Below, piece after piece: positions 1 through 64,000 of a stretch of DNA of 64,000 nt (position 1 is its first letter; every line of letters starts with the position of its first letter). The translations under genes were made by a program, and so were the position numbers. Under the pieces are notes generated by a model. The model was not told the origin of the DNA. It worked only from the letters and a program-made list of their open reading frames with translations, and searched no databases. Source of the DNA: a virus. The stretch is taken from positions 145,283 to 209,282 of IMG/VR virus record IMGVR_UViG_3300036944_001289; one strand, 5' to 3'.

Positions 1-147
1 AATGATAATGATGAGTTAGCAAAAGCAATTACGGAATATAATTTTAATACTGAAGCATGTTACAATTTTGCATATGACAAATATCATATCAAGTGTGAGA
101 TACAAAAGTTATTAGATTTAAGTTTAAACATATTAAACAAATCTTGA
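1..147 (+). CDS. C-terminal end of an unidentified protein (partial)
   Basis: An open frame enters from the left edge and runs 48 codons to a TGA. The tail is acidic, then aromatic and leucine-rich (ends LNILNKS). It lies 43 bases before a methyltransferase and two glycosyltransferases, so it may be the end of another sugar-transfer enzyme. That is inference from position; no motif is visible in the fragment. Confidence 0.5.
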   Translation, partial: NDNDELAKAITEYNFNTEACYNFAYDKYHIKCEIQKLLDLSLNILNKS

Positions 148-190
148 ATTTTTAAGTAAGTTATACTAAAATGTAAAAAAAATCTAAAAT

Positions 191-724
191 ATGAAAACAT
201 TAAAAACAAGAAACGATTTACTAAATTTAGTACCGAAAAACGCTACTATAGCAGAGATTGGTGTATTTAGAGGTGAGTTTGCAAAGTATATAATTCAAGT
301 AACACAACCTGAACATTTATACCTAGTCGATATATGGCAAGGTAGTTGGGGATCAGGTGATAAAGACGGTAATAACTATGTTAAAATAGAAAACATGGAA
401 GAGATTTATCTACAGCTATTTCACCAAGTAAAAAACAAACCAAATATTCATATAGTAAGATCATCCTCACATAACTTCTTAAAGAGTTGCTCTGAAAATT
501 ATTTTGATGCTGTATATGTTGATGGTGATCATACAGAGGAAGCAGTGTATCAAGATATGGTAGATTCGTTTAGAGTAGTGAAAGCAGGAGGTCTGCTAAT
601 GGGTCATGACTATCACCATCAAATTAAAATAGCAGTTGATAGATTCTGTATCAATTTTAATCAAAAAATAAAAATAGTTACAGATGATGGATGTCCTTCT
701 TTCCTAATTGAGATTATAAAATAA
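191..724 (+). CDS. class I SAM-dependent methyltransferase (Methyltransferase_24 type)
   Basis: 177 aa. The N-terminal third carries the SAM-binding glycine motif EIGVFRGEFAKYI, followed by an acidic strand end LVDIW. A second motif, DAVYVDGDHTEEAVYQD, and AGGLLMGHDY match the family of small methyltransferases found in glycan clusters. The gene ends one base before a glycosyltransferase start, so it belongs to the same operon. Its likely role is O-methylation of a sugar or a virion component; the substrate is unknown. No Shine-Dalgarno sequence precedes the ATG, only an A-rich leader. Confidence 0.75.
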   Translation: MKTLKTRNDLLNLVPKNATIAEIGVFRGEFAKYIIQVTQPEHLYLVDIWQGSWGSGDKDGNNYVKIENMEEIYLQLFHQVKNKPNIHIVRSSSHNFLKSCSENYFDAVYVDGDHTEEAVYQDMVDSFRVVKAGGLLMGHDYHHQIKIAVDRFCINFNQKIKIVTDDGCPSFLIEIIK

Positions 725-725
725 T

Positions 726-1562
726 ATGAAGATACTCATCATACAAGAATATAGCAGACACATTGAAAACGTTAAGTATAGAGAGTGTCTATGTTTTGAA
801 CGCGCATTCAAACGGCTCGGACATGAAGCGTATAGCTGGGGATTGGGACACCCTAATTTCGATAAAACTCCAGACTTTGACAGTTTCGACTTAATACTCT
901 GTTGTGAGAATTACGGAGATAATTGGATACCTAATCTATCGAAGTATAAAAAACCATATAAAATATTTTATGCAATAGACCCCCATGTTAGAGGTATTGA
1001 ACCATACGAAGCTATTGTACGTGATAAAGGTTTTGATTTTATGTTTGTAGCTGTTCATGATTTTTGTACAAAGTCTAATACAGCATGGCTACCACCTGCA
1101 ATTGATGAAGAATTATTCTATAATAAACAGATAAGACGTGATATACCTATAGGATTTGTAGGTCATGTTGCTACTGTTGAGCGTAGCCATTATTTACAGG
1201 TATTAAAATCGAGACTTAACTTATCCGTAAATCTTGAAGTTTTCGGTGACGCTATGGTTGATCTACTAAATCGATTTAAGATTTCTTTTAACAAAAATAT
1301 ATCTAATGATACTAATTATAGAAACTTTGAAAGTATAGCGTGTGGTTCTTTGCTTATTACAGATGATAATCCTGCGTTATATGATCTTGGATTTAAACAT
1401 GGTGAAAACTGTCTTATGTATAAAACAGTCGATGATATCGTATCGTTATTTCCTTTAGATGTAAACAAATACGATACGGTTACTAAAAACGGTATTGAGT
1501 TAGCTAAGAAACATACATATACAAAAAGATGTATAAGCATTTTAAATTTTTTAAATAAATGA
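726..1562 (+). CDS. CgeB-like family 1 glycosyltransferase
   Basis: 278 aa. The C-terminal half has the hallmark of CgeB/GT-B enzymes: FESIACGSLLITDDNPALYD, followed by the acidic-glycine stretch FKHGENCLMYKTVDDI, which forms the sugar-nucleotide pocket. The N-terminal half is a Rossmann-like domain (MKILIIQEYS). It overlaps the next gene by 4 bases (ATGA). It probably adds a sugar to a virion protein, DNA base or host glycan; the acceptor cannot be told from sequence. Confidence 0.72.
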   Translation: MKILIIQEYSRHIENVKYRECLCFERAFKRLGHEAYSWGLGHPNFDKTPDFDSFDLILCCENYGDNWIPNLSKYKKPYKIFYAIDPHVRGIEPYEAIVRDKGFDFMFVAVHDFCTKSNTAWLPPAIDEELFYNKQIRRDIPIGFVGHVATVERSHYLQVLKSRLNLSVNLEVFGDAMVDLLNRFKISFNKNISNDTNYRNFESIACGSLLITDDNPALYDLGFKHGENCLMYKTVDDIVSLFPLDVNKYDTVTKNGIELAKKHTYTKRCISILNFLNK

Positions 1563-2530
1563 AAAAAATAGCGTTCCACACAAATGAGTTAAATTTACGC
1601 GGCACTAATGTTGCATTATACGACTACGCGCATTACAACGAACAAATACTCAATAATACCTCTTATATTATTTCAAATAAAAATGCAGACATGTCTGCGT
1701 ATAAGAAGTTTATTGAAAGATGGCCTTCTCGTGTATTTCTCTATGATAACTTTTCTGAGGTTGATGCCTTTCTAAAAAAAGAAAATATAGAGTTTATTTA
1801 TATTGTAAAAGCTGGTGGTGTAGATGGTAAGACAGTAAACAATGCAAAAAATCTTATACATGCTGTATTTCAACACTACGAACCGCACGGTGAAAAATAT
1901 GTATACATATCACAGTGGTTAGCGCAAAAAATGTGTAAAGATAGTGATAACTATATACCTTATATAGTAGACTTACCACCATCTAATGCTAATTTAAGAC
2001 AGAAATTAAATATACCTGAAACAGCTACAGTAATGGGTAGACACGGAGGTTATGATGAATTTGATTTTTATTACACAATACAAGCGGTAGTAGAGTCACT
2101 AAATAAGCGACAGGATTTGTACTATGTATTCATGAATACAAGGCCGTTTATTAATCACCCACGTGTATTTTTTATCGAAGGTACATATAATTTACAACAT
2201 AAGTCAAACTTTATATCTATGTGTGATTGTATGATCCATGGCAGACAGCAAGGAGAAACGTTTGGACTTGCAATAGGTGAATTCTTATTCTTTGATAAAC
2301 CGGTTATTCTATCAACACAAGGTATCGATGAAAATCACCGTTATATGTTAAGCGATAAAGGTTTTTGGTATGACGATTATTCTAGTTGTTTATCTATGTT
2401 ACTAGAGTTTGATAAGACTAAGCTTATACCTGGCACATACAAAGCACTAGTAAGTCAGTATACACCACAGAAAGTAATGGAACAATTCAATAGTAAATTT
2501 CTTGGGGGTTTAAAGACTGGTTTTTATTGA
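1559..2530 (+). CDS. putative GT-B glycosyltransferase
   Basis: 323 aa. It begins with a beta-strand and glycine-rich turn (IAFHTNELNLRGTNVALYDY) typical of GT-B donor domains. Around residues 220-260 it has CDCMIHGRQQGETFGLAIGE, equivalent to the conserved acidic motif of family 4-like enzymes. The 4-base overlap with the CgeB-like gene upstream indicates translational coupling. Role inferred: a second sugar transfer in the same pathway. The family is recognised by motif pattern only. Confidence 0.62.
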   Translation: MKKIAFHTNELNLRGTNVALYDYAHYNEQILNNTSYIISNKNADMSAYKKFIERWPSRVFLYDNFSEVDAFLKKENIEFIYIVKAGGVDGKTVNNAKNLIHAVFQHYEPHGEKYVYISQWLAQKMCKDSDNYIPYIVDLPPSNANLRQKLNIPETATVMGRHGGYDEFDFYYTIQAVVESLNKRQDLYYVFMNTRPFINHPRVFFIEGTYNLQHKSNFISMCDCMIHGRQQGETFGLAIGEFLFFDKPVILSTQGIDENHRYMLSDKGFWYDDYSSCLSMLLEFDKTKLIPGTYKALVSQYTPQKVMEQFNSKFLGGLKTGFY

Positions 2531-2550
2531 AACTGATATTATTATAACGA

Positions 2551-3138
2551 ATGATCATTAAAAATCTCAAAAAATACGATGGTTCTTTGATTCATAAGAG
2601 ATTTGCTTATGAATACTTTAGAAAGAAAACATTACCTATCGGTAATATAGTAGCATTTCGTGGTGAAATGGATGTAACTACTAATCTTATCGATAGCGAA
2701 GATCTACTTAATAACGACTATATTCATAGTGAAGATGCAATAAACTTCTGTTGGGAGATTCCTAATCTCGACGCATTTGGTGCAGTAGCCTTTCAAAGAC
2801 TATTCAATACATATATTGCAAACATTCTATCATCAAAGTATCTCAAAAAGCCCATTGAAGTAGATGGTGATGACTTAATGGTGCATGATGAGTTTGAAGG
2901 TTCAGATGGTTCATTGCAAAAGGTTGGTAAGTGTAGTGTTAGCATTACATATTCTAAAGATGGTATTGCATTAGGGCATACTGGTATCAATATCGATGCT
3001 GGTAGAAAAGCTCCTAACTTTGCATATAGTACTAAGCTTACTGATGAACAAGCTGAACAGTTTATGAAAGACGTTATCGACGTATTTTACGCTACGACAG
3101 ACGATATTTTCATTGCCACGACGAAAGTTATCGTGTAA
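2551..3138 (+). CDS. DUF366 family protein
   Basis: 195 aa, full length for DUF366. Visible family features are the N-terminal DGSLIHKRFAYEYF, the FRGEMDV motif, IDSEDLL, and the central IEVDGDDLMV segment. DUF366 is a lipoate-ligase-like fold of unknown activity found in archaea and large phages. The function here is unknown. The gene lies between glycosyltransferases and replication genes with short spacers. Confidence 0.68.
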   Translation: MIIKNLKKYDGSLIHKRFAYEYFRKKTLPIGNIVAFRGEMDVTTNLIDSEDLLNNDYIHSEDAINFCWEIPNLDAFGAVAFQRLFNTYIANILSSKYLKKPIEVDGDDLMVHDEFEGSDGSLQKVGKCSVSITYSKDGIALGHTGINIDAGRKAPNFAYSTKLTDEQAEQFMKDVIDVFYATTDDIFIATTKVIV

Positions 3139-3181
3139 CAGTCACCCTATTAAGATTTCATCGTCGTTTGTATAAAAAAAA

Positions 3182-3538
3182 ATGACAATATTCGATCAAC
3201 TTAATAGTATTCTATTTACAAAAAAGAAAATTGAACTAAACTGTGATGATGAGTCACAGTTTAGTCCTTTTATGTTAAATAGATGGTTATCTTTTCATAG
3301 TAGTGAGATGACATTATTCATAAATGATACTGCAAACAAGTACCAGCACTTTTCTGATAAACATGAGGCTTACAATTTTTACTTCAACATATGTCCTAGA
3401 TTGAAGTTTAAGAGAATAAACTATATTAAAAAAGCTAAAAAAGAAGATACAAAAGAGGAAGAAGTAATATTACCTGACTTTTTGAGTAAAAAAGAATATA
3501 ATATGTATGTTGATCTATTAAAAGAGACTAATATATAA
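3182..3538 (+). CDS. 62: clamp-loader small subunit, T4 gp62-like
   Basis: 118 aa. The pattern FSPFMLNRWLSFHSSEMTLF followed by the HFSDKHEAYNFYFN segment and a basic tail is that of the phage clamp-loader A subunit. In T4 the gp44/gp62 complex loads the gp45 sliding clamp, which is used for replication and late transcription. No gp44 or gp45 lies in the window. The T4-type late promoters seen here imply a loaded clamp, so the gene fits. The protein is shorter than T4 gp62, as in many marine T4-like phages. Confidence 0.68.
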   Translation: MTIFDQLNSILFTKKKIELNCDDESQFSPFMLNRWLSFHSSEMTLFINDTANKYQHFSDKHEAYNFYFNICPRLKFKRINYIKKAKKEDTKEEEVILPDFLSKKEYNMYVDLLKETNI

Positions 3539-3543
3539 CGTAT

Positions 3544-3948
3544 ATGGCACTAAGTGTAGATATTCTAGAAACACAGAGATCTCTTATCGATCTCACATCA
3601 CATAGTGATGGTAACTTTGGTTTTGGCGAAGACTTTAAGTTGTCTTTTTTGTTTGAAGACATTGTACTCGTTGAATTTATCGATGAAGCAGATGATGGTC
3701 ATGGTGATGCAATCCTGAGAGGTGGTATCTTTGTACCGACCAATACTTTAACTAAAGCATGGAGAAAAGCTAAAGTTATTCTAGCTGGCCCTAATGCACA
3801 ATACGCTAAAGTTGGAGATATAGTTATATTTCCAAATGATAAGGGTGTATCAGTGTCTAATATTGAAATAGAAGGTCATGGTATTCTAAAGAAAGGTATG
3901 TTCCTAAACGAAAAAAGACTTTTCGGTATTTGTAAGAAGAAAGAGTAA
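3544..3948 (+). CDS. GroES-like co-chaperonin (gp31 analogue)
   Basis: 134 aa. The stretch LRGGIFVPTNTLTKAWRKAK, then VILAGP and VGDIVIFPNDKG, resembles the beta-barrel of GroES, including a mobile-loop-like hydrophobic patch. T4 gp31 replaces GroES for folding gp23, so a co-chaperonin fits a phage with a gp23-type capsid. Sequence similarity is at the motif level only. The stop overlaps the next start by one base (TAATG). Confidence 0.55.
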   Translation: MALSVDILETQRSLIDLTSHSDGNFGFGEDFKLSFLFEDIVLVEFIDEADDGHGDAILRGGIFVPTNTLTKAWRKAKVILAGPNAQYAKVGDIVIFPNDKGVSVSNIEIEGHGILKKGMFLNEKRLFGICKKKE

Positions 3949-4328
3949 TGCCGCAAGTAACTATAGCATCATTAAAAAACCTGCTTAGGTCTAACGTTTG
4001 TGAGATAGAATTCTTACGGCGTAGACCTAAAGCGGGTCGCCCTTTGTATAGGAAAATGATGTGTACGTTATGTAATGATCTTTTAAACTCAACAAATGGT
4101 AGAATATCCTTAAACTACAGACCACCAGTTTATGGTTTACCATATAATGCAGAGTCAAAAAATCTATTACCGGTTTGGGACATCTTTATGCAAGATTGGA
4201 GAATGGTAAATATGGATGCTTGTAATCTTCTCAATACAATAAAAGCAGATGATTCATTCTGGAAACATTATAACGAAAATCTATATACTATGTCAGCGCA
4301 AGATAAAATCAATTATATGGACCTATGA
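3948..4328 (+). CDS. WYL_2/SH3-like beta-barrel protein (DUF2693 type)
   Basis: 126 aa. Key features are VCEIEFLRRR near the N-terminus, MMCTLCNDLL, and the end of the domain LPVWDIFMQDWRMVNMDA. This spacing (short strand, TL, then V-W-D and W-R) is characteristic of a small phage protein family with an Sm/SH3-like barrel. Its role is unknown; nucleic-acid binding is plausible. It overlaps the next gene by 4 bases. Confidence 0.5.
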   Translation: MPQVTIASLKNLLRSNVCEIEFLRRRPKAGRPLYRKMMCTLCNDLLNSTNGRISLNYRPPVYGLPYNAESKNLLPVWDIFMQDWRMVNMDACNLLNTIKADDSFWKHYNENLYTMSAQDKINYMDL

Positions 4329-4669
4329 TAGACCCGCTAATAGAAAATAAAATCAATTCTTTTTTACAAAAAAAGATAAGCATCTTTGTAGAAGGTGCTA
4401 AGCCTATGAAAGAAGGTAAATTTTTAATATTCAGATTTAAAGAGTTTTATCTTAATTTTACTATCAAGCACAGTACAACATCTAAGATTATAGAGCTTCC
4501 ATATCCCTTTAAAATTACAGAAGAGCATAATTGTTTAAAGTTCTCATATAAAGTAGAAGAATTTGCTGCAGAGAACGAAGATTTGCAATTCAAGTTAATG
4601 CTATATAAACCAGAAAAGAAAAATAAATTATATAATTCTGTAGTGGTTTTATCTGCAATTGAAATATAA
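4325..4669 (+). CDS. hypothetical protein
   Basis: 114 aa, lysine-rich, with alternating short strands (FLIFRFKEFYLNFTI), suggesting a small beta-rich domain. It is coupled by an ATGA overlap to the gene before and ends 7 bases before the helicase start, so it is transcribed with the replication genes. No family recognised. Confidence 0.6.
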   Translation: MIDPLIENKINSFLQKKISIFVEGAKPMKEGKFLIFRFKEFYLNFTIKHSTTSKIIELPYPFKITEEHNCLKFSYKVEEFAAENEDLQFKLMLYKPEKKNKLYNSVVVLSAIEI

Positions 4670-4676
4670 TTAACGG

Positions 4677-6308
4677 GTGTTAAAAAATCTAGTCTCTTTC
4701 TTTCCCGAAAATTATACACCCAGTAATCAGCAGCAAGCGCTCCTAGAAAAAATAGATAAAGCGTTTGAAGAAAATAAGTTTGTAATATGTAATGCACCTA
4801 CGGGTTCTGGTAAGAGTTTTTTATCTAAAACATTAGGTAATTACTCTACAGAATGTTCTTCCGAATTTAAACAGCTTATTACAAGTTATGATGCGTTTAA
4901 ACAGACATACGATGGTTCGTATGAATATGAACCTGACTGTATGGCAGAAGAACCTTTCGGTTCTTTTGTATTAACAATAACAAAATCTCTTCAAGATCAG
5001 TATCAAAAACTATTTCAAGAAGATGCTATTTTAAAAGGTAAAACCAATTATACATGTCAAGTAGATGATCAATTTGATGTAGACACCGCACCATGCTTAT
5101 TGACACCTAAATTAAAAGAGACATGTTGGCAAAAAAACATGTGCCCTTATTATAATGCGAGAAATGATATACTGACAAGTAGGTTCGGTATCTTAAATTA
5201 TAAGATGTTTCTTTCGTTGCCAGGTCATGTAAAAAGGAAGCAATTTATCATCTGTGATGAAGCTTCTGAATTGGAAGATACATTGGTTAGTCAATTTTCA
5301 GCTACGATTGACCCTGAAAAGCTTAGAATAGCAGGAGCTAAAGTAACACCTCTTATCAATCATACAGACTATAGTCAAGTTCAAAAATGGCTTAATAATA
5401 TATGCATTACGGTAAGTGAGGAAGCTGATCTATTACTTTCTAAACTCCTTTCAAAGAAGAACGATAAAAATGCTCAATCGGATAAAATTAAACTTAATTA
5501 TTTAAGAAGTATACACGGTAGTATTAAAATGATTTTAGACACATGGCACGAATGTGAATATGTAGTACAGAAAGAGGATAAGGTCGTTAAATTAACACCT
5601 CTAAAGGTAGATACTTTATCTAAACATATATTTGAACATGCTGATAAAGTGTTATTAATGTCTGCTACTATAATTGACCATAAGACGTTTGCTAAAACTC
5701 TAGGTATAACTGATTACAAGTATGTAGAGGTTGATAGTACTTTTGATCCTGCTAAAGCTCCAATCTTTATTAATACCAAGCTAAAGCTTAATCATGGCAA
5801 TCTAAAAGATAATCTACCTACGATTGCTAAACAAATACAAGCTATTTGCGATAAACATAAAAACGATAAAGGTATTATACATACACATTCGATGGCAATT
5901 ACTAGTTACTTGCAAGGTTCAATAAAAGGTAAGAGATTCCTTTTTAGATCTGAAGGTCAGAAGAATGAAGTGCTATTAACACAACATGCAGAATCTACAG
6001 AACCTACTGTTGTTGTAAGCCCATCAGTTGCATTTGGTGTTGACTTTAAAGATGATTTAGCTAGATTCCAGATAATAGTAAAAGCAGCATTTCCACCTTT
6101 AGGTGATGCAAGAATAAAGAAGTTATTTGAAATGGATAAACAATGGTACACTGATAAAATGCTTTGTAATTTTGTACAAGCATGTGGTAGAGGTGTTAGA
6201 AGTAAGGATGATCATTGTATAACGTATGTGTTAGATGCGTGTATATATGATGCTATTATTAAAAATAACCGTAATCTACCTAAGTACTTTCTCAATAGAT
6301 TCGTATAA
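4677..6308 (+). CDS. XPD/DinG-like superfamily 2 DNA helicase with Fe-S cysteines
   Basis: 543 aa with a GTG start. Motif I is APTGSGKS (residues 40-47) and the Walker B variant is IICDEASE. Motif III is LLMSATI and motif VI is QACGRGVRSKDD near residue 500. Between motifs I and II four cysteines lie in the pattern C-x13-C-x9-C-x5-C, matching the 4Fe-4S site of XPD, Rad3 and DinG helicases. It is a 5'-3' DNA helicase by family, probably for repair or replication. It is shorter than DinG and lacks a nuclease domain. Confidence 0.85.
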   Translation: MLKNLVSFFPENYTPSNQQQALLEKIDKAFEENKFVICNAPTGSGKSFLSKTLGNYSTECSSEFKQLITSYDAFKQTYDGSYEYEPDCMAEEPFGSFVLTITKSLQDQYQKLFQEDAILKGKTNYTCQVDDQFDVDTAPCLLTPKLKETCWQKNMCPYYNARNDILTSRFGILNYKMFLSLPGHVKRKQFIICDEASELEDTLVSQFSATIDPEKLRIAGAKVTPLINHTDYSQVQKWLNNICITVSEEADLLLSKLLSKKNDKNAQSDKIKLNYLRSIHGSIKMILDTWHECEYVVQKEDKVVKLTPLKVDTLSKHIFEHADKVLLMSATIIDHKTFAKTLGITDYKYVEVDSTFDPAKAPIFINTKLKLNHGNLKDNLPTIAKQIQAICDKHKNDKGIIHTHSMAITSYLQGSIKGKRFLFRSEGQKNEVLLTQHAESTEPTVVVSPSVAFGVDFKDDLARFQIIVKAAFPPLGDARIKKLFEMDKQWYTDKMLCNFVQACGRGVRSKDDHCITYVLDACIYDAIIKNNRNLPKYFLNRFV

Positions 6309-6311
6309 ATA
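6304..6311 (+). promoter_or_regulatory. late promoter TATAAATA
   Basis: Perfect T4-type late box ending 5 bases before the GTG start at 6317. It overlaps the helicase stop codon. Confidence 0.7.
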
Positions 6312-6316
6312 TATTT

Positions 6317-6880
6317 GTGAAGTTCTCTACATATTACAAATTGGATGAGTCTCTCAAGACTAAACTAAAAGCATTAGGATTAGCAGGTCTAGCTGCTTTA
6401 ACACCTTACACTAAAGCTTCAGATATGAGTGTAAATTTTCAGATGCCTGCAACTATCGCACAGTCGCAACGTAATAGGACGGCTTCCAAAACTGCGACAG
6501 ATATAGATATTGTTGCTGCTACGTTATATAAGGAAGCTAGAGGTGAAGGTAAGAAAGGTATGGAGGCTGTAAATGAGGTTATACATAATAGATCTAAAAA
6601 GAAAAAAAAATCTCTATCTCAAATATGTACTGAACCTAAGCAATTCTCATGCTGGAATAATATAGCACCTACAAAAGATGTTATAGACTCTATTGCTAAA
6701 AAAGATCCAAAAAGTTTTTCAATAGCTAAGAAAATTGCATCTGATGATTTAACAAACCATACTAAAGGTGCTGAGTATTACCATACACTAGCTGTAAAGC
6801 CAACGTGGGGACCAAAACTAAAGAAAAGCGGCTACCAAACAGTAATTATAGGTAATCACATTTTTTATTATAAAAAGTAG
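6317..6880 (+). CDS. SleB-like cell-wall hydrolase (Hydrolase_2)
   Basis: 187 aa with a GTG start set by the adjoining late promoter. Residues 60-185 carry the SleB/CwlJ pattern: AATLYKEARGEGKKGMEAVN with the catalytic Glu, then VIHNRS, CTEPKQFSCWN, and a C-terminal GNHIFYY. The family cleaves peptidoglycan glycan strands. The first 45 residues are a separate leader (MKFSTYYKLDE, then an Ala/Leu-rich segment), which looks like a capsid-targeting peptide or a weak membrane segment. It is either the endolysin or a virion-carried wall enzyme; its late promoter suits both. Confidence 0.78.
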   Translation: MKFSTYYKLDESLKTKLKALGLAGLAALTPYTKASDMSVNFQMPATIAQSQRNRTASKTATDIDIVAATLYKEARGEGKKGMEAVNEVIHNRSKKKKKSLSQICTEPKQFSCWNNIAPTKDVIDSIAKKDPKSFSIAKKIASDDLTNHTKGAEYYHTLAVKPTWGPKLKKSGYQTVIIGNHIFYYKK

Positions 6881-6881
6881 A

Positions 6882-7109
6882 CTACTTTTTCTTCTTCTTT
6901 CTAGGTAATCTGAATGTTACTGTAGATATAGATGGATTTAGTCTATCACCTTTAAATCCACTGTACGCAGAGGGTGTAGACTTATTACCAATAAGAGGGT
7001 TCACAGTACCATGATTAGGCATATTAGGAACCTTTACAGGTCTTTTTGTATCTATAGGTGCTCTAAAACCACCCTCCAATAGAAATTTAACTAATTTATT
7101 GAACCCCAT
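6882..7109 (-). CDS. small basic hypothetical protein
   Basis: 75 aa, convergent with the SleB-like gene (1-base gap). The protein is Pro/Gly/Lys-rich and ends RLPRKKKKK. It has its own perfect late promoter 5 bases upstream, which argues that it is real. The start MGFNKLVKFLLEGG resembles the capsid-targeting leader of other late genes here (LLE, then Gly). Possible DNA-binding internal head protein; inference only. Confidence 0.6.
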   Translation of the reverse strand: MGFNKLVKFLLEGGFRAPIDTKRPVKVPNMPNHGTVNPLIGNKSTPSAYSGFKGDRLNPSISTVTFRLPRKKKKK

Positions 7110-7114
7110 ATTAT

Positions 7115-7122
7115 TATTTATA
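7115..7122 (-). promoter_or_regulatory. late promoter TATAAATA
   Basis: Perfect box on the minus strand, 5 bases before the ATG at 7109. Confidence 0.7.
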
Positions 7123-7132
7123 TAATAACAGA

Positions 7133-7495
7133 ATGACTAAAACTAAAACTTTAACCTGCGTAGTTACAGGAAGTACTACTGTTTACTCAGGTGAATTCCT
7201 TGCAAAGAAAATTGAAGAGTATGGTTCTGAAGAAAACTTAGAAAAACGATATATTTGTAAAGAAGTAAAAAGCTTTCTTAAAAAGAGATATAAGATTAAA
7301 GATATTAGAAAAGTATTATCTGTGGATGATAAGATACCACTACCTGATAATGAAACTCTGGTCTTTTTAGAAATGAATTTTAATAGCAGTATTAATACTG
7401 AGAACTCAGCATCTACAACAATAACAGAATTTACATACAATAAGTCAGATAAAGATGTTGAAGAATTTATCAACAAGTATATAATTCAAAAATGA
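7133..7495 (+). CDS. hypothetical protein with small conserved phage domain
   Basis: 120 aa. The N-terminal half (LTCVVTGSTTVYSGEFL, then EEYGSEENLEKRYICKEVK) has the spacing C-x3-G, Y-GS-E, Y-C/A-K seen again in the protein at 60046-60354, so the two share a small domain. Function unknown. It overlaps the next gene by 4 bases. Confidence 0.6.
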   Translation: MTKTKTLTCVVTGSTTVYSGEFLAKKIEEYGSEENLEKRYICKEVKSFLKKRYKIKDIRKVLSVDDKIPLPDNETLVFLEMNFNSSINTENSASTTITEFTYNKSDKDVEEFINKYIIQK

Positions 7496-8013
7496 TACCT
7501 ATATCTTTAGTAGATACACCTGTTAATGTGGAGGAATTTAAAATTTTAACACCAGCAGAAACTAAGTACGCGCTCTTTTTAGGATTTATTATTCGTAATG
7601 AATATGATAACAAAAGGCTAAAAATAGCTGAAAATTTTAAGCCGGTAAAGTTTTTACATGTAAAAAGAAAAGATAATCAAATAACAGAGTGTATACCATT
7701 GTATGGTGTATTATTAACACCTAATAGTGCTATTGTAAACTTAATGAAGACAGTGCGATCACAAGAAAAAGTAAAAGAAATGCCGCTTATAACATACAGA
7801 AACATACTTTCTCAGTATAATTTTTCATGTGATAATACATATTCATTATACAGCGATATGATATACCCAATTGATTTCACAAATTTAAAATCAGTTTGCG
7901 ATGATACATTTAACGAAGATAAAAAAGTATTTCAACACCTACTATCATTAGATGAAAAACATTTTGATTTCCAATCTTTTGCATCATTGAAATTATTAAT
8001 TCTTAACATATAA
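7492..8013 (+). CDS. hypothetical protein
   Basis: 173 aa, mixed alpha/beta, no motif recognised. It is coupled to 7133-7495 by an ATGA overlap and ends 25 bases before nrdB. A late-type box lies between it and nrdB, so it is probably the last gene of an earlier transcription unit. Confidence 0.6.
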   Translation: MIPISLVDTPVNVEEFKILTPAETKYALFLGFIIRNEYDNKRLKIAENFKPVKFLHVKRKDNQITECIPLYGVLLTPNSAIVNLMKTVRSQEKVKEMPLITYRNILSQYNFSCDNTYSLYSDMIYPIDFTNLKSVCDDTFNEDKKVFQHLLSLDEKHFDFQSFASLKLLILNI

Positions 8014-8018
8014 TAGCA

Positions 8019-8026
8019 GATAAATA
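8019..8026 (+). promoter_or_regulatory. late-type promoter GATAAATA
   Basis: One mismatch from TATAAATA, 12 bases before the nrdB ATG; weaker and further away than most copies. Confidence 0.4.
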
Positions 8027-8038
8027 ATAATCTAATTT

Positions 8039-9010
8039 ATGTTATTCGAAGAGCAAATATCACGCAAACCTAACTTGTACCCTTGGACAAAGGAATTTAT
8101 CAAAGCAATGCATAACGGTTTTTGGACAGAAGATGAATTCTCATTTAAATCTGATGTACAGCAATTTAAAGTAAATTTAACTAAACAAGAACAAGATATG
8201 ATAATCAAAGTTCTATCCGCTATAGGGCAAATAGAGGTAGAAGTAAAAACATTCTGGGGAGAGCTTGGTAAGAATCTACCACACCCATCGATTAAAGATC
8301 TTGGGTTTGTTATGGCTAACACCGAAGTTATTCATAATAACGCTTATGAAAAACTTTTAACACTTTTGGGACTAGAAGATATTTTCCAAGAAAATCTCAA
8401 GCTAGACTGGATTCAAGGTAGAGTTAAGTACCTAAAAAAGCACAATCATAGATTTTACAAAGACTCTAAAAAACAATACTTATACGCTATAATTCTATTC
8501 ACATTATATGTTGAAAACGTTTCATTATTTTCTCAGTTTTATATAGTCAACTGGTTTGCAAGATTTAAAAATCTCTTAAAAGATACTGATCAACAAGTCA
8601 AATATACACGTAACGAAGAAAATATACACGCACTAGTAGGTATTAAAATAATTAACACATTGAGAGAAGAATACCCGGAACTTTTTGATAATGAACTCGA
8701 AGAAAGAATACTAAGTGAAGCACGCGAATCTATTAAGGCTGAATCAATCATAATCGATTGGATGGTAGGTGATCTACGTGAAGAAAATGTATCACCAGAT
8801 ATTCTTAAAGAGTTTATTAAAAACAGAATGAATCAATCATTATTAAACATAGGTTTTAAGAGTATATTTGATATAGATCAAGATCTACTAAGCAAAACAA
8901 CCTGGTTTGATGAAGAGTTACTTGGTAATAATATGACCGACTTTTTTCATACTCGACCTGTCGAATACAGCAAAAAAGGGCATTCATTCTCTGAATCTGA
9001 TTTATTTTAA
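8039..9010 (+). CDS. nrdB: ribonucleotide reductase class I, beta subunit
   Basis: 323 aa. Forms the diiron-tyrosyl radical for ribonucleotide reduction together with NrdA. Ligand motifs are visible: E66 in QIEVEVKTFW, then NTEVIHNNAY with E96, H99 and the radical tyrosine Y103, then E159 in YVENVSLF, and NEENIH with E194 and H197. The C-terminal tail SESDLF is the docking peptide for the alpha subunit. It is three bases before nrdA in one operon and supplies dNTPs for phage DNA synthesis. Confidence 0.95.
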   Translation: MLFEEQISRKPNLYPWTKEFIKAMHNGFWTEDEFSFKSDVQQFKVNLTKQEQDMIIKVLSAIGQIEVEVKTFWGELGKNLPHPSIKDLGFVMANTEVIHNNAYEKLLTLLGLEDIFQENLKLDWIQGRVKYLKKHNHRFYKDSKKQYLYAIILFTLYVENVSLFSQFYIVNWFARFKNLLKDTDQQVKYTRNEENIHALVGIKIINTLREEYPELFDNELEERILSEARESIKAESIIIDWMVGDLREENVSPDILKEFIKNRMNQSLLNIGFKSIFDIDQDLLSKTTWFDEELLGNNMTDFFHTRPVEYSKKGHSFSESDLF

Positions 9011-9013
9011 TTT

Positions 9014-10660
9014 ATGGAAACAATATATTGGTTAAACGAGGACTCTAGAACGTACTTGCAGCGGGGATATTTATTACCTGGAGAGACTGCAGAGAATCGT
9101 ATTAGAGATATTGCGGTTTTTGCAGAAGGTATATTACAAATACAAGGATTTGCGAATAAATTTGAAGACTATTTAAAGAAAGGTTTTTATAGCTTATCAA
9201 GCCCTATTTGGAGTAATTTTGGCAGAAAACGTGGCCTACCTATATCATGTTTTGGTTCGTACATAAACGATGACATCAATGATATTCTATTTAAAATAGG
9301 TGAGGTTGGATCAATGTCTAAATCTGGTGGAGGTACTTCCGGTTATTTCGGTAAAGTTAGATCAAGAGGTTCTAAGATCTCTTCTGGAGGTGAATCAACT
9401 GGTGTACATCATCAGTTGACTGTCTTCAACGCTATTACAAACTACATCTCACAAGGTAACGTGCGCAGAGGATCATTTGCTGCATATCTACCAATTGATC
9501 ATGGAGACTTTGATGAGTTTATAAATATAAGATCTGACGGTGATTCTATTCAGGATCTATCAATAGGTGTTTGTATCACAAATGAGTGGATGGAGGATAT
9601 GATTGCTGGCAACACCGAGAAACGTCAACGTTGGGGTAAGGTAATTAAGAAGAGATTCGAATCAGGTTACCCGTACATATTCTTTACAGATAATGCAAAT
9701 GATCAAGCTCCTAAGGTTTATAAAGATAAAGGGTTAAAAATAACTCATTCTAACTTATGCTCTGAAATTATGCTTGCAAATGGTATTGATGAATCATTTG
9801 TATGTGACCTATCATCTCTTAATCTTGAAAAATGGGATGAGTGGAAAGATACAGATGCTGTAGAAGTGCTTACATTCTTTCTGGATGCCGTAATGACTGA
9901 TTTTATTAATAAAACAGAAGGTGACCTATTTTTATCTCACGCACGTAAATTTGCTATCAATCAACGTGCACTAGGTATAGGTGTATTAGGTTGGCATACA
10001 TATTTGCAATCTAAAATGATTGCATTTGAGTCTGTTCAAGCGAAATCATTAAATGCACAAATCTGGAAAAATATAAGAACTAAAGCAGATAATGCATCGC
10101 AGAAATTGGCTGATTTATTTGGAGAACCAGAACTACTTAAAGGTTATGGACGTAGAAATACTACTACACTTGCTATCGCACCTACAACGTCGAGTTCTTT
10201 TATTTTAGGTCAAGTATCACCTTCTATAGAACCATTAAATTCAAATTACTTTGTAAAAGACTTAGCAAAAGGTAAATTTACGTTTAGGAATCCACAATTA
10301 GTAAAGCTATTAGAATCTAAAGATAAAAACAAAGAGGATATTTGGAGATCTATTCTCGTAAAAGGTGGTTCTGTACAGCATTTAGATTTCTTTACGGAAG
10401 ATGAAAAGAATGTATTTAAAACATTTGGAGAGATATCTCAAAAAGAAATTATAATACAAGCTGCTACACGCCAAAAGTACATCGACCAAGGTCAATCCCT
10501 TAATATAATGATACCACCCGATACCAAACCTAAAGATGTAAGTGAACTAACGATCTTTGCGTGGAGAGAAGGTATTAAAGCGCTTTATTATCAAAGAAGT
10601 GCTAACCCAGCTCAGGAGCTGGCGAGAAACATATTAAATTGTCAGTCCTGCCAATCATAA
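9014..10660 (+). CDS. nrdA: ribonucleotide reductase class I, alpha subunit (short form)
   Basis: 548 aa against about 750 for NrdA, because the N-terminal ATP-cone is absent: the protein starts directly with the catalytic-domain segment. Active-site residues are intact: C79 in ISCFG, N247-L-C249-S-E251 in HSNLCSEIM, C264 in SFVCDLSS, the radical-transfer pair Y525-Y526 in ALYYQRS, and the C-terminal thiol pair C543 and C546. Loss of the cone should remove overall dATP inhibition. It is the last gene of the plus-strand operon before a two-way terminator. Confidence 0.95.
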   Translation: METIYWLNEDSRTYLQRGYLLPGETAENRIRDIAVFAEGILQIQGFANKFEDYLKKGFYSLSSPIWSNFGRKRGLPISCFGSYINDDINDILFKIGEVGSMSKSGGGTSGYFGKVRSRGSKISSGGESTGVHHQLTVFNAITNYISQGNVRRGSFAAYLPIDHGDFDEFINIRSDGDSIQDLSIGVCITNEWMEDMIAGNTEKRQRWGKVIKKRFESGYPYIFFTDNANDQAPKVYKDKGLKITHSNLCSEIMLANGIDESFVCDLSSLNLEKWDEWKDTDAVEVLTFFLDAVMTDFINKTEGDLFLSHARKFAINQRALGIGVLGWHTYLQSKMIAFESVQAKSLNAQIWKNIRTKADNASQKLADLFGEPELLKGYGRRNTTTLAIAPTTSSSFILGQVSPSIEPLNSNYFVKDLAKGKFTFRNPQLVKLLESKDKNKEDIWRSILVKGGSVQHLDFFTEDEKNVFKTFGEISQKEIIIQAATRQKYIDQGQSLNIMIPPDTKPKDVSELTIFAWREGIKALYYQRSANPAQELARNILNCQSCQS

Positions 10661-10668
10661 CAATAATA

Positions 10669-10702
10669 AAAAAAAGATATCATTTAAATGATATCTTTTT
10701 TT
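10669..10702. terminator. two-way rho-independent terminator
   Basis: A perfect palindrome with A7 on the left, GATATCATTT/AAATGATATC in the middle and T7 on the right, between the convergent ends of nrdA and 10704-11063. It can stop transcription from both sides. Confidence 0.9.
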
Positions 10703-10703
10703 A

Positions 10704-11063
10704 TTATTTTTTAGAAATATTATCTTTGATATATTCTATATCTTTTTGTATCAAACCTATATCTCTTTCCATATTTATGATTTTATTATCATAAATTATC
10801 TTACCATCTTCGGTAATGATATTGCTCAATCTCTTTTCAATATTTTTTAGTACCGGTACTATGTCTCCCATCTGTCTCTCAAGATTATTAGTCTTAGATT
10901 CTACCACGACTATTCTATTTGTTAACTCTTTAAACTCGTTTTGTTTAACGTAGTTACTGTTTAACCAAACAACACATGTTGCTATAAAAAAAGTACCTAC
11001 AACTTTAACTATATTGATTGTAGTAAACAACTCTGATAATGTAGAGTTACTTGATGACGGCAT
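10704..11063 (-). CDS. membrane-anchored coiled-coil protein
   Basis: 119 aa. One hydrophobic segment near residues 18-36 (IVKVVGTFFIATCVVWL) is followed by a long charged helix with heptad-like spacing to the end. Late promoter 6 bases before the start. The N-in single-pass topology with an outer coiled coil resembles spanins or baseplate accessory proteins, but no family is recognised. Confidence 0.6.
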   Translation of the reverse strand: MPSSSNSTLSELFTTINIVKVVGTFFIATCVVWLNSNYVKQNEFKELTNRIVVVESKTNNLERQMGDIVPVLKNIEKRLSNIITEDGKIIYDNKIINMERDIGLIQKDIEYIKDNISKK

Positions 11064-11069
11064 ATAATC

Positions 11070-11077
11070 TATTTATT
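11070..11077 (-). promoter_or_regulatory. late promoter AATAAATA
   Basis: Minus-strand box 6 bases before the ATG at 11063. Confidence 0.6.
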
Positions 11078-11081
11078 AGTT

Positions 11082-13367
11082 TCACTTACGTTCGTTGTGT
11101 ATACCTTCAGATACTGATCGTTGTGACCCATCGTTTAATTCTTTAGCAGCAACTCTTACAGCATCATTAGTTGCGAGTAATGTGAGAGGTAAGTTTGCAA
11201 ATGCATGAGAATGCGGATAACATTCAATTATATTAGTACCCGTACTGGTATATTCCAATGTTGCAGGACTTCCGTTTATTTTAACATTTACTACTGTACC
11301 TGTAACAAATTTACCAAATAGTGTAACTTGTTCAGTCACCTGATATTCCTTAGGTGCTGTTATATGCTGTATGTAAGTTTCACCTTCTACGTGTAGACCT
11401 CCACCAATAATAACATTATTATTAACACCGAGACTTTCGTTTATTAGTACTTGTCTTTGATTTTTATTTCTTAATCTTAGGATTTCAGCAGATATGTTAA
11501 TTGTTTTTGCATCTATATTAATTTCATTAGATGATGCAATATTTACTTGCTCGCCTACTATATTAGTAACAGTGCCTGTTATGTTAGTTTGTCCAAGAGA
11601 TTTAATATTGATGCCGCCAGCACCTACTAAAACGTTCATTCTATTACATGCTGTTATCGTATAATTACCACCTGGTAAGTCTTGCACGTGTACCAACTCT
11701 ACTAATGGACTCTCTTTTTTGTTTACATATACACCAAAATCATCAACAAGTACTTCATTGCTTAACATTTTACCGATACCATCGTATCGTATACTACCGA
11801 AATCATTAAACGTTAAACCTATAGTTTCAATTTTATGCTTGGCAATTTGCGATATCTCACTACCACCAACACCAAGTTGTTTTTCTATTTCTGTTAGCTG
11901 TTGTATATTAAGTTCTATTAACTGGTTTAAAATATCTTTTTGATCTTCTACATCCCAATTACCACCTTGTGAAGATGTGCTCTTACCTACACCACCAGGT
12001 CCCCATTCAGTGTTAGATTCAGCAAGATATCTTGAAGTAGGTGGTAATGATCTATCAACAGTAGAACCTAAATTATTATTAATATTATAAGCACCGTCAG
12101 ATGATGCATTTGTTGTTGTGTTATATGTGTCAAATGATTGACTACCTGTAATAGTATCATACGTTACTGATCCATCTGTTACTGGATGTGCAGCAAAAGC
12201 ACCTGATCTTGTTTGCAGTAAACTATTACGTTTTAGTCTTATATTACCGTCTGCATCTAAAACGTTATTATTATCCGTACGCTTAATTTCAAATAGTTGC
12301 TTATTTTCATGTATTATAGCATAAGTTAGTTTCCACTGATCAAATAGTTCACTATTTAATAACCCGACTTTTTTATACTTATCACGCATTACTATTTCAT
12401 CTAAGCTCTTACCGGTATATACATTATTAAAACCTCTTACCGTTTCATACTGATCATTTAGTACTAGCTTTTGGCTATTCTTTGTAGCGAGCTCTATATT
12501 AGATTGATTATTAAATTCTTTAAACGACCCTGAAAAATGCGTAAACTTTAACTTCTCATTTAAGTCTGTATTAACAACCTCTATAGTACCACCTTTTTGA
12601 TTTATAACAAATTTATTTCTGTACGTATCTACATTATTATTATATTCGGTTTGTATCTTATTTTCGAAACTACCAGGGTAATCTATACCACCATTTTCAG
12701 AATTAAAAATTCCCTGCCAATCTATATTACCGTATGTTGTGGCAAAATAAATAGGTGCTGTAGGGTTACCATCTCTGAAAAATACCCATACATGTGAACC
12801 TACACTTGGTATAGCGAAAGAGCCTTTTGCTTTATTAGAATATGATGAAGGTAAATACTCGTAAGATAAAGGATTAGGTCTATTAATATTATTTGAAGCA
12901 GAATCAAACGCGTCTTGAAGTCTATATGTTTGATCTTCGTAGAAAGCAGCAGGTTTCCCAGGTATATCTTTTGAGTCAATATCTGGCGATAGCTGATCTG
13001 CAAAATTAGAGTCCGAAGTAGTACCTACTTGCCTTGTATTATTATACCTACCACTAGTGTTCTCACCTACTAATGGGCATGCACATTCTGCCCAAGGTAA
13101 TATACGTTTTAATTCTTCAGCAACGTTTATGATTGTAGAACTAGTCGAAGATTCACCACCTGTCTCTGTTTGTTGCTTTAATATCTGTGTTAGTACAGAT
13201 TGTATATTATCACCTAAAAACTTAAATGATTTATTAGTTTTCTGTTGTATCCATCTTTCGTACACAGTAGGTGAAATATAAGGTATGAATACCTTAACTT
13301 TACCTGATTTGTCTGGATCGTTATTTTGTATAACTATACCTACATGATTGCCGTAATATTTTTTCAT
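11082..13367 (-). CDS. 5: baseplate central spike, gp5-like, without lysozyme domain
   Basis: 761 aa. The N-terminus (GNHVGIVIQNNDPDKSGKVK, then VFIPYISP) and FAIPSVGSHVWVFFRDGNP around residues 180-210 are the split OB-fold of T4 gp5/VgrG spikes. The last 250 residues are repeats of short strands (VNIASSNEINIDAKTINISA), expected for the triple-stranded beta-helix needle. No T4-like lysozyme domain lies between them, so wall digestion must come from elsewhere, possibly the SleB-like protein. The start overlaps the stop of 13364-14446 by 4 bases. Confidence 0.82.
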   Translation of the reverse strand: MKKYYGNHVGIVIQNNDPDKSGKVKVFIPYISPTVYERWIQQKTNKSFKFLGDNIQSVLTQILKQQTETGGESSTSSTIINVAEELKRILPWAECACPLVGENTSGRYNNTRQVGTTSDSNFADQLSPDIDSKDIPGKPAAFYEDQTYRLQDAFDSASNNINRPNPLSYEYLPSSYSNKAKGSFAIPSVGSHVWVFFRDGNPTAPIYFATTYGNIDWQGIFNSENGGIDYPGSFENKIQTEYNNNVDTYRNKFVINQKGGTIEVVNTDLNEKLKFTHFSGSFKEFNNQSNIELATKNSQKLVLNDQYETVRGFNNVYTGKSLDEIVMRDKYKKVGLLNSELFDQWKLTYAIIHENKQLFEIKRTDNNNVLDADGNIRLKRNSLLQTRSGAFAAHPVTDGSVTYDTITGSQSFDTYNTTTNASSDGAYNINNNLGSTVDRSLPPTSRYLAESNTEWGPGGVGKSTSSQGGNWDVEDQKDILNQLIELNIQQLTEIEKQLGVGGSEISQIAKHKIETIGLTFNDFGSIRYDGIGKMLSNEVLVDDFGVYVNKKESPLVELVHVQDLPGGNYTITACNRMNVLVGAGGINIKSLGQTNITGTVTNIVGEQVNIASSNEINIDAKTINISAEILRLRNKNQRQVLINESLGVNNNVIIGGGLHVEGETYIQHITAPKEYQVTEQVTLFGKFVTGTVVNVKINGSPATLEYTSTGTNIIECYPHSHAFANLPLTLLATNDAVRVAAKELNDGSQRSVSEGIHNERK

Positions 13368-14446
13368 ACCAATGAACCTTTAATTGTTTTAATTACTAAT
13401 TTTTTTGGAGGTGTTTTAGCTTCACCTTCTTGTATTAAAGTAAGTCTTTCTCGTAGTGTTTTATTAATATTCTGTATATATGTTTCTGATGACATCGTAC
13501 CGTTAGTTTTTTGAACTGCAAATTTAACTATCATACACTGTTTATTGTTTACATCGAGATTAAATTTTGTATTATCTAGATCTAATTCATTCTGAGTATA
13601 TAATTTATCTAAACCGTTAACGTTTTCAACTAACGTGCTATACGTTCTCTTTATGATATTACCTGCAGTAATCTTATCGTCATCAATATATGGTTTAGCA
13701 TTAGTAAATAAGAAAACCAAACCTGCTTGTATGTCCTTAAGCAACAGAGTACTTTCGTTATAAAGATTATCTGTATCTTTTTCAAATTTTTCGTCTTGAG
13801 GTGCTGATACAGTTTGCAAAGCGCTTAGAGATGTTGTTTGTGTATTTACTATTTGTTTATTACTTTGTGAATCAGAAGCTTTTGTTGTACCTTTACTTAT
13901 AGTATCGCTTGTTATCTCTTGCGTTTTCTTATCTTTATATTCAGTATTTTCTGATACTTTTTTAATTTCACTGTTTGTTAAATTTTTAGTACTAGAAACG
14001 CTAGTAGACATAACTGAAGATTTTATAGCTGTAGTTTCTTGAGTCGATTGTAACGCTTCTGCAGTTGTTTCATCTTCGCAATCAAAAGCTGATTTCATAT
14101 TTTGATACTGTTTGGATATCTCATTTTTTGCAGATATAATACCATTTGCAATGCTTGTTTTGATTCCCTTTAAATCTTCAGGTATACCTGCTTTTAAATC
14201 AGTACCTAATCCCGATACTAAACCACCTAGATTAGAGAGTTTACCTGTAGCATCATTTGCAAAATTACCTATTTGGTTTCCTACCTGCCTTGTAAGATCT
14301 CCAGCCATGTCACCAAAACCTTCAGCAATTTTTTTTGCCTTTAATTTTGGTGATAAGCCTTCTAAGCTACTTGGTGTTAATTTCTTAAACTGTTCGTTTA
14401 TGTTAGATAAGCCTGGTAAGTTGGATAACTTATTTTTACATGACAT
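13364..14446 (-). CDS. putative baseplate or hub-associated structural protein
   Basis: 360 aa. The N-terminal 130 residues are Gly/Leu/Lys-rich with short helices (LSPKLKAKKIAEGFGDMAGD), the middle is a low-complexity Ser/Thr/Lys linker, and residues 235-360 form a folded domain. It is translationally coupled to the gp5-like spike (ATGA), so a baseplate role is likely. No T4 homologue recognised. A 9-bp inverted repeat abuts its start. Confidence 0.6.
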   Translation of the reverse strand: MSCKNKLSNLPGLSNINEQFKKLTPSSLEGLSPKLKAKKIAEGFGDMAGDLTRQVGNQIGNFANDATGKLSNLGGLVSGLGTDLKAGIPEDLKGIKTSIANGIISAKNEISKQYQNMKSAFDCEDETTAEALQSTQETTAIKSSVMSTSVSSTKNLTNSEIKKVSENTEYKDKKTQEITSDTISKGTTKASDSQSNKQIVNTQTTSLSALQTVSAPQDEKFEKDTDNLYNESTLLLKDIQAGLVFLFTNAKPYIDDDKITAGNIIKRTYSTLVENVNGLDKLYTQNELDLDNTKFNLDVNNKQCMIVKFAVQKTNGTMSSETYIQNINKTLRERLTLIQEGEAKTPPKKLVIKTIKGSLV

Positions 14447-14447
14447 A

Positions 14448-14470
14448 TCAATATTTAAAGAAAATATTGA
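14448..14470. promoter_or_regulatory. inverted repeat at the divergent start region
   Basis: TCAATATTT and AAATATTGA are separated by 5 bases, just upstream of the minus-strand start at 14446 and 30 bases before the plus-strand start at 14500. Possible operator or hairpin in the divergent control region. Confidence 0.35.
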
Positions 14471-14499
14471 TTTTTCAAATTTACATATATAATGAAACT

Positions 14500-15303
14500 A
14501 TGAATCATAAGATTTTAATTTCACATGAATCACCTATATCAATACTGACCGACTCCCTTCAGTTTAACGATTATGATTACTGTCTAGTACATCTTTTAGA
14601 ACAGAAACCTGAATATGCTGAGTTTTTTAAAAGGAGTAAAGCACTCAATCGTGAAATCCTACTAGATAATAGTATATTTGAATTAGGTACATCGTTCGAA
14701 CCTTCTAAATTTGCTAAGTATGTAGAATCACTACAACCTAATTGGTATATAGTACCAGATGTTTTAGAAGATGGTTATGCTACGATAGAATCGTTCAATA
14801 AGTTTACGTCTACATACAAAGATCTACCTGGATTAAAAATAGGTGCAGTACAAGGTAAATGTTATGATGAATTAGTTGACTGTTATAAGTATATGTCGCA
14901 AAATGCTGACTATATTGCTATAAGTTTTGATTTTAGCTACTATATCGGTACAGGTATTGGTTTATCAAAATTAGATAGATGGTGTGATGGTAGAAAGCGA
15001 TTTATTAAATCTTTGATAAATGATGGTGTATGGGATTGGAATAAACCACACCATTTACTAGGTTGTTCTTTAGCAAAAGAGTTTAGCTATTACGTGAATA
15101 ATAACATCTATAATATTAGATCGATTGATACATCAAACCCTGTTGTAGCTGGTATCAAAGGCATGAGATATAATGGAGATTTAGGGTTAAATGATAAACC
15201 TTCGATTAAACTTGCTGACTTAATTGACCACGAAGTAACAACTGATGAATTGGAAATTATTAATTATAATACACGTCAATTTAAAAACATATTAAAAAGA
15301 TGA
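14500..15303 (+). CDS. TGT-fold (tRNA-guanine transglycosylase / DpdA-like) protein
   Basis: 267 aa when started at the ATG at 14500; an in-frame ATG at 14440 would overlap the opposing gene start and is not preferred. The order of motifs ILLDNSIFELG (about residues 53-63), WYIVPDVLEDG, KIGAVQGK, YIAISFDFSYY, HHLLGCSLAKEF and IRSIDTSNPV fits a TIM-barrel transglycosylase-like family common in phages. DpdA members exchange guanine in DNA for a 7-deazaguanine base. The presence of queF two genes downstream supports that reading. The exact acceptor is inferred. Confidence 0.55.
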   Translation: MNHKILISHESPISILTDSLQFNDYDYCLVHLLEQKPEYAEFFKRSKALNREILLDNSIFELGTSFEPSKFAKYVESLQPNWYIVPDVLEDGYATIESFNKFTSTYKDLPGLKIGAVQGKCYDELVDCYKYMSQNADYIAISFDFSYYIGTGIGLSKLDRWCDGRKRFIKSLINDGVWDWNKPHHLLGCSLAKEFSYYVNNNIYNIRSIDTSNPVVAGIKGMRYNGDLGLNDKPSIKLADLIDHEVTTDELEIINYNTRQFKNILKR

Positions 15304-15869
15304 TAATAACATTTACAGGTACACAATCAGTAGGTAAAAGTACTTTGCTTTCAGCTCTTCAAAAAGATGAAAGATATAAAGACTGGATGTTTGAACCGGA
15401 AATAACGCGTAGTCTAAAAGAGAAGTTTGGACTGAATATAAATGAATCAGGTGATTCAATAACGCAGTTATTCGTTCTAAATTCGCATTTAGAAAATGTA
15501 GTAAAACATAAGAACAATAATGTTATTTTAGATAGATGTATAGTTGATGGGCTTGTATATACAACATATCAGTATATGACAGGTAAGATTCATACAGATG
15601 TATTTTTGCATGCAAAGTATATGTTCGATCTTATTATAGATAAATATGATATAATATTTCATATTGAGCCTGAATTTCCTGTTGTTGATGATGGTGTAAG
15701 AAGTATAGATGAAAAGTTTAGAACAACTATAGCTTCATTGATAAACGAAGCCTTACAATCTAATAGTGTAGTTAGAACTAAGATAGTAAAGTTAACAGGT
15801 ACTGTAGAAGAAAGATTGAAACAAATAGATATAGCTATTGAAAACTTAAAAGCACAAAATATAATATAA
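15300..15869 (+). CDS. P-loop kinase, AAA_28/NadR-like
   Basis: 189 aa. The Walker A is FTGTQSVGKST (residues 5-14), and a nucleotide-kinase lid-like region follows ILDRCIVDGLVYTTYQYM. The pattern matches AAA_28 proteins related to the NadR nicotinamide-riboside kinase domain; phage members are often suggested to be nucleotide kinases. It overlaps the TGT-like gene by 4 bases and lies 2 bases from queF, so it may phosphorylate a deazaguanine nucleoside or simply be a nucleotide kinase. Substrate unknown. Confidence 0.65.
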   Translation: MIITFTGTQSVGKSTLLSALQKDERYKDWMFEPEITRSLKEKFGLNINESGDSITQLFVLNSHLENVVKHKNNNVILDRCIVDGLVYTTYQYMTGKIHTDVFLHAKYMFDLIIDKYDIIFHIEPEFPVVDDGVRSIDEKFRTTIASLINEALQSNSVVRTKIVKLTGTVEERLKQIDIAIENLKAQNII

Positions 15870-15871
15870 AC

Positions 15872-16792
15872 ATGGCACTTAAAAAACTCGACAATAAAAA
15901 CATAAGCAAGCACCTTGGTAAGGTATCACAATACAAATCAACATATGATGCTTCTCTCTTGGTAAGAGAGCCAAGATCATCTAATAGAGTACATCTTAAT
16001 ATTAAAGATGATAACTTACCCTTTGTAGGTTATGATACTTGGAATGCATATGAAGTTAGTGCATTAACAGATAGTGGTTTACCTGTTGCAGGTGTAGCTA
16101 AAATTGTTTACCCTGCTTCAAGCAAATATATCGTAGAATCAAAGTCTATTAAACTTTACTTTAATTCTTTTAATATGACTAAACTAGGGTTTCATAGCGA
16201 TGCAGTTCTTGATAAAATAGCAATTACTGCTTCAGAAGATCTCTCAAAACTACTCGAAACAGATGTACAAGTTTACGTACATTCGAATGCTGAAGTACTA
16301 CGTCAACAAAGCACTGCATATACCGAATGGAATCACAAAAAATACTCAACAATAGAGGATGAGTATAATGTTAATGATGTAACCTTTGAAATCTATAAGG
16401 AAACACCAGAACTACTACAAGTAGTAGATAGTGTTAACGATACAGTTCACTATCATAGTGCTCTACTTAAGAGTAATTGTAGAGTAACATCACAACCAGA
16501 CTGGGGTGATGTATATATAACCATCACAAAAAAAGATAAAACTATTGACCCTATCTCTTTACTAAAGTATATAATATCATTTAGAGATGAGTGCCACTTT
16601 CATGAAGAGATATGTGAGACAATTTATAAACGCATATATGATAAGCTAACACCTGATGAACTTACGGTAAGATGTTTGTATGCACGTAGGGGTGGTATTG
16701 ATATAAACCCTGAGCGTGCAAATAAAGAGGTATTATTAAGTACTAATCTACAACTTAATTGTATACCACATATTAAAACACCTAAGCAATAA
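15872..16792 (+). CDS. queF: NADPH-dependent 7-cyano-7-deazaguanine (preQ0) reductase, long QueF type
   Basis: 306 aa, close to the 282-aa E. coli type. Diagnostic segments are IVESKSIKLYFNSFNMT (E89-S90-K91), LLKSNCRVTSQPDWGD with the catalytic C203 and D210, FRDECHFHEEICE with H244 and E245, and RRGGIDINPERAN. The enzyme reduces preQ0 to preQ1 in queuosine synthesis. In phages it occurs with DpdA-type proteins that place preQ1-like bases in DNA. All catalytic residues are present. No queC, queD, queE or folE gene lies in the window, so preQ0 must come from the host or from genes elsewhere. Confidence 0.9.
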   Translation: MALKKLDNKNISKHLGKVSQYKSTYDASLLVREPRSSNRVHLNIKDDNLPFVGYDTWNAYEVSALTDSGLPVAGVAKIVYPASSKYIVESKSIKLYFNSFNMTKLGFHSDAVLDKIAITASEDLSKLLETDVQVYVHSNAEVLRQQSTAYTEWNHKKYSTIEDEYNVNDVTFEIYKETPELLQVVDSVNDTVHYHSALLKSNCRVTSQPDWGDVYITITKKDKTIDPISLLKYIISFRDECHFHEEICETIYKRIYDKLTPDELTVRCLYARRGGIDINPERANKEVLLSTNLQLNCIPHIKTPKQ

Positions 16793-16806
16793 TAACTAAA
16801 TCAGTT

Positions 16807-16814
16807 AATAAATA
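16807..16814 (+). promoter_or_regulatory. late promoter AATAAATA
   Basis: Ends 5 bases before the ATG at 16820 and separates the fibre genes from the queF operon. Confidence 0.6.
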
Positions 16815-16819
16815 ATATT

Positions 16820-17407
16820 ATGGCAGATACAAAATTAACAGAGTTAGACGCACTTTCATCAGTGCAAAGTACCGACTTACTGTACGTTGTTAGTCTACAA
16901 ACTTTACCTTCAGGTGAATCCAAGAAAATCACTGTCAATGATTTTCTTGGCAATCTTAGTGATTCTATAGAGACGAGTAGCACGATTACAGCAGCTTCTA
17001 TATTAGCTAATACGGTAGCTGGTACTAACGTAAATGCAGTAGCATTTACGAGTAATACAATAAATACGTCTTACATAAATGCAACTTCTGGTAATTTTGA
17101 TAGTATTACCTCAGGCTTCTTTCCATTAACGGCAGTTACATCTATAACTGCTGATAATACATATGATAACAGTAGAGTATATAATTTAAATACAAATTCT
17201 ACTAATTTAAGTGTTATACTACCATCAGAACTTTCTAACGGTTTTAATATGGGTATAACAAATATAGGTACAGGTACTATATACATATCATCAACACAAG
17301 TGCCAATGATTTGTGCATTCTCCAATAGATGCTCCACACAATTCGGTAGCTTATTTATATATAAATCAAATAATATTCTTTTTGGTATAGGTGGCTTCGA
17401 TCTATGA
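16820..17407 (+). CDS. fibre or decoration protein, N-terminal virion-attachment domain
   Basis: 195 aa. The N-terminus TKLTELDALSSVQSTDLLYV, ending in a VNDFLGNL segment, is the attachment motif found at the start of many phage fibre proteins; a related motif opens the fibre at 28510. The rest is Ser/Thr/Asn-rich short strands, as in a fibre shaft or knob. Late promoter directly upstream; the stop overlaps the next gene. Confidence 0.65.
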   Translation: MADTKLTELDALSSVQSTDLLYVVSLQTLPSGESKKITVNDFLGNLSDSIETSSTITAASILANTVAGTNVNAVAFTSNTINTSYINATSGNFDSITSGFFPLTAVTSITADNTYDNSRVYNLNTNSTNLSVILPSELSNGFNMGITNIGTGTIYISSTQVPMICAFSNRCSTQFGSLFIYKSNNILFGIGGFDL

Positions 17408-18207
17408 TACTTAAAGATTTCATGATATTATGTTGCGCACAAACGTATGATTATGATGCGCTAAAATATATAAAAAGTGTTGAACAAGCAGATGGTCAAC
17501 CACTGGAAACTATTGTAAAAGATGCAATACGAACTTTTATCTTTAATTGTAAACGCGATAACACTTGGCAATACATTAACAATTCATGTTTATTGTGTGG
17601 CCCACACACTATTCAAGGTGCTTTAGTACCACTAAAAGGTGCTGCACCTATAAGTTATAATTTTACCTCATCTAATTATGATAGAAAAACTGGATTAGAA
17701 TCACCATCAACTTCTGTAAATGCTTATATCGATACAGGATTCGATTCAAAAAGCGTTGGATTAGATGATATACATATAGCAACATATGCTTCATCAATAC
17801 CTTTCGGATCTTTTGGTAATATAATGGGAGATATTACAGATTCAAATTCTAGAATGACATTATTTAGATCTACATTAGGTTTAGGTAGTTATTGCAGAGC
17901 TACCAACCCTGATGGATATTTTTCTACTGGTTTTGATTACACTAATAATCTGCTGGGTATTACAAGAGCATCATCCACTACATTTAATATGAGAGCTACA
18001 AGCACCAATAATTCTTTTACGCGTGGATCGAGAGCAACAACTACAGCAAGTAATATTTACGTATATACAAGAAATCTAGGCGGTGCTTCTAATACACCTA
18101 TAGGTATGACAAGACTACAATTTTATTCATGCGGTAGAAACGTAGATCTTCAAAAGATTGAAAATAGAATATCTCAATACGTATCAGCAGTTTCGTTATT
18201 ACCATGA
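17404..18207 (+). CDS. tail fibre or adhesin-like protein
   Basis: 267 aa. The N-terminal helix-rich part (ALKYIKSVEQ, then AIRTFIFNCKRDNTW) leads into ALVPLKGAAPISYNF and a DRKTGLESP turn, a layout seen in phage proteins with a lectin-like beta-sandwich. Residues 90-250 are rich in Ser/Thr/Gly strands. Coupled by ATGA overlaps on both sides to other fibre-region genes. Probable host-binding function; inferred. Confidence 0.55.
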   Translation: MILKDFMILCCAQTYDYDALKYIKSVEQADGQPLETIVKDAIRTFIFNCKRDNTWQYINNSCLLCGPHTIQGALVPLKGAAPISYNFTSSNYDRKTGLESPSTSVNAYIDTGFDSKSVGLDDIHIATYASSIPFGSFGNIMGDITDSNSRMTLFRSTLGLGSYCRATNPDGYFSTGFDYTNNLLGITRASSTTFNMRATSTNNSFTRGSRATTTASNIYVYTRNLGGASNTPIGMTRLQFYSCGRNVDLQKIENRISQYVSAVSLLP

Positions 18208-18458
18208 CAACATATATCGACATAATGACAGCTACAGATTTAGAAAACTTTCGTTTTTTAATTTCTGATGAGTTAGGAAACGAAATTAATTTAGCACAAC
18301 AAGGAAGTAATATGAAGATTTCTCTCCATGAAATATCACCAGGTATACAATCTTTTACTTGTTATATTGTAAATGAAATAACAGAAACAGGTATATATAA
18401 TCATTTATATAGCGTACTAAAAAATAAACTTTCAAGTATAGAAGTAGAACCTGTATAA
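18204..18458 (+). CDS. hypothetical protein of the fibre operon
   Basis: 84 aa, acidic, with predicted alternating strands. The start overlaps the adhesin stop by 4 bases and the gene is followed by a terminator, so it is the last gene of the unit. It could be a small fibre chaperone or cap; no motif supports this. Confidence 0.55.
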   Translation: MTTYIDIMTATDLENFRFLISDELGNEINLAQQGSNMKISLHEISPGIQSFTCYIVNEITETGIYNHLYSVLKNKLSSIEVEPV

Positions 18459-18481
18459 CTATTAAATCTAACCATTAGTTT

Positions 18482-18511
18482 AAAAAAGCAGCTTTTTATA
18501 GCTGCTTTTTT
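18482..18511 (+). terminator. rho-independent terminator of the fibre operon
   Basis: Stem AGCAGCT/AGCTGCT extended by A/T pairs, followed by a run of T on the plus strand. Confidence 0.85.
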
Positions 18512-18544
18512 TTTATGTCTGTATTACAAATATAGACATAAAAA

Positions 18545-18568
18545 AGAGCTGCTCTTTCGAGCAGCTCT
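18545..18568 (-). terminator. terminator of the major capsid gene
   Basis: Ten-pair stem AGAGCTGCTC/GAGCAGCTCT with a 4-base loop. On the minus strand it is followed by T5, 36 bases after the gp23 stop. Confidence 0.88.
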
Positions 18569-18603
18569 GAAGTTGTTTATGATTCGTTGTACTAGCGTTA
18601 AGC

Positions 18604-20058
18604 TTAGAAGTAAACTGACTGATTGCCAGGTGTGAATGCCTGACCGAGTCCGCTTACTATAATAACGTGGTAGTAGAGGTTTGCGCCGAAAATGTTGTCT
18701 ACAACACCGTAACGGGTTAATAGACCAACACGTGGTGCAAAGTCGTTCTGACCAATGGTGCGTTGTACCATAACAGGTATGTATGGGCAGTAGATGATAC
18801 CGGTATCGTAGAATTCTGGACCCTTGTAGCCAAGTAGTGCATATTCTGGACGATTTGTAGTATCAACGTATTGACCTTCTGTTCTGGTGTCTCTGTAAAC
18901 CTGGAAACGACCACCAAGGCTACCTACCTTAGCAACACCGACTGGCTGTGTGTTAACATTGCCTTGAACTGGTACCCATTGGAATTCAGGTAGCATTTCA
19001 AGGATTGCGCAAACGCGAGGTGTTGCAACAATGAAGTTTGCAGCGCCACGACGATTACGTACAGCAATACGGTTAGCTTCGATAATTAGTCTTTGATAGA
19101 AGTCACGGTTACGTTCGACCAACCAACGGCCATCTGCTGAAGCAGGAGACCAGATAGAATAACCAACGCCAGCACCTGCATTGAGGGCGACTTGGATCAT
19201 TCTAATAATCATTTCACGGTCGATTTCGGCCTGAATTTCATAGCTCATAGCGTTTGTTAATTCAGTGTCGATATCAATACCGTTCATGTTCTTGAGGTCT
19301 TGCTCAAGCTCTACGGACCAGCGGGCGCCTAAGCGTCTTGTACCAGCTTCAACAGCAGTCTTTTCAAATGAAACTTCAAATGTCGGAATGTTTTCCGAGA
19401 TTTCAAAGCTTGATAGAAGAGCTGCTACACCGTTATTTTGACCGTTATTAATAAAATTAACGGGCAATGCAGAGCTACCAGAAAGGTAGGCTGCGGATGT
19501 ACCGGTGTAAGCACTGTTAAGGTACTGATAGCCTGCTTCCTGACCAGCTGCAGAGGTAAGAATACCAGACTGACCGGCAGGAGCGTTGCCATTAGAACCT
19601 AAAGTGCTACCTGTGTAGCGATAACGAAGAGCGAATGCGAGACCTACTGGACCAGCCATTGGTTGAACGCCGACAATTTCGTTAGAGATAAGCTCTGGGA
19701 AAGTACGGCGGATCATGGGGATCAAGATTTTTGGAAGACGGTAGTCACCAGGTGCGTATGTATCTGTACCAGGTGTACCGGTAGAGTTCCATGAGTTCAT
19801 ACCTGCTGTGCCACCAACTGCACCACCGAAACCGGCAGTATTAACTGTACCGGATGGGTTGTAGTTAGGACCAGCTTCGTTAACCATACACCATTGCTCT
19901 TGGTTTTCCAATAGCATTGCTGTATTTAAACGGGTGTGGTTGTCTTCAATCGGAGCAACGTTCTTAGAAGAGTAATCCAAAACTGGACCCCACTTCTCAA
20001 GAAGCGCCTTTGCTCTTGATTCATTGATATATGCTTGTGTAGGACGAATAGTGTTCAT
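18604..20058 (-). CDS. 23: major capsid protein, T4 gp23-like
   Basis: 484 aa. Strong gp23 signature: LPKILIPMIRRTFPELISNE, then IVGVQPMAGPVGLAFALR, AVEAGTRRLGARWSVELEQD and ANFIVATPRVCAILE. It forms the hexamers of the prolate T4-type head. T4 gp23 is trimmed by the gp21 protease after a (hydrophobic)-x-Glu site; a candidate is MVNE followed by Ala near residue 63. Codons are noticeably richer in G/C than in neighbours, as expected of the most highly expressed gene. It has its own late promoter and terminator. Confidence 0.95.
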   Translation of the reverse strand: MNTIRPTQAYINESRAKALLEKWGPVLDYSSKNVAPIEDNHTRLNTAMLLENQEQWCMVNEAGPNYNPSGTVNTAGFGGAVGGTAGMNSWNSTGTPGTDTYAPGDYRLPKILIPMIRRTFPELISNEIVGVQPMAGPVGLAFALRYRYTGSTLGSNGNAPAGQSGILTSAAGQEAGYQYLNSAYTGTSAAYLSGSSALPVNFINNGQNNGVAALLSSFEISENIPTFEVSFEKTAVEAGTRRLGARWSVELEQDLKNMNGIDIDTELTNAMSYEIQAEIDREMIIRMIQVALNAGAGVGYSIWSPASADGRWLVERNRDFYQRLIIEANRIAVRNRRGAANFIVATPRVCAILEMLPEFQWVPVQGNVNTQPVGVAKVGSLGGRFQVYRDTRTEGQYVDTTNRPEYALLGYKGPEFYDTGIIYCPYIPVMVQRTIGQNDFAPRVGLLTRYGVVDNIFGANLYYHVIIVSGLGQAFTPGNQSVYF

Positions 20059-20065
20059 CGATAAT

Positions 20066-20073
20066 TATTTATT
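20066..20073 (-). promoter_or_regulatory. late promoter AATAAATA for gene 23
   Basis: Seven bases before the gp23 start. The 65 bases between it and the scaffold gene hold no other obvious element. Confidence 0.65.
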
Positions 20074-20138
20074 CCTTTTTTCTTCGACCCCAGGGTTTTT
20101 TACCAGGTAACTCAGGAAAAAATAGCCTAATTCTTCTC

Positions 20139-20993
20139 TTAGTACTTACCTAATTCTTTTAGGTAAGGAGAAATTTGTTGCACGCCTTCTGTGATCACTT
20201 CTTCTGTCTGTTCTGTAACAACATGATCAACATCTTGGCGCTCATTTAGTGCTTCTTCTTTCAAGACTTCGAGTCTATCTGTTAATTTCTTATTGAAGAG
20301 TTTGACTGTGTAATCAAAATTTTCATTTATAAATTCCAGCGATTTGCCAGCCATTACTTTCTTAACGTAATATTTTTCTTGATCGTTAAGTTTGGCGGTT
20401 TTTTGTTCTAGAATCAAACCAGCTTGTATTTGCTGTAGGGATTCTTTTAACATAGCGTTTTCGCTTTGGATAGACTCAAGCTTTTTAGAAGCTTCATTTA
20501 TTTGGTTTTTACCATCAAGCACTGCATCTTTGATAGAATCTCTTTCAAGTGCAGATGTGACAGCTAAAGTGTTTCGTAGTGATTCAAGTAGTTTGGCTGC
20601 TTTCTTGTTTTTAACAGCTTCTTGAATGTCAGCAGCAGGTACTATCTCTTCAAGATAAGCTTCGAGATAGTCACTGATAGATTCAACTAAGGTTTGTTTA
20701 AACTTCTTAGCATCTTCATTTAGTGTTCTCTCATACTTAGAAACAACCTTCTTAAGTTTGTTTGCTCTATCTAGTTCAATAGCTTCTACTACCTTTTCTA
20801 ATTTAATTGTATGATCTTTATCAATAGCTTCGAGTAGTTGCTCGAGCTTCTTAGTATAAAGTTCATCTTGTTCAGCAAGAGCTTTCTCAACATGGAGTTC
20901 AACTTTTGCTTTTACCTTTGATTCAATAGCCTCTTGAATCATTTTTAAAGATTCAGGTGAGAGGTCTTTTAATTGTTCGTTAATATTCTCCAT
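20139..20993 (-). CDS. 22: prohead core scaffold, T4 gp22-like
   Basis: 284 aa, almost wholly helical and charged. The conserved segment is KYERTLNEDAKKFKQTLVES, followed by EAYLEEIVPAADIQEAVKNK, a clear gp22 match. The C-terminus (KLFNKKLTDRLEVL, then HVVTEQTEEVITEG) has several (I/L/V)xE sites expected to be cut by gp21 during maturation. It sits in the T4 order 21-core-22-23. Confidence 0.9.
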   Translation of the reverse strand: MENINEQLKDLSPESLKMIQEAIESKVKAKVELHVEKALAEQDELYTKKLEQLLEAIDKDHTIKLEKVVEAIELDRANKLKKVVSKYERTLNEDAKKFKQTLVESISDYLEAYLEEIVPAADIQEAVKNKKAAKLLESLRNTLAVTSALERDSIKDAVLDGKNQINEASKKLESIQSENAMLKESLQQIQAGLILEQKTAKLNDQEKYYVKKVMAGKSLEFINENFDYTVKLFNKKLTDRLEVLKEEALNERQDVDHVVTEQTEEVITEGVQQISPYLKELGKY

Positions 20994-20996
20994 AAA

Positions 20997-21191
20997 TTAG
21001 AAAAGTTTTGCGTTATTATTATTTATTATTTTTTGCTTTATTTTTTGTTCAATGGCAACTTTTATTGAGTCTTTAGCAGATTTAGGCTTATTACTCAATA
21101 TATTGTCAATAAAATTATGCAAGGACTCTTTAACTACAGAACGCTTACTGTGTTTTTTTACCTTTTCTTTTATCTTATGTTTTTTTCTCAT
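20997..21191 (-). CDS. small lysine-rich prohead-core-like protein
   Basis: 64 aa, about one third Lys or Arg, helical. It sits between the protease and the scaffold, where T4-like phages keep small core proteins, and is followed 4 bases later by gene 22. It could be the counterpart of T4 gp67 or gp68; sequence alone does not prove this. Confidence 0.6.
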   Translation of the reverse strand: MRKKHKIKEKVKKHSKRSVVKESLHNFIDNILSNKPKSAKDSIKVAIEQKIKQKIINNNNAKLF

Positions 21192-21192
21192 A

Positions 21193-21855
21193 TTATAATT
21201 TATTTATAAAACTAAGAATCGCGCTACGTAGATATTGATCTTTATCGGAGCGAGGTAAAGTTATTAACTTCTTTTCAAAAGTATCATATAATTCTTCATA
21301 ATGTCCATTCTCTCTCAATACATATTGTTTAGATTCGAGAATACCATTAACAAACGCTTTACCGAAACTTGGATCTGCAACGCAATCGATTGCTACTAGT
21401 CTAAAATCTTTTACTCTATTACAACCGTTTGATTCAGGTATTAATTGCCCTAAAGCTCTAGAACTCATACCAACTTTAACACCGTCGTTAATAAGTGAGC
21501 GAACTATAAGACCTGTAGGTGTTGATAGTACTTTACTTTTACCGTAAAATACATTACCATCTCTTTTTAGTTCTGTAACTAAGTGACAGACTCTAGATAG
21601 ATCTACGTCAGCTGTGGTAGGGTGATTAAGTTCACCCATTGCTCTACCAGGCTTAATCATATCATCTTCGTAGCGCTGAACTTCACGGACCATTTCATCG
21701 ATAGGATATAGACGCTTATTTCTATTGACACCCTCTGCCATCATATATGGCCCCTTTATATAGAGTGTTCTAGGTTCATTAGCATTACGCTCTTCAACGA
21801 TATAAGAAAAATCGTTGTTATTAGTAGGTGTCTCAACTATTAGTCTAAAACTCAT
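21193..21855 (-). CDS. 21: prohead maturation protease, T4 gp21-like
   Basis: 220 aa. Family S77 serine protease. Visible: LYIKGPYMMAEGVNRNKRLY, RAMGELNHPT with catalytic H78, SRVCHLVTELKRDG, and VKVGMSSRALG with the nucleophile S131 or S132. It processes scaffold, capsid and internal proteins at (I/L)xE sites. Its own N-terminus, MSFRLIVE, ends with such a site. Stop and next start are one base apart, so the core genes are co-translated. Confidence 0.93.
   Translation of the reverse strand: MSFRLIVETPTNNNDFSYIVEERNANEPRTLYIKGPYMMAEGVNRNKRLYPIDEMVREVQRYEDDMIKPGRAMGELNHPTTADVDLSRVCHLVTELKRDGNVFYGKSKVLSTPTGLIVRSLINDGVKVGMSSRALGQLIPESNGCNRVKDFRLVAIDCVADPSFGKAFVNGILESKQYVLRENGHYEELYDTFEKKLITLPRSDKDQYLRSAILSFINKL
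21201..21208 (-). promoter_or_regulatory. late promoter TATAAATA for the core gene
   Basis: Perfect box on the minus strand lying inside the 3' end of gene 21, 9 bases before the ATG at 21191. Confidence 0.55.
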
Positions 21856-21862
21856 TTAATAT

Positions 21863-21870
21863 TATTTATA
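21863..21870 (-). promoter_or_regulatory. late promoter TATAAATA for gene 21
   Basis: Perfect box 7 bases before the ATG at 21855. Confidence 0.7.
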
Positions 21871-21889
21871 TGATGGTGTATCATATCCA

Positions 21890-22339
21890 TTAAGTTTTTA
21901 TATTTAATTCTTTTTCTGTTAGTATAATAAACTCCATATTCTTTCTTTTAGCCCATTCTTTAGCTGCTATCCATTTTGCTTGATTGGTAATCCAGGTAGT
22001 TTGTTCGTATAGTATTGTTTTTTTATGTTTACCTTTTGTAGGTACTGGTTGTACCGTTTGTTTGCTAGGCTTAATTTCTATCAAAAGTTTTTGTTTATTA
22101 CCGTCTTTATCTTTAAAGACAACAAAATTATCTACAAAATATCTGTGAACTTTCTGATCTAAAGGGTTGATATATGGTACAATTATATTTTCACTACCCC
22201 ATGCTAATATATTAGGATTTGTATCAGCCCATCTAAAGAATTTTAACTCCCAACCACTACGATATACAGGATTGTTCTTTCCTAGATATTTTTCTATATT
22301 AATCGGTCGGTAAATTCCTTGCTTATATTTATTGGCCAT
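21890..22339 (-). CDS. 4: head completion protein, T4 gp4-like
   Basis: 149 aa, the same length as T4 gp4. It aligns through YRSGWELKFFRWADTNPNIL (gp4: YRSNWEKFFFEWLDKNPEII), then AWGSENIIVPYI, a central DNFVVF, LLIEIKPSKQT, and a C-terminal ILTEKEL. The E and IEIKP residues resemble the nuclease-like (TnsA/PD-(D/E)xK) core noted for this family. It is needed to finish DNA-filled heads before tail joining. Confidence 0.88.
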   Translation of the reverse strand: MANKYKQGIYRPINIEKYLGKNNPVYRSGWELKFFRWADTNPNILAWGSENIIVPYINPLDQKVHRYFVDNFVVFKDKDGNKQKLLIEIKPSKQTVQPVPTKGKHKKTILYEQTTWITNQAKWIAAKEWAKRKNMEFIILTEKELNIKT

Positions 22340-22368
22340 AAATTAACTATTTAAAAAGTTAAATGTTT

Positions 22369-23214
22369 TCATTTTACAAACACACCACTATACATCATTG
22401 CATTACCCCATTTACTCGGATATAAAGACACATGTACATGTTTGAGACCATGGCTAATCAAATTAGCAGTAGTGTAGTTAGCATTTTTAACTTGTAGTAG
22501 GTTGTTCTTAATATTTTTACCTATGTTTATGTTAAACTCATCTATATATGCGTCTTCCGGTAACTCATAGAAATTAGCATCATCTGGTTCAGTAGTGTTT
22601 ATTGTATCACTCTCATCATACTTAGACCTATTAATTCTGGTATCTATATAAGACTTAGATCTAATTAGATTAGTGAATGTAACATGAATAAATCCATTAG
22701 GTGTAAGATTATTGAATACATGTGCTATCGCATCTATAGCCTCTGGTATTGCTGTAGTAGTAGTATCATAATCGACTATATCGAATAATATTGGTTTGTC
22801 TACAATATTATTATCAACAACATTGATGAATTTTTGCGGTTGTTGTAATACATTTTCAAACTTAACAATTTTTCTTTTTGTAAAAGGCACATACACACTT
22901 AATTTATTATTAGATGCATCTCTAATAAATCTTCGACCTTGTTCAAAAGCTTTAGTAGGGGTATAATCGACACCATATATCTCTATGGTTGGATTAGGTA
23001 GATTTGATATTATTTTACGTTCAAAATCATAGGTATCTGGGAGAGATGCTATTCTAACCACTGGCTGTGCATTTAATTTATCAAACACCCCAAGTCTAGA
23101 TAATATAGATATATAATTTTCTCTATCTTTAAGTTTGTTCTCGATAGAGAACCCAGTATGATACTCCTCTCTACGTTTACGTTCAATTAAAAAATAGTCC
23201 TTAAATGTTATCAT
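22369..23214 (-). CDS. hypothetical late protein, possibly Rossmann-like
   Basis: 281 aa between the neck and head-completion genes. The segment IDAIAHVFNNLTPNGFIHVTF looks like the late strand of a methyltransferase-like fold, but no SAM glycine motif is evident. It starts MITFKDYFLIE, then Arg, the same type of leader as other late genes here. It could be a packaged or morphogenetic protein; function unknown. Confidence 0.55.
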   Translation of the reverse strand: MITFKDYFLIERKRREEYHTGFSIENKLKDRENYISILSRLGVFDKLNAQPVVRIASLPDTYDFERKIISNLPNPTIEIYGVDYTPTKAFEQGRRFIRDASNNKLSVYVPFTKRKIVKFENVLQQPQKFINVVDNNIVDKPILFDIVDYDTTTTAIPEAIDAIAHVFNNLTPNGFIHVTFTNLIRSKSYIDTRINRSKYDESDTINTTEPDDANFYELPEDAYIDEFNINIGKNIKNNLLQVKNANYTTANLISHGLKHVHVSLYPSKWGNAMMYSGVFVK

Positions 23215-23235
23215 TATTATTATGTGACCTAGTCC

Positions 23236-24384
23236 CTAGCCGACAAAGAATAGAGGAGGTTCATTATCACCAAGCCCGGGTGTAGCACCGGTATATAGTT
23301 GCTCTTCGAGTTTTTCCTTCTCAGCAAGACCTTCCGATAACATGTCTGCATTTACAGATCCACCACCGAATAATGTAGTACCTTGGTACTTACCACGCAC
23401 TCTTGCAAGTACTATTTTTGTTAATGCAAGAGAATATTGATATACCCACTGCTCTTGTATTACATCTCTTAAAGGCTTTTCAACATAACAGCTTATAACA
23501 CCATAATATTGTGAAGTGCTTTCACCAGCTTTTGGTTGAGGATATATTCTCATTAACTGAGTTCTTTCATTAAAGTCGTATGAAGGTTTAATTGCCAGTA
23601 ACTTCTCTCTATTGTTTAACCAGTCCTTTAATACATACCAGCTTATTAAATCAAAGCCGTAATTACCCATCGCATAACTGAAATAGGTTTGTTGTGCTAA
23701 TGTTTGTTCAATTGTAAACAGCGTATTAATACCTGTTGTAGATCCTTGTTCAAAGTCTGTAATAGCGATTACTTTACGATAATCCATTACGTCATAATCA
23801 AAAGAGTTATTATATTTTGTAGATGATACTGGTGTACCTAATTGTGTTATCTGTCTTTGAGATGTTTGTGTAAAATTAGCTGATAGAGATGAATTAAAAG
23901 CAGTAATTTGACTATATATTGTTGTATCAAATATTTCATTTACAAATAGACCACCACTTAGTGCTGCAGATAAACTTGTAGATGTATTAAAGTAACCTGA
24001 ATTTGTTGCTGTATTTACTACGTATGCAACAGTTTGCTGTGGTACGTAATTTGTATATTGAGGGTTAGAAGTTTTACCTTTTGTCTGATCTAACACACTT
24101 GCATCGTTTAATGTTACTAAAGAGTCTAGTCTAATACCAACATCTTTCTCATAAAGGTTACTATTGAATAATATATACTCTCTGGTATAACCGGCAAATT
24201 TAGTAAACATTTCACAAGCTATGCTAATATTTTCATATAACTGGTCTCTATGAACCTCTACATTTATAAATGGGTAACCAAGGCTTCTAAGAATTCTTTC
24301 TGATAATCTATTAAAAGAAGTTATCTTGTTTGAAAGATTAGTACTTTGAAAAGCAGAGATGGGTGTTATATCGCACTGTGACAT
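23236..24384 (-). CDS. 13: neck protein, T4 gp13-like
   Basis: 382 aa. N-terminal RILRSLGYPFINVEVHRDQL matches T4 gp13 ([20 protein letters not shown]). The C-terminal part, QWVYQYSLALTKIVLARVRG, then LFGGGSVNADMLSEGLAEKE and PPLFFVG, matches its end. gp13 joins the head portal to the tail with gp14. It is longer than T4 gp13 (309 aa) because of a Ser/Thr-rich insert at residues 90-200. Confidence 0.88.
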   Translation of the reverse strand: MSQCDITPISAFQSTNLSNKITSFNRLSERILRSLGYPFINVEVHRDQLYENISIACEMFTKFAGYTREYILFNSNLYEKDVGIRLDSLVTLNDASVLDQTKGKTSNPQYTNYVPQQTVAYVVNTATNSGYFNTSTSLSAALSGGLFVNEIFDTTIYSQITAFNSSLSANFTQTSQRQITQLGTPVSSTKYNNSFDYDVMDYRKVIAITDFEQGSTTGINTLFTIEQTLAQQTYFSYAMGNYGFDLISWYVLKDWLNNREKLLAIKPSYDFNERTQLMRIYPQPKAGESTSQYYGVISCYVEKPLRDVIQEQWVYQYSLALTKIVLARVRGKYQGTTLFGGGSVNADMLSEGLAEKEKLEEQLYTGATPGLGDNEPPLFFVG

Positions 24385-24389
24385 ATAGT

Positions 24390-24397
24390 TATTTATT
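24390..24397 (-). promoter_or_regulatory. late promoter AATAAATA
   Basis: Five bases before the gp13-like ATG at 24384. Confidence 0.6.
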
Positions 24398-24423
24398 AAG
24401 AGTCTATGATGTCAATGTTTTCG

Positions 24424-26193
24424 TTATTGTGGTGCGGGTGTTTCAGCTGGTGCTGCTTCTGCACCACCAGTTTCAACTGGAGCTTCTCCACCTACTTCAG
24501 CGGGACCTCCACCAAACTCCGGTGGTGAACCTGCTGGTGATTGTTGCTCACCCGCACCACCTATTTCACTACCTGCTGCTGCTTGATTTTGTTGACTCAT
24601 TGTCTGTAGTTGATCTCTCCAATTTGGACCAGCATTTGTAATATTATTAAGCTCCCACTCAAGCTCTTTATCCTTACGGAGGAATTCACGATTTGCCTTA
24701 ATGTCAATATCACTCCAACCAAGAATTTTCTTTTGTAAATATGTAGGAGAGATAGTAGGATTGCTCGCAAGGGTATTAAAGTTATTTGTTTTAAGTTCTA
24801 ATTTTTGGCTCTCTCTTAACTCATAAAAGTTAGTAGGTACATTAAATTCTAATGATATATGCTGTTCTTTAATGTCGTATTTTTCTACTAGACCTTTAAG
24901 ATTTAAGTGTGTTAAAAATCCATTTTTTAATGCACCTGCAAATTGTTGTTGTAAGCGAATAATAAACTTAGCAAACTTGAGCTCTTCTCTTAAAATTTCT
25001 GCACCATCTTTGAAAGTACTCTCAGAGTTAAGTCTATTAGTAGGTACTTTTAATGATTTGTAAAGTTTGTTTACAAAGTACATTAAGTCTGTTAGCTCAC
25101 CAAGATTTGCACCACCAGCTAATTGTGTAACAGATGTGCCTTCGCTACCTTGTCTTTTTGCAAACCAAAAAGAGTCCAACATTGATTGTGGATTAAATTT
25201 CTGAACTATACCAGATTGATTGACGTCGAAAGTCTTCTTGCTCCAGTACTCTTGAATTAATTTACGTAAATAAGCTTCAGCTTTTGGTGGTGGCATGTTA
25301 CCAACATCAACATTAAATACTAGACGTTCAGGAGCTCTTACCAATCTATATATTACTATAGAGTCTTCTATAAGAGATAACTGTCTGTAAGCTCTTCTTG
25401 AATTTTCAATAAACGGTAATCTAAAAGATTTATCTTGATTCCATATGCCAGAATTAATATATGTAACCTGGTTTTTATCCATAGGGATAAACTCATACTT
25501 AATTACTTTATTAGGCTTAGCAGGATCAAAAATAGGCTTTCTTAGAATATAACCTTTAATAATCATATTCTGAATATTATCAAAAATAGGATCGATTAAC
25601 TCCGTAGGCAACTGTACCACGCCAAGTATACCTTCTTCTGGAAACTTTTTATGAACTACATGTTCAAAGTAAACTTCACCCTCCACTATTAACTGTCTAA
25701 AATATTCCCAGCCTTTTCTTTCAAGATTAAAATATTCTACGTATTTTTGAAACTCTTTAATTATCTGTTCCTTATCTATATCTTTTAAGTCAATATTTTT
25801 AAATTGTAACTTAACAATATCACCTGCTTGATCTTTATTGATTGTTTCATCACAAATCTCATCTAAACAATCAGATATTTCAGAGAATGCCGCCATCACT
25901 CTGTAATCCATTATTCTCGCACCCTTATCAGCCTGTATATTGGCATATACCATATCATTGTATATGCCACCTTTTGCTATAGAACCAGATGGTGTGTTAT
26001 TATAATCATTATCAAAAAATACGCTATTACGAGCTAAAGCTTCGGAACGTTTAGACCCTGTGTCCTGGAATATTTGATACTTAGGATTTATCTGATTTAA
26101 GTATCCATTTAGATCAAGAGTTTGGTATGGTAACTTATTTACAAGGTTTTTAAAGAAACCACCGGATACTGTATTTTTATCGTCTGCAGCCAT
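24424..26193 (-). CDS. 20: portal vertex protein, T4 gp20-like
   Basis: 589 aa. Clear portal segments: RIMDYRVMAAFSEISDCLDE, VYFEHVVHKKFPEEGI, SLIEDSIVIYRLVRAPERLV, then FNVDVGNMPPPKAEAYLRK and SEGTSVTQLAGGANLGEL. The last 60 residues are a Pro/Ala/Gly/Glu-rich extension not needed for the fold. The dodecameric ring is the DNA entry point of the head and nucleates the prohead. A degenerate late box (ATTAAATA) lies 6 bases before its start. Confidence 0.95.
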   Translation of the reverse strand: MAADDKNTVSGGFFKNLVNKLPYQTLDLNGYLNQINPKYQIFQDTGSKRSEALARNSVFFDNDYNNTPSGSIAKGGIYNDMVYANIQADKGARIMDYRVMAAFSEISDCLDEICDETINKDQAGDIVKLQFKNIDLKDIDKEQIIKEFQKYVEYFNLERKGWEYFRQLIVEGEVYFEHVVHKKFPEEGILGVVQLPTELIDPIFDNIQNMIIKGYILRKPIFDPAKPNKVIKYEFIPMDKNQVTYINSGIWNQDKSFRLPFIENSRRAYRQLSLIEDSIVIYRLVRAPERLVFNVDVGNMPPPKAEAYLRKLIQEYWSKKTFDVNQSGIVQKFNPQSMLDSFWFAKRQGSEGTSVTQLAGGANLGELTDLMYFVNKLYKSLKVPTNRLNSESTFKDGAEILREELKFAKFIIRLQQQFAGALKNGFLTHLNLKGLVEKYDIKEQHISLEFNVPTNFYELRESQKLELKTNNFNTLASNPTISPTYLQKKILGWSDIDIKANREFLRKDKELEWELNNITNAGPNWRDQLQTMSQQNQAAAGSEIGGAGEQQSPAGSPPEFGGGPAEVGGEAPVETGGAEAAPAETPAPQ

Positions 26194-26257
26194 TTTAAAT
26201 ATTTAATATAAAAAATAGATTTATCAATTATAATAAATCTATAGATTTTAATTTATA

Positions 26258-28510
26258 TTAAGTATATAAACCACCCGTTGCTGCTACACCAAGAGCATTA
26301 CCAAGTAAATAATTACTGGCACCACCATTTGTATAAATTAATGAATTATTCCATACATTATAATATTTACCTGAATAAACAGCGACACCAGAAAAGGTAG
26401 GTCTAGTTCCAAATGTTGGTGTAAGGTTAATTGTAGCAAGGTTACGTGCAACAGCAAAAGCATCTGTTAATGTCAAATTACCAGCACCATAAGCCAAATT
26501 AGACCCTGGATTAACACGTATATATCCATTGTTTTCAGCTAACATATGTGCATAAATTTGCGAACCACTTACGACACTTATATTCCAACTAGCATTTACC
26601 CATATTTCACCACCTTCTGTAGCATACAGATGAATTAACGCAGAATTACTACCTATAAACGTTATACCTGTACCTATTAACAATCTTGCTGTAGATCTTG
26701 CACAAGATGCAAATGTAACTAATAAGTTTGATATACTTACCTGACCTCTACCTATACGAAATGGATTAGTATTATTTCCTAGTGTAACTGTACCGACACC
26801 AATACCACTTAGTGTCGTTAAATTAACATTCGTTGGTCCAAGAAGAAGATTACTAGATATTTCATATGTACCTGGTTTTAATAATATTGTTGGTGATACT
26901 GATGTTTGTATAGCTAAACCACCAATGTAGTCAAATGCTTTTTGAACAGTTAAAAAAGGATTATCATCAGTACCGGTACCTGATAAATTACTACCTGTAG
27001 TTGAAACGTATAGTGTAAAATTAGTATCTATAGCGTTAGCTGTATTGACAGTTACATCTATATTTTGAGAACCAGCATCGGTAGCAGATATAGTTGTACC
27101 AACAAAATTAATACCAGTAACACCTACAACAACGGTAGTACCTTCATCCTTTATTGTTAACGATGATACAGCAAGGTTAGGATTAAAACTACTTAGAGTA
27201 TTTAATACTATTTTCTCTGCAGATGTTATTAAACCTTTTGTTGAGGTAGTAGCTAGATCAAGCATCGAAGTTACTTGTGTAGGTGTTAAATCCTCAACAT
27301 TACCGGTACCTGCTGTTATTCTACCTTTAATGACATTAGTTGATACTTGCGATAATTTAGTATTACCAATTACACCGCTATCAACAGTCCAAGATGTACC
27401 GCTACCTGATACAGTTATATCACCTTTATCACCGTCAGTAAGACTGCCTGAAACACTTACTGTAATATTACCTGGTGAAGATAATGATGATTGAACACTT
27501 GCACCAATAAAATTAATAGATGATACAGATGTGGATATAGTAATACCTTCATCTTTTACGGTTAAAGATGGTGAGATGATATTGGGGTTGAAACTACTTA
27601 GAGTATTTAATACTATTTTCTCTGCAGATGTTATTAAACCTTTTGAAGACGTAGTAGCTAGATCAAGCATTAAAGTTGCTTGTGTAGTCGTTAAGTCTTC
27701 TAGATTACCTGTACCTGCTGTTGTTCTACCTTTAAAAACACCTGAAGATACTTGTGATAATTTAGCGTTACTAACTACATTAGAATCAATTGTCCAAGAT
27801 GTACCTGAGCCAGATACAGTTATATCACCTTTATCGCCATCGGTAATTGCTCCAGAAACACTTACTATAATATTACTCGGTGATGATAATGATGATTGAA
27901 CGCTTGCACCAATAAAGTTAATCGATGTTACAGAAGTTGATACAGTAGTACCTTCATCCTTTATTGTTAACGATGATACAGCAAGGTTAGGATTGAAACT
28001 ACTTAGAGTATTTAATACTATTTTCTCTGCAGATGTTATTAAACCTTTTGTGGAGGTAGTGGCTAAATCAAGCATTGAAGTTATCTGTGCTGTAGTTAGG
28101 TCTTGTACATCGCCCATACCAGTTGATATTCTACCTTTAATAGTATTAGCAGATATAGTAGCTAATTTTGTATTTGTTACTGCATTAGAATCAATAGTCC
28201 AGGTAGCTCCTGAACTAGACACGGTTATATCGCCTTTATCACCATCTGTAATTGATCCAGAAACACTTACAGTTATATTACCAGGAGAAGAGATAGATGC
28301 TTGTACTGTAGCTCCGACAAAATTAATTGATGATACAGTAGTTGAAACTGTTGTACCTTCGTCTTTTATAGTTAAAACTTGTGGTATAGAAGACTTTATA
28401 TCTGAAAATGTAATTTTATTAACAACACCATCTGTGGTAGATATAGGAATAATATCACTATCACTTGGAGTTGTAATAGAAGATAAATCAATAAACTGTT
28501 TGTATTTCAT
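26258..28510 (-). CDS. repeat-containing fibre or tailspike with beta-helix C-terminus
   Basis: 750 aa. An N-terminal attachment motif (DLSSITTPSDSDIIPISTTD) is followed by three near-identical 135-residue units (LTIKDEG ... TSTKGLITSAEKIVLNTLSS) and part of a fourth. The C-terminal 270 residues begin LYVSTTGSNLSGTGTDDNPF with TVQKAFDYIG, the entry motif of right-handed beta-helix spikes (pectate-lyase-like). It sits among head and neck genes, so it could be a head or neck fibre as well as a tail fibre. Strong late promoter. Confidence 0.72.
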   Translation of the reverse strand: MKYKQFIDLSSITTPSDSDIIPISTTDGVVNKITFSDIKSSIPQVLTIKDEGTTVSTTVSSINFVGATVQASISSPGNITVSVSGSITDGDKGDITVSSSGATWTIDSNAVTNTKLATISANTIKGRISTGMGDVQDLTTAQITSMLDLATTSTKGLITSAEKIVLNTLSSFNPNLAVSSLTIKDEGTTVSTSVTSINFIGASVQSSLSSPSNIIVSVSGAITDGDKGDITVSGSGTSWTIDSNVVSNAKLSQVSSGVFKGRTTAGTGNLEDLTTTQATLMLDLATTSSKGLITSAEKIVLNTLSSFNPNIISPSLTVKDEGITISTSVSSINFIGASVQSSLSSPGNITVSVSGSLTDGDKGDITVSGSGTSWTVDSGVIGNTKLSQVSTNVIKGRITAGTGNVEDLTPTQVTSMLDLATTSTKGLITSAEKIVLNTLSSFNPNLAVSSLTIKDEGTTVVVGVTGINFVGTTISATDAGSQNIDVTVNTANAIDTNFTLYVSTTGSNLSGTGTDDNPFLTVQKAFDYIGGLAIQTSVSPTILLKPGTYEISSNLLLGPTNVNLTTLSGIGVGTVTLGNNTNPFRIGRGQVSISNLLVTFASCARSTARLLIGTGITFIGSNSALIHLYATEGGEIWVNASWNISVVSGSQIYAHMLAENNGYIRVNPGSNLAYGAGNLTLTDAFAVARNLATINLTPTFGTRPTFSGVAVYSGKYYNVWNNSLIYTNGGASNYLLGNALGVAATGGLYT
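27161..28375 (-). repeat. three tandem 405-bp coding repeats
   Basis: Three copies of an in-frame 405-bp unit inside the fibre gene. An anchor sequence ending AAACCTTTTG recurs with its end at 27240, 27645 and 28050, exactly 405 bases apart. Copies are nearly identical at DNA level, so they are recent or kept alike by recombination. Confidence 0.92.
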
Positions 28511-28516
28511 TGTTAT

Positions 28517-28524
28517 TATTTATA
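28517..28524 (-). promoter_or_regulatory. late promoter TATAAATA for the fibre gene
   Basis: Perfect box 6 bases before the ATG at 28510. Confidence 0.7.
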
Positions 28525-29053
28525 TAAGATAAATAGCGCTTGTGCTATCTACAAAAACATTATTATCGTTATCTACACATATGCTTAATAAAGACTCTGG
28601 CGTTAGGAATAACGATCTACCATCTGGTCTTCTATATGTAAAAGATGATACGGGTCTAATATAGGTTATTATTAATGGTGTTGTTACAGATATTACAGTA
28701 CTATTTGAAGATAAATATGGTGAAAATAACGTTTTAGAGCTCTCTGAGTACCCAGCAACATTATATGGTATGAATTGTATATCACAATCACCTATTAATC
28801 TAGGTACATTTATTAAAATATTATTTTTGTCTATAACAGTATAATCAACTAAAGAACCTGTAATAGGCTGCTGTCTTTTGAATATGTTTATACTAGTTAG
28901 TGATGGTAAAGAAAATGTATCGTTACTCGATAACATAACATTTAAAAGCTTATCAAAATTATATCCCTGTAAACCTACAACACTTAAATTATTTGTGTTT
29001 GTGGTTAACGTATCGTATAATTTTATACCATCGACTGTAATGCTGGTTATCAT
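28520..29053 (-). CDS. hypothetical structural protein after the sheath stabiliser
   Basis: 178 aa from the ATG at 29053, which overlaps the TGA of the upstream gene (ATGA); a longer frame from 29113 would overlap much more and is not preferred. The sequence is beta-rich (SITVDGIKLYDTL, NILINVPRLIGDCDIQFIP) with no charge clusters. Translational coupling to the gp15-like gene suggests a neck or tail-terminus component. No family recognised. Confidence 0.6.
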   Translation of the reverse strand: MITSITVDGIKLYDTLTTNTNNLSVVGLQGYNFDKLLNVMLSSNDTFSLPSLTSINIFKRQQPITGSLVDYTVIDKNNILINVPRLIGDCDIQFIPYNVAGYSESSKTLFSPYLSSNSTVISVTTPLIITYIRPVSSFTYRRPDGRSLFLTPESLLSICVDNDNNVFVDSTSAIYLI

Positions 29054-29808
29054 GGATTTGCTGATACTCCTACAAATTCCGTTTCTGTTAAAATACCTGT
29101 AGATACAGGCCATGTATAGGTATTACCTGAGAGACTATCATAGGTTGTTATCCTACTCTCAACATTAAAATTATTATTAATATAATATATTAATCCTTTT
29201 GGATTTTGCTGAGTCTTAAACAACCAACCTTTTATCGTAAAAGACGTGTCAGCTGTACATCTATATTTATCGGTACTTGAGATATCTGTAGGGTATGATA
29301 ATGCAATACCACCTTCCCAGAGAACTTCGCTTCTTATTTCTTGATTTAATGATAGACCTAAATCCTCTGGTACCTTCCAACCTATTATAATGTATGGATT
29401 AGCATAAGGTACAAAGTTACTTAGTATTTGATCCATGTCTGTCTGATATTTTGTTATTATCGACATACTTACACTTATATTAATAGGTACAGGTGATAAA
29501 AGATGAGATACACTATTTTGAGTACCATCGTTTTTACCATAATAGAAACCATCAAGTTTATTGAAAACTCTATTAACATCCCTAGATATATTTGTTATAG
29601 ATACAGATACTACTGGTAGTGTTAAGTTTTTAGCTTGGTTTATTATATCATATAATACACGCTGTTTAGGTGCATATACATATCTTACTTCAATTGACTG
29701 TTCTGTTTTTCTTTCTCTATTATATCGCTGAATTACAGTATCGTCAAACGCAGCAATAAACTGCGTTATAAGATCTTTTACTTCGAAAAAATACGTTTTT
29801 GATTTAAT
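29050..29808 (-). CDS. 15: tail sheath stabiliser, T4 gp15-like, apparent AUU start
   Basis: 252 aa. The core MSIITKYQTDMDQILSNFVP, then YANPYIIIGW and a final TSFTIKGWLF, matches T4 gp15 (LSIFTRYEDDMFQIVEQILP ... FEVNGWMYP). The only in-frame ATG is that internal methionine at codon 115. The upstream frame continues as clear protein (KTYFFEVKDLITQFIAAFDD, RYVYAPKQRVLYDIINQAKN) to an in-frame stop just beyond an AGGAGG. No ATG, GTG or TTG lies in a suitable place. An ATT at 29808 lies 6 bases after AGGAGG and gives MKSKTYFFEVK. gp15 caps the tail and binds the neck. Confidence 0.8.
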   Translation of the reverse strand: MKSKTYFFEVKDLITQFIAAFDDTVIQRYNRERKTEQSIEVRYVYAPKQRVLYDIINQAKNLTLPVVSVSITNISRDVNRVFNKLDGFYYGKNDGTQNSVSHLLSPVPINISVSMSIITKYQTDMDQILSNFVPYANPYIIIGWKVPEDLGLSLNQEIRSEVLWEGGIALSYPTDISSTDKYRCTADTSFTIKGWLFKTQQNPKGLIYYINNNFNVESRITTYDSLSGNTYTWPVSTGILTETEFVGVSANP

Positions 29809-29814
29809 GTTGCA

Positions 29815-29820
29815 CCTCCT
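29815..29820 (-). promoter_or_regulatory. Shine-Dalgarno AGGAGG of the AUU-started gene
   Basis: A perfect 6-base Shine-Dalgarno 6 bases before the ATT at 29808. I found no comparably placed full copy before the other recognised genes. From the late box at 29826-29833, T4 spacing puts the transcript start at about 29820, so the leader would begin with AGGAGG itself. Confidence 0.7.
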
Positions 29821-29825
29821 TATAA

Positions 29826-29833
29826 TATTTATT
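29826..29833 (-). promoter_or_regulatory. late promoter AATAAATA for the gp15-like gene
   Basis: Seventeen bases before the ATT, unlike the 5-7 bases of most late genes; it overlaps the stop of the upstream gene. Confidence 0.55.
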
Positions 29834-30224
29834 AGTTATAATGCTTTAATAGAGTCGCAAGCATTTCCAGTTTTGTTGTAATCTGACTATATTTTTTAAG
29901 CTTCTTCATTTCGGATACAGAATCAACAGTTTTATCTATCAAATTTTTTAGTTGATTTTTAGTCATCTTACCGTATCCTTTTACCATAATTTCTTCACTT
30001 TCACTAAACGAACCTGATGCTCCTGGAATACCTGCAGTGTTTGTTTTAGCTGAATTACCTGGTAAGTTACTAGTACTGTTAGCATTAGCGTAGCTGTTCT
30101 TTACGTCAGATGTTGGCATATTATTATGTGCTTGATTTTTTTGCTGTGTATCAGCAATAGCCCACATATTGAGACCGCTTTCATACAACATACCTATCTG
30201 CTTTATGTCATTAAGTTTATCCAT
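29832..30224 (-). CDS. hypothetical late protein
   Basis: 130 aa. A flexible Asn/Ser/Gly-rich middle (residues 30-75) joins a short N-terminal helix (MLYE, then Ser, near residue 15) to a C-terminal helical domain (MTKNQLKNLIDKTVDSVSEM). Monocistronic signals: late box before, in-frame stop directly before the gp15-like frame. Possible internal or neck protein; unknown. Confidence 0.6.
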   Translation of the reverse strand: MDKLNDIKQIGMLYESGLNMWAIADTQQKNQAHNNMPTSDVKNSYANANSTSNLPGNSAKTNTAGIPGASGSFSESEEIMVKGYGKMTKNQLKNLIDKTVDSVSEMKKLKKYSQITTKLEMLATLLKHYN

Positions 30225-30229
30225 AATTA

Positions 30230-30237
30230 TATTTACA
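30230..30237 (-). promoter_or_regulatory. late-type promoter TGTAAATA
   Basis: Five bases before the ATG at 30224; one mismatch from the consensus core. Confidence 0.5.
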
Positions 30238-30238
30238 T

Positions 30239-30274
30239 AAAAAAAGCTGGGTTGTTAACAACCCAGCTTTTTTT
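30239..30274 (-). terminator. rho-independent terminator
   Basis: Perfect palindrome with AGCTGGGTTGTT/AACAACCCAGCT flanked by A and T runs; stops transcription from 30289-30690 and can work in both directions. Confidence 0.9.
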
Positions 30275-30288
30275 AAAATTTTTATATA

Positions 30289-30690
30289 TTATCCGTTAAG
30301 ATTCCAACGACGTCTATTATCTGGACCAATATTATCAAACCCACCAGCACTAACTCTTGCTATTATAGTTGAGCTAGAAGTTAGTACTGTAAATGAGGTT
30401 GTAAAGTTATTTGACGCTTGAAGGCAGAGTGTTACACCTGTAGCAGATCCGGATAGTAGTCTTACTATTGTAGATGTATCTCCAGGGCTTGAAATTGTTA
30501 CTACTTGTGTGGTAGACAGCGATGCTGTAAATTCTGTAGAATTGTACAATACACCCTCTACATCTACACCATTAAATGTACCAGCACTAGAAAGTACTAT
30601 TGCATTGTTAACACCACTCAGAGAGTAGATTAAAGGTGCTGGGTTACCCATTTTTGTTACATCGTATACTGCGTCTGTAAAGCTTGCCAT
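30289..30690 (-). CDS. putative virion surface or decoration protein
   Basis: 133 aa, Ser/Thr/Val-rich, all-beta pattern, ending in a basic tail PDNRRRWNLNG. It has its own late promoter and its own strong terminator, the arrangement used here for gp23, so it is probably abundant. A decoration or fibre-linker role is inferred from this only. Confidence 0.55.
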   Translation of the reverse strand: MASFTDAVYDVTKMGNPAPLIYSLSGVNNAIVLSSAGTFNGVDVEGVLYNSTEFTASLSTTQVVTISSPGDTSTIVRLLSGSATGVTLCLQASNNFTTSFTVLTSSSTIIARVSAGGFDNIGPDNRRRWNLNG

Positions 30691-30699
30691 ATGTATTAT

Positions 30700-30707
30700 T
30701 ATTTATT
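30700..30707 (-). promoter_or_regulatory. late promoter AATAAATA (minus arm of a divergent pair)
   Basis: Nine bases before the ATG at 30690; back to back with the plus-strand box at 30734. Confidence 0.55.
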
Positions 30708-30733
30708 GTTTTTGATCAGAATTTATTGAATTT

Positions 30734-30741
30734 AATAAATA
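30734..30741 (+). promoter_or_regulatory. late promoter AATAAATA (plus arm of a divergent pair)
   Basis: Five bases before the ATG at 30747, and the reason for choosing that start over an upstream in-frame ATG at 30684. Confidence 0.6.
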
Positions 30742-30746
30742 ATTAT

Positions 30747-31397
30747 ATGAGCTTTCACGAAGAATTAAATAATCTTTACGCAAAACAAATAGCAGGTAAA
30801 TCTATACTTGTAAATGAAAATAGTCAAAAGACAGTAAATGAAGCATTCCCACCCTATGAAGCAGGTGAATATGCCCCCGAACATCCTACTGCTCGTGAAA
30901 AAATGTTAGCTTTAGCAAAGAGTACACATGAAGAAACACCAGAAGGTGAAAGACCACGTGTTGCATATCAAGGTGCAGAACCTGGTACACATACATGGCG
31001 CTTCTATTTAGCGTTTATAACAAAATTTAGAGAAATGTCACCAGAAACATCTGTTAAAGTTGCTAATTTAATTTTAACACAAATACTTGATAAACTATCT
31101 GAAAGCCCAGATGGTAGATTTATGGGTACAAATCTTCAATTTAGAGAGCAAGTAGTTAAGCCTATTGTTGCAAGAGCAATACCTGAAATGACAAAAGGTG
31201 ATGTAAAGATAGGTAAAACATATGTTGAGTATATTGCAAGAGGTATAACCGATGCTGCAGTACAATCAGGTATATTAAGAAACTTCTCTGATGACGAGTT
31301 TCCACGCAACAAACCAAAGGATAAACCAATTACAGATCCTGCAGGTCTAGGTAAGTACTCAGCACAAAATCTAGATAAATTACTCGGACTAGATTAA
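30747..31397 (+). CDS. hypothetical late protein with leader-like N-terminus
   Basis: 216 aa. The first 40 residues (ending KTVNE, then AFPPYEAG) look like a removable leader with (V)NE sites. The rest is a compact helical domain with HTWRFYLAFITKFREMSPET and KVANLILTQILDKL. Ends LDKLLGLD. Late promoter directly upstream. It may be a packaged or capsid-associated protein; no family recognised. Confidence 0.6.
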   Translation: MSFHEELNNLYAKQIAGKSILVNENSQKTVNEAFPPYEAGEYAPEHPTAREKMLALAKSTHEETPEGERPRVAYQGAEPGTHTWRFYLAFITKFREMSPETSVKVANLILTQILDKLSESPDGRFMGTNLQFREQVVKPIVARAIPEMTKGDVKIGKTYVEYIARGITDAAVQSGILRNFSDDEFPRNKPKDKPITDPAGLGKYSAQNLDKLLGLD

Positions 31398-32092
31398 TGT
31401 ACGTTACACCTACAAGCGAGCTTGCTACTGCTGTACGTGAAAACTTACGTAGAGCAGTATTAAATAAAGAATCCTGCTGGGTGTTTGATAAAATCGAACC
31501 TTCAGGTAAGTACTTTACATCTTTTAAGATAGTCGATGAGAATAACATAATTATGTACGCTTACAGAAATGGTAACGTATATAAGCTAAATAATCTTAAC
31601 GGACCTGCATTCTATCACGTAAGAGGTAATAAAAAAATGTTCTTTATTGATAATGAAGCTTATTCTGAGTTTGATTATAGTAGACACTACGCTATTAAAT
31701 TTATCAAAAATTTACAGCTTAGAGATCCTAATCAACCTATAGTTGGACCTGGACGCTACAGATTAGTAAATAATGGTATACTTGAGATAAAAATAAATTA
31801 CAGCGGTGATATGTCATTAAAAACATATAATTCAAGAGGTAATCTACATAATGAAAACGGACCTGCAGTTATTGATTTTGCTTTCTATCATATGATAGAA
31901 TATTATAGAAACGGTGAATTACATAATTCAACAGGACCTGCAGTCCTCAAATTGAGTAAAGATTCTAATGTAGATACACAAGAGCTATTTTTTATAGGCG
32001 GTAAAGCGCTGACACAAAATGAATTCAAGTCATTTGCTAAAGGTTATGATTCTACTGACATTGACTTATACTCGGATTTAACAGGACTTTAA
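31397..32092 (+). CDS. NGPA-repeat (MORN-like) protein, divergent member
   Basis: 231 aa. It carries three copies of the motif (N/H)-x-x-GPA (LNNLNGPAFYHV, LHNENGPAVIDF, LHNSTGPAVLKL) followed by YY-x-NG turns, like MORN/YwqK-type antiparallel strands. The C-terminus FFIGGKALTQNEFKSFAKGY, then DSTDIDLYSDL, is shared with the proteins at 35511-37904. Its stop is one base before the next ATG. Function unknown. Confidence 0.65.
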   Translation: MYVTPTSELATAVRENLRRAVLNKESCWVFDKIEPSGKYFTSFKIVDENNIIMYAYRNGNVYKLNNLNGPAFYHVRGNKKMFFIDNEAYSEFDYSRHYAIKFIKNLQLRDPNQPIVGPGRYRLVNNGILEIKINYSGDMSLKTYNSRGNLHNENGPAVIDFAFYHMIEYYRNGELHNSTGPAVLKLSKDSNVDTQELFFIGGKALTQNEFKSFAKGYDSTDIDLYSDLTGL

Positions 32093-32093
32093 T

Positions 32094-33725
32094 ATGAGTA
32101 ATATTTTAGAAGACTATCACATATACACAAGATATACTAATAACCTCATTCTTGAGTTTAATGAAGCTACGCTTAAAAAATTGAGCGTAACATACAAGAA
32201 AGAGAGACCAGAACTAACTGATGATGCTATAACAGCATACTTAGAGGCATATGAACAACTAAAAAACACTCCTAGGTTTATTGGTGTAGTTAATAGATTT
32301 TATCCTAAAATTAAAAACCCTAAGGATATATATTCATTCACTTGGGAGCAACTTGAACAGGTAATAGATAGTTTAAAAGATATTCAGATAAGTACCGATA
32401 CTAAAGTCGATAGTACTAAGTATAAAGAAATTTACGAAGACGATACAATAAAGATAATTCTAGGTAGAGATGCAGAAGAGTGGATATATATTCGTAATAC
32501 ATTATTACCAGCGTTACCACCATTTAAGGGTTCTTCATGGTGTATAGGCAACCCCGGTGGTAGTAATATGTATTACTCTTATAGAATTAAAAAGTTAAAT
32601 CAATATTCACCAGAACAATTCTGGTCACAATATCTTATTCATAGCAAAGTACCTACACCTTCTCCTAAGTATCAAAATGCAGTATTGATGATATCACAAG
32701 ATGGTGAGTATTATTTAACTTCTCAAGATAACAGGGATGATACACGCATGGAATGGAGCAGGGTAATACATCTTATACCTGCATTAAAAAATAAAGAGAA
32801 GTATATAAAATTTATACCATTATCGAAAAAAGAACAAGAAGAATATGCTGTCACAAAAGCTACACCGGAAAGTTTTGACAAACTAAGATATAGAGCAAAA
32901 CAGGTATATTGTCAAGTAGGTAAGCCATTATTTATAAAAGATTTTATAAACATGGATAAAGATCTACAAACCATGTACATAAATGGTAGATTTGATAGAG
33001 GTGGTTTTTCTCTGTACAATAAAAGTACATACGATTCATATAGTAAAAATCTATTTGCAATTCCTGGACCCAAAGAGATAGATTTACCTCAAGGTAATAT
33101 TCAATCACCTGAGTTTGTAGAGCGACTTAACAGCCTACTTGGAGATATTTCTATAGAAGATAAGTTTAGTATCTATAAACAACTCTTGTTTTATATATCA
33201 CCTGAGCTTAAAAACTTTCCTCAAGCAATACAAACATTCTGCAGACAATGTGAGAAGTATTTACCTGCATTAAAAAATACACTACTTTCAAAACTTATAT
33301 CAGAGTATAATATTAAAAATTTCAAAACATTACCAGATATGATAAAGTATACACTTTGCGAACTGCCTCAAATTTTCATAACAAGTTCTGATTTTATAAA
33401 CCTACCTGAAAAATCACAAAATAACTATATTAATAGTAGAAAAACGTTAAGACATTTAGTGTATTTATTTTTTACACCTAAGATGATAAAAAAGATAGAA
33501 TCTCTAAAACCATCTGAAATTAATGAACAAGCAATTACAAATATATGGAAAAATAACTCTGTAACATATAGACAAGTTATTGATATGGCTACAAGAGAAG
33601 GACAAAAACAAAAAGGTAAAGGGATTACATATTTGTTAAACTTCAATAATTTGAGCGGTGATATACCTGTACGAAAATTATACGCTTCAAAAGTCTTAGA
33701 AAAGATTAAAGAAGAAAACGAATAA
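32094..33725 (+). CDS. large hypothetical protein with a WCIG motif
   Basis: 543 aa. Around residues 145-160 it has FKGSSWCIGNPGGSNMYYSY, a motif (SSWCxG plus Tyr) found in several large uncharacterised phage proteins, followed by VLMISQDGEYYLTSQDNRD. The remainder is helical. The N-terminus contains LILEFNE, then Ala, a possible gp21 site near residue 25. Located in the late region; catalytic function of the Cys is speculative. Confidence 0.6.
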   Translation: MSNILEDYHIYTRYTNNLILEFNEATLKKLSVTYKKERPELTDDAITAYLEAYEQLKNTPRFIGVVNRFYPKIKNPKDIYSFTWEQLEQVIDSLKDIQISTDTKVDSTKYKEIYEDDTIKIILGRDAEEWIYIRNTLLPALPPFKGSSWCIGNPGGSNMYYSYRIKKLNQYSPEQFWSQYLIHSKVPTPSPKYQNAVLMISQDGEYYLTSQDNRDDTRMEWSRVIHLIPALKNKEKYIKFIPLSKKEQEEYAVTKATPESFDKLRYRAKQVYCQVGKPLFIKDFINMDKDLQTMYINGRFDRGGFSLYNKSTYDSYSKNLFAIPGPKEIDLPQGNIQSPEFVERLNSLLGDISIEDKFSIYKQLLFYISPELKNFPQAIQTFCRQCEKYLPALKNTLLSKLISEYNIKNFKTLPDMIKYTLCELPQIFITSSDFINLPEKSQNNYINSRKTLRHLVYLFFTPKMIKKIESLKPSEINEQAITNIWKNNSVTYRQVIDMATREGQKQKGKGITYLLNFNNLSGDIPVRKLYASKVLEKIKEENE

Positions 33726-33733
33726 CATAAATA
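33726..33733 (+). promoter_or_regulatory. late-type promoter CATAAATA
   Basis: Five bases before the ATG at 33739, overlapping the end of the preceding gene. Confidence 0.55.
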
Positions 33734-33738
33734 TTAAC

Positions 33739-33987
33739 ATGGCAAAATTTGACGACTTAATAAAGCACATACTTAGTGAATCACCAGCACCTGCTATTAC
33801 ACCAGAAAAACCTACAGTAAAACCTGGCACAAAACCAGAAACACCAAGTAAACCATCTAAACCAGAACATCCTTTTGCACCTAAACCAGGTATAAAACCA
33901 CGCCCTGATGCAAAGAAGAAATCACGTGAAGAGAATGAAGAAAATGCTGATGTTAAGTTATTTTTATCACACCGTCGTAAAAAATGA
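33739..33987 (+). CDS. small Pro/Lys-rich protein
   Basis: 82 aa. N-terminal MAKFDDLIKHILSE, then Ser, matches the leader pattern for gp21 cleavage. It is followed by a proline-rich stretch with repeated KPxxKP, and a basic end LSHRRKK. It overlaps the next gene by 4 bases. The composition suits an unstructured DNA- or portal-associated packaged peptide; inference. Confidence 0.6.
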   Translation: MAKFDDLIKHILSESPAPAITPEKPTVKPGTKPETPSKPSKPEHPFAPKPGIKPRPDAKKKSREENEENADVKLFLSHRRKK

Positions 33988-35141
33988 AATTTAATAAAAA
34001 AATATTCGAAGCTATAGATAAAGGTGATGCACCTAATCTCTTTCACAGTGATAAAGAGAAAAAATATAAACCATCTTTAGATGTAGAGAAGTTAATGCCT
34101 TCTCTATCTCAAAAAGAATCAAATTACATAGAAACAGTTACAAGTGCATCATATAAAAAGGCAATTGAAAGATTAAGAAATTATACCGGGTTAAATCCGG
34201 CTAGGACAGGTCTACCGCAACTACTAACAGTTGCAATGAGTGCTATACCTAAGATACAGCAGGTACAACACGCACACAAACAACATCTTGAAAAATTAGC
34301 AGTAGATACAGTTTTAAGTCTTCCAGAATTTGAGTTTTTTAAGCACATGATTGATCGTGGTCAGCTTAAAATAGTTGCTAAATTAGAGCAAGCAGATTTA
34401 AGTAATGCTATTACAAAAGAGGATCTTGAAAATAAAGAAGAAGAACCTGAAGAGGGCGAACTAACTAATGCTGAAGAAATTACATTAAACCTGGCCGTAG
34501 ATCTCGGAGATGCAAGCGATGATAAGTTAAAATGGAAGTTTGCAAATATGTTAAAACAAGGAAATGCATTTAATAAGACATACTTGTTTAATATGGTTTC
34601 TGATGAACTAAATAAAATAGATCCAAACTTAGTAAAATTATATGGCACATTATCATCAGTAATACAAGTTGCATACTATGCAATGCCTGATATACCTCTT
34701 AATATGCGTTCATCAGAATCTGAAATGGGTTCATCTGAAGTTGTTCCAGAAGACGATATTTATACTGTATATGCTTTATCACCTTTCTTTCCGGTATTGA
34801 TACATGAGATTGTAAAGGGGTTGTGGACATATCTAACCATGTCACTTGTAGGTCAAGGAGAACATGATGAAAGAACAATAGACGATGAAACTGTTGAGTT
34901 AATGACTGGACCTGAATTATACGCAAAATTCGTTGAGTTTATACCTTTCAAAGATTCAAAATATCTACCTCAGACAGTAATGCAATTAATAAAGACAAAT
35001 AAGATTGCTGATGTTCTAGGTGGTGGTGATAAAGCTAAATCAGCTGTATATACAGCTTTAGATCAGGTAAAACAAATAATGGCAGAGTACGAAGATCAAA
35101 TGGACGACTTTAACGGTGATAAATATAAGGATATAGAATAA
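33984..35141 (+). CDS. hypothetical late structural protein
   Basis: 385 aa. Mostly helical, with an acidic low-complexity linker near residue 150 (ENKEEEPEEGELTNAEE). N-terminus MKFNKKIFE, then Ala, fits the leader pattern. Residues 170-330 form a likely folded domain containing hydrophobic helices (LSPFFPVLIHEIVKGLWTYL). Coupled to neighbours by overlap at both ends. No family recognised. Confidence 0.6.
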   Translation: MKFNKKIFEAIDKGDAPNLFHSDKEKKYKPSLDVEKLMPSLSQKESNYIETVTSASYKKAIERLRNYTGLNPARTGLPQLLTVAMSAIPKIQQVQHAHKQHLEKLAVDTVLSLPEFEFFKHMIDRGQLKIVAKLEQADLSNAITKEDLENKEEEPEEGELTNAEEITLNLAVDLGDASDDKLKWKFANMLKQGNAFNKTYLFNMVSDELNKIDPNLVKLYGTLSSVIQVAYYAMPDIPLNMRSSESEMGSSEVVPEDDIYTVYALSPFFPVLIHEIVKGLWTYLTMSLVGQGEHDERTIDDETVELMTGPELYAKFVEFIPFKDSKYLPQTVMQLIKTNKIADVLGGGDKAKSAVYTALDQVKQIMAEYEDQMDDFNGDKYKDIE

Positions 35142-35525
35142 ATGGAAAATATTTTTCTTACACAATATATAAATGAAGCTTTTGATACAAAATCTTTAGC
35201 AGCTCATAGAAAAAGTCTAATATCTAAATACGGTAAAAAGGGTACGACAAGTGTAAAAGACGTAATAATAACTCCAGAGAAATTACAAATGCTCAAGACT
35301 ATCAGAAATGATATGGGATTATTTAATGAAGGTGAGCCTGCACCAGCTTGGAATAGTTTTACAGCAGCGCTACTAAACAATATAAAAACCAATCCAGTTT
35401 TTGTTAAGAAGATGCTATCTAACGAGCAAACAGCTAAAAAATTTATAGCGTCCTTTATATTAAAGTTTAGACGCGAAATTGAAAGTACTTCCAGCTACCT
35501 TAGCGAAAAATTAAAGACTGGTTAA
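35142..35525 (+). CDS. hypothetical late protein
   Basis: 127 aa, helical and basic. N-terminus IFLTQYINE, then Ala, is again a leader-type sequence. It directly follows the 385-aa gene, and its last 15 bases overlap the convergent gene 35511-36329. Confidence 0.58.
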   Translation: MENIFLTQYINEAFDTKSLAAHRKSLISKYGKKGTTSVKDVIITPEKLQMLKTIRNDMGLFNEGEPAPAWNSFTAALLNNIKTNPVFVKKMLSNEQTAKKFIASFILKFRREIESTSSYLSEKLKTG

Positions 35526-36329
35526 GTCGTTATACATTTGTATATCTTCTGTACTATACTGCTTAGTTAGTTGCTTAAACTCACCAGGTAATATTTGTTT
35601 ACCATCAATGTAATACTCCATAATATCAGGTAGAACTGAGCCTGATGGACTAGTCATACCATAAAAATTAATTATAATGGCAGGGCCTGTTAGACGGTGA
35701 AGCTGACCGTGTTTTAACCACTTTGTTTCCTTAGTTTTACTAAAAGAAGAAGGCTGTAAGATATAAGCAGGTTTATCATCTTCTCTGTGTAATCTATTTT
35801 GAGGATCACGATACTGTATAAGTTCTCTATTGCTGGCTGTTATAGAAGTTTGTTTCTTGTATTGTAACTTACCTTCAATATAAAAATCTTCATCTTTAAA
35901 CTTACCGCTTCCTTGTGAAATATATACATTTGCAGGTCCACCTATACGGTGATACTTGCCATTTTTGTACCATTCTTGTGATTCTATCTTACCATTTTTT
36001 ATAGTAGTTTTAGCAGGGCCATTCTCCCTGTTCAACTTACCGTGTGTATACCAAGCTTCAATATGATGTATATTGGGATACTCTTGTATAATCTCATTAA
36101 GATTTAACTCTAGAGACCATTCATTATCAGTTAAAATCATAGCAGGTCCATCATCTCTATGTAATCTACCTTGTTTATCTCTCCATGATTTTCTGGTATA
36201 TACTTCGTCGAATGCTGAACTATCTCTTTTAGATACGTGTGTTCGAGTAGTTTTCTCTACATCAGTAGGTGGTATAAGATACTTACTCTTAAGGCCTTCC
36301 TGTAAATAAAATTTTTTAAACGATAACAT
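35511..36329 (-). CDS. RLxGPA-repeat (MORN-like) protein
   Basis: 272 aa. N-terminus MLSFKKFYLQE, then Gly, is followed by repeats of the unit G-(K/R)-LHR-x-(D/N)GPA. Copies include LHRDDGPAMI, LNRENGPAKT, YHRIGGPANV and LHRLTGPAII. The C-terminal module YYIDGKQILPGEFKQLTKQY is common to five proteins here. The start touches the stop of 36329-36706. The repeats predict a beta-hairpin ladder, as in MORN or YwqK proteins; role unknown, possibly a packaged effector. Confidence 0.65.
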   Translation of the reverse strand: MLSFKKFYLQEGLKSKYLIPPTDVEKTTRTHVSKRDSSAFDEVYTRKSWRDKQGRLHRDDGPAMILTDNEWSLELNLNEIIQEYPNIHHIEAWYTHGKLNRENGPAKTTIKNGKIESQEWYKNGKYHRIGGPANVYISQGSGKFKDEDFYIEGKLQYKKQTSITASNRELIQYRDPQNRLHREDDKPAYILQPSSFSKTKETKWLKHGQLHRLTGPAIIINFYGMTSPSGSVLPDIMEYYIDGKQILPGEFKQLTKQYSTEDIQMYNDLTSL

Positions 36330-36706
36330 TACGAATTAAGGTCGTTTAGTATATCAAGATCTTCATCAGTGTAATCTTTAGCTGCTTGAGATACTTCATT
36401 AGGTAAGACTTCTTTACCTTTAATATAGTATTTCTTCTCGATGAGAGAACCGTCTTGATCATACTCTTCTAAAGCAGGACCTTTTATATTGTGTAATTGA
36501 CCATCTCTATAATGAGATATAAGTTTAGGCTTACCATCTTTATAGAATAGCTCTACAGCAGGACCACTCTCATTATGCAGTACTTTAGTACTTGGCTTAA
36601 AAACGACATTAACACCTACTACACCATTACCCCAATTTAAAGTGTAAGCATTACTACCAGTCTCAGACATTTCATTTAAGATTTCTAGAAGAGCGTTGAA
36701 ATTCAT
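36329..36706 (-). CDS. GPA-repeat (MORN-like) protein, short member
   Basis: 125 aa with two repeat units (LHNESGPAVE, LHNIKGPALE) and the shared C-terminal module (YYIKGKEVLPNEVSQAAKDY). N-terminus NALLEILNE, then Met, is leader-like. Late promoter upstream; co-transcribed with 35511-36329. Confidence 0.65.
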   Translation of the reverse strand: MNFNALLEILNEMSETGSNAYTLNWGNGVVGVNVVFKPSTKVLHNESGPAVELFYKDGKPKLISHYRDGQLHNIKGPALEEYDQDGSLIEKKYYIKGKEVLPNEVSQAAKDYTDEDLDILNDLNS

Positions 36707-36713
36707 ATGTTAA

Positions 36714-36721
36714 TATTTATT
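36714..36721 (-). promoter_or_regulatory. late promoter AATAAATA
   Basis: Seven bases before the ATG at 36706. Confidence 0.55.
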
Positions 36722-36723
36722 AT

Positions 36724-37272
36724 TTATGAATTTAAGTCATCTAAGATATCTAAGTCTTCTTTATCATATTGCTTAGTTAGCTGTTTAAATTCATTTGGTG
36801 TTAGTTCTTTACCATCTATATAGTACTCTTCTTCTATTTTATCACCATTTTGATTCCACACTTGACTAGCAGGACCATCTAAGCGATGAAGCTTGCTATC
36901 TTTATACCATTCTTCACTTCGCCTTTTACCATTTTTATGCCATGATTGATAAGCAGGTCTATCTAACCTATAACGTTTATTATCTCTAAACCATTCTTCA
37001 ATATGTTTTTGACCATCTATATACCACAGTTGAACAGCAGGACCATCTAAGCGATGAAGCTTGCTATTCTTAAACCACTCTTCAAATTCTTTTTGACCAT
37101 TTTTATACCACCATTGACGAGCAGGACCATCTAATCTATGAAATTCACCATCTTTAAGCCATTCTTCAGACTTAAGCTTTGTATCATCCTCATCCCAATA
37201 CGTATGTATAACTTTAATATCTTGGTAATCTTCAATATTCTCTACTAATAAAATCAATTGATCAAACTTCAT
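36724..37272 (-). CDS. HRLDGPA-repeat protein, four units
   Basis: 182 aa: 43-residue N-terminal region (MKFDQLILLVE, then Asn), four 28-residue repeats (FHRLDGPARQWWYKNGQKEF...), and a 27-residue C-terminal module (ELTPNEFKQLTKQYDKEDLD...). Each repeat has the order HRLDGPA, W-Y, NGQK, EEW-(F/Y). It is a close paralogue of 37281-37904; the number of repeats differs, so copies are gained and lost by recombination. Confidence 0.75.
   Translation of the reverse strand: MKFDQLILLVENIEDYQDIKVIHTYWDEDDTKLKSEEWLKDGEFHRLDGPARQWWYKNGQKEFEEWFKNSKLHRLDGPAVQLWYIDGQKHIEEWFRDNKRYRLDRPAYQSWHKNGKRRSEEWYKDSKLHRLDGPASQVWNQNGDKIEEEYYIDGKELTPNEFKQLTKQYDKEDLDILDDLNS
36808..37143 (-). repeat. four 84-bp coding repeats
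   Basis: Codons 44-155 of the preceding gene are four in-frame 84-bp units that share DNA blocks with the five units at 37365-37784. Confidence 0.88.
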
Positions 37273-37277
37273 AAGAT

Positions 37278-37285
37278 TATTTATG
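37278..37285 (-). promoter_or_regulatory. late-type promoter CATAAATA
   Basis: Five bases before the ATG at 37272. Confidence 0.55.
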
Positions 37286-37904
37286 AATTTAAGTTATCTA
37301 ATATATCCATATCTTCTTTATCGTATTGCTTAGTTAGTTGTTTAAGCTCATTTGGTGGTATTTCTTTACCGTTTATATAGTACTCTTCAATCATCTTTTG
37401 ACCATCTTCATCCCACTCTTGACTAGCAGGACCATCTAAGCGATGAAGCTTGCTATCTTTATACCATTCTTCAAATTCTTTTTGACCATTTTTATACCAA
37501 TCTTGACGAGCAGGTCCATCTAAGCGATGAGGTCTACCATCTATATAGTACTCTTCAATCATCTTTTGACCATTTGTATACCAGTATTGACGAGCAGGTC
37601 CATCTAATCTATGAAATTCATCATCTCTAAACCATTCTTCAATATATTTTTGACCATCTATATACCACAGTTGAACAGCAGGACCATCTAAGCGATGAAG
37701 CTTGTTATCTTTATACCATTCTTCAAATTCTTTTTGACCATTTTTATACCACCCTTGACGAGCAGGACAATCTAATCTATGAGGTTTACCATCTTTATAC
37801 CAATACTCCTCCTTAGGTTTTGTCTCAGCATCATCCCAGTACACTCTTTCAACTCGAATATTTTCATTATCTTCTGCTAATAAAACTAAATCTTTAAACT
37901 TCAT
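37281..37904 (-). CDS. HRLDGPA-repeat protein, five units
   Basis: 207 aa: 40-residue start (MKFKDLVLLAE, then Asp), five 28-residue repeats at residues 41-180, and the 27-residue end module (EIPPNELKQLTKQYDKEDMD...). N-terminal and end modules match 36724-37272, so the two arose by duplication. It is the first gene of the minus-strand cluster and abuts the non-coding control region. Function unknown; the late promoter and leader suggest a virion or packaged protein. Confidence 0.75.
   Translation of the reverse strand: MKFKDLVLLAEDNENIRVERVYWDDAETKPKEEYWYKDGKPHRLDCPARQGWYKNGQKEFEEWYKDNKLHRLDGPAVQLWYIDGQKYIEEWFRDDEFHRLDGPARQYWYTNGQKMIEEYYIDGRPHRLDGPARQDWYKNGQKEFEEWYKDSKLHRLDGPASQEWDEDGQKMIEEYYINGKEIPPNELKQLTKQYDKEDMDILDNLNS
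37365..37784 (-). repeat. five 84-bp coding repeats
   Basis: Codons 41-180 consist of five in-frame 84-bp units; pairs of units are nearly identical over long DNA stretches. Confidence 0.9.
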
Positions 37905-37909
37905 AAGAT

Positions 37910-37917
37910 TATTTATA
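37910..37917 (-). promoter_or_regulatory. late promoter TATAAATA
   Basis: Perfect box 5 bases before the ATG at 37904. Confidence 0.7.
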
Positions 37918-38059
37918 AGAAAACCTCTCTTTATATTTTTACGCCGCCCAAAAATTCCCGAAAGGCGTAATACTATCTATATTACCGAAAGTTCCGGGCC
38001 CTATATAGCGTTTCTATTTTTCTGCGCGCGTCGCGAGAATTTCCGAGGGTTCCGAGCTT

Positions 38060-38154
38060 TTTATGGTTCCGAGCGCTCTCTGCGGCGAATATAGAATTTC
38101 CCGCGACTTTTGCGGCGAGAATAGCGCTATTTATGGTTCCGAGCGCTCTCTGCG
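38060..38154. repeat. 25-bp direct repeat, two copies 70 bp apart
   Basis: Copies at 38060-38084 and 38130-38154, identical over 25 bases and containing GGTTCCGAGCGCTCTCTGCG. Confidence 0.9.
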
Positions 38155-38243
38155 CAGAGAATTGGGCATGGGGCTCATTATACGAAAGTTCCTTTAACTA
38201 ATAAGTGAAAACTCCTTTGCCCTGGTCTCTGAAACCTTTTTAT

Positions 38244-38363
38244 ATGAAAACCTTTTTTGAACTAGAGGTTCCGACTTTTCCGAAAAAAGTTATCTGCGAT
38301 ATAACCACTATCTTTTCTGAAAAGGTTCCTTTTATGCAGCCAAAGGAACATCTATATAATTAA
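38244..38363 (+). CDS. possible 39-aa peptide in the control region
   Basis: An open frame from an ATG after TTTTTATATG; it begins MKTFFELEVP and ends KEHLYN. It is read across two of the palindromes. No Shine-Dalgarno and no known family. It could be chance in a regulatory region. Confidence 0.2.
   Translation: MKTFFELEVPTFPKKVICDITTIFSEKVPFMQPKEHLYN
38345..38360 (+). promoter_or_regulatory. early-type promoter GGAAC-n5-TATAAT (plus strand)
   Basis: GGAAC at 38345 and TATAAT at 38355, the same arrangement as on the minus strand before many small genes. It points into the array of tiny frames at 38378-38520. Confidence 0.45.
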
Positions 38364-38394
38364 TGTAACTATTTATTATGAAGCGACAACCATT

Positions 38395-38510
38395 AGCTTA
38401 TCCGAAATGTATAATATGAAATATTCTTTTAGGAGTTATATATCAAAGCTTTTCTGAAATGTATAATATGAAGATAGTATATAGCAGTTTCTGAAAAGTA
38501 TAATATGAAG
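38395..38510 (+). promoter_or_regulatory. three repeated TTTCTGAAA-TATAATATG units
   Basis: Copies end in ATATG at 38418, 38470 and 38507. Each has a (T)C(T/C)GAAA half or full palindrome 6 bases before ATATG. Tiny frames begin at each ATG (13, 8 and 4 codons). They read as a promoter or operator array rather than genes. Confidence 0.45.
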
Positions 38511-38555
38511 ACCAATTAAGGCTACAAATAATATGCAGCCCTAATAAGTGCTAAC

Positions 38556-38750
38556 TTATCCTTTATTACATTCTTCCCAACAAGTTAGCTCATCCTCGTT
38601 TTCTAATATTAATACCAGATCTTTTAAGTCATCAATTAGTTGTTGCAAATCTATTTTATCTTTAATGGCGTCTTCCTTTAATAGAGGATGCCCTTTAACA
38701 GGTTCTTTTTCTAGATATTTCTTTGCAAGTTCTAAATGTTTATTTGTCAT
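38556..38750 (-). CDS. small acidic hypothetical protein
   Basis: 64 aa: a basic N-terminal helix (MTNKHLELAKKYLEKEPVKG) then an acidic helical half with CWEECNKG at the end. An early-type GGAAC element lies upstream at 38782. No family recognised. Confidence 0.55.
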   Translation of the reverse strand: MTNKHLELAKKYLEKEPVKGHPLLKEDAIKDKIDLQQLIDDLKDLVLILENEDELTCWEECNKG

Positions 38751-38781
38751 AATAATTAGGGTGCATAATAAGTATATACTT

Positions 38782-38786
38782 GTTCC
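38782..38786 (-). promoter_or_regulatory. early promoter element GGAAC
   Basis: GGAACAAGTATATACTT on the minus strand, about 30 bases before the ATG at 38750. Confidence 0.45.
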
Positions 38787-38796
38787 ATCCTATAAA

Positions 38797-38955
38797 GTGA
38801 AACATTATTATATGAAACCATTATTTAATACCGTTTCAGAAACGCTCTTATATGCAAAAGAGGTGATCAACCGTTTCAGAAAAGTATTATATGAAATATG
38901 TACTAGAGCGGTTTCTGAAAGCTACAAGAGGATATCAGATCAACAAACTTTTCAG
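38797..38955 (+). promoter_or_regulatory. second array of TTTCAGAAA palindromes
   Basis: GTGAAAC, CGTTTCAGAAACG (38832-38844), CGTTTCAGAAAAG (starts at 38872) and GTTTCTGAAAG elements. The first three are each followed 6-7 bases later by ATATG (ends at 38814, 38854 and 38893). Confidence 0.4.
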
Positions 38956-38961
38956 AAATAA
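38812..38961 (+). CDS. possible 49-aa peptide (low confidence)
   Basis: Open frame MKPLFNTVSETLLYAKEVIN... reading through three copies of the TTTC(A/T)GAAA element. The repeated VSET and FRK words come from the DNA repeats, so this may be an accidental frame. Confidence 0.2.
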   Translation: MKPLFNTVSETLLYAKEVINRFRKVLYEICTRAVSESYKRISDQQTFQK

Positions 38962-38986
38962 ACGGATTTGAAAAATGAGTGAGAAA

Positions 38987-39025
38987 ATAATAGTAGGCTG
39001 CTTATATTAAGCAGCCTACTATTAT
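38987..39025 (-). terminator. terminator after the 39037 gene
   Basis: Eighteen-pair perfect stem (AGTAGGCTGCTTA / TAAGCAGCCTACT in its core) with a 3-base loop, then TTATTTT on the minus strand. Confidence 0.85.
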
Positions 39026-39036
39026 GCTAATTACTT

Positions 39037-39399
39037 TTAGTCAATGCTGGGTTCTGAATCTTCGTCATCCGAATCCATATCTTCATCTTCTACATCCTCC
39101 ACCATATCATTCTTCTTAACCTTACCTGCCGCAATCAAACGACGCGCTTCCTTTTGCGCCTCCTTAAACTCTTCATACTTAGCCTTGCGACGAGCCTCCT
39201 TTTCCTCAGCCTCAATCTTATTCTTAGCTTCCGCTGCCAATTCCATCTCTTCCATATGCTGAATGGCCGCATCCAAAATTGCGGTCATCGTATCTTTTTC
39301 CGTCAAGTTAAGCTTCTTGCGGATTTCGATAATGCGATTCTTATCGGCTTCATGGAGTAGAGCTGCGGTGAACTTGGCTGGCACTTTTAGGGTCTTCAT
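39037..39399 (-). CDS. abundant charged helical protein, paralogue of 48718-49032
   Basis: 120 aa. AKFTAALLHEADKNRIIEIR and NLTEKDTMTAILDAAIQHME form a short N-terminal domain with the spacing of a ribbon-helix-helix-like regulator. A long Glu/Lys/Arg helix and a poly-acidic tail follow. The gene is richer in G/C than its neighbours and has its own A/C-rich leader, promoter and terminator, all signs of high expression. The paralogue shares the first 90 residues in layout. DNA-binding is possible; unproved. Confidence 0.65.
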   Translation of the reverse strand: MKTLKVPAKFTAALLHEADKNRIIEIRKKLNLTEKDTMTAILDAAIQHMEEMELAAEAKNKIEAEEKEARRKAKYEEFKEAQKEARRLIAAGKVKKNDMVEDVEDEDMDSDDEDSEPSID

Positions 39400-39464
39400 T
39401 TTAGTAGTTAGTTTGTTGTTGTTGTTAATAAGGGCTCTATCGGCCCTACATTTATATTACTAAA

Positions 39465-39469
39465 GTTCC
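39465..39469 (-). promoter_or_regulatory. early promoter element GGAAC
   Basis: GGAACTTTAGTAATAT on the minus strand, about 66 bases before the ATG at 39399. The leader contains a small hairpin (AGGGC/GCCCT, 39431-39447). Confidence 0.45.
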
Positions 39470-39914
39470 GTTGTAAGAGTTGAAGGAGGATCCGAGGAAA
39501 AATAAGTCCTAAGCTTTTCAGAAAAGTAAAAAATGCAAGCCGCACTTTTCTGAAAAAATAGAATACACCTTTCATACCTGACTTTTCTGAAAAGCTTTGA
39601 ATGCTGCTTCCAATTCGTAAACCACTTTTCGAGGAACTTTGATATTATAAAGTTTAAGGGTCTATATTTTTCCTGTATACTATTTCAGTTCCTGCGTTTC
39701 GTACGCATTAAAATGCAAGGCTTTATATGATACTAATATAAAAGAAGCTTACAAGTACGCAGGAACAAGTACTTGTGCCTAGTAAGCAGGAACTGGAACA
39801 GAGTACTATATAGCCGTACTAAGAATCGGAACAATAAGAAAGGAGAGCCGCATAAAGCAGACTCTCCTTGTTCCTATATACTAGCTAACTAAAACTGTTC
39901 CTAGATACTATTGA
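39470..39914. other. non-coding region with palindromes and GGAAC copies
   Basis: No convincing gene. It holds CTTTTCAGAAAAG at 39514, CTTTTCTGAAAAG at 39582, and a plus-strand GGAAC...TATTAT at 39633. A 10-bp inverted repeat (GTTCCTGCGT at 39688, ACGCAGGAAC at 39757) encloses 59 bases and could fold as a small RNA. A hairpin lies at 39840-39869. Confidence 0.45.
39840..39869. terminator. hairpin AAGGAGAG/CTCTCCTT
   Basis: Eight-pair stem with a 14-base loop between the control region and the 39915 gene; possible terminator, without a long T run. Confidence 0.45.
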
Positions 39915-40097
39915 TTACTTACTAATCTTATCATCGACCTTATTTGAGAAGTATAGCATGATATAACCGAATACTGCCATCTTAATGATTACTAGTACTT
40001 GCATTACTAGAGTAGTTTGTTGCTTGAATGTAGCTCCTTCTAAGATAGCCAGTATTAGAAAGAATAGTGTTAGTAGTAGATTGATAGCTGTACGCAT
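39915..40097 (-). CDS. small membrane protein
   Basis: 60 aa with two hydrophobic segments (INLLLTLFFLILAILEG; MQVLVIIKMAVFGYIMLYF) and short charged ends. It lies in an early-type region, so it might act on the host membrane; function unknown. Confidence 0.55.
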   Translation of the reverse strand: MRTAINLLLTLFFLILAILEGATFKQQTTLVMQVLVIIKMAVFGYIMLYFSNKVDDKISK

Positions 40098-40157
40098 ATA
40101 GTATGATCTAATATGTATATGAGGTTCTTATATCCAAGAATAACAATGTGTTTCGGG

Positions 40158-40187
40158 GCTCTCAGAGCGCTGTTTGTCTCTGAGAGC
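40158..40187. terminator. hairpin GCTCTCAGAG/CTCTGAGAGC
   Basis: Ten-pair perfect stem with a 10-base loop between two minus-strand genes; stable, G/C-rich, no clear T run. Confidence 0.6.
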
Positions 40188-40228
40188 TGGGCGGGGCTAT
40201 GATATCAGTGAGTGGGTTCTGTGAATGG

Positions 40229-40765
40229 TTAACTCATCTCGTCTAACCAGTTTTTGTAATAGGCTCTACCAGCTTTTGCTGCATTTGGACCACCTATAAA
40301 TAGTGTTAACCCACCTGAACCTACTACGAAACGTGGACCTCCACTTTGTTTATACAAAATCTCAGTGCAAGCCAAAATTGTAAGCTTACCACTAGCAATT
40401 GAATTAAAGAATGATAATGGATCATCCACGAGTGTGATGTCTTTTGTTTTGAATACTCCTTTAGCAATAGCATCTTCGATAGTTAATTTAGCCTCGTCTG
40501 CATCTGGACCTGGTTTACCAGTGTCGACGAATTCATAAGGCATATGTAGCATAAGGTCTTCAAACCCATAATTAGTGTAGATGTCTGAATTATTATCTTC
40601 TGGTAAAATTATAAAACAGGTTGGATCATCACCAAGACTATCATAGTTATCTTCGCACCTTACTACCGCGTTAGCTACTTTTGTTCCGTAGTCCTCGTCG
40701 GTGTTCTCTTTATAGATAGAAGCATAAGCTTCTGAAATTAACTTATAATCATGTTTGTCTTTCAT
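40229..40765 (-). CDS. hypothetical late protein with a capsid-leader-like start
   Basis: 178 aa. N-terminus HDYKLISE, then AYASIYKE, resembles leaders cut by T4-type prohead protease. The rest is an alpha/beta domain ending LTLFIGGPNAAKAGRAYYKN. The LF(I/V)xGPxxAK motif recurs in 41193-41585, suggesting common origin. Late promoter 5 bases upstream, unlike its early-type neighbours. Confidence 0.6.
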   Translation of the reverse strand: MKDKHDYKLISEAYASIYKENTDEDYGTKVANAVVRCEDNYDSLGDDPTCFIILPEDNNSDIYTNYGFEDLMLHMPYEFVDTGKPGPDADEAKLTIEDAIAKGVFKTKDITLVDDPLSFFNSIASGKLTILACTEILYKQSGGPRFVVGSGGLTLFIGGPNAAKAGRAYYKNWLDEMS

Positions 40766-40770
40766 AGGTA

Positions 40771-40778
40771 TATTTATT
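40771..40778 (-). promoter_or_regulatory. late promoter AATAAATA
   Basis: Five bases before the ATG at 40765. Confidence 0.6.
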
Positions 40779-40863
40779 TATTCAGCGCTGCTCATAGATT
40801 TGAGAATCTTAGCTTGGGCTTCGAATTCTCTCTTGAAGCAGCATTATTTTTGTTTATATTTTG

Positions 40864-40962
40864 TTAGCATTCTGACATTTCTATGATCTCCCATACCTCT
40901 CTTGTAAATCCCTCTCCCATCCTCCTATAACCTTCCGGTGCCGCATTAGGTTTTTCGTTAAT
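40864..40962 (-). other. open frame after a stop codon (32 codons)
   Basis: Directly after the TAA of 40963-41181 the same frame continues as INEKPNAAPEGYRRMGEGFT... to a TAA. No ATG starts the frame; the only methionine codon with AGGAGG beside it (40920) gives 18 aa. It may be an AUU-started peptide, read-through, or a decayed gene end. Confidence 0.25.
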
Positions 40963-41181
40963 TTAACTATGATTTTTAACTATTTTATTAACGTATTCCT
41001 TAGCTTCCTTATTACTTACCCCTACTAATACAGGTGTTTGATATAGAGGCTCTCCTACATATTCATATACTGTATATGTATTAAGAGCTACTTGCTTATT
41101 CTTCATCCATTGCTTTGTTACCGGGTTTTGTTCACTCACCCATTTATAGTCTTGTTCGATATGGAAGCTTTGATCGTTCAT
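40963..41181 (-). CDS. hypothetical protein
   Basis: 72 aa, containing WVSEQNPVTKQWMKNKQVAL and a C-terminal helix (SNKEAKEYVNKIVKNHS). It lies 11 bases after 41193-41585, so it is in the same unit. No family recognised. Confidence 0.55.
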   Translation of the reverse strand: MNDQSFHIEQDYKWVSEQNPVTKQWMKNKQVALNTYTVYEYVGEPLYQTPVLVGVSNKEAKEYVNKIVKNHS

Positions 41182-41192
41182 ATGAGTAATAA

Positions 41193-41585
41193 TTAAAATA
41201 TACCATCACAGAAGCCTTGCTCAATACCATTAACAATTTCCAATACCTTAGCCTTATCTGGACCTGCTACAAACAATGCACCATCTACGCAAGTTGCATC
41301 TATATACTCTCCTTCTTCATCTACCTCATTTGGCGCCGTATAAAGTGCTACATAACCTGTCTTTGCTAACTTCTGGAAGTTAAGCATATTTGCTACTACA
41401 GTAACATTCTTAAGTTCTTTTACCCGTCCCTTAATATAATCCATATGATCTTTATACATATCCATCTCATCTGGATTACTTGTGCGTAAAGCATCCGAAA
41501 CCTCTTTAATGTTGCTAATAAAAGGACCAGGATCAGAGACTTCATGACCTTCATCACCGCCTAGGACTACTTTATAGATATTCAT
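41193..41585 (-). CDS. hypothetical early protein
   Basis: 130 aa, acidic alpha/beta. ALFVAGPDKAKVLEIVNGIE at the end matches the GGP-AK motif of 40229-40765. Expressed from the clear GGAAC...TATAAT promoter at 41623-41638 through a 5'-leader rich in AAAC words. Confidence 0.58.
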   Translation of the reverse strand: MNIYKVVLGGDEGHEVSDPGPFISNIKEVSDALRTSNPDEMDMYKDHMDYIKGRVKELKNVTVVANMLNFQKLAKTGYVALYTAPNEVDEEGEYIDATCVDGALFVAGPDKAKVLEIVNGIEQGFCDGIF

Positions 41586-41622
41586 AATGTTTTAGATGTT
41601 ATTTGTTTTACTGTGCACTATA

Positions 41623-41638
41623 ATTATATGTTTGTTCC
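41623..41638 (-). promoter_or_regulatory. early promoter GGAAC-n5-TATAAT
   Basis: GGAAC at 41634-41638 and TATAAT at 41623-41628 on the minus strand, about 40 bases before the ATG at 41585. One of the best copies of the motif. Confidence 0.6.
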
Positions 41639-41658
41639 GAGGGCTAACTAATTACTAA

Positions 41659-41907
41659 TTAAGCTTCCAAGTCAATATAAATCTCATCACCATTCTCATC
41701 CATAATAAGCTTACTAAGCTTATGATCTTTACCCACACCCCAATCACTCAGCTCATCAATAATACGCTGCACAGTGATAAGAGTCTTATCATTGTCGCCG
41801 AAACTAAAACTGTTACTTTCGCAGATGAAGTCGTATTGCTCATCACTGATATACTTTTCATCATACAAGGCACTTAGCTCTAAGATAGGTGTATATGTTG
41901 GTTTCAC
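41659..41907 (-). CDS. hypothetical protein, GTG start
   Basis: 82 aa from a GTG at 41907; a longer frame back to 42003 would lie inside the previous gene and pass through its promoter, so the GTG is preferred. TYTPILELSALYDEKYISDE then acidic C-terminus. No family recognised. Confidence 0.5.
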   Translation of the reverse strand: MKPTYTPILELSALYDEKYISDEQYDFICESNSFSFGDNDKTLITVQRIIDELSDWGVGKDHKLSKLIMDENGDEIYIDLEA

Positions 41908-41910
41908 GTT

Positions 41911-41929
41911 ATTATAATATATTTGTTCC
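41911..41929 (-). promoter_or_regulatory. early promoter GGAAC-n8-TATAAT
   Basis: GGAAC at 41925-41929 and TATAAT at 41911-41916, directly before the GTG at 41907. Confidence 0.5.
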
Positions 41930-41935
41930 CTTTGC

Positions 41936-42118
41936 TTACTCTTCTTCGTCTTTGAAAAGTGCTTCAAGATACTCTCGATCCTGAGCTTTATCAAAAGCTT
42001 CATTGACAGATTTTACAAACTCTTTAAGCTGTTCAATAGTGTCTACATTATGTAGCGCTTCGCTTAAGTTATCCTTTGCGCACTCAATATAGGTTTCTTG
42101 TTTTTCTTTTTGAGTCAT
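41936..42118 (-). CDS. small acidic hypothetical protein
   Basis: 60 aa, helical, Glu-rich (DKAQDREYLEALFKDEEE at the end). Promoter GGAAC-n3-TATAAT lies 10 bases before its ATG. Confidence 0.55.
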   Translation of the reverse strand: MTQKEKQETYIECAKDNLSEALHNVDTIEQLKEFVKSVNEAFDKAQDREYLEALFKDEEE

Positions 42119-42126
42119 ACCAATAT

Positions 42127-42140
42127 ATTATATTGGTTCC
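42127..42140 (-). promoter_or_regulatory. early promoter GGAAC-n3-TATAAT
   Basis: GGAAC at 42136-42140, TATAAT at 42127-42132, a few bases before the ATG at 42118. Confidence 0.5.
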
Positions 42141-42149
42141 CGGGGCTTA

Positions 42150-42560
42150 CTATTGGCGTATCCCGTTTTTATATACAATTAGTTTTTTATTTGGATTATC
42201 TAATATAATATCCATTACATGATTAGTAATTACTTGTTCTGTATATGTAATTATTACACCGTTACTAAACATATTATTAAACCATTTATAGTACTTTGAA
42301 CTTTCGAGTATAACAACATAGTCTACAATATCAAAGGTAAGTATAAATACATTGTTATCTATACTCTTAAAAGCCAACCAATCTACTTCATCTGGGTCGA
42401 ACTGTCCTTTACTTTGTAGATTGTCTATATAGTATTGAAAGATACCATCTGATATCTCTTCTGGTGTATGTCTATTTTCTAGCTGATCTAGACGTGTATT
42501 AAAAAAGTGCTCAAGACTTGTAGTTGTTCTTATAACACATATTATAGCCTTGTTATTCAT
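42150..42560 (-). CDS. hypothetical protein, small paralogous family
   Basis: 136 aa. The end pattern SSKYYKWFNNMFSNGVIITY, then VMDIILDNPNKKLIVYKNG, recurs in 42557-42955 (SKYYKIMKMVSSNTDWIDIY ... ELIVYRDGE). The two overlap by 4 bases and arose by duplication. Role unknown. Confidence 0.6.
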   Translation of the reverse strand: MNNKAIICVIRTTTSLEHFFNTRLDQLENRHTPEEISDGIFQYYIDNLQSKGQFDPDEVDWLAFKSIDNNVFILTFDIVDYVVILESSKYYKWFNNMFSNGVIITYTEQVITNHVMDIILDNPNKKLIVYKNGIRQ

Positions 42561-42955
42561 TTTATACGTTCTCCATCTCTATATACAATAAGCTCAGTAT
42601 TATTACTATCATGTATAAGCTTTAATATGTGTTCGTATATATCAATCCAATCGGTATTACTACTCACCATTTTCATGATTTTATAGTACTTAGATGTATC
42701 AGGAATAATATATACATCATTATATATTTCTCTTGTAATTTCAATAACACCATCATCAACCACCAAAAATGATACATTTTTAGGTATATATCCTTCTTTT
42801 TTAAGAATGCTATTAGCTACATAGTTATATACACCATCTAAGCCTGGGCGGCTGTTTAGTAGTCTTAAATCATTGCGATTTTCACTGTGCATATCCTCGA
42901 GTTCACGGTCAAACTCTCCAATACGCACTCTGCAATATATAGCGTCTTTAATCAT
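42557..42955 (-). CDS. hypothetical protein, small paralogous family
   Basis: 132 aa, pa-ralogue of 42150-42560 by its C-terminal half (PDTSKYYKIMKMV then YRDGERIK). Overlaps both neighbours by 4 bases, so the three genes 42150-43407 are one translationally coupled set. Confidence 0.6.
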   Translation of the reverse strand: MIKDAIYCRVRIGEFDRELEDMHSENRNDLRLLNSRPGLDGVYNYVANSILKKEGYIPKNVSFLVVDDGVIEITREIYNDVYIIPDTSKYYKIMKMVSSNTDWIDIYEHILKLIHDSNNTELIVYRDGERIK

Positions 42956-43407
42956 ATACTTTTTACTATTAAACCTCCTGTTTTTTGTTCGTAATAATCT
43001 ACTATAACGTCAGTGGCATGTTCAATTATCTTAGATTGGCGATTAATTATACGTACAAAGGGTAATTCTTTAAAGGTTTCTAATACTGGGTCCATTATAC
43101 TATTTCTCCACATTAAGAATAACTGAATGGTTTGCTGATCCATAAGTTTTAAAGCTAAAGCCTTTTCATATGCTTCTTTAGGTGTACAGTTTAGCCAGAT
43201 TAGCGTATAAAAATTACTATATCTACCATATATCAAAGCAGGTAAACCTTTAAAGTAACCTAAAGCTGCATACTTAAGTTCTACAGAGAACATCTGATTC
43301 ATATCAAAGTCATACTCCAACGTAAACCCAGAATTTTCTAATGAATTACCTTTTACATATCTTGATTGTAAAAAGAAACCATTATTATTACAGCATAACA
43401 AATACAT
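42952..43407 (-). CDS. hypothetical protein, first of a coupled set
   Basis: 151 aa, mixed alpha/beta with many aromatic residues (YSNFYTLIWLNCTPKEAYEK). The end DVIVDYYEQKTGGLIVKSI is weakly like its two downstream neighbours. A late promoter lies 5 bases before its ATG, so this set is late although it sits among early genes. Confidence 0.58.
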   Translation of the reverse strand: MYLLCCNNNGFFLQSRYVKGNSLENSGFTLEYDFDMNQMFSVELKYAALGYFKGLPALIYGRYSNFYTLIWLNCTPKEAYEKALALKLMDQQTIQLFLMWRNSIMDPVLETFKELPFVRIINRQSKIIEHATDVIVDYYEQKTGGLIVKSI

Positions 43408-43412
43408 ATATT

Positions 43413-43420
43413 TATTTATA
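43413..43420 (-). promoter_or_regulatory. late promoter TATAAATA
   Basis: Perfect box 5 bases before the ATG at 43407, immediately after a terminator. Confidence 0.7.
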
Positions 43421-43423
43421 CAT

Positions 43424-43459
43424 AAAAAAAGGCTTTATATACTTATAAAGCCTTTTTTT
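43424..43459. terminator. rho-independent terminator
   Basis: A7 then GGCTTTATA/TATAAAGCC then T7; ends the early-type unit 43464-44285 just before a late promoter. Confidence 0.9.
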
Positions 43460-43463
43460 AATT

Positions 43464-43652
43464 TTAATGTACGTCGTCGTACGGTATATAATTCTTGACC
43501 TTTTCTAGTGCTTCTACTATGCTATCATCTTTAGTAAACCCAGCCTTAAAGAGTTTATTTAAGGCTGTATCGATGTGCTTAGAAGTACTTTTATATGCCT
43601 TATATTCTTTAGCGTGTTGTTTAACACGCTTCATAAGATCATCTGTAGTCAT
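43464..43652 (-). CDS. small hypothetical protein
   Basis: 62 aa, helical and basic (RVKQHAKEYKAYKSTSKHID). One base after the 48-aa gene 43654-43800, hence co-transcribed; followed by the terminator. Confidence 0.55.
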   Translation of the reverse strand: MTTDDLMKRVKQHAKEYKAYKSTSKHIDTALNKLFKAGFTKDDSIVEALEKVKNYIPYDDVH

Positions 43653-43653
43653 A

Positions 43654-43800
43654 TTAAAGGTCTTCAGTTACAACATCAGGATAACTAATGGCTACTGCCA
43701 GTGCAAACATCCCTTCTAGGACTGAGGCAGTCTCGCGAGTGCCTACAAATCCTTCACCTTGGACGTAGTATTTGTTAGTTTTGGTATTTTTAATAAGCAT
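43654..43800 (-). CDS. small hypothetical protein
   Basis: 48 aa from an ATG at 43800: MLIKNTKTNKYYVQGEGFVG then TRETASVLEGMFALAVAISY. The frame is compact and protein-like, and sits between an early promoter (43835) and a gene starting 2 bases later. Confidence 0.55.
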   Translation of the reverse strand: MLIKNTKTNKYYVQGEGFVGTRETASVLEGMFALAVAISYPDVVTEDL

Positions 43801-43834
43801 ATTGTGTTTGGGTTAGCACAAAAATAATATCTTA

Positions 43835-43839
43835 GTTCC
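43835..43839 (-). promoter_or_regulatory. early promoter element GGAAC
   Basis: GGAACTAAGATATTATT on the minus strand, about 35 bases before the ATG at 43800. Confidence 0.45.
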
Positions 43840-43859
43840 TAAGGATGTATTTTTCATTC

Positions 43860-44285
43860 CTAAACAGGTTGGTAAACTCTAGTACCATTACTGTTAGCCA
43901 ATACGTGTTCAGCAACAATAGCCATTATATTGCGTATTAACCTGTAGTCACCTATTTTTTCTAAACTAATTAATACTTGATATAATGGATTAACTTCTAG
44001 TATACCAAAAATTAATATGCCTTCAAAATCAACTGGATGTAAATAGTTTACCTGCCTTACAGTATACAGATGTATATTATCGTACTCATATTTCATCCAA
44101 TGCTTATTATTATCTTCTTCATGTGGATTAATAGGTTTATAATGGTACGGTAACTCTGCAACTATATAATCATGCCATTCTTGCACACTCATACCTGCAA
44201 CACCTAAACTTGGATGTAGAGTTATGATATTAAACTCATTATAATTTTCTGCATCAAACTGGCATACAATTTCAAATATTTTCAT
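43860..44285 (-). CDS. hypothetical protein
   Basis: 141 aa, alpha/beta. QVLISLEKIGDYRLIRNIMA then HVLANSNGTRVYQPV recalls the end of the 42150-42955 family (position-specific helix then V-Y-x-G). Starts inside the last codons of 44272-44412. Confidence 0.55.
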   Translation of the reverse strand: MKIFEIVCQFDAENYNEFNIITLHPSLGVAGMSVQEWHDYIVAELPYHYKPINPHEEDNNKHWMKYEYDNIHLYTVRQVNYLHPVDFEGILIFGILEVNPLYQVLISLEKIGDYRLIRNIMAIVAEHVLANSNGTRVYQPV

Positions 44286-44412
44286 CTTTAGTAGTTATTA
44301 AAGAGTCTGCGATACATTTTAGTATCTGCTCATCAGACACACCTTTTACATCATCATTAAAGATATGCATCTTATCGTACCCACTATTGGCATATATTGC
44401 TAACATTATCAT
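44272..44412 (-). CDS. small hypothetical protein
   Basis: 46 aa from an ATG overlapping the stop of 44409-44840 (ATGA). Sequence MIMLAIYANSGYDKMHIFND then a helix (VSDEQILKCIADSLITTKDE). Overlaps the next start by 14 bases. Confidence 0.5.
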   Translation of the reverse strand: MIMLAIYANSGYDKMHIFNDDVKGVSDEQILKCIADSLITTKDENI

Positions 44413-44840
44413 ACGTCGTGATACTTTCTTATGTTATCTAAGACTATATCCACAGTATGATTGCTAATTTTGTAATCAAGATCATTTAGTAACTCTACTC
44501 TCTGTAATTGATTCCAGAGTTCGTTTTTATTATTTAATATTAATAACCCATAATCTTTATATTTGTCGATACAAACAACATAGTCTCCTTTCACACCAAC
44601 CATTGATGGGTCTGCCCATTGATTTTTAATCATATCGTAAGCTACATCTGTAGCAGTATCCATATCTTCAAAATCGTTTGGTTGTTCGTCATATAATGCA
44701 TCAGCAAGGTGTTCTGCTGAATTATTCAAAGTATTATTATATACTACGTTGTAAGCTTCTTCTATATCATTAGTGTGTATATCACTAAAATAGAAGAAGT
44801 AATCACCACCATTTTTGTTTATTACAAGATATTTAGCCAT
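44409..44840 (-). CDS. hypothetical protein
   Basis: 143 aa, acidic. It contains VVCIDKYKDYGLLILNNKNE, then ISNHTVDIVLDNIRKYHDV, where the HTVDIVLDN part matches HVMDIILDN of 42150-42560. So it belongs to the same loose family of early proteins. A late box lies in the hairpin upstream. Confidence 0.58.
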   Translation of the reverse strand: MAKYLVINKNGGDYFFYFSDIHTNDIEEAYNVVYNNTLNNSAEHLADALYDEQPNDFEDMDTATDVAYDMIKNQWADPSMVGVKGDYVVCIDKYKDYGLLILNNKNELWNQLQRVELLNDLDYKISNHTVDIVLDNIRKYHDV

Positions 44841-44854
44841 ATATAGACAATAAG

Positions 44855-44895
44855 AAACCTTATTGGTTTATATTATTTATAAACCAATAAGGTTT
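44855..44895. promoter_or_regulatory. 18-pair inverted repeat containing a late promoter
   Basis: AAACCTTATTGGTTTATA and its complement are separated by 5 bases. The minus strand of the loop and stem reads TATAAATAATA. The element ends the unit above (44911) and could start the one below (44840). Confidence 0.6.
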
Positions 44896-44910
44896 AATCT
44901 GTTTTATTTG

Positions 44911-45102
44911 CTAGTTATAGTTGGCTTTAATTGCTCTCCATACAGCACGAGCAGCAGTACGCTCATCAGGATCATTACTCATTAGTGCAGCTTTAATAGC
45001 AGCTACGCCTTGAGACGAAAGCGGCTTACTAGTTATAGCTTTCGCACGCTTATCAAGATTAACAGCTTTACAAGCCGCGATAAGATCTACATCAGTGCTC
45101 AT
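44911..45102 (-). CDS. small hypothetical protein
   Basis: 63 aa from the ATG at 45102 (a longer frame would lie inside the previous gene). Alanine-rich helices: DVDLIAACKAVNLDKRAKAI then EAR-type end RAVWRAIKANYN. Two bases after 45104-45337. Confidence 0.55.
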   Translation of the reverse strand: MSTDVDLIAACKAVNLDKRAKAITSKPLSSQGVAAIKAALMSNDPDERTAARAVWRAIKANYN

Positions 45103-45103
45103 A

Positions 45104-45337
45104 TTACTTAGTATTGGTATTAACACCGACAAACTCTTGAATCTCTTCAAGGAGTGCAACAGGGTTAGCAATTGGAGATTCTGATGTAATCTCGTCTCCG
45201 TGCTGAGTATAGAGCCGGCTATCAACTATCTTATCCTTATCAGCCGCGTAGAAGTCCTTAAGAATGAGCTCACCATACTCAGGATGCTCAACAACGTATT
45301 CGATTACTTTTAGGGTTTGGATAGATACAAGTTTCAT
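45104..45337 (-). CDS. hypothetical protein
   Basis: 77 aa: short strands (EYVVEHPEYGELILKDFYAA) and an acidic C-terminus. Early-type leader with GCAACAAAC before the ATG. No family recognised. Confidence 0.55.
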   Translation of the reverse strand: MKLVSIQTLKVIEYVVEHPEYGELILKDFYAADKDKIVDSRLYTQHGDEITSESPIANPVALLEEIQEFVGVNTNTK

Positions 45338-45368
45338 ATGTTTGTTGCTTCCCCTAAATTATGTGTTA

Positions 45369-45373
45369 GTTCC
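45369..45373 (-). promoter_or_regulatory. early promoter element GGAAC
   Basis: GGAACTAACACATAATTTAG on the minus strand, about 32 bases before the ATG at 45337. Confidence 0.45.
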
Positions 45374-45384
45374 TAAGGCTGCAT

Positions 45385-45798
45385 TTATAGCTTTACACCA
45401 CATTTAGTACCATTAGAAAATGTATAGTCTTCGAGTAGAGTTTCTCTTGTTACATGATATTTAACAATATCACCTGTTAGTCGTAGTGTTATCCAATTTT
45501 TACTAATCGAAAATACAACAAACTTGCTGCTCTTATTTTTACCGTCAAAAATATAGCAATCGAGATACTTGCATAGCTCAGTATTCGTAAACGGACGATA
45601 TAAAGGTTCAGGCTTTACTCGATACTCATCAGTATCCCAAGCCCAGATAGGTTCATCAGTATCATGCCACTTATCCTCGGTAATAGTACTATATTGAATA
45701 GCCTTACCTTCAAGAGCAGCCTTGATAATTTTAACCCTCTTAGGAATCTCTTCAAGCTCTTTCTTAGCAAGTTCTGGATTATTGATTTTCAGATGCAT
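45385..45798 (-). CDS. conserved phage hypothetical protein (YRIKPE-type)
   Basis: 137 aa. KIIKAALEGKAIQYSTITED and IWAWDTDEYRVKPEPLYRPF reproduce the pattern AA-x-GK-x-IQ, then W, then YR(I/V)KPE and RPFTN. This pattern is common in short uncharacterised phage proteins. Function unknown. Five bases after 45804-46187. Confidence 0.6.
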   Translation of the reverse strand: MHLKINNPELAKKELEEIPKRVKIIKAALEGKAIQYSTITEDKWHDTDEPIWAWDTDEYRVKPEPLYRPFTNTELCKYLDCYIFDGKNKSSKFVVFSISKNWITLRLTGDIVKYHVTRETLLEDYTFSNGTKCGVKL

Positions 45799-45803
45799 AT
45801 TTG

Positions 45804-46187
45804 TTAAAAAGTAAAGTCGTAGAACTCATCGCGTTCACCGATAATGATACCATTTGAGGATCGCATCTGTTTCCAGCGACCTTTATCACTCTTCATCACT
45901 TCAATCCACTTACCATTTTTAAACTTGAAATGATAGAGGTTACCATTCTCATTAGTCTCATACTTGTAATCTTGACTATCACTCATACCGTTATTATCGA
46001 TACGAGTAGCTTTATCTTGCTGAACTGTTACGATCTTGCGAATGTGATCGTAAGCAACTACAGTACCAGCATGGCGATCTTTTGCATAACAAATAGTTGC
46101 TCCTTCATTGATTGAAGGCTTGCGATGAGCAGTAACCTGAATACCAAGGTTACTGTGAAGATTGTAAGTAGGCTTAAGTAGTGACAT
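45804..46187 (-). CDS. hypothetical protein
   Basis: 127 aa, beta-rich: HAGTVVAYDHIRKIVTVQQD looks like a small barrel strand pair, followed by a basic region. One base after 46189-46563, hence the same operon. Confidence 0.55.
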   Translation of the reverse strand: MSLLKPTYNLHSNLGIQVTAHRKPSINEGATICYAKDRHAGTVVAYDHIRKIVTVQQDKATRIDNNGMSDSQDYKYETNENGNLYHFKFKNGKWIEVMKSDKGRWKQMRSSNGIIIGERDEFYDFTF

Positions 46188-46188
46188 A

Positions 46189-46563
46189 TTAGATGCTATT
46201 TAGTATGCGGTTTTGATCGAGAAACGTATCATCAACTTTTACAAGAAAAGGTTCATCACTATCTAGAATAGAAGGATCGATGAACAACGAAGGATTGTAA
46301 TAAAGTTCCTCGATTAGTTCATCGCGAGTGTTAGCAATAACAAACGGTACAGGATACTCATCCAAGAGATCTTGAAAACCAGTTGAGCTAAACCCATTAC
46401 TAACAGCCATCATAAGTTTTGCAACACATGCTGGTGTAAGCTTTTTATTGTTCTCCTTATAACAGATCACAATGTCAGTAATCAAATCCATTTGATATGA
46501 TCGAAGCGACTTAAACAGATCGTCTGTTGTGAGCTCAATGAGCTTTACGTTTGTTTGTTTCAT
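46189..46563 (-). CDS. hypothetical protein
   Basis: 124 aa from the ATG at 46563, chosen because the promoter at 46587 lies inside the longer frame to 46608. Helical N-terminal half (DLFKSLRSYQMDLITDIVIC) and acidic C-terminus. No family recognised. Confidence 0.55.
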   Translation of the reverse strand: MKQTNVKLIELTTDDLFKSLRSYQMDLITDIVICYKENNKKLTPACVAKLMMAVSNGFSSTGFQDLLDEYPVPFVIANTRDELIEELYYNPSLFIDPSILDSDEPFLVKVDDTFLDQNRILNSI

Positions 46564-46576
46564 GTTTACCTTAACA

Positions 46577-46795
46577 TTATTTGTTTGTTCCCTGATCGTC
46601 AGTTTCATCGTCTTCTTTATATGTATTATTATTCAATCTTCGGATAACTACTCTTAGCAAAAACGTATATATCCACGCATTTGCACTCCAAGTAGCGGTT
46701 GACCAATCTTTAGCACTAATAGATAGTACTAAGGCTAGCGATGAACCCATTAGATTAATTGCTGTTGCTATGTAAACCCACTTATAATACCTCAT
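46577..46795 (-). CDS. small two-segment membrane protein
   Basis: 72 aa: hydrophobic segments VYIATAINLMGSSLALVLSI and ANAWIYTFLLRVVI, then an acidic tail (KEDDETDDQGTNK). Overlaps 46782-46952 by 14 bases. Confidence 0.55.
   Translation of the reverse strand: MRYYKWVYIATAINLMGSSLALVLSISAKDWSTATWSANAWIYTFLLRVVIRRLNNNTYKEDDETDDQGTNK
46587..46591 (-). promoter_or_regulatory. early promoter element GGAAC
   Basis: GGAACAAACAAATAATG on the minus strand, about 24 bases before the ATG at 46563. Confidence 0.45.
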
Positions 46796-46952
46796 ATGTT
46801 TTTAGCATCTCCTCTAAATCTTTTACTATACCCTCTTTGCTTTTACAATTCTCTTCACCTTCCACATGTGGAATAAATACCTCTTCATTCCACTCTTCAA
46901 ATGCTGCACTTAACAGAACGTTATATATAGCTTCGGTAGTATTATTCTTCAT
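46782..46952 (-). CDS. small hypothetical protein
   Basis: 56 aa from the ATG at 46952: MKNNTTEAIYNVLLSAAFEE then an acidic helix. The longer frame to 47069 runs inside the previous gene and has a different, basic composition, so it is rejected. Confidence 0.5.
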   Translation of the reverse strand: MKNNTTEAIYNVLLSAAFEEWNEEVFIPHVEGEENCKSKEGIVKDLEEMLKTYEVL

Positions 46953-47286
46953 CTTCGTAATCGGATTCTTCAAAACTGTCTTCAGCCTCCTTAAAGGCAT
47001 GATCTTGGAGTTTATCCAGTTGGTCAGGTGTGAGATCAAAGAGGTCGTCGATATGTACCTTTTCTTCATCTATAACTGCATAGACGTTTCCGATCTCTAC
47101 ACTATACGACTCTTCATTACCGAACTCATGACCAAAAGAAGTATCTTCGATACTGTATTCGTAATCTAGTAAAAGCTCACAACCGTCATAAAAGGCATTA
47201 TCATCATCACTAGAAAGCATAAAGTACTCATTCAATACTTCTGCCTGCTTATCATTAACCCAGACATATTTATATGTAGAATTCAT
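46942..47286 (-). CDS. acidic hypothetical protein
   Basis: 114 aa with strong negative charge at the end (DSFEESDYEDEE) and a Tyr/Val/Asp-rich N-terminus. Early promoter GGAAC at 47326. Highly acidic early proteins can be DNA mimics, but nothing specific supports this here. Confidence 0.55.
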   Translation of the reverse strand: MNSTYKYVWVNDKQAEVLNEYFMLSSDDDNAFYDGCELLLDYEYSIEDTSFGHEFGNEESYSVEIGNVYAVIDEEKVHIDDLFDLTPDQLDKLQDHAFKEAEDSFEESDYEDEE

Positions 47287-47325
47287 AAAGATGTTTAATG
47301 TTAGTACAAACGATATTATCTATTT

Positions 47326-47330
47326 GTTCC
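47326..47330 (-). promoter_or_regulatory. early promoter element GGAAC
   Basis: GGAACAAATAGATAATATC on the minus strand, about 40 bases before the ATG at 47286. Confidence 0.45.
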
Positions 47331-47552
47331 TTAGCGATTGTTAATCTTCTTAACCGCTTCTTCTGCACAAGCAATCCAACAATTACCGTCGATTAGTCCA
47401 TTATTGAATACCTCAGGGCCGGCCTTGACTACTTGTGAGGAATAGTTGTAAATGGCTTCAATAATGAATGCTTGCATAAGCGGACCATTGTTGGAGAACT
47501 CCATCATATCAGTAATCATCTCTACATTAGTCTTGCGATTTTCGGTATTCAT
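47331..47552 (-). CDS. hypothetical protein
   Basis: 73 aa, helical, with NCWIACAEEAVKKINNR at the end. Leader AAACAACAACAACTAAAGCA before the ATG is typical of early genes here. Confidence 0.55.
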   Translation of the reverse strand: MNTENRKTNVEMITDMMEFSNNGPLMQAFIIEAIYNYSSQVVKAGPEVFNNGLIDGNCWIACAEEAVKKINNR

Positions 47553-47557
47553 TTGCT

Positions 47558-47809
47558 TTAGTTGTTGTTGTTTATAGGAAGCATTGAAGGGTATGCTTCT
47601 TCTTTGCAGATATCATTGTGCCACTCTACCATATTATCAATCTCTGCTTGAGGAATACTTTCTTTAGCACGAGCTCGTTTGACGAGATCTTTTACCTCAT
47701 CAATCCATTCCTCACACAGATCGTTCATCATGTCTGTGAGATCTGACCGCAAAAATCGTAAAGTGGCTGCTGTTTCAATAAGATCTTGGATTGTATATTT
47801 CGTATCCAT
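47558..47809 (-). CDS. hypothetical protein
   Basis: 83 aa, helical (DLIETAATLRFLRSDLTDMM), ends in a run of Asn. It lies 5 bases before 47331-47552. No family recognised. Confidence 0.55.
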   Translation of the reverse strand: MDTKYTIQDLIETAATLRFLRSDLTDMMNDLCEEWIDEVKDLVKRARAKESIPQAEIDNMVEWHNDICKEEAYPSMLPINNNN

Positions 47810-47822
47810 ATATTATATTATT

Positions 47823-48137
47823 TTAGTTCTGAGTAGGGTCAGTATATAGAGAACCAGTATCAATAATAAATCTAGCTGCTAAATCTTTACCATGCTCAGT
47901 TAGCTTATACTTACCATTATTTGTAGTAGTAAAAACATTATGAGTAATACCCACATCTATTAACATTTGATGATTTTTCGTAACTATTTCGCGAGGGATG
48001 ACGTCTTTATGTGAATCAGGTAGTTTATTAAAGATATAGTCTTCTATTTCTTGTAAACTAAATTCATCAAGCTTCCCTAGCAATGCATGCATTGCTAGGG
48101 AAGCCATCAATGAATGTTCTAGCGCATTACTATACAT
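47823..48137 (-). CDS. hypothetical protein, winged-helix-like end
   Basis: 104 aa from the ATG at 48137, just after the previous stop; a start at 48161 would overlap that gene. VGITHNVFTTTNNGKYKLTE then HGKDLAARFI has the look of a small winged-helix wing, so a regulator is possible. Confidence 0.5.
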   Translation of the reverse strand: MYSNALEHSLMASLAMHALLGKLDEFSLQEIEDYIFNKLPDSHKDVIPREIVTKNHQMLIDVGITHNVFTTTNNGKYKLTEHGKDLAARFIIDTGSLYTDPTQN

Positions 48138-48138
48138 A

Positions 48139-48468
48139 TTAACCGCTAACTCGAACTTCAAAGCTCATGTTCTCGACGTAATCACAAATTCGATTATCAA
48201 GATCAGACTCACAAACAAACTCATCACTATCCGATACTGCTTCTACAATAGCATCAGAGATATCTCTATCTTCTTTGATGAGCTTTAAAACCTCATCCTT
48301 AACAGCTGCACTGTTATTTGTGCCGTTATTCTGCAAATGAAGCTTAACTGCCTCATGAATCTTATCCTCTAGCGTAGTATTGATCTTAGCAACTACACGA
48401 TCTACAATCTCGTTAGTAACGTTTTCGATGAATGAGTTAATAATAGTATTCATAATGTTTGGGTGCAA
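48139..48468 (-). CDS. hypothetical acidic protein
   Basis: 109 aa. Helical first half (EIVDRVVAKINTTLEDKIHE), acidic second half with CESDLDNRICDYVENM. Promoter GGAAC...TATAAT at 48468-48488. Confidence 0.55.
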   Translation of the reverse strand: MHPNIMNTIINSFIENVTNEIVDRVVAKINTTLEDKIHEAVKLHLQNNGTNNSAAVKDEVLKLIKEDRDISDAIVEAVSDSDEFVCESDLDNRICDYVENMSFEVRVSG

Positions 48469-48488
48469 TTATATTTTAAGTTTGTTCC
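48468..48488 (-). promoter_or_regulatory. early promoter GGAAC-n10-TATAAT
   Basis: GGAAC at 48484-48488 and TATAAT at 48468-48473, before the ATG at 48468. The overlap means a very short leader. Confidence 0.45.
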
Positions 48489-48595
48489 CTTTGCTTACGT
48501 TTATATAACTTTTTAGATATAAACTTAAATGTAGGCTTGGGCATAGGTTTGCGAATTGATTTGATCAACTCTACGATTTTAAGTTTACTATTCAT
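48476..48595 (-). CDS. small basic peptide
   Basis: 39 aa, MNSKLKIVELIKSIRKPMPK then KFISKKLYKRKQREQT: strongly basic. Its last codons cover the GGAAC promoter of the next gene. Plausible but unproved. Confidence 0.4.
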   Translation of the reverse strand: MNSKLKIVELIKSIRKPMPKPTFKFISKKLYKRKQREQT

Positions 48596-48603
48596 AAAAT
48601 TAA

Positions 48604-48659
48604 CATAGTGTCTAAAGAAACCTCTTTAGACACTATGTATGGGTATTCTGATGAATACC
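48604..48659. terminator. two adjacent perfect hairpins
   Basis: A 14-pair stem (CATAGTGTCTAAAG/CTTTAGACACTATG, 48604-48637) and a 7-pair stem (GGTATTC/GAATACC, 48642-48659). They precede the basic peptide on the minus strand and could be RNA processing sites or part of a small RNA. Confidence 0.6.
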
Positions 48660-48691
48660 TCCACCACGTTACCTAAGCAACGAAAATAAAA

Positions 48692-48712
48692 AAAGGAGTT
48701 AATAACTCCTTT
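48692..48712 (-). terminator. terminator after 48718-49032
   Basis: AAAGGAGTTA/TAACTCCTTT stem followed on the minus strand by T7, five bases after the stop codon. Confidence 0.88.
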
Positions 48713-48717
48713 GTAGG

Positions 48718-49032
48718 TTAGCCTTCAATAGGCTGAGCAGCTACCTGCTTATCCTTGACGGCAATCCGAGCAGCAGCCCGAACCTCTTTCTGGGCCTGCT
48801 TAAGAGCCTCGTAACGCTCCTTCTTCTTAGCAGCCTTCTCAGCTTCATACTGCTCATTAATCGCAGCAGCTTCAGCAAGGATTTCATCCTTAGCAAGCAA
48901 CGCCTTATCGAGAATAATCTCCATAAGTTCCTTCTCAGAGAGCTTAGTCTCATCACGAAGGACCTTAAGAGCGTCCTTAGTCTTTTCATTTACCATGACG
49001 GCCGTAAACTTGGCCTTAGTTTCAGTACTCAT
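48718..49032 (-). CDS. abundant charged helical protein, paralogue of 39037-39399
   Basis: 104 aa from the ATG at 49032 (MSTETKAKFTAVMVNEKTKD). A longer frame to 49071 exists, but the A/C-rich leader points to 49032. KLSEKELMEIILDKALLAKD matches NLTEKDTMTAILDAAIQHME of the paralogue; a long Glu/Lys/Arg helix follows. G/C-rich codons, own promoter and terminator: probably highly expressed. Possible nucleoid or DNA-binding role. Confidence 0.65.
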   Translation of the reverse strand: MSTETKAKFTAVMVNEKTKDALKVLRDETKLSEKELMEIILDKALLAKDEILAEAAAINEQYEAEKAAKKKERYEALKQAQKEVRAAARIAVKDKQVAAQPIEG

Positions 49033-49072
49033 ATGTTTTGGTTTGTTGTTTAGTGCCGTTATTGGCGACAAA

Positions 49073-49088
49073 ATTATATTTTAGTTCC
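49073..49088 (-). promoter_or_regulatory. early promoter GGAAC-n5-TATAAT
   Basis: GGAAC at 49084-49088 and TATAAT at 49073-49078, about 40 bases before the ATG at 49032. One of the best copies. Confidence 0.6.
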
Positions 49089-49129
49089 TGATACTTATGT
49101 TGTTAGCGTATCTTAAGCAAACTTGATAT

Positions 49130-49327
49130 TTACTTCGTAAGTACGTCCATCATTACATTACGATACGTAATTGCATTTTGCAAAGCAAATGCTGTACCAC
49201 CATGTTGATTGTCACCGAACCACTTTGAGCGGTCCTGTCCTCCAATATGTGAGCGAACCTGCCAGCCATGCTGGTTGGTTAGTGAGATGTCGATACGATT
49301 GATGTTTTTTAGTGGCTTATTGTTCAT
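49130..49327 (-). CDS. hypothetical protein
   Basis: 65 aa: INRIDISLTNQHGWQVRSHI then a helical end. It starts 2 bases after the stop of 49329-49733, same unit. No family recognised. Confidence 0.55.
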   Translation of the reverse strand: MNNKPLKNINRIDISLTNQHGWQVRSHIGGQDRSKWFGDNQHGGTAFALQNAITYRNVMMDVLTK

Positions 49328-49328
49328 A

Positions 49329-49733
49329 TTAAATATTTTCGATTATTCCGCTGAATTTTTCAAGATCTGATAGTTCTTCCTTATATGGTGTACGCATTAC
49401 TAGTTGATATATCTCTTCAAATGTAAATTCTCCTGGAAGAAATGCATAACAACCTCTCTCATTCCAAATATAATTCATCTGTTCCTCGAAGTGATTTGGT
49501 GTTGGGTTGTCAGTAAAGTAAAAGTTTCGATGATCGTATTCAATCATCTTCCACATAGATAAGTCTAGCTCATCATGTTTATCTTCTTTATGTGTGTTTA
49601 TTACTTCTGTGTGTATTTTAACATTGCAAGGTGTTTGGATACTTTCAACTTTATCATAGTTATATGCACAACCAAAAAGAAAACCTATATAAGCTATTGC
49701 GCAATTTATAATTATATTAGATACTTTTATCAT
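49329..49733 (-). CDS. membrane-anchored hypothetical protein
   Basis: 134 aa. N-terminal hydrophobic segment (IIINCAIAYIGFLFGCAYNY), possibly a lipobox-like Cys, then a soluble acidic domain. Overlaps 49730-49960 by 4 bases. Confidence 0.55.
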   Translation of the reverse strand: MIKVSNIIINCAIAYIGFLFGCAYNYDKVESIQTPCNVKIHTEVINTHKEDKHDELDLSMWKMIEYDHRNFYFTDNPTPNHFEEQMNYIWNERGCYAFLPGEFTFEEIYQLVMRTPYKEELSDLEKFSGIIENI

Positions 49734-49960
49734 TTACAGGTATTCTTAGAGAAGTTTTTAACTGCAGATCTTGCACCGTTTGCTACATAATACTTCTTAG
49801 TAGACTCAAAAGAGTCAGCGGTAAAGATCTCTACCTCACCTCCCGTCTTATGAGCAAACGTCATACGACCAAACCTATTCTTAGATGTTTCACGAGGCTG
49901 AAAGTTCGGATTAGGTAGGATACCCATCTCAATTAACTTCTTAGTCTTATCTTCGTTCAT
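49730..49960 (-). CDS. hypothetical protein
   Basis: 76 aa, basic: NRFGRMTFAHKTGGEVEIFT then ANGARSAVKNFSKNTCK. Four bases after the deaminase-like gene, same operon. Confidence 0.55.
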   Translation of the reverse strand: MNEDKTKKLIEMGILPNPNFQPRETSKNRFGRMTFAHKTGGEVEIFTADSFESTKKYYVANGARSAVKNFSKNTCK

Positions 49961-49964
49961 ATGT

Positions 49965-50375
49965 TTATGGGAATTTTGTTAAAGTTCCTTTGGCATCAGT
50001 ATACCATACCCTTTTCAAGTTATATTGTCCAAGATAAAAAGCGCAGTTAGGGCAAGGAATACTATTATCTACTTCTCCATTGTTGTTAATGCGGATGTTA
50101 ATCATCTCAATCTTAGAAAAGTCATCAATAGATTTACCCTTACCAAGTGCATCCATTTCAGAGTGGATACCAGCAATATAATCCTTTTTATACTCTCTAG
50201 TACACTTATAAGTAGCAGAGATACGATTAGTCTTCTTATAATGGTTAGTACCGATCTCGATTATCTTTCCTTTTCTAACTAGAAATGATACATGAAAGCA
50301 TGGGCCAGATTTGTGCTTCTCAATCTTGAGAGCTCGAGCAATATCAATTAATCTATTGAATTGCTTGTTGTTCAT
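49965..50375 (-). CDS. cytidine/deoxycytidylate deaminase-like zinc protein
   Basis: 136 aa from the ATG at 50375; a longer frame to 50453 would run through tRNA sequence. Zinc and catalytic motifs are present: H71-S-E73 in GIHSEMDA and P-C108-P-N-C111 in SIPCPNCAFY. The family removes the amino group from cytosine nucleotides or related bases. The sequence before the active site is unusual, so the substrate is uncertain. It follows a tRNA remnant and tRNA-Arg. Confidence 0.7.
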   Translation of the reverse strand: MNNKQFNRLIDIARALKIEKHKSGPCFHVSFLVRKGKIIEIGTNHYKKTNRISATYKCTREYKKDYIAGIHSEMDALGKGKSIDDFSKIEMINIRINNNGEVDNSIPCPNCAFYLGQYNLKRVWYTDAKGTLTKFP

Positions 50376-50384
50376 GTTTGAAAA

Positions 50385-50412
50385 TGGCGCCTCCGGTTGG
50401 ACTCTAACCCAG
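50385..50412 (-). tRNA. 3' fragment of a tRNA (remnant)
   Basis: Ends CGGAGGCGCCA and includes a T-loop-like GGTTAGAGTCC, but there is no matching 5' half; tRNA-Arg begins directly upstream. Probably a decayed tRNA gene. Confidence 0.4.
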
Positions 50413-50425
50413 AATAAAAGCTTAA

Positions 50426-50501
50426 TGGTGCCTTCGTTGGGATTCGAACCCAAATAAACGCTTTAGAAGAGCGTTGTCCTAATCCATTGAACGACAAAGG
50501 C
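50426..50501 (-). tRNA. tRNA-Arg (UCU)
   Basis: Cloverleaf with acceptor GCCTTTG/CGAAGGC, anticodon stem ACGCT/AGCGT, loop CTTCTAA (anticodon UCU, reads AGA), T-arm TGGGTTCGAATCCCA and encoded CCA. AGA is a common codon in this AT-rich genome. Confidence 0.93.
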
Positions 50502-50505
50502 ATAT

Positions 50506-51177
50506 TCATTTTACTAAAAGTGATTTTATATACTCCTCAGTTAGTTGTTCTTTAGTAAGAAAAATAATATTATTATACTGTTCCTTGAGATGTTGAATTT
50601 TTGTTGACTGTACTTGCCTAGCAAAGGGGTTCTTAGGATCTAGGAATAGGTTATAATCTGGTAAAAAAAAGTCACTAAAATAATTATGTTCTATACCTTC
50701 ACTATCTTTCCATCTTATTGGTTTGGGACGTATCCATAAAACTTTTAAATTATCAAGTATATTAGCAAGATTTAACTCCCAACTAGAATCTAGCAGTACA
50801 CCTTTGTACTTAATAGTTTTCTTCTTTAACCGTCTATGTGGTGAGTTTAGTGCTATATTTCGTAATTTTATTTTTGTCTCTTCAGATTGTGATCTTTTTC
50901 CATATTTTACATAAATCAATGCTGCATTCTCTTTTCGATTTCGTTTTTTAATTAGCCCATTTTTAGATGCTTTGCATATAGTTAAGGCTGTGCAGTTGAA
51001 TTTAGTCGCACATTCAGCATAACTTTTACCAGTATCATAATAGTTTTGGACTTCTTCCCAATTTATATCATCATAACGAGTATATGAACATGTTTTACAC
51101 CATCTTAAATGATTTCTTTTGGCGCCAACTTTAAGTCCACTTATATCTTTATCACATGTAGGACAGTATATTATCAT
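50506..51177 (-). CDS. homing endonuclease with zinc finger and PD-(D/E)xK-like core
   Basis: 223 aa from the ATG at 51177, set by the box at 51183. N-terminal zinc site C-x2-C...C-x2-C (YCPTCDKDISG, RWCKTC), then a helix-turn-helix (SYAECATKFNCTALTICKAS). A nuclease-like part follows (LDSSWELNLANILDN, IRWKDSEG, SDFFLPDYNLFLDPK). It resembles endonucleases that target tRNA or rRNA genes. It sits 4 bases from tRNA-Arg and next to a broken tRNA 5' half, which fits a mobile element. Confidence 0.68.
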   Translation of the reverse strand: MIIYCPTCDKDISGLKVGAKRNHLRWCKTCSYTRYDDINWEEVQNYYDTGKSYAECATKFNCTALTICKASKNGLIKKRNRKENAALIYVKYGKRSQSEETKIKLRNIALNSPHRRLKKKTIKYKGVLLDSSWELNLANILDNLKVLWIRPKPIRWKDSEGIEHNYFSDFFLPDYNLFLDPKNPFARQVQSTKIQHLKEQYNNIIFLTKEQLTEEYIKSLLVK

Positions 51178-51182
51178 GTAAC

Positions 51183-51190
51183 TATTTATC
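51183..51190 (-). promoter_or_regulatory. late-type promoter GATAAATA
   Basis: Five bases before the ATG at 51177; supports that start. Confidence 0.5.
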
Positions 51191-51192
51191 GG

Positions 51193-51242
51193 ATAGAGCA
51201 ACGAATCAAGGCGCTTGCTCTATACAACTGAGCTACAGTGAC
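51193..51242 (-). tRNA. 5' half of a tRNA gene (remnant) folded into a hairpin
   Basis: GTCACTG-TA-GCTC...GAGC-A-AGCGCCTTGATT gives an acceptor strand, D-arm and the start of an anticodon arm. It then stops matching and continues as TTGCTCTAT, which pairs with ATAGAGCAA. No 3' half follows. It looks like a tRNA cut at its anticodon loop beside the homing endonuclease. Confidence 0.5.
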
Positions 51243-51250
51243 ATAAAATG

Positions 51251-51571
51251 TTAAACTAGTTTTTCGATTTTGTATCGAGAGTTCTGTGTGGTTGCAATGC
51301 CATCCTTATACTCAATAACCTTTGAGGTAGAAAATACACCGTCGCGACCAGCTGGATGTTTCTTATTCGCAACACGAGCAAGCCAAATAGGTGAACCTAC
51401 TTTAATCTCTTCTATAAGAGAACCAAGAGTCCAGTAATCGTCGGTGATTGAAGAGGCTTTACTAAACTCGTTAAGTGCCTCAATTTTGGTGATCTTATAA
51501 AGAGTTATACCAAACCTAGCAAAGCGGCTATGAGCCTTTACAAACTCATTGATGTATTCTTGTTCGGTCAT
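51251..51571 (-). CDS. hypothetical protein
   Basis: 106 aa, with a strand-rich C-terminal half (GSPIWLARVANKKHPAGRDG). Early promoter element at 51589. No family recognised. Confidence 0.55.
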   Translation of the reverse strand: MTEQEYINEFVKAHSRFARFGITLYKITKIEALNEFSKASSITDDYWTLGSLIEEIKVGSPIWLARVANKKHPAGRDGVFSTSKVIEYKDGIATTQNSRYKIEKLV

Positions 51572-51588
51572 TTTATAATTTTATGAAA

Positions 51589-51593
51589 GTTCC
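51589..51593 (-). promoter_or_regulatory. early promoter element GGAAC
   Basis: GGAACTTTCATAAAATTATA before the ATG at 51571. The bases upstream (51600-51675) fold into stems (CCAAGC/GCTTGG; CCAGC/GCTGG), probably the end of the preceding unit. Confidence 0.45.
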
Positions 51594-51677
51594 ACCAGCC
51601 CGTTTTTATTGAGGTGGTCGCTGGCTCTCCCTCAGTCGATCATATCCCCAAGCTTTATGGGCTTGGTTCTTGAATGG

Positions 51678-52106
51678 TTAGCTGACAAATACGTTCTCGG
51701 GATTAGCTTCAATATACTCCCCGATTTGCTTAAAAGTTAACTCTCGGTCGTTCATATCTGCAAGACTACCAAACTTATCACCTTGAACAGTTGCAGCTTT
51801 CTTAAACTTACCAACACAATTGCGTAATTTAAGTAATGTTCTTGCGCTATTAGGTAATGTATGACCATCAATATCATATTTAATAAAGGGTAATGCACCA
51901 TGTGGCTCCTCTATCGTTTTGGGTAGCTTTAATTCACCTGTTTCGTTAGCAAGTTTGCAAGCTAGACCAAGACAGCAATACACAGCTGTCTTATTTAACC
52001 GATTAACGGTATGTAGTCGGCTCTTACCTTGACGAAAACGTCCAGATTTAAGAGCATCAATCCAGAGACGTTGAAATGGTGTAAAATTATATGGTTGTTT
52101 GTTCAT
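51678..52106 (-). CDS. conserved phage hypothetical protein (CCLGLAC type)
   Basis: 142 aa. FTPFQRLWIDALKSGRFRQG and AVYCCLGLACKLA, then a central LPNSARTLLKL and DMNDRELTFKQIGEYI. This is a widespread short phage family of unknown role. It is a tandem paralogue of 52103-52489, overlapping it by 4 bases. Confidence 0.65.
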   Translation of the reverse strand: MNKQPYNFTPFQRLWIDALKSGRFRQGKSRLHTVNRLNKTAVYCCLGLACKLANETGELKLPKTIEEPHGALPFIKYDIDGHTLPNSARTLLKLRNCVGKFKKAATVQGDKFGSLADMNDRELTFKQIGEYIEANPENVFVS

Positions 52107-52489
52107 GTTATATTATTGAAGTAACGTTGAGGATTTTGTCGAATTTTAGCAGCAAGACATTTATGAGATTCACCCATATCGTTCAATACTGCGAGATCAT
52201 CTCCGCGTTTATCTACTAAGTTAAGCGCAGTTTGAACTGATTTTGGTAAATAACTTCTCCCACCATCAAAAGACACAACAGGTTTACCTAATGCAGCTGA
52301 TACTGACATTTTCTTTGAAACCTTTACTCCATTCTCACGTGCAACAACACAAGCAACACCGAGACAACAATAACTAACCGTCTTACGTTTTATATTGCGT
52401 GTTGCAAGGTGATTTTTACCTTGACGAAAACGTCCAGTTTCGAGAGCATTAATCCAAGCTTCTTGTAAAGGTGTAAAATTGTATTTCAT
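52103..52489 (-). CDS. conserved phage hypothetical protein (CCLGVAC type)
   Basis: 128 aa. FTPLQEAWINALETGRFRQG, VSYCCLGVACVVA, YLPKSVQTALNL, VLNDMGESHKCLAAKI: same layout as its downstream paralogue. First gene after the tRNA region, with an early-type element at 52509. Confidence 0.65.
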   Translation of the reverse strand: MKYNFTPLQEAWINALETGRFRQGKNHLATRNIKRKTVSYCCLGVACVVARENGVKVSKKMSVSAALGKPVVSFDGGRSYLPKSVQTALNLVDKRGDDLAVLNDMGESHKCLAAKIRQNPQRYFNNIT

Positions 52490-52508
52490 ACTTGTATATG
52501 TTATTCTT

Positions 52509-52513
52509 GTTCC
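52509..52513 (-). promoter_or_regulatory. early promoter element GGAAC
   Basis: GGAACAAGAATAACATAT, about 20 bases before the ATG at 52489. Confidence 0.4.
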
Positions 52514-52546
52514 TGATGCTATTCAGGATGTATGTAATTAAAAAAT

Positions 52547-52631
52547 TGGTGCCGCAGGCCGGACTCGAACCGGCACGCCGTTAAGGCAACAGATTTTAAG
52601 TCTGTAGTGTCTACCATTCCACCACTGCGGC
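52547..52631 (-). tRNA. tRNA-Leu (UAA)
   Basis: Type II cloverleaf: acceptor GCCGCAG/CTGCGGC, anticodon stem ACAGA/TCTGT, loop CTTAAAA (anticodon UAA, reads UUA), long variable arm TGCCTTAACGGCGT, T-arm GCCGGTTCGAGTCCGGC, encoded CCA. Confidence 0.95.
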
Positions 52632-52637
52632 ATTAAT

Positions 52638-52704
52638 CTCTCAGGTGACACTAACTATTAACCCATTACTCTAATTATTAACAAACAACATTATCACCTG
52701 AGAG
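52638..52704 (-). ncRNA. structured block closed by an 11-bp stem
   Basis: CTCTCAGGTGA and TCACCTGAGAG enclose 45 AT-rich bases, directly before tRNA-Leu on the minus strand. Confidence 0.45.
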
Positions 52705-52729
52705 AAAATTAAAAAAAGAACTAAATGAA

Positions 52730-52806
52730 GGATATCAACTTTTATAGTGGTTTAGCCTATCTTCAATGAAGTCAGCGTTAGCTCATAGGTTATATCCATT
52801 ACCACC
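52730..52806 (-). ncRNA. structured block with crossing stems
   Basis: GGATAT/ATATCC, CCTAT/ATAGG and GTGG/CCAC cross each other (pseudoknot-like); short inner hairpins CTTC/GAAG and AGC/GCT. An early-type GGAAC...TATAAAAT lies upstream at 52875. Confidence 0.35.
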
Positions 52807-52874
52807 TTGTATCGCTTAGAAAGCGATTAGCATTTTCAATTAACTTATCTTTTATATGACATAATTTTATAGAA

Positions 52875-52879
52875 GTTCC
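52875..52879 (-). promoter_or_regulatory. early promoter element GGAAC inside the RNA array
   Basis: GGAACTTCTATAAAAT on the minus strand, before the block at 52730-52806. Confidence 0.45.
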
Positions 52880-53040
52880 AAGGTTAAAAGATTTGATAAT
52901 CTCCATGGTAGTTATTCTGCTATAGTTATTTCAGGAGGGTTTCTCTCTACTGCTGCTGTGCTGCTCACAACATTTGGAGCATCCTAAGACTACCTTAATC
53001 ATCCTAGGCCATTCTTACGAATCGATTATCAAAATTAGTG

Positions 53041-53144
53041 AAGTGTTATAAGACTCGAACTTATATGTTGTGACTAAATCAACCGGCCCGCTAAGTGTAT
53101 ACGTCATATACCACCGCCTATGTTTACCATTTCATCAAACACCT
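53041..53144 (-). tRNA. tRNA-like element with unassigned anticodon
   Basis: 104 bases. Acceptor AGGTGTT/AACACTT (one G-T pair), D-arm-like ATG...CAT with GG in its loop, and a canonical T-arm ATAAG-TTCGAGT-CTTAT. The middle is too long and folds as extra hairpins, so no anticodon can be assigned; CCA is not encoded. A tRNA with an insertion, or a tRNA-like RNA. Confidence 0.4.
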
Positions 53145-53155
53145 CAAAAAACTAA

Positions 53156-53248
53156 TCACATAACAATCAGGTAATCTTCTGCCGCTGGTTACCGGTTACC
53201 TCCGATCCGAGACTTATACATGATAGTTTAAATTGCTATGTGAAGATT
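53156..53248 (-). ncRNA. structured block with two crossing 7-bp stems
   Basis: AATCTTC/GAAGATT and TCACATA/TATGTGA interlock as a pseudoknot around a G/C-rich core with tandem GGTAACC. Confidence 0.4.
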
Positions 53249-53277
53249 ATATGAAAGAACAAAAAAATAAAGCCCAG

Positions 53278-53370
53278 ATAGGTTTGACCTGCGTTACCTA
53301 TTATTCGTTTCATCAGCAGGTGAGTCATCCACGAATATATCTATCGTTAGAAAGAACTGGATAAATCAAT
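53278..53370 (-). ncRNA. structured block with an H-type pseudoknot
   Basis: In order on the minus strand: ACCTGC, ATAGGT, GCAGGT, ACCTAT, two interlocked 6-bp stems. An additional hairpin is ATCC...GGAT with inner ACGA/TCGT. Confidence 0.4.
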
Positions 53371-53384
53371 AAAGAACAAAAATG

Positions 53385-53503
53385 TTTACGGTTACTTTAC
53401 AATGGCTGTTTTTGATGACTAGTCAGCCCAATTTCCACGAATTTCACCGTTGGATAATTCCGGTTAGAGGTCAATCTTTCCTTGTTACCCTAAGCTATTA
53501 AAA
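53385..53503 (-). ncRNA. structured block downstream of tRNA-Met
   Basis: Stems GGCTG/CAGCC, CCAA/TTGG and GAATT/AATTC, the last two interlocking; lies between tRNA-Met and the spacer at 53371. Confidence 0.3.
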
Positions 53504-53582
53504 TGGTAGGCAGAGTGGGATTCTAACCCACGATCCGAGTGTTATGAGCACTCCGCTTTGGAACGGGCTAAGCTATCTGCCT
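53504..53582 (-). tRNA. tRNA with CAU anticodon (elongator Met or Ile2)
   Basis: Acceptor AGGCAGA/TCTGCCT, D-stem GCTT/AAGC, anticodon stem GAGTG/CACTC with loop CTCATAA, T-arm GTGGGTTAGAATCCCAC, encoded CCA. The A1-U72 pair excludes a typical initiator. Met or lysidine-modified Ile cannot be separated by eye. Confidence 0.9.
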
Positions 53583-53617
53583 GAAAGATTTACAAAACTT
53601 ACAAAGAACAAAAATAA

Positions 53618-53732
53618 TTCTCAATATAGGCCGTTCATACAATACTTTTGCTAATGTACTATTGTATACATCGCACCGTGCGTAGTTCAATTATCCGTAG
53701 CATCGGAATTTTGTAACCACTTATATTGAGAA
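53618..53732 (-). ncRNA. 115-nt structured block closed by an 11-bp stem
   Basis: TTCTCAATATA/TATATTGAGAA closes the element; inner stems TCCG/CGGA and ATACAATA/TATTGTAT. Confidence 0.45.
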
Positions 53733-53747
53733 AAGAACAAAATTAGT

Positions 53748-53773
53748 GCGTTGTACGTAGGAGCTACCAACGC
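53748..53773 (-). ncRNA. hairpin at the end of the first array block
   Basis: GCGTTG/CAACGC with inner GTAG/CTAC, followed by ACTAATTTTG on the minus strand. The block from here to 53958 is otherwise without clear gene or fold. Confidence 0.4.
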
Positions 53774-53960
53774 TAATAGCTGTACTTCACCAGCCTACTC
53801 TAGCTTTCATTACCACTCTGCGCTTTCAAAGTATCGGTAACTACTCATTATACATTTCACTTAAGACAATCACCTGCGGGTGTGTTGCAATATATAAGTT
53901 TCTATCAATTACTATCTAGAAATTGTTAACGAACTCTCTTAACACCTAAATTGTATTAAA

Positions 53961-53965
53961 GTTCC
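53961..53965 (-). promoter_or_regulatory. early promoter element before the tRNA array
   Basis: GGAACTTTAATACAATTT on the minus strand; the next feature downstream is the structured RNA array. Confidence 0.5.
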
Positions 53966-53981
53966 TAGGCTATAATTTTTA

Positions 53982-54305
53982 TTAGCTCAATTTAATGCAG
54001 CAATCCAGATCATAGAAACCTTGCTTATCAAAACCTTCTGAAGCCAATACCTGCGTGTTGATAAAGTCAGCAAGGTTACGAGCATCACCTTCCAGTAGTT
54101 TCAATTTATTAGCTACATAATCCCAATGAGCAAAATGGCTAAAGGTATATGCTCCTTTTCCCATGATACCAATAAAGAAAGATCCTTCATTGCGTATAAA
54201 TCCTACTTGAAACATTGTCCCATTGCCTAGTGCAAGGTTAATAAAACCATGCGTTGAATCTAGGTATTTAAACTCCTTACTCTCAAAAGGTCTAATTGTT
54301 TCCAT
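53982..54305 (-). CDS. hypothetical protein
   Basis: 107 aa, beta-rich (INLALGNGTMFQVGFIRNEG) with a helical end and CCIKLS. Own early-type promoter at 54322. No family recognised. Confidence 0.55.
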   Translation of the reverse strand: METIRPFESKEFKYLDSTHGFINLALGNGTMFQVGFIRNEGSFFIGIMGKGAYTFSHFAHWDYVANKLKLLEGDARNLADFINTQVLASEGFDKQGFYDLDCCIKLS

Positions 54306-54321
54306 GTTTTATTTTATATCA

Positions 54322-54326
54322 GTTCC
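54322..54326 (-). promoter_or_regulatory. early promoter element GGAAC
   Basis: GGAACTGATATAAAATAAAA, about 16 bases before the ATG at 54305. Confidence 0.45.
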
Positions 54327-54332
54327 TGCGGA

Positions 54333-54506
54333 TTAACCAATCTCTTTACCTCTAAAGTAAGCACATAAAGCCATCCAAAAAGCTGTTAAAAACGTACAGA
54401 TTGCATAACCTGCACCCATATTCTTGTATATAAGTGCAGATACTGATCCAAGTATAATACAAGGTACTGTACCATCTAAAGCGATGTATCGTAGTATTCT
54501 TTTCAT
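54333..54506 (-). CDS. small membrane protein
   Basis: 57 aa, MKRILRYIALDGTVPCIILG then SVSALIYKN, and a second hydrophobic stretch ICTFLTAFWMALCAYF. The ATG overlaps the stop of 54503-54709 (ATGA). Confidence 0.55.
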   Translation of the reverse strand: MKRILRYIALDGTVPCIILGSVSALIYKNMGAGYAICTFLTAFWMALCAYFRGKEIG

Positions 54507-54709
54507 TTTGTTTTATATTCTGAGTTACTAGGCAAGCTCTTAGTTAACTGCTTAAGGTGTATAAGTAGCTGAGTAAGCTCATTAACCTCATCGTGCGGCC
54601 ATTCTTCATTATTATTTTCTTCTAATAAATTGATAATCTCTTCCATCTTGGAAGAAGCTTCAGCACGTGTATAAGAGATATCTATCTCTTGATTTGTTTG
54701 AGTGTCCAT
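54503..54709 (-). CDS. small acidic helical protein
   Basis: 68 aa: SSKMEEIINLLEENNNEEWP then LTQLLIHLKQLTKSLP. Coupled to the membrane protein downstream. No family recognised. Confidence 0.55.
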   Translation of the reverse strand: MDTQTNQEIDISYTRAEASSKMEEIINLLEENNNEEWPHDEVNELTQLLIHLKQLTKSLPSNSEYKTK

Positions 54710-54770
54710 AAAAGTATTGGGAAAAGGAAATCGGAGGCTAACCAGTCGTTGCAGAAAATGCGGTTAAATG

Positions 54771-55016
54771 TCACAGGTCATGCGGAGCAGCTAGCCCCGC
54801 ATTTCTGAACTTGTCGTTAGGCACGGGGAACCGTCCTGCGTGTAGTCGGCAAAGGTGCATTCCGTTGAAGTTCCCGCACGCAGACGCTTTGCACGGTCTG
54901 CTTATCCATGCGCCGCCCCTTCGCTCCATAGGATAGTATCCTTCACAGAGCCTAACAAGGCACTGGACGCGAAGCCCTTTGCGGGTCGCGGGTTGATCGG
55001 AAGCGTTGTTTTTCAT
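54771..55016 (-). CDS. Cys-rich zinc-finger-like protein in a GC-rich island
   Basis: 81 aa. CLVRLCEGYYPMERRGGAWI then C-x4-C and a final HLCRLHAGRF place Cys/His pairs as in a small zinc ribbon. Codons are G/C-rich, unlike every neighbour, so the gene was probably acquired recently. It overlaps the 30-aa gene before it by 4 bases, a compact two-gene unit. Confidence 0.6.
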   Translation of the reverse strand: MKNNASDQPATRKGLRVQCLVRLCEGYYPMERRGGAWISRPCKASACGNFNGMHLCRLHAGRFPVPNDKFRNAGLAAPHDL

Positions 55017-55105
55017 CGGTAGTCAGGTAGAGCGCGGCTTTTTTCTGACGCATTGAGCGCCTGAGCGACCTTGGCTTGGGATTCGGGACTTAGTTTGGGA
55101 TTCAT
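55013..55105 (-). CDS. 30-aa leader gene of the GC-rich island
   Basis: MNPKLSPESQAKVAQALNAS then EKSRALPDYR. TGA overlaps the next ATG. G/C-rich like its partner. Too short for family assignment. Confidence 0.5.
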   Translation of the reverse strand: MNPKLSPESQAKVAQALNASEKSRALPDYR

Positions 55106-55117
55106 AAATTATTCATT

Positions 55118-55696
55118 TTAGAATGATTCAATAACCATCTTCATCCCGGCCTTAATATCTTTAAGATCTTTTACGAGCTGCTTACGGTTATAAGAGTTAT
55201 ACTTAATTGTAAAGTCTGCCAAGAACTCTGCAATGGGTCGATCTTTAAGCGATGCACTAACAATCTTTTGCCAATATTCACTTTGTTTGCATAACTCTAC
55301 AATCGAAGCTTCTGTCTTTACAGTACCATCACTATCTATAAAACACTCAATACGTTGACCTATATCGTAATACATACTATCAACGTAGTAACCTCGCATA
55401 CGATATGATAAATCACAATCTTTACTTACTAGTGTTGATAGATTATAGCCTGTACGTTTTGCAGGTGACTTATGATACCATTTATGGTATTTTTCATCGA
55501 ATTCATTTAAACTTCCATTCTTTACGAAACCAAACTCACTTGTCAAAGACACTGCAGTATCTAGCATGCACCAGAATTGCCAATGATTGTATGGTTGAGC
55601 ATTTTCCCATGCACCATCACTAAGTTGACCTTTGATTTCATTATCAAAGATAGCCTTGAGTCCTTTATTGGGTAACAAAAATAGGTGTTGTTTCAT
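55118..55696 (-). CDS. conserved phage hypothetical protein
   Basis: 192 aa from the ATG at 55696, which overlaps the previous stop (ATGA). KGQLSDGAWENAQPYNHWQF at the N-terminal part is a motif found in uncharacterised proteins of large phages; the C-terminus is helical. Function unknown. Confidence 0.6.
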   Translation of the reverse strand: MKQHLFLLPNKGLKAIFDNEIKGQLSDGAWENAQPYNHWQFWCMLDTAVSLTSEFGFVKNGSLNEFDEKYHKWYHKSPAKRTGYNLSTLVSKDCDLSYRMRGYYVDSMYYDIGQRIECFIDSDGTVKTEASIVELCKQSEYWQKIVSASLKDRPIAEFLADFTIKYNSYNRKQLVKDLKDIKAGMKMVIESF

Positions 55697-55911
55697 ATCG
55701 AAAATATTGTAGTACATTTCCCCTGGCGTAAATTGTAAACGTATTGCTTCCTGTGGTTACCTTTCTTAACTAGTACTGTACCTACATCTCCAGATACATT
55801 AGTATTAATTATATCACCATCAGTATGCATTACCGATTTAGTACATCCTGATTTGTTCTCAATTATTAAGAAAGAGTTAACAGTTCGAGGCACTATAGAA
55901 TAATCACTCAT
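55693..55911 (-). CDS. small hypothetical protein
   Basis: 72 aa from the ATG at 55911 (MSDYSIVPRTVNSFLIIENK), preferred because it overlaps the previous stop by 4 bases. Small beta-rich domain. Coupled on both sides. Confidence 0.55.
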   Translation of the reverse strand: MSDYSIVPRTVNSFLIIENKSGCTKSVMHTDGDIINTNVSGDVGTVLVKKGNHRKQYVYNLRQGKCTTIFSI

Positions 55912-56480
55912 AGTTTGTATATCTGATAAAGAATCCAATGAGCAAAGTCAATATGCTTATTAGCTAACCAAGACAACCTTAATCTTAGATGGTATCTAAT
56001 ACTATCTATAGTACGCTCAAACCATTTTCTATTATTATGCTTTATCGTTTTTTCTCTGAACTCTCTTTCTCTTTTCTTTCTTTCAGAGTTGTCACTAAAA
56101 TCAAACTTTACTAGCTTAATATCTTTAATGTTACCATCAACAATATGTGCTGAATATTCTAACCAGACATCTGAATCAGGTGTAATATCATTCCATAGGT
56201 CATAGAAGCAGATGTAGTCAGTTATATCTGCTCTCTTAACCCACTTTACTGTATCTGGTTTCTCTTGACAATATCCACCTAATAGATGTGTTTTATCTTC
56301 TACAAAGATACGTTCTGACTTTCGTTCTTGAATCTCTCCGTCTTTAAAACGATACTCTGCAAGTAAGCAATTCAAATCTTTAGTCTGATATGATCGTTCA
56401 TGAAAATTAAACGACTCAAAGTTATCTGGTTTAGGTAAGTCAACTGACTTATCAATTGTTATAGAATCAAACATTCCCAA
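55908..56480 (-). CDS. hypothetical protein (MGMFDSI type)
   Basis: 190 aa. Starts MGMFDSITID, a common opening of uncharacterised phage proteins, with LNCLLAEYRFKDGEIQERKS in the middle and a basic, aromatic C-terminus. First of three coupled genes. Confidence 0.58.
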   Translation of the reverse strand: MGMFDSITIDKSVDLPKPDNFESFNFHERSYQTKDLNCLLAEYRFKDGEIQERKSERIFVEDKTHLLGGYCQEKPDTVKWVKRADITDYICFYDLWNDITPDSDVWLEYSAHIVDGNIKDIKLVKFDFSDNSERKKREREFREKTIKHNNRKWFERTIDSIRYHLRLRLSWLANKHIDFAHWILYQIYKL

Positions 56481-56541
56481 AATCGTACCCTCCGTTTAAT
56501 GGTGAATGTTCGATAACATGTGATTTAGTATAAGTAATTAT

Positions 56542-57162
56542 ATGTCTCATTTTTATATTTTATATAAGATAGTAAATAAAGTCAATAATAAATTCTATAT
56601 AGGTGTACATAAGACTGTCGATATACACGATAACTATATGGGTTCTGGTCATCTTATAAAGGCTGCTATTGCAAAATATGGTATCGAGAATTTTACAAAA
56701 GAAATAATAAACGTATTTACAAATAGTGTAGATGCGTATAATAAAGAAAGAGAAATTATAACAAAGGAGTTATTAGAGAGCAAGCAGTGTTATAATATAA
56801 AGGAAGGTGGTCGTGGTGGGTTTGAACATATAAGACAGAAAAATCTACATAAGTGGTCTAAAGGTAAGGTAATTATACATAACCCTTTAACTGGGCAGCA
56901 AACTAAAGTATCGACTGATTTATTACAATCTTATTTGGACAAAGGATGGTTAAAGGGATTTAAGCCTGAAGCACTAAAACGGATGTCGGAGTCTGGTAAA
57001 ATTAAAATACAAACAGCAGAACATCGCAGTAAGAACTCTCAAACCAAAAAGGGTTGCAAAAAATTAATACCACCAGAACATAGTATGTATAAACAGAGAT
57101 ATAAATTTATTAAAATTGAGAAGGTAGAAGAATATATAGCTGCAGGTTGGAGACTGTTTTAG
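56542..57162 (+). CDS. GIY-YIG homing endonuclease (Seg-like)
   Basis: 206 aa. The nuclease core reads YILYKIVNKVNNKFYIGVHK (a YxI...YIG variant of GIY-YIG), then MGSGHLIKAAIAKYGIENF and NKEREII with the catalytic Glu. A C-terminal DNA-binding part with GKVIIHN and NSQTKKGCKK follows. It is the only plus-strand gene between 39 and 62 kb, inserted between minus-strand operons, as expected of a free-standing mobile endonuclease. Confidence 0.85.
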   Translation: MSHFYILYKIVNKVNNKFYIGVHKTVDIHDNYMGSGHLIKAAIAKYGIENFTKEIINVFTNSVDAYNKEREIITKELLESKQCYNIKEGGRGGFEHIRQKNLHKWSKGKVIIHNPLTGQQTKVSTDLLQSYLDKGWLKGFKPEALKRMSESGKIKIQTAEHRSKNSQTKKGCKKLIPPEHSMYKQRYKFIKIEKVEEYIAAGWRLF

Positions 57163-57221
57163 ATCAATAACGATGTTCAACCTAATCTTTAGTTAGATGT
57201 AAACATCTTTCATCACCATAA

Positions 57222-57833
57222 TTAGTCCTGTGTTAAAGCTGTATTTTGTGGATTTATATTAGAGCTCTCTGCATGCCATGTGATTGGGCTCATTACTTTA
57301 TAATTTATTTCCTTTGGCTTAACAAAAGAGAAGTCACGCCAAACAATTCTATTATTAGGTTGAGCTGCTATTTGACCAGATCCATCTCTAAGTAATAGTA
57401 CGTGATAACATTTATGTTCTGGCGGATATTGACTGAAGCCATTATCGGTATGGTCTAAAGTAAACCAGTACTGACCTTCTACAGGATTACCTTTACGCTG
57501 CTTATAAGTGCAGCACATCTCACGTATATATTCATACTGTACAGTAGAGAAGTCCCATCCGTGATTGTCCCACATCTGTAACTCATGCAGCTCATGAACT
57601 ACTTTACTCTTAGGTAGCTCCCATCTAAGCATATGTATAGGTATACGAGCCCATTGTGCACCACTCTCACACAATATGCTAAAATGTAGACATCTGCTTG
57701 GTATAGATGTAACACCAAAAATAACGCAAGGTTCATATTGTCCTTTATAAGAAGCATCCATACCATATAGAATTTGTTTATCTACAAATCCGTATAGATG
57801 CTGAGGTATTGAAGCGTTTAAACAGTTATGCAT
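57222..57833 (-). CDS. hypothetical protein
   Basis: 203 aa. HELHELQMWDNHGWDFSTVQ and EGQYWFTLDHTDNGFSQYPP, with a Trp-rich central sheet, match the style of a conserved uncharacterised phage family. The start overlaps the previous stop by one base (TAATG). Confidence 0.58.
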   Translation of the reverse strand: MHNCLNASIPQHLYGFVDKQILYGMDASYKGQYEPCVIFGVTSIPSRCLHFSILCESGAQWARIPIHMLRWELPKSKVVHELHELQMWDNHGWDFSTVQYEYIREMCCTYKQRKGNPVEGQYWFTLDHTDNGFSQYPPEHKCYHVLLLRDGSGQIAAQPNNRIVWRDFSFVKPKEINYKVMSPITWHAESSNINPQNTALTQD

Positions 57834-58063
57834 TATCTATAGGTTATCCAATCTTTAATTAGCTGTATACTAAAATCAATAGCTTCTTCGTCGGTTAGTG
57901 TATCTTTTTCATATACACGTTTAATTTCTGCCTTAAGATCTCGAAATGTATTACCATCAATCTCGATACTAACTGGCCATTCTACTGTTTCTTCAAAAGC
58001 TTTTTCAGCTTGTTTTTCTATCTCTGGGGGTGTTTCTAACTGAGTAGTTTCGGTGGGAGACAT
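57833..58063 (-). CDS. small acidic hypothetical protein
   Basis: 76 aa, Glu-rich N-terminal half and a helical end (DEEAIDFSIQLIKDWITYR). Five bases after the small membrane gene. Confidence 0.55.
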   Translation of the reverse strand: MSPTETTQLETPPEIEKQAEKAFEETVEWPVSIEIDGNTFRDLKAEIKRVYEKDTLTDEEAIDFSIQLIKDWITYR

Positions 58064-58068
58064 ATAAA

Positions 58069-58212
58069 TTATTTAGCTTGAAGACAGAGGCCAATATTGC
58101 TTATTACAAAGCCAATAAATACAAGGAAGGTAGTCTTATCACCCTTGTATAAGGAGGCAGCAGCAACACATAGCTGTATTGTAGCGATTAAAATTATTAG
58201 CTTACTGCTCAT
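58069..58212 (-). CDS. small membrane protein
   Basis: 47 aa: SKLIILIATIQLCVAAASLY and TTFLVFIGFVISNIGLCL are two hydrophobic segments. Its ATG overlaps the stop of 58212-58433 by one base. Confidence 0.55.
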   Translation of the reverse strand: MSSKLIILIATIQLCVAAASLYKGDKTTFLVFIGFVISNIGLCLQAK

Positions 58213-58433
58213 TAAATTACGCCTAGACCTTCAAACTTTAAAATGTTATCGTAGATAAACTTTACTAAACGTTGATGGTCTTTAATATTGTATTGTACTC
58301 TTACCATCATTGCTCTCTTATCTTTATCGGTTATATTACTATTACGGATATGTTCTAGTGTGATACTCTGAGCTTTTTCAAAGTCAGGCTCGTTCTGTAC
58401 TTGTTCAGCGATTGAACGTAAGAATGATTTCAT
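58212..58433 (-). CDS. small helical hypothetical protein
   Basis: 73 aa, fully helical pattern (KSFLRSIAEQVQNEPDFEKA). Overlaps the ATP-grasp gene stop by 4 bases. No family recognised. Confidence 0.55.
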   Translation of the reverse strand: MKSFLRSIAEQVQNEPDFEKAQSITLEHIRNSNITDKDKRAMMVRVQYNIKDHQRLVKFIYDNILKFEGLGVI

Positions 58434-59083
58434 AATAGATTGTATTGTTGTTCCTTATACTTTAACATATATAACCAGCCATCACTAAGCCATTTAAGGT
58501 AATCTTCTGCTTTATAAGTATCACCATACCATCCACAAGAGTAAGGATGATGCGCTTCTATAAGCTCAAGACCATTAAGTGTCATTCCAACATCTAGTGT
58601 ACCATTCCAATCCTTTGGTATTTTAATTGGTATCTTTGGAGCAGGTAGCTCTTCTTTACCTAAATACCACCAAGCGGAGATTACCTTCCCTTTAGAGATG
58701 TAATACCTCCACTCATTTTCAAACTCTACGAATTCAGAGCAAAGATGTGGACCAACCTCTACGCTACCATCAGCCATTCTACCTTGATAGCGCTTATAAC
58801 GATCAGCAGGCTTAACATGTATGCCGTTATTGGGCCATTCGTTCTGTACCCATGTATTACGTTTAACTAAAGACTTCGTAAAGTGAGGAAAGTAGTTAGG
58901 CTCAATTTTAAGATCTAAAATAGATTCGATCCAAAGAGCATTACCAAATGGTGTATAGCCTTCTGGAATGCTCTTTGGATCGCTAACTATTACATAAGGT
59001 ATCTTTTGCATAGAGCATGTAGCTACAATCGATACACCATTACGAGTATCTTTAACATCATGCTCTATTGCAAACCCTTTCAT
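58430..59083 (-). CDS. ATP-grasp domain protein (DUF4343-like)
   Basis: 217 aa. HVKPADRYKRYQGRMADGSV then CSEFVEFENEWRYYISKGKV and ISAWWYLGKE, and the end GLELIEAHHPYSCGWYGDT. This gives the metal and ATP ligands of a small ATP-grasp fold (Lys, Glu, Arg, Glu, and Asn-like end). Members form amide or similar bonds, sometimes in peptide or nucleoside modification. Substrate unknown. Overlaps its neighbours on both sides by 4 bases. Confidence 0.68.
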   Translation of the reverse strand: MKGFAIEHDVKDTRNGVSIVATCSMQKIPYVIVSDPKSIPEGYTPFGNALWIESILDLKIEPNYFPHFTKSLVKRNTWVQNEWPNNGIHVKPADRYKRYQGRMADGSVEVGPHLCSEFVEFENEWRYYISKGKVISAWWYLGKEELPAPKIPIKIPKDWNGTLDVGMTLNGLELIEAHHPYSCGWYGDTYKAEDYLKWLSDGWLYMLKYKEQQYNLL

Positions 59084-59694
59084 TGTACTAAGTTCAGACC
59101 ATATGGTGTTAGATCAACAGTCTTAGATAAGTCAAAGATATTATCATGACTATCGACTGTGTCTAACTCCATCTTAGCTTTAGCAATAGCTTTAACTAGA
59201 TGCGCCTTTTTAGCTTTGCGCAGCATATTTACAGCAATTGCTTCACATTGCTCAAACGATGGTAGTACTTTACCCCAGCGTGCAATGATATGATAGATAT
59301 CATCTGACCATTTATAACCGTTAGACTCACGCCAATTCTTTACGATACCTACTAGGATAGGATCATCGATGCGTGCTTCTGCGGGATACCAAATCTCAAA
59401 CTTGGAGTATAGTCCGCACTCTACAGCTCTGTTTGCAGCTTCTAGTACTCGTACAGGTATAGCATCTACACTATAATCTTCCATAACACACGATTTAGGG
59501 CAAAGAGTCTTATACACAACCATCTCATGTGCGTCCATCACACGGTATGGATTACGTGTAATAGTTTCACCGTTCATGGCCTTTTTCTGACCCTTGAGAC
59601 CGAGCTTTTCAATAAGCTCATTTGCTACTGCATCATTAGCCATTTGAGAGGCTAATGATGTTGAGGTTTCTACTTCAAAAGTTTCGATTTGCAT
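59080..59694 (-). CDS. hypothetical protein
   Basis: 204 aa. A short helical start, then MDAHEMVVYKTLCPKSCVME and a helical C-terminal half with KAKKAHLVKAIAKAKMELD. No catalytic motif recognised. It is translationally coupled to the ATP-grasp gene, so the two may act together. Confidence 0.58.
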   Translation of the reverse strand: MQIETFEVETSTSLASQMANDAVANELIEKLGLKGQKKAMNGETITRNPYRVMDAHEMVVYKTLCPKSCVMEDYSVDAIPVRVLEAANRAVECGLYSKFEIWYPAEARIDDPILVGIVKNWRESNGYKWSDDIYHIIARWGKVLPSFEQCEAIAVNMLRKAKKAHLVKAIAKAKMELDTVDSHDNIFDLSKTVDLTPYGLNLVQ

Positions 59695-59695
59695 A

Positions 59696-59989
59696 TTAGT
59701 CTACGACTTCAGATTGTTTGAAATAACGAACAGCTCGAGAACGCATCTCAAGAAGTTCACTCTGAACAATGCGAGGAATAACAACCTCGGGCCCAGTACC
59801 GGTATTGGCACGATTAAGAGCAATCATTTTACCCTTATCACGATTAAAACGATCTCCTTTCTTAAGAGCTGTAAAAGACCAACCAATACCAACCTTAGCA
59901 GGATCATTGGTAAGCTTAGTAGCGGCAACAACACCAACATGAGCATTGGTGCGGGGATCGTGAATGTATTTAATAATGGTATTGTTCAT
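59696..59989 (-). CDS. hypothetical protein
   Basis: 97 aa, with a beta-rich first half (HVGVVAATKLTNDPAKVGIG) and a helical end. One base before 59080-59694. Early promoter element at 60010. Confidence 0.58.
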   Translation of the reverse strand: MNNTIIKYIHDPRTNAHVGVVAATKLTNDPAKVGIGWSFTALKKGDRFNRDKGKMIALNRANTGTGPEVVIPRIVQSELLEMRSRAVRYFKQSEVVD

Positions 59990-60009
59990 AGCGAGTTGAT
60001 TTTATTTTT

Positions 60010-60014
60010 GTTCC
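60010..60014 (-). promoter_or_regulatory. early promoter element GGAAC
   Basis: GGAACAAAAATAAAATC, about 20 bases before the ATG at 59989. Confidence 0.45.
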
Positions 60015-60045
60015 GGTTGTTGATTTTATTCTACTGAAAAATTCG

Positions 60046-60354
60046 TTACTTATCGTAATTTGAATACACTGTGCAGGTTTGCACATCTCCATCAATAGTC
60101 TTACCTACCACAGTAACACTAGATGGTTCTGGTTTGATATCATTATAACTAATTTTAGCAGCAGGTTCTACTTTAAAGGTAGGGGTAGTAGCAGGTTCTT
60201 TCTTCTTTGCACCTTTTGCAGTGTAATTTTTAAGAAAGCTCTCTAGTGATCCGTGCTTAGTTATAAGCAGATCAATGTAAGGACGATGATAAAGCTTTTG
60301 CTTACGTCCCGATATATTACAAGTGACAATCAGAGGTGTGTTATATTCGTTCAC
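60046..60354 (-). CDS. hypothetical protein with the conserved small phage domain
   Basis: 102 aa with a GTG start. VTCNISGRKQKLYHRPYIDL then KHGSLESFLKNYTAKGAKK repeats the C-x3-G ... GS-E ... Y pattern of 7133-7495. The rest is a Pro/Thr-rich linker and a short strand pair. Early promoter at 60371. Confidence 0.55.
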   Translation of the reverse strand: MNEYNTPLIVTCNISGRKQKLYHRPYIDLLITKHGSLESFLKNYTAKGAKKKEPATTPTFKVEPAAKISYNDIKPEPSSVTVVGKTIDGDVQTCTVYSNYDK

Positions 60355-60370
60355 ACCTTATTGTATGGTT

Positions 60371-60375
60371 GTTCC
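60371..60375 (-). promoter_or_regulatory. early promoter element GGAAC
   Basis: GGAACAACCATACAAT before the GTG at 60354. Confidence 0.4.
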
Positions 60376-60380
60376 GGGTG

Positions 60381-60635
60381 TTACTTCTTTTTGATAGAAG
60401 GTTTGCGGCCTTTTTTCTTGGTTAGTACTACAGGCTCTAGAAGAACAGTTGTAGTTACTTCTTTATCAAGATATTTTTTAGGTAGCTTTTGATCTTGAGC
60501 CTTCTTTAGGATAGGGTCAAGCTGAATAGTTGTATTGATATTCTTATCATTATTGTATGAATAGAAATAAGTCTCTTGCTTTTGAGTAGTAAATAATGAT
60601 TTGAATAATTTGATAATAGATTTAATAATGGCCAT
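60381..60635 (-). CDS. small basic hypothetical protein
   Basis: 84 aa: MAIIKSIIKLFKSLFTTQKQ then a linker and a basic end (KKKGRKPSIKKK) typical of nucleic-acid binding tails. A late box 6 bases upstream indicates late expression. Confidence 0.55.
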   Translation of the reverse strand: MAIIKSIIKLFKSLFTTQKQETYFYSYNNDKNINTTIQLDPILKKAQDQKLPKKYLDKEVTTTVLLEPVVLTKKKGRKPSIKKK

Positions 60636-60641
60636 ATAGTA

Positions 60642-60649
60642 TATTTATT
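60642..60649 (-). promoter_or_regulatory. late promoter AATAAATA
   Basis: Six bases before the ATG at 60635. A GGAAC element lies just beyond it at 60662, so both promoter classes may serve this gene. Confidence 0.5.
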
Positions 60650-61121
60650 TATTTTTATTTTGTTCCCAAGGAGTGTAACTATTTGCTGCGGCTTCTTCAG
60701 GGCATAATACCTTAACCCAACCACCTCTTATATGTAGTTTACCAGGCTTACCAGTCTTTTCGCAAGTAATTAGTGACATATAGTGAGCCATTTGCTCACA
60801 GCCAAAAAGAAATTGTTTAGCTTTATCTACGTGTTTAATGTATTGATTTATATCAATATCATGTAGCTTAGTCCATTTATCATCGTAAGATAAATTGTAA
60901 TGTATTCTAATAGTACCAAATTTTTGCTTTACGCTAGTGAGCTCGATATTTGGCATATCGAGCGTTACACTTTCTTTAACATAAAAGCGTGTAGATTTTG
61001 TTGCTAAACAAAAAGCATGAACGATTTGATACCATCCATCTCCACACTGACAGCCATACTCAAGATTTGCAAATAGCTCTGGAAACTCTTCCTTTAACTT
61101 ATTATACACTTCAGGTGTCAT
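60645..61121 (-). CDS. conserved phage zinc-binding hypothetical protein
   Basis: 158 aa. YGCQCGDGWYQIVHAFCLAT, VKQKFGTIRIHYNLS and the end SLITCEKTGKPGKLHIRGGW-VKVLC follow a widespread phage family pattern (CxCGDGW; KxKFGT(L/I)R; TCE-x-(C/T)G). Cys pairs suggest a zinc site. Function unknown. Starts 1 base after the HAD gene. Confidence 0.65.
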   Translation of the reverse strand: MTPEVYNKLKEEFPELFANLEYGCQCGDGWYQIVHAFCLATKSTRFYVKESVTLDMPNIELTSVKQKFGTIRIHYNLSYDDKWTKLHDIDINQYIKHVDKAKQFLFGCEQMAHYMSLITCEKTGKPGKLHIRGGWVKVLCPEEAAANSYTPWEQNKNK

Positions 61122-61122
61122 A

Positions 61123-61674
61123 TTACTTACACATTAGGTTAAAACCTTCTTCGATCTTACTGACAAGATCATTTATTACATTCTCTGTTAACTCGTCTTT
61201 ATAATGACCATAATAGTCTTTAATCTTTACATAGTGAGCTTTACCAAATGTTTGTAAATAACTTATCTTATCACGTGCGTTAGTAAAACCTGGATGCTGA
61301 TTATCTACAAGAACAGAGTAACAAGGCTCATCAGTAAACTTATGAGATCTTGGTGTTTTCATATATAATGCATGCCATAGATCTCTACCAATAATTTGAT
61401 TCTGAGTAAAACCTAGATTGAATGCATCATTCATCCCTTGACCATACTCTGATGTAGCTGCAGTGAGCATATATACATTTGGATATAATCGCCTCAAAGT
61501 TTTAAGAAACTCGTGCGCATTTGGGCGAAGTCTTACCCCATAGCTTTCAGTTGGTTGCATATCCCAACCTCCGGCATCTAGAGTAAAATCTACACGCACT
61601 CTATCCTTACCGAAGTTATTCCATTCAGCATGGATTAGCGTTTCATCTAAATCTAAAAATAAGAACTTATTCAT
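61123..61674 (-). CDS. HAD-superfamily phosphatase (FCP1/NIF-like)
   Basis: 183 aa. FLFLDLDETLIHAEW holds the DxDxT nucleophile motif (D8-D10), RLRPNAHEFLKTLRRLYPNV and MLTAATSEYGQGMNDAF motif II, and SVLVDNQHPGF the C-terminal Asp. This is the pattern of FCP1-type protein or small-molecule phosphatases. A 5'-3' end-repair role with the RNA ligase is possible but not indicated by motifs. Confidence 0.75.
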   Translation of the reverse strand: MNKFLFLDLDETLIHAEWNNFGKDRVRVDFTLDAGGWDMQPTESYGVRLRPNAHEFLKTLRRLYPNVYMLTAATSEYGQGMNDAFNLGFTQNQIIGRDLWHALYMKTPRSHKFTDEPCYSVLVDNQHPGFTNARDKISYLQTFGKAHYVKIKDYYGHYKDELTENVINDLVSKIEEGFNLMCK

Positions 61675-61777
61675 TTGTGTTTACTGTTTTGGCTATCTCT
61701 TCCAAAAGGGTTTGTTTTTCTTCAAATTCTTCTGGTAGAAGCATATAAAAGTCTATGGCTTTTTCTAGAGAGCTCAT
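61667..61777 (-). CDS. small acidic helical peptide
   Basis: 36 aa from the ATG at 61777 (MSSLEKAIDFYMLLPEEFEE), chosen because the early promoter at 61796 lies in the longer frame. Overlaps the HAD start by 8 bases. Confidence 0.5.
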   Translation of the reverse strand: MSSLEKAIDFYMLLPEEFEEKQTLLEEIAKTVNTNE

Positions 61778-61795
61778 AAATCTATTTTGTTTTTG

Positions 61796-61800
61796 TTCCT
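61796..61800 (-). promoter_or_regulatory. early promoter element GGAAC
   Basis: GGAACAAAAACAAAATAG, about 20 bases before the ATG at 61777. Confidence 0.45.
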
Positions 61801-62264
61801 TAATGTAAAGGTGTGAGATGTTGCTCTGAAACGACGTAACAATCAGCGAATCTTTCATCTTCAAGCATGTTTAAAGTAAAATTTTCTAGTGTTATTGCTC
61901 CTACTAATAATATTTTGCTAATATTCTTAGCATCTACTGCAGCTAATACTAGTTGTTTAATACCTATCTTTTTATATTTCTCTAAGTCTTTCTTAGATAC
62001 TTTTAAAAGTTTATTAGGACCAGTCCAAGTCACCGTTTTAACTTGCGTGTTATCTGGAAAATCTATACCACCGTCACCTTTTACTGATTCGTATATCGTT
62101 AGATCCATTGGAAGGCCTGAGTATTTACTATAGGCCATTTCACCAAGATTACCGACTATAAAATTTTCTAGATTGATCTTCTGTTTGGAAGCGTGTGAAT
62201 ACTTCTTTTTAAATGCGTTAGATAAACAGATATTAAGTTCTTCCGCAGTTAAGATAAACTCCAT
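61800..62264 (-). CDS. PD-(D/E)xK-like nuclease-fold protein
   Basis: 154 aa. FIVGNLGEMAYSKYSGLPMD gives a conserved Glu, and GDGGIDFPDNTQVKTVTW carries the D-x(n)-Q-x-K core of the restriction-like nuclease fold. Such phage proteins often carry unknown nuclease or repair activity. Late promoter 6 bases upstream. Confidence 0.6.
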   Translation of the reverse strand: MEFILTAEELNICLSNAFKKKYSHASKQKINLENFIVGNLGEMAYSKYSGLPMDLTIYESVKGDGGIDFPDNTQVKTVTWTGPNKLLKVSKKDLEKYKKIGIKQLVLAAVDAKNISKILLVGAITLENFTLNMLEDERFADCYVVSEQHLTPLH

Positions 62265-62270
62265 CTACTA

Positions 62271-62278
62271 TATTTATA
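62271..62278 (-). promoter_or_regulatory. late promoter TATAAATA
   Basis: Perfect box 6 bases before the ATG at 62264. Confidence 0.65.
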
Positions 62279-62296
62279 GCAGATGGAATTGATTTT

Positions 62297-62467
62297 TCAA
62301 GTATTAATTTCTCTTTCTAAGATAATTATCATAGATGAATAATTGATAGATGATTGATTAAAAGCGCACATATGCTTTACACTCCATCCATCTAACAGAT
62401 AGTCATTAATTGCTGATAAGTTGGTTGTACTTTCAATTTTAATCGCTTTTTCTTCTGTCGTTTTCAT
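62297..62467 (-). CDS. small hypothetical protein coupled to RNA ligase
   Basis: 56 aa, MKTTEEKAIKIESTTNLSAI then NDYLLDGWSVKHMCAF. Its ATG overlaps the RNA ligase TGA (ATGA). The L-x2-GW-x-V segment is typical of small phage regulators and cofactor proteins. Function unknown. Confidence 0.6.
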   Translation of the reverse strand: MKTTEEKAIKIESTTNLSAINDYLLDGWSVKHMCAFNQSSINYSSMIIILEREINT

Positions 62468-63474
62468 TTATTAGAATCGTAGTATTTGTTAATGACCTTA
62501 AATGATCGAATATCGGGATGATTCTCTACATTGATGACAACACCTTCAAAAGGTGTACCATTGATATCTTTAAGTTCTTCATCATACTTTTGAATTAGCT
62601 CTGGAGAAAGAACTACGTCTTGCTCAAGGAAAGGTACAGTTGGAATACCAAGTTCATTAGCAACATTGAGGAAGTAGAACTGTTCACCTTTACGAGTATA
62701 TCTATGTTCATCAATCAGATAGATTGAGAATATAGCAAGGTCTTTATTCTTAGTTGAGTGAGGATTGAGTTTGAAAGCTTGAATACCTTGACCGTAGGAC
62801 TCTCCACGGATAGCAATAGATACATTATGTTTTAAAGCATATCTGGTTAGCTTCTCAAGTATACTATATTTCTTGTTAAGAAGTGTATAGTTATTAGTAA
62901 TATCATCTTTGAATTCTAGAGTACGACCACAGATACCAGTTTTGATAGACTTATCATGGTCAAACTTAACATAGGCGGTCCAAGACTGCCCATCAATCTT
63001 TAGAGTAACATCAACCTTACTACCATAAGGTACAGAGATGTTCTGGTACCGCTCTTCGTCTGTCTTAGGTATTCCATAAGGAAGGAGACCCTTAGCTGAA
63101 AGATCAGCAGGAACAGGCGGTTCGTATTTGATGACACCAATGTAGGCGGAAATCTCCAGACCCTCGGAAGGAATCACTGGGTAGGTCTGAGCATTATCTC
63201 CAAAGATGTTCTCGATGGGTTCCACAATACCCATGGACCACTCACCGCGAAGCTTTACAGCTTTTACACGAGATGACTTCGACTTATAGAAGGCGGCCCA
63301 CGCAGTGTTGTCAGGTAGAACAGTGTCGGGCTGAATAAAGACAATCAGGTCATCAACCTTGTATTGGTCACGCTTGACAATTGACTTGTAGCCCAGAACG
63401 CCTACAATATCGAGAGCATCGGCATTGGGATGTTTAGTGGCAGTGTGAATCTTTTCAATGGAAGCTAGTTTCAT
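62464..63474 (-). CDS. RNA ligase, DraRnl/Rnl5-like
   Basis: 336 aa. N-terminal OB-type domain (KLASIEKIHTATKHPNADAL; KRDQYKVDDLIVFIQPDTVL) followed by the nucleotidyltransferase. Motif I is VTLKIDGQSW with the adenylated K159; motif III is in the Ser/Ile/Arg-Gly-Glu segment (AIRGESYG), motif IV FEGVVI and motif V SFKVIN. OB-then-transferase order is that of Deinococcus DraRnl. It seals RNA nicks and may repair tRNAs cut by host nucleases, which suits a phage with its own tRNAs. Confidence 0.85.
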   Translation of the reverse strand: MKLASIEKIHTATKHPNADALDIVGVLGYKSIVKRDQYKVDDLIVFIQPDTVLPDNTAWAAFYKSKSSRVKAVKLRGEWSMGIVEPIENIFGDNAQTYPVIPSEGLEISAYIGVIKYEPPVPADLSAKGLLPYGIPKTDEERYQNISVPYGSKVDVTLKIDGQSWTAYVKFDHDKSIKTGICGRTLEFKDDITNNYTLLNKKYSILEKLTRYALKHNVSIAIRGESYGQGIQAFKLNPHSTKNKDLAIFSIYLIDEHRYTRKGEQFYFLNVANELGIPTVPFLEQDVVLSPELIQKYDEELKDINGTPFEGVVINVENHPDIRSFKVINKYYDSNK

Positions 63475-63636
63475 AACATTATAAGAAAATAAATTGCAAG
63501 GATTATAAGCGGGATGATTAAAGGAATCTTTATCACTGTAGGTTTTCTCCGAATCTTATTTTTCTTGATTCTTGGAGAATACTTGAGAGTGTCGGTAATA
63601 TGAAGACTTCTACGACCCGGTGAATGATTCATCTTA

Positions 63637-64000
63637 TTAAGCTTTTTTCCATTCTACAACAGTTGTTTTAACATATCTCTGACCGTTCATTTTAACCTCT
63701 GTAATTTCTTCGGGTAGATTTGATAATTCAGGAGGGAGTTCATCTTTATTTTTACCGGAGACCTTGGCATTATCACAGACAAAGGCATTACCACAGACCA
63801 AGGCATTACCACAGACCACGGCATTACCATAGACCTCGGCATTACCACAGACCTTGGCATTACCATAGACCATGGCATTACCACAGACCCCGGCATAACC
63901 AGAGACCCAGGCTTTACCATAGACCTCGGCATTACCACAGACCTTGGCATTACCATAGACCATGGCATTACCAGAGACCCTGGCATTATCACAGACCAAG
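63637..64000 (-). CDS. hexapeptide-repeat beta-helix protein (partial, 5' end beyond window)
   Basis: At least 120 aa. Residues are dominated by six-residue units of the type xVxGNA (GNAMVYGNAKVCGNAEVYGN), about 13 copies, which form a left-handed or similar parallel beta-helix in transferases and in polymer-like proteins. A folded C-terminal tail (VKMNGQRYVKTTVVEWKKA) ends it. Start not in the window. Confidence 0.68.
   Translation of the reverse strand, partial: LVCDNARVSGNAMVYGNAKVCGNAEVYGKAWVSGYAGVCGNAMVYGNAKVCGNAEVYGNAVVCGNALVCGNAFVCDNAKVSGKNKDELPPELSNLPEEITEVKMNGQRYVKTTVVEWKKA
63766..64000 (-). repeat. 18-bp coding repeats (GGTAATGCC type)
   Basis: The DNA of the hexapeptide region is a tandem of about 13 similar 18-bp units running off the window edge. 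Confidence 0.9.

Follow-up and report, generated by a model that had tools for sequence, protein, structure and literature searches.

Promoters placed directly before start codons predict leaderless early and late mRNAs in an uncultured T4-type phage

The 64-kb stretch of viral DNA analysed here (the window) contains copies of an A+T-rich element resembling the late promoter of phage T4, many of which end only a few bases before a start codon. This position raises the question of whether the RNAs of the phage begin at the start codon itself. The first base of the T4 late box is numbered -13, and the box is located one helical turn upstream of the transcription start. Because the T4 box spans positions -13 to -6, a gap of 5 nt between the box and the start codon places the predicted +1 on the A of ATG. 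A preliminary description of the window had used this geometry to propose that the late mRNAs are leaderless.

The virus is uncultured, and its 209,282-bp record has a low G+C content of about 33%. The window covers the final 64 kb of this record and contains the T4-type head genes gp23, gp22, and gp21, those of the portal and adaptor, and genes for ribonucleotide reductase and endolysin. The gp23 major capsid protein shares no more than about 35% identity with its counterparts in cultured T4-type phages, and a megablast search of 24 kb against phage records gave no match. Far-T4 phages are an uncultured aquatic T4-type lineage defined by gp23 (Roux 2015, PMC4360716; Tominaga 2020, PMC7198788), a description that fits the present phage equally. 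Because of the divergence of its gp23 and the definition in PMC4360716, we infer that the phage belongs among the Far-T4-like phages. No promoter analysis was found by term search in PMC4360716 or PMC7198788. The relatives used for comparison include 80 environmental contigs with major capsid proteins 70-82% identical to that of the phage.

Genes were called across the whole record by a coding-potential caller that is blind to upstream motifs, which resulted in 297 genes with computed starts, 296 of which were scored. In 45 of the 296 genes, exactly 5 nt separate the end of the TAAATA core from the start codon, compared with a mean of 1.3 and a maximum of 6 in 300 dinucleotide shuffles. The core was picked after the data had been seen, and 7- and 8-mers show the same peak. 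ATAAATA occupies this position in 29 genes (shuffle mean 0.6, maximum 3). The gap-5 box precedes 42 of 282 start ATGs, but only 9 of the 6871 ATGs at which no gene starts (odds ratio 133, p 1e-51). The distance count over the whole genome thus peaks at 5 nt and boxes are rare at ATGs that do not start genes, in agreement with the earlier claim that the arrangement is not due to chance. Within the window, 12 genes have a gap of exactly 5 nt and 21 have gaps of 5-7 nt, close to the twelve and 19 counted previously. The GTG at 6317, over which the caller chose the TTG at 6341, adds one to each number. The core ends exactly 5 nt upstream of all eleven start codons that had been listed as examples.

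Most boxes deviate from perfect TATAAATA and read AATAAATA, CATAAATA, or TTAAATA. Boxes of the TATAAATA type end 5 nt before GTG 6317 of the endolysin gene (phrog_938; box 6304-6311, +) and before ATGs 7109 (7115-7122, -), 37904 (37910-37917, -), and 43407 (43413-43420, -); 6 nt before ATG 28510 of a tail protein (28517-28524, -) and ATG 62264 (62271-62278, -); and 7 nt before ATG 21855 of the gp21 protease (21863-21870, -). The AATAAATA boxes end 5 nt before ATGs 16820 (16807-16814, +), 30747 (30734-30741, +), 40765 (40771-40778, -), and 24384, the last belonging to head-tail adaptor Ad2 (24390-24397, -), and 7 nt before ATG 20058 of the major capsid protein gp23 (20066-20073, -). A 5-nt gap separates the CATAAATA boxes from ATGs 33739 (33726-33733, +) and 37272 (37278-37285, -), and the GATAAATA box from ATG 51177 (51183-51190, -). 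Variants with a TTAAATA core are positioned 5 nt before ATG 14446 (14452-14459, -) and 6 nt before ATG 26193 of the portal protein (26200-26207, -), and one with a GTAAATA core 5 nt before ATG 30224 (30230-30237, -). Gaps of 6-9 nt occur in about a third of the boxed genes, for which leaders of 1-4 nt, not zero, are predicted.

Only 5 nt remain between the late box and the start codon, and they contain no Shine-Dalgarno sequence. The earlier observation that these genes lack Shine-Dalgarno sequences is correct, but the lack is genome-wide: AGGAGG, GGAGG, and AGGAG are each present in the Shine-Dalgarno window of 0-3 of the 296 genes. It therefore does not discriminate boxed genes from others and is not specific evidence. 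An initiator would be expected to favour thymine at -1, and this base is more frequent there in boxed genes (0.73 and 0.78 versus 0.50 and 0.51; p 0.005 and 2e-7), which show no such excess of adenine at -3.

The late boxes are specific to a class of genes. With gaps of 4-9 nt they precede 10 of 15 virion genes and none of 20 replication and nucleotide genes (p 1.6e-5), whereas gaps of 4-30 nt include 13 of the 15 and one of the 20, respectively. Boxes are present at 53% of divergent genes but at only 1 of 88 overlapping operon-internal genes, although the coding constraint on the overlapped sequence may account for part of the latter low count. The record itself encodes a late sigma factor of the gp55 family (phrog_234, E 8e-28), 38% identical to gp55 of phages P-RSM4 and HTVC008M. 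All five large relatives and T4 have this gene as well; it was not found in RM378, in which the 1-50 kb stretch is also without late boxes. The genome contains gp44 and a gene for a conserved 242-aa protein (L007:2535-3263, -). The AF2 model of this protein has a pLDDT of 87.6 and PCNA as its best PDB match (E 1e-12). The fold identifies it as a putative sliding clamp of the gp45/PCNA type; the gp45 sequence profile matches it weakly, and the Pfam DNA_PPF profile does not match it, though this profile likewise gave nothing in control genomes. The phage thus has the hallmarks of T4-type late promoters: an 8-bp TATAAATA-like box at virion and not early genes, gp55, and a candidate gp45-type clamp.

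The genes without a late box have promoter-like sequences that are anchored in the same manner. In three genomes, 16, 17, and 13 such genes have a TTGA whose end is exactly 30 nt upstream of the start codon, compared with shuffle means of 1.2-1.5, and 9, 18, and 13 genes have TTGnnn-N16-TAnnnT with a gap of exactly 6 nt. Examples in the window, each with the -10 element ending 6 nt before the ATG, are the early sigma70-like promoter TTGAAC-N16-TATAAT at 7099-7126 (+, ATG 7133) and the early-type promoters TTGAAG-N16-TATAAT at 7458-7485 (+, ATG 7492) and TTGAAA-N16-TATAAT at 15838-15865 (+, ATG 15872, GTP cyclohydrolase). The canonical -10 hexamer spans -12 to -7, and therefore the 6-nt gap also places the predicted +1 on the A of ATG. 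The sigma70-like and gp55-like gaps differ by one base, as the geometries of the two boxes predict. The promoter at 7099-7126 and the late box of the divergently oriented gene 7109 (7115-7122, -) overlap, and early and late use of this shared site may be mutually exclusive.

A further motif of this phage, GGAAC-N5-TAnnAT, probably represents a middle class. Its spacing is 5 in 19 upstream cases, compared with 0-5 cases at any other spacing tested. The motif precedes about 25 early or middle genes, among them those of DNA polymerase and ligase, mostly with a gap of 5-9 nt, and is located in the window at 41659-62000 (-) and in loci L002, L003, L004, L006, and L007. Two copies with TACAAT end 5 nt before ATG 58433 (58439-58454, -) and GTG 60354 (60360-60375, -). 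The class was not seen in the distant relatives G001 and G002. An abutting promoter of any class precedes 71%, 67%, and 59% of divergent genes in three genomes; the corresponding figures are 4-5% for shuffles and 5-10% for overlapping genes.

The earlier reading of the late genes is thus supported by the sequence, in which the identity, position, virion-gene specificity, and conservation of the motif, as well as the gp55 and clamp genes, are apparent. However, it was too narrow, since the early promoters are anchored alike. We consider it highly probable that the elements directly in front of genes in this phage and its clade are promoters and not ribosome-binding sites, and that RNA synthesis starts at or near the start codon. 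With positions counted from the A of the start codon, the late genes would be read from the gp55-type box at -13 to -6, the early genes from -35 and -10 elements of the sigma70 type, the latter at -12 to -7, and genes of the GGAAC class from a motif anchored within a few bases of the same position. Directed by phage gp55 (late) or a host sigma factor (early), RNA polymerase would begin the RNA at the start codon or a few bases from it, and ribosomes would load on the 5'-terminal AUG. Genes further down an operon may be translated by termination-reinitiation across overlapping stop and start codons; 88 of 296 genes overlap the previous stop codon, which we infer to suit translational coupling. 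Where a boxed gene is part of a cluster, transcription from a promoter further upstream may also supply it with leadered mRNA.

The gap-5 peak could be suspected to be an artefact of the A+T-rich upstream regions of this low-G+C genome, or of the choice of the nearest ATG as the start. The dinucleotide shuffles and the non-start ATGs refute this explanation, the gene caller takes no upstream signals, and the starts of gp21 and gp20 are backed by alignment of the N-termini across relatives, which leaves it virtually no probability. Another reading, in which TAAATA is a translation-initiation signal in leadered mRNA, A/T-rich and Kozak-like as in Flavobacterium, would agree with the fixed distance to the start codon and the genome-wide lack of Shine-Dalgarno sequences, and F. 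johnsoniae uses upstream adenines at -3, -6, -12, and -13. However, the same ribosomes translate virion genes, which have the element, and replication genes, which do not; the element is nearly absent from overlapping operon genes; boxed genes show no preference for A at -3; and the element matches the known box of gp55, which the phage encodes. Nor would a ribosome signal explain the different, bipartite motif of the early genes, which reaches to -34 and has a 16-nt spacer. Two promoter types that differ in sequence and spacing but predict the same start favour leaderless transcription, and a translation signal appears quite improbable.

We assign a similarly low probability to the possibility that the late promoters are real but functional late mRNAs have leaders of at least 10 nt, owing to spacing unlike that of T4 or to dominant upstream promoters. 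Many boxed genes are in same-strand clusters and could be read from upstream, and gp22, as well as gp23 in relatives, has a leader-like arrangement. On the other hand, a start further downstream than the T4 spacing would remove the start codon, and -10 elements are not known to direct initiation at positions much further upstream. The frequency of abutting promoters at divergent genes also argues against such leaders, and the early sigma70-type promoters, with textbook spacing, indicate the same base.

Apparent exceptions are gp22 and, in relatives, gp23, whose products are abundant head proteins in T4. The gp22 box is 21-26 nt upstream of the start codon. In relatives, gp23 has no adjacent box and is preceded instead by a conserved leader with a GAGG...CCUGA-type hairpin, a second variable hairpin, GGUCGA, and AAGGA(G), which is found in nearly all of the 80 relatives. 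From their sequences, gp22, and gp23 in relatives, look like leadered exceptions to the abutting rule. In the window, the gp22-gp23 intergenic leader (20059-20130, -) contains GGGGTCGA and AAAGGA. Some stem pairs of the gp23 leader change on both sides between relatives (loci L010-L089), and no Rfam family was found for it.

The abutting arrangement is conserved in the clade. The TAAATA core is present at a gap of 5 nt in 111 of 694 genes in 47 related loci, and the distant relatives G001 and G002 (217-230 kb) show the same peak. The start codons of gp21 and gp20 align across relatives, in which the position of the box is kept while the sequence before it diverges. Since the relatives are non-independent samples, these counts show conservation and do not add statistical weight. 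Late transcription in T4 involves gp55, gp45, and the co-activator gp33, a short and divergent protein. T4 has, like the present phage, an 8-bp TATAAATA box before late virion genes, an A+T-rich downstream segment, a gp55-family sigma factor, and a sliding clamp (Geiduschek and Kassavetis 2010, PMC2988020). However, the commonest distance from box to start codon in T4 is 27-28 nt, which leaves a leader with a Shine-Dalgarno sequence at 5-7 nt, whereas here the mode is 5 nt and this sequence is missing. Cyanophage P-RSM4 and pelagiphage HTVC008M have no box peak at gap 5, and the KVP40 stretch used for comparison is outside the late region of that phage. Among the phages compared, the position of the box at the start codon appears peculiar to this lineage.

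Leaderless transcripts have been described elsewhere. Thermus phage phiYS40 has leaderless middle and late mRNAs (Sevostyanova 2007, as described in PMC3594737), the state predicted here, but it is not a T4-type phage and uses no gp55, and in the present phage leaderlessness is predicted from sequence for both early and late genes. A -10 motif 6-7 bp from the open reading frame in Deinococcus (PMC12340547) and a -10-like element near the frame in TA-led genes (Zheng 2011, PMC3160421) are taken as leaderless signatures. The arrangement here is similar, with a positionally aggregated -10-like signal about 10-12 bp upstream and no Shine-Dalgarno sequence in between; however, those are cellular genes served by the housekeeping sigma factor, whereas the late class here has a phage sigma factor, an 8-bp box, and a 5-nt gap. 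The late promoters of phiKZ also have a short motif at the transcription start (T-3ATG+1, PMC7598289), but they are read by a phage multisubunit RNA polymerase without a -10 box, machinery unrelated to that of the present phage. Leaderless promoters of the gp55 type, and the combination of leaderless early and late transcription, look new on this comparison.

The early promoters also bear on the host. A Bacteroidota-type promoter (TTTG or TAnnTTTG) was rejected: TAnnTTTG is not enriched between genes (6.4 per 10 kb of intergenic versus 7.2 of coding sequence), and the early genes use TTG-N16-TAnnnT. Because the Bacteroidota -7 element is not enriched, a Bacteroidota host was not considered proven by the lack of Shine-Dalgarno sequences. 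A Bacteroidetes host has been proposed for one marine Far-T4 genome (PMC7198788); sigma70-like, non-Bacteroidota early promoters sit badly with this proposal, which concerns a different genome. A search of GTDB genomes with gp23 found no relative, and one with RmlA gave a single distant match, in Elusimicrobiaceae. The phage carries nucleotide-sugar genes like an rmlA/rmlB/rmlD set (L006:17470-19349 and L007:958-1785). Relatives G001, G003, and G005 encode a homologue of ribosomal protein S21 (G002 is below the cut-off; loci L125 and L126), and none was found in the record of the window.

It is conceivable, with a probability somewhat short of even, that the whole T4-type clade has dropped the 5' leader, with host-sigma early and gp55 late promoters whose position alone sets the translation start, downstream genes translated by coupling, and the capsid gene keeping its conserved, structured, Shine-Dalgarno-like leader as a high-output device. 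If mapped transcripts agree with the predicted starts, a common aquatic T4-type lineage would run early and late expression on leaderless mRNA with two different sigma factors. The T4 late promoter could then fuse directly to a start codon, and the distance between promoter and start codon would be a simple genomic test for leaderless phages. Host assignment is affected by the early promoters being sigma70-like and not Bacteroidota-like, and leaderless transcription would predict hosts with ribosomes that accept leaderless mRNA.

Follow-up and report, generated by a model that had tools for sequence, protein, structure and literature searches.

Three consecutive genes of a large, uncultured bacterial virus appear to form the terminal part of a pathway by which the phage replaces the guanine of its own DNA with preQ1, and a small P-loop kinase seems to act as a dedicated partner in this process. 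We put the probability of this reading at roughly three in four. The genes lie in the window, the whole stretch of 64,000 nucleotides that was analysed, which spans 145283-209282 in a virus record of 209282 bp. They had been read in an earlier note as a candidate 7-deazaguanine DNA modification cassette, and this reading is supported by a TGT/DpdA fold match, by the residues of QueF and by preQ0 genes elsewhere in the same record. That they belong to a 7-deazaguanine DNA modification pathway is very likely, and dPreQ1 is its likely main product. DNA carrying dPreQ1 at a high level is probably the outcome, and we infer both the exchange chemistry and a near-complete replacement. Moreover, a nucleotide-type kinase is a constant member of the block, a hint that free nucleotides, and not finished DNA alone, may take part in the swap.

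In the pathway that we propose, GTP would be converted to preQ0 by FolE2, QueD, a QueE variant and QueC, QueF would reduce preQ0 to preQ1, and a DpdA3-type enzyme with the TGT fold would exchange guanine for preQ1. The kinase would phosphorylate a (deoxy)nucleoside or nucleotide, of guanine or of a deazaguanine, that arises from the base exchange, serving either to make a modified dNTP before replication or to recycle the released guanine.

The genes of this pathway are listed in Table 1. The three in the window had been described as overlapping or adjacent, and the coordinates of the open reading frames in 14500-16792 agree: a 4-bp ATGA overlap joins the TGT-like gene to the kinase gene, and a 2-bp gap separates the end of the kinase gene from the start of QueF. 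The reading frame of the TGT-like gene has an alternative opening at 14440, and relatives favour the ATG at 14500 as its start. The block is flanked on both sides by minus-strand structural genes; judging from gene order, the upstream one is probably of the baseplate type and the downstream one probably encodes a gp23-type capsid protein. Near the operon, neither a preQ1 riboswitch nor any other RNA family was found above its gathering score, and the T4-type late promoter TATAAATA shows no excess, its frequency being that expected by chance.

Table 1. Genes of the predicted pathway, numbered in the window (first three rows) or in the virus record (last four rows).
Gene	Position	Strand	Product length or other property
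TGT-like gene	window 14500-15303	+	267 aa
AAA_28 P-loop kinase gene	window 15300-15869	+	189 aa
QueF gene (P0003), long two-domain NADPH-dependent preQ0 reductase	window 15872-16792	+	306 aa
QueC	record 110536-111288	minus	
FolE2	record 129065-130060	minus	above cut-off
QueD	record 132837-133469		
QueE variant	record 134560-135330		PHROG 3e-44; Cys spacing C-x3-C-x11-C

The first protein of the block has no Pfam match, and none was recognised in sequence searches of NCBIfam or the PDB. A search of PDB sequences with a DpdA profile also returned nothing real, and the link to TGT comes from the fold search only. An AlphaFold model built from a 33-row alignment (pLDDT 93.5, pTM 0.91) was compared with the PDB by using Foldseek, and the 16 top matches are all TGT chains (best E 7e-9), followed at rank 17 by DpdA 7ui4, a DNA preQ0 insertase. 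The proposal that 14500-15303 encodes a TIM-barrel protein of the TGT/DpdA kind, for which the earlier note had recommended structure prediction, is thus borne out by the model, and the outcome that the note had named as a refutation, a protein without a match to the TGT fold, did not occur. Five residues (D56, D87, Q118, G188 and D210) are invariant across 195 distinct relatives. The catalytic set of TGT enzymes is D102, D156, Q203, G230 and D280, and the five invariant residues appear to fit it in that order, as mapped through motif order and placement at strand ends rather than through superposed coordinates. A catalytic Asp nucleophile and an Asp general base, D210 and D56, are therefore found in the TGT order. 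The TGT zinc site of three cysteines and a histidine is absent, and relatives have no conserved cysteine after D210.

This transglycosylase has homologues in two named phages, with 45% identity to the protein of Campylobacter phage CP220 (over 95% of the length) and 48% identity to that of Flavobacterium phage vB_FspM_immuto_2-6A (hereafter immuto). The DpdA tree places the window protein in one clade with both, the CP220 branch being long and its exact placement unsure. By sequence it belongs with these two proteins and is likely DpdA3-like, the CP220 type presumably typifying the DpdA3 subfamily (name after Cui et al. 2023). The connection to DpdA1 of phage 9g is by fold and motifs only, as there is no significant sequence similarity between the two proteins and hhalign gives a probability of 0.2% with the family alignment. 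A low net charge was considered as an argument against DNA binding and was discarded because the DNA-acting 9g DpdA is just as acidic (-7.7, against -6.0 for the window protein).

QueF enzymes convert preQ0 to preQ1. The QueF gene of the block passes the Pfam cut-offs for QueF_N (PF14819, 3e-31) and QueF (PF14489, 3e-23), and its best PDB matches are QueF structures (E 1e-43), presumably of the Vibrio cholerae type. Its score against NCBIfam TIGR03138 (249.7 bits, 3.8e-74) is below the equivalog cut-off of 293.45, which is a naming threshold and no catalytic feature. A complete long-form enzyme with C203, D210, H244 and E245 had been claimed, and all four residues are indeed present together with the NADPH-site motif E89-S-K-S-I-K; the catalytic residues and the ESKS motif are invariant in 160 of 160 distinct relatives. 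The search for folE, queD, queE and queC that the earlier note had recommended yields all steps in the same record, with FolE2 in place of FolE and with a variant QueE that scores under the NCBIfam cut-offs. The record gave no match to canonical FolE or to Pfam Radical_SAM, and the corresponding steps are assigned to FolE2 and the QueE variant. These preQ0 genes are scattered through the record, apart from the three-gene block. Because FolE2, QueD, the QueE variant and QueC are all encoded, synthesis from GTP to preQ1 is predicted to be complete, and because no formyltransferase was found in the record, preQ1 is the expected end product. Counting against the pathway reading, the phage is known from its sequence alone, both QueF and QueE fall below NCBIfam equivalog cut-offs, and the DpdA is not significantly similar in sequence to that of phage 9g.

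The earlier identification of the middle gene as a P-loop kinase of the AAA_28 family stands (PF13521, 5e-17). Relatives conserve G12-K13 of the P-loop, D78-R79, D83 and D131-G132-x-R134-S135. With the P-loop, DRC..D and DDGxRS motifs conserved, including the lid arginines, the enzyme is probably active. Its AlphaFold model (pLDDT 89.5) finds dAK, dGK/dCK and NadR as the best Foldseek matches, with thymidylate kinases (TMPK) after them, and the predicted fold is accordingly described here as deoxynucleoside-kinase/NadR-like. The fold matches deoxynucleoside kinases, NadR and thymidylate kinases alike and so does not single out a substrate; a (deoxy)nucleoside or nucleotide carrying guanine or a deazaguanine is the candidate that we infer. 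A role in the purine nucleotide metabolism of the deazaguanine pathway seems reasonably likely.

The earlier note had considered a kinase between DpdA and QueF to be unusual, which did not hold: it is conserved at this place across a whole phage clade. A scan of IMG/VR gave 61 loci, and more came from queries with four further proteins, namely the kinase, the formyltransferase and the transglycosylases of immuto and of CP220. The order DpdA-kinase-QueF recurs in well over 100 distinct contigs and hence far beyond chance, and kinase and QueF are both present in 159 of the 198 loci with distinct DpdA sequences. Because searching with the kinase or the formyltransferase skews the sample of loci, the linkage was read both ways, from a DpdA query to the kinase and from a kinase query to DpdA; with the kinase as query, all 74 newly fetched loci contain DpdA. 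The kinase lies within 50 bp of DpdA in 91 of the 110 loci holding both, and the distance from the kinase to the start of QueF is at most 50 bp in 110 of 114 (some contigs are counted twice in these figures). The kinase is a fixed part of the cassette and no oddity of the window phage.

Four architectures can be distinguished among these loci. Architecture A is DpdA-kinase-QueF, as in the window; architecture B, which includes immuto, is DpdA-formyltransferase-(extra genes)-kinase-QueF; the Campylobacter architecture is DpdA-kinase; and architecture C is DpdA-QueC-QueD-QueE-FolE, with kinase and QueF absent from the locus. In the DpdA tree, the type C loci, which have no kinase, cluster together with a support of 100, and the kinase-bearing loci are all on the other side. 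The existence of this related DpdA clade with no such kinase nearby counts against the proposed reading.

Many relatives add a formyltransferase to the cassette. Between this gene and the kinase of many B loci can be found DUF5664 (PF18909, E 1e-22; 19 of 198 loci) or a family of unknown function that we call c21 (phrog_1485; 13 of 198), and a MazG-like pyrophosphohydrolase (phrog_671) is present in 62 of 198 loci, of the immuto type and the C type. The three are mutually exclusive, no locus among the 198 having two of them. Profile comparison of the three families revealed no homology, and so their functional equivalence is argued from position and mutual exclusion only. In three distinct loci a GMP reductase gene separates the formyltransferase from the kinase (319 bits, the highest score of any model, cut-off 344), HGPRT lies near DpdA in the kinase-less clade, and XGPRT-like genes are near others. 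These accessory genes point to guanine nucleotide handling. In the record of the window phage, DUF5664 (PF18909), Pfam MazG (PF03819) and the c21 profile were all not found, the MazG result being a weak negative since PF03819 found nothing anywhere and also missed the MazG-like gene of immuto, which is recognised by PHROGs only.

The cassette can be compared with four known systems. Immuto (NC_055915) has homologous DpdA (48%), kinase (33%) and QueF (48%) in the same order, with its folE, queD and queE upstream. The window phage differs in having FolE2 and scattered preQ0 genes. In immuto, moreover, a formyltransferase gene separates DpdA from the kinase and a MazG-like gene adjoins DpdA; neither was found in the window phage. 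The protein of CP220 is the best-characterised close relative of the window DpdA by sequence, and CP220/CPt10 share a homologous DpdA (45%) with an adjacent kinase (37%). Unlike the window phage, they have no QueF nearby, and therefore the base stays at the preQ0/ADG level; they also have an upstream gene of the HD and polynucleotide-kinase-like type. According to PMC8306585, which cites Crippen 2019, the dG of CP220/CPt10 is replaced to 100% by dADG. The Vibrio phages KVP40, nt-1 and 6E351A, which are of the DpdA2 type, share a homologous long QueF (about 42%) and the preQ0 pathway, but the window DpdA and kinase are unmatched there, so that these phages have another transglycosylase subfamily and no such kinase. 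In 6E351A, where QueF is in the deazaguanine cluster, dPreQ1 amounts to 15% of dG by mass spectrometry (PMC12028318), and dPreQ1 is also present in the DNA of phages Dp-1 and HVTV-1 (PMC6884629). By analogy with CP220/CPt10, 6E351A, Dp-1 and HVTV-1, DNA would be the final target in the window phage as well. A more distant parallel is offered by the Z-genome phages (PurZ/PurZ0, DUF5664, MazZ, DmtZ; PMC12884076, PMC8342488), with which replacement of a whole base would be held in common. Among the relatives of the window phage, cassettes repeatedly include DUF5664 and enzymes of the nucleotide pool; nevertheless, the modified base of Z-genomes is 2-aminoadenine, no TGT-fold enzyme is involved, and DUF5664 was not detected in the window phage.

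The stage at which the base is exchanged can be viewed in two main ways. It is possible, although at somewhat under even odds, that free dGMP or dG is the substrate in which the DpdA3-type enzyme exchanges the base, that the kinase phosphorylates the product and that the polymerase inserts dPreQ1TP, which would be the TGT-fold counterpart of the Z-genome route. The clade to which the fully substituted CP220 lineage belongs never has DpdA apart from the kinase, and a drain on dGTP of the kind that the accessory genes might cause would hamper any route that polymerises dG first. If the exchange occurs on dGMP or dG, a dGTP hydrolase would be both supplier and remover of a competitor, and the kinase would make the modified nucleotide. 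To our knowledge, however, all known TGT/DpdA enzymes have polynucleotides as substrates, and this habit of the fold argues against such a route. The Crippen work of 2019 also reportedly failed to detect phosphates of dADG in infected cells, and Cui's 2023 study reportedly read the presence of a transglycosylase as a sign of post-replicative modification. The gene DUF5664, which is beside the kinase in some relatives and is replaced in others by either c21 or a MazG-like protein, with no co-occurrence of any two, bears on both sides: the enzyme of Arthrobacter phage Wayne alone hydrolyses dATP, dUTP and dGTP to monophosphates (PMC12884076), but the family is widespread in phages and prefers dATP, and neither it nor Pfam MazG nor c21 was detected in the window phage. 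Base exchange at the level of deoxyribose 5-phosphate does have a precedent in phages, since DmtZ, from the same phage group as Wayne, acts on a deoxynucleoside monophosphate (PMC12884076). The kinase-less DpdA clade would go unexplained. A fuller version, wherein preQ1 exchange on a free deoxynucleotide, phosphorylation by the kinase to a dNTP precursor and, in relatives, removal of dGTP by DUF5664, the MazG-like protein or c21 would together bring about replacement before replication, is held slightly less likely than the basic version. Alternatively, DpdA might act on replicated DNA and the kinase might return the released guanine to the pool, a tentative reading to which we give almost the same odds as to exchange on free nucleotides. 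Each TGT swap frees one guanine, which would re-enter GTP-fed preQ0 synthesis or dNTPs with the help of the relatives' phosphoribosyltransferases and GMP reductase; the HGPRT, XGPRT-like and GMP reductase genes described above fit this recycling, as does the published view of DpdA (PMC6884629). Yet recycling does not readily account for a gene in relatives' cassettes whose product hydrolyses dGTP, the kinase fold is nearer to nucleoside kinases than to guanylate kinase, and the window phage shows no purine phosphoribosyltransferase, its sole Pribosyltran match being ribose-phosphate pyrophosphokinase-like.

Other explanations concern single components of the cassette. The kinase could be an NAD-salvage (nicotinamide riboside) kinase that is in the cassette by chance, as the NadR kinase domain is among its best matches and the record contains a separate Nampt/Prs NAD cluster at 10.4-15.0 kb. 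This is improbable: across hundreds of loci the kinase keeps its place between DpdA and QueF, in CP220 it is beside DpdA even though QueF is missing, and over 140 kb of the record separates the NAD cluster from the cassette. Similarly, P0003 is improbable as a QueF-L-type amidinotransferase with an archaeosine-like dG+ as product: phage QueF and QueF-L are hard to tell apart by sequence similarity (Hutinet 2019, PMC6884629), but the two-domain architecture is that of bacterial QueF, the ESKS motif and H244/E245 are invariant, and phages with comparable genes contain dPreQ1 (PMC6884629, PMC12028318). Finally, an enzyme with the TGT fold might in principle, together with the complete preQ1 pathway, serve tRNA queuosine or supply preQ1 to the host, with phage DNA not being the target. 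The small TGT-fold protein lacks conserved zinc-site cysteines, however, and its nearest relatives are in phages with modified DNA. Moreover, a search of 84,980 cellular species genomes gave only 13 loci, all on contigs whose titles name a metagenome bin or an uncultured isolate and most with other pathway genes beside DpdA, which we read as phage contigs. This last explanation has the smallest chance of being correct.

Phage deazaguanine clusters, phage QueF and this transglycosylase subfamily, which we take to be the DpdA3 of Cui et al. 2023, are already known. In the available literature we found no description of the fixed kinase, of the mutually exclusive hydrolase slot or of the pre-replicative implication. 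If true, exchange before replication would overturn the view that phage 7-deazaguanines all enter after replication, and it would account for complete replacement of dG. Total replacement of guanine is a puzzle, in that modified triphosphates are reportedly unseen and yet a full swap on finished DNA is demanding. The dNTP hydrolases and GMP reductase of relatives sharpen this question, and a kinase that about 160 distinct lineages keep locked between their transglycosylase and their QueF makes it directly testable with three small proteins. DNA with dPreQ1 or formylated preQ1 is predicted for many uncultured phages, which bears on restriction evasion and on the choice of sequencing and cloning methods.

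Some minor observations concern the neighbourhoods of these genes. The HD gene upstream in CP220 was considered as a dGTPase, but it matched HDIG and polynucleotide-kinase families only and for this reason was left out of the hydrolase count. The Pribosyltran match in the window phage's record was likewise rejected as a guanine salvage gene, being Prs-like and part of the NAD cluster, which holds a deoxyribosyltransferase-like domain too. The transglycosylase gene of immuto is already labelled as a DNA guanine transglycosylase in GenBank. In one type A relative DUF5664 is encoded outside the cassette, in the vicinity of a deoxyribosyltransferase-like gene.

In relatives of the window phage, the DpdA-formyltransferase-kinase-QueF cassette can also contain a GMP reductase gene (stretch L032, and likewise L035 and L041), and in one relative (L171) the cassette slot is occupied by a LOG-like gene carrying the nucleoside-5'-monophosphate phosphoribohydrolase motif. 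Rarely, the cassette is broken up, as in L029, where approximately 6 kb of mostly opposite-strand genes lie between DpdA and formyltransferase-kinase-QueF. In several GenBank phage records behind the database hits (H34-H91), QueF is annotated as a GTP cyclohydrolase, and the kinase appears under the label of thymidylate kinase or of NadR regulator; both sets of labels are probably misleading.

In the window phage itself, the QueE variant is followed, approximately 2 kb further downstream, by a second AAA_28 kinase gene. The phage also has an apparent NAD-salvage cluster. Within the window, a DUF366 gene shares a block with genes for a methyltransferase and glycosyltransferases.

In a type A relative (L156, 221 kb record), a DUF5664 gene lies near a Nuc_deoxyri_tr2 gene, adjoined by replication genes and QueC, and this pair is reminiscent of the DUF5664 and NDT-like DmtZ of Z-genome phages. 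In the same relative, an intein (ends CLDINTVVKTPNG... and ...FFANGILTHN) appears to split the DnaB-type helicase gene, with an endonuclease-like ORF in between.

Locations of further features in the window phage and its relatives
Feature	Location	Strand	Details
DUF366 protein	window 2551-3138	+	PF04017, 4e-23
Methyltransferase, glycosyltransferases	window 191-2530		
Three tRNA genes	window 50426-53582	-	Arg (TCT), Leu (TAA), Met (CAT)
Second AAA_28 kinase	record 137305-138093 (L008:15306-16094)	+	PF13521 5e-8, phrog_2107
Apparent NAD-salvage cluster	record 10445-15033 (L157:446-5034)	-	Nampt-like, AAA protein, HAD + Nuc_deoxyri_tr2 fusion, ribose-phosphate pyrophosphokinase-like gene
DUF5664	L156:9659-9991	-	
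Nuc_deoxyri_tr2	L156:10838-11323	-	
Helicase gene with apparent intein	L156:6092-9031	-	
GMP reductase	L032:11385-12356	+	
Broken-up cassette	L029:7815-16909		
LOG-like gene	L171:8536-9240	+
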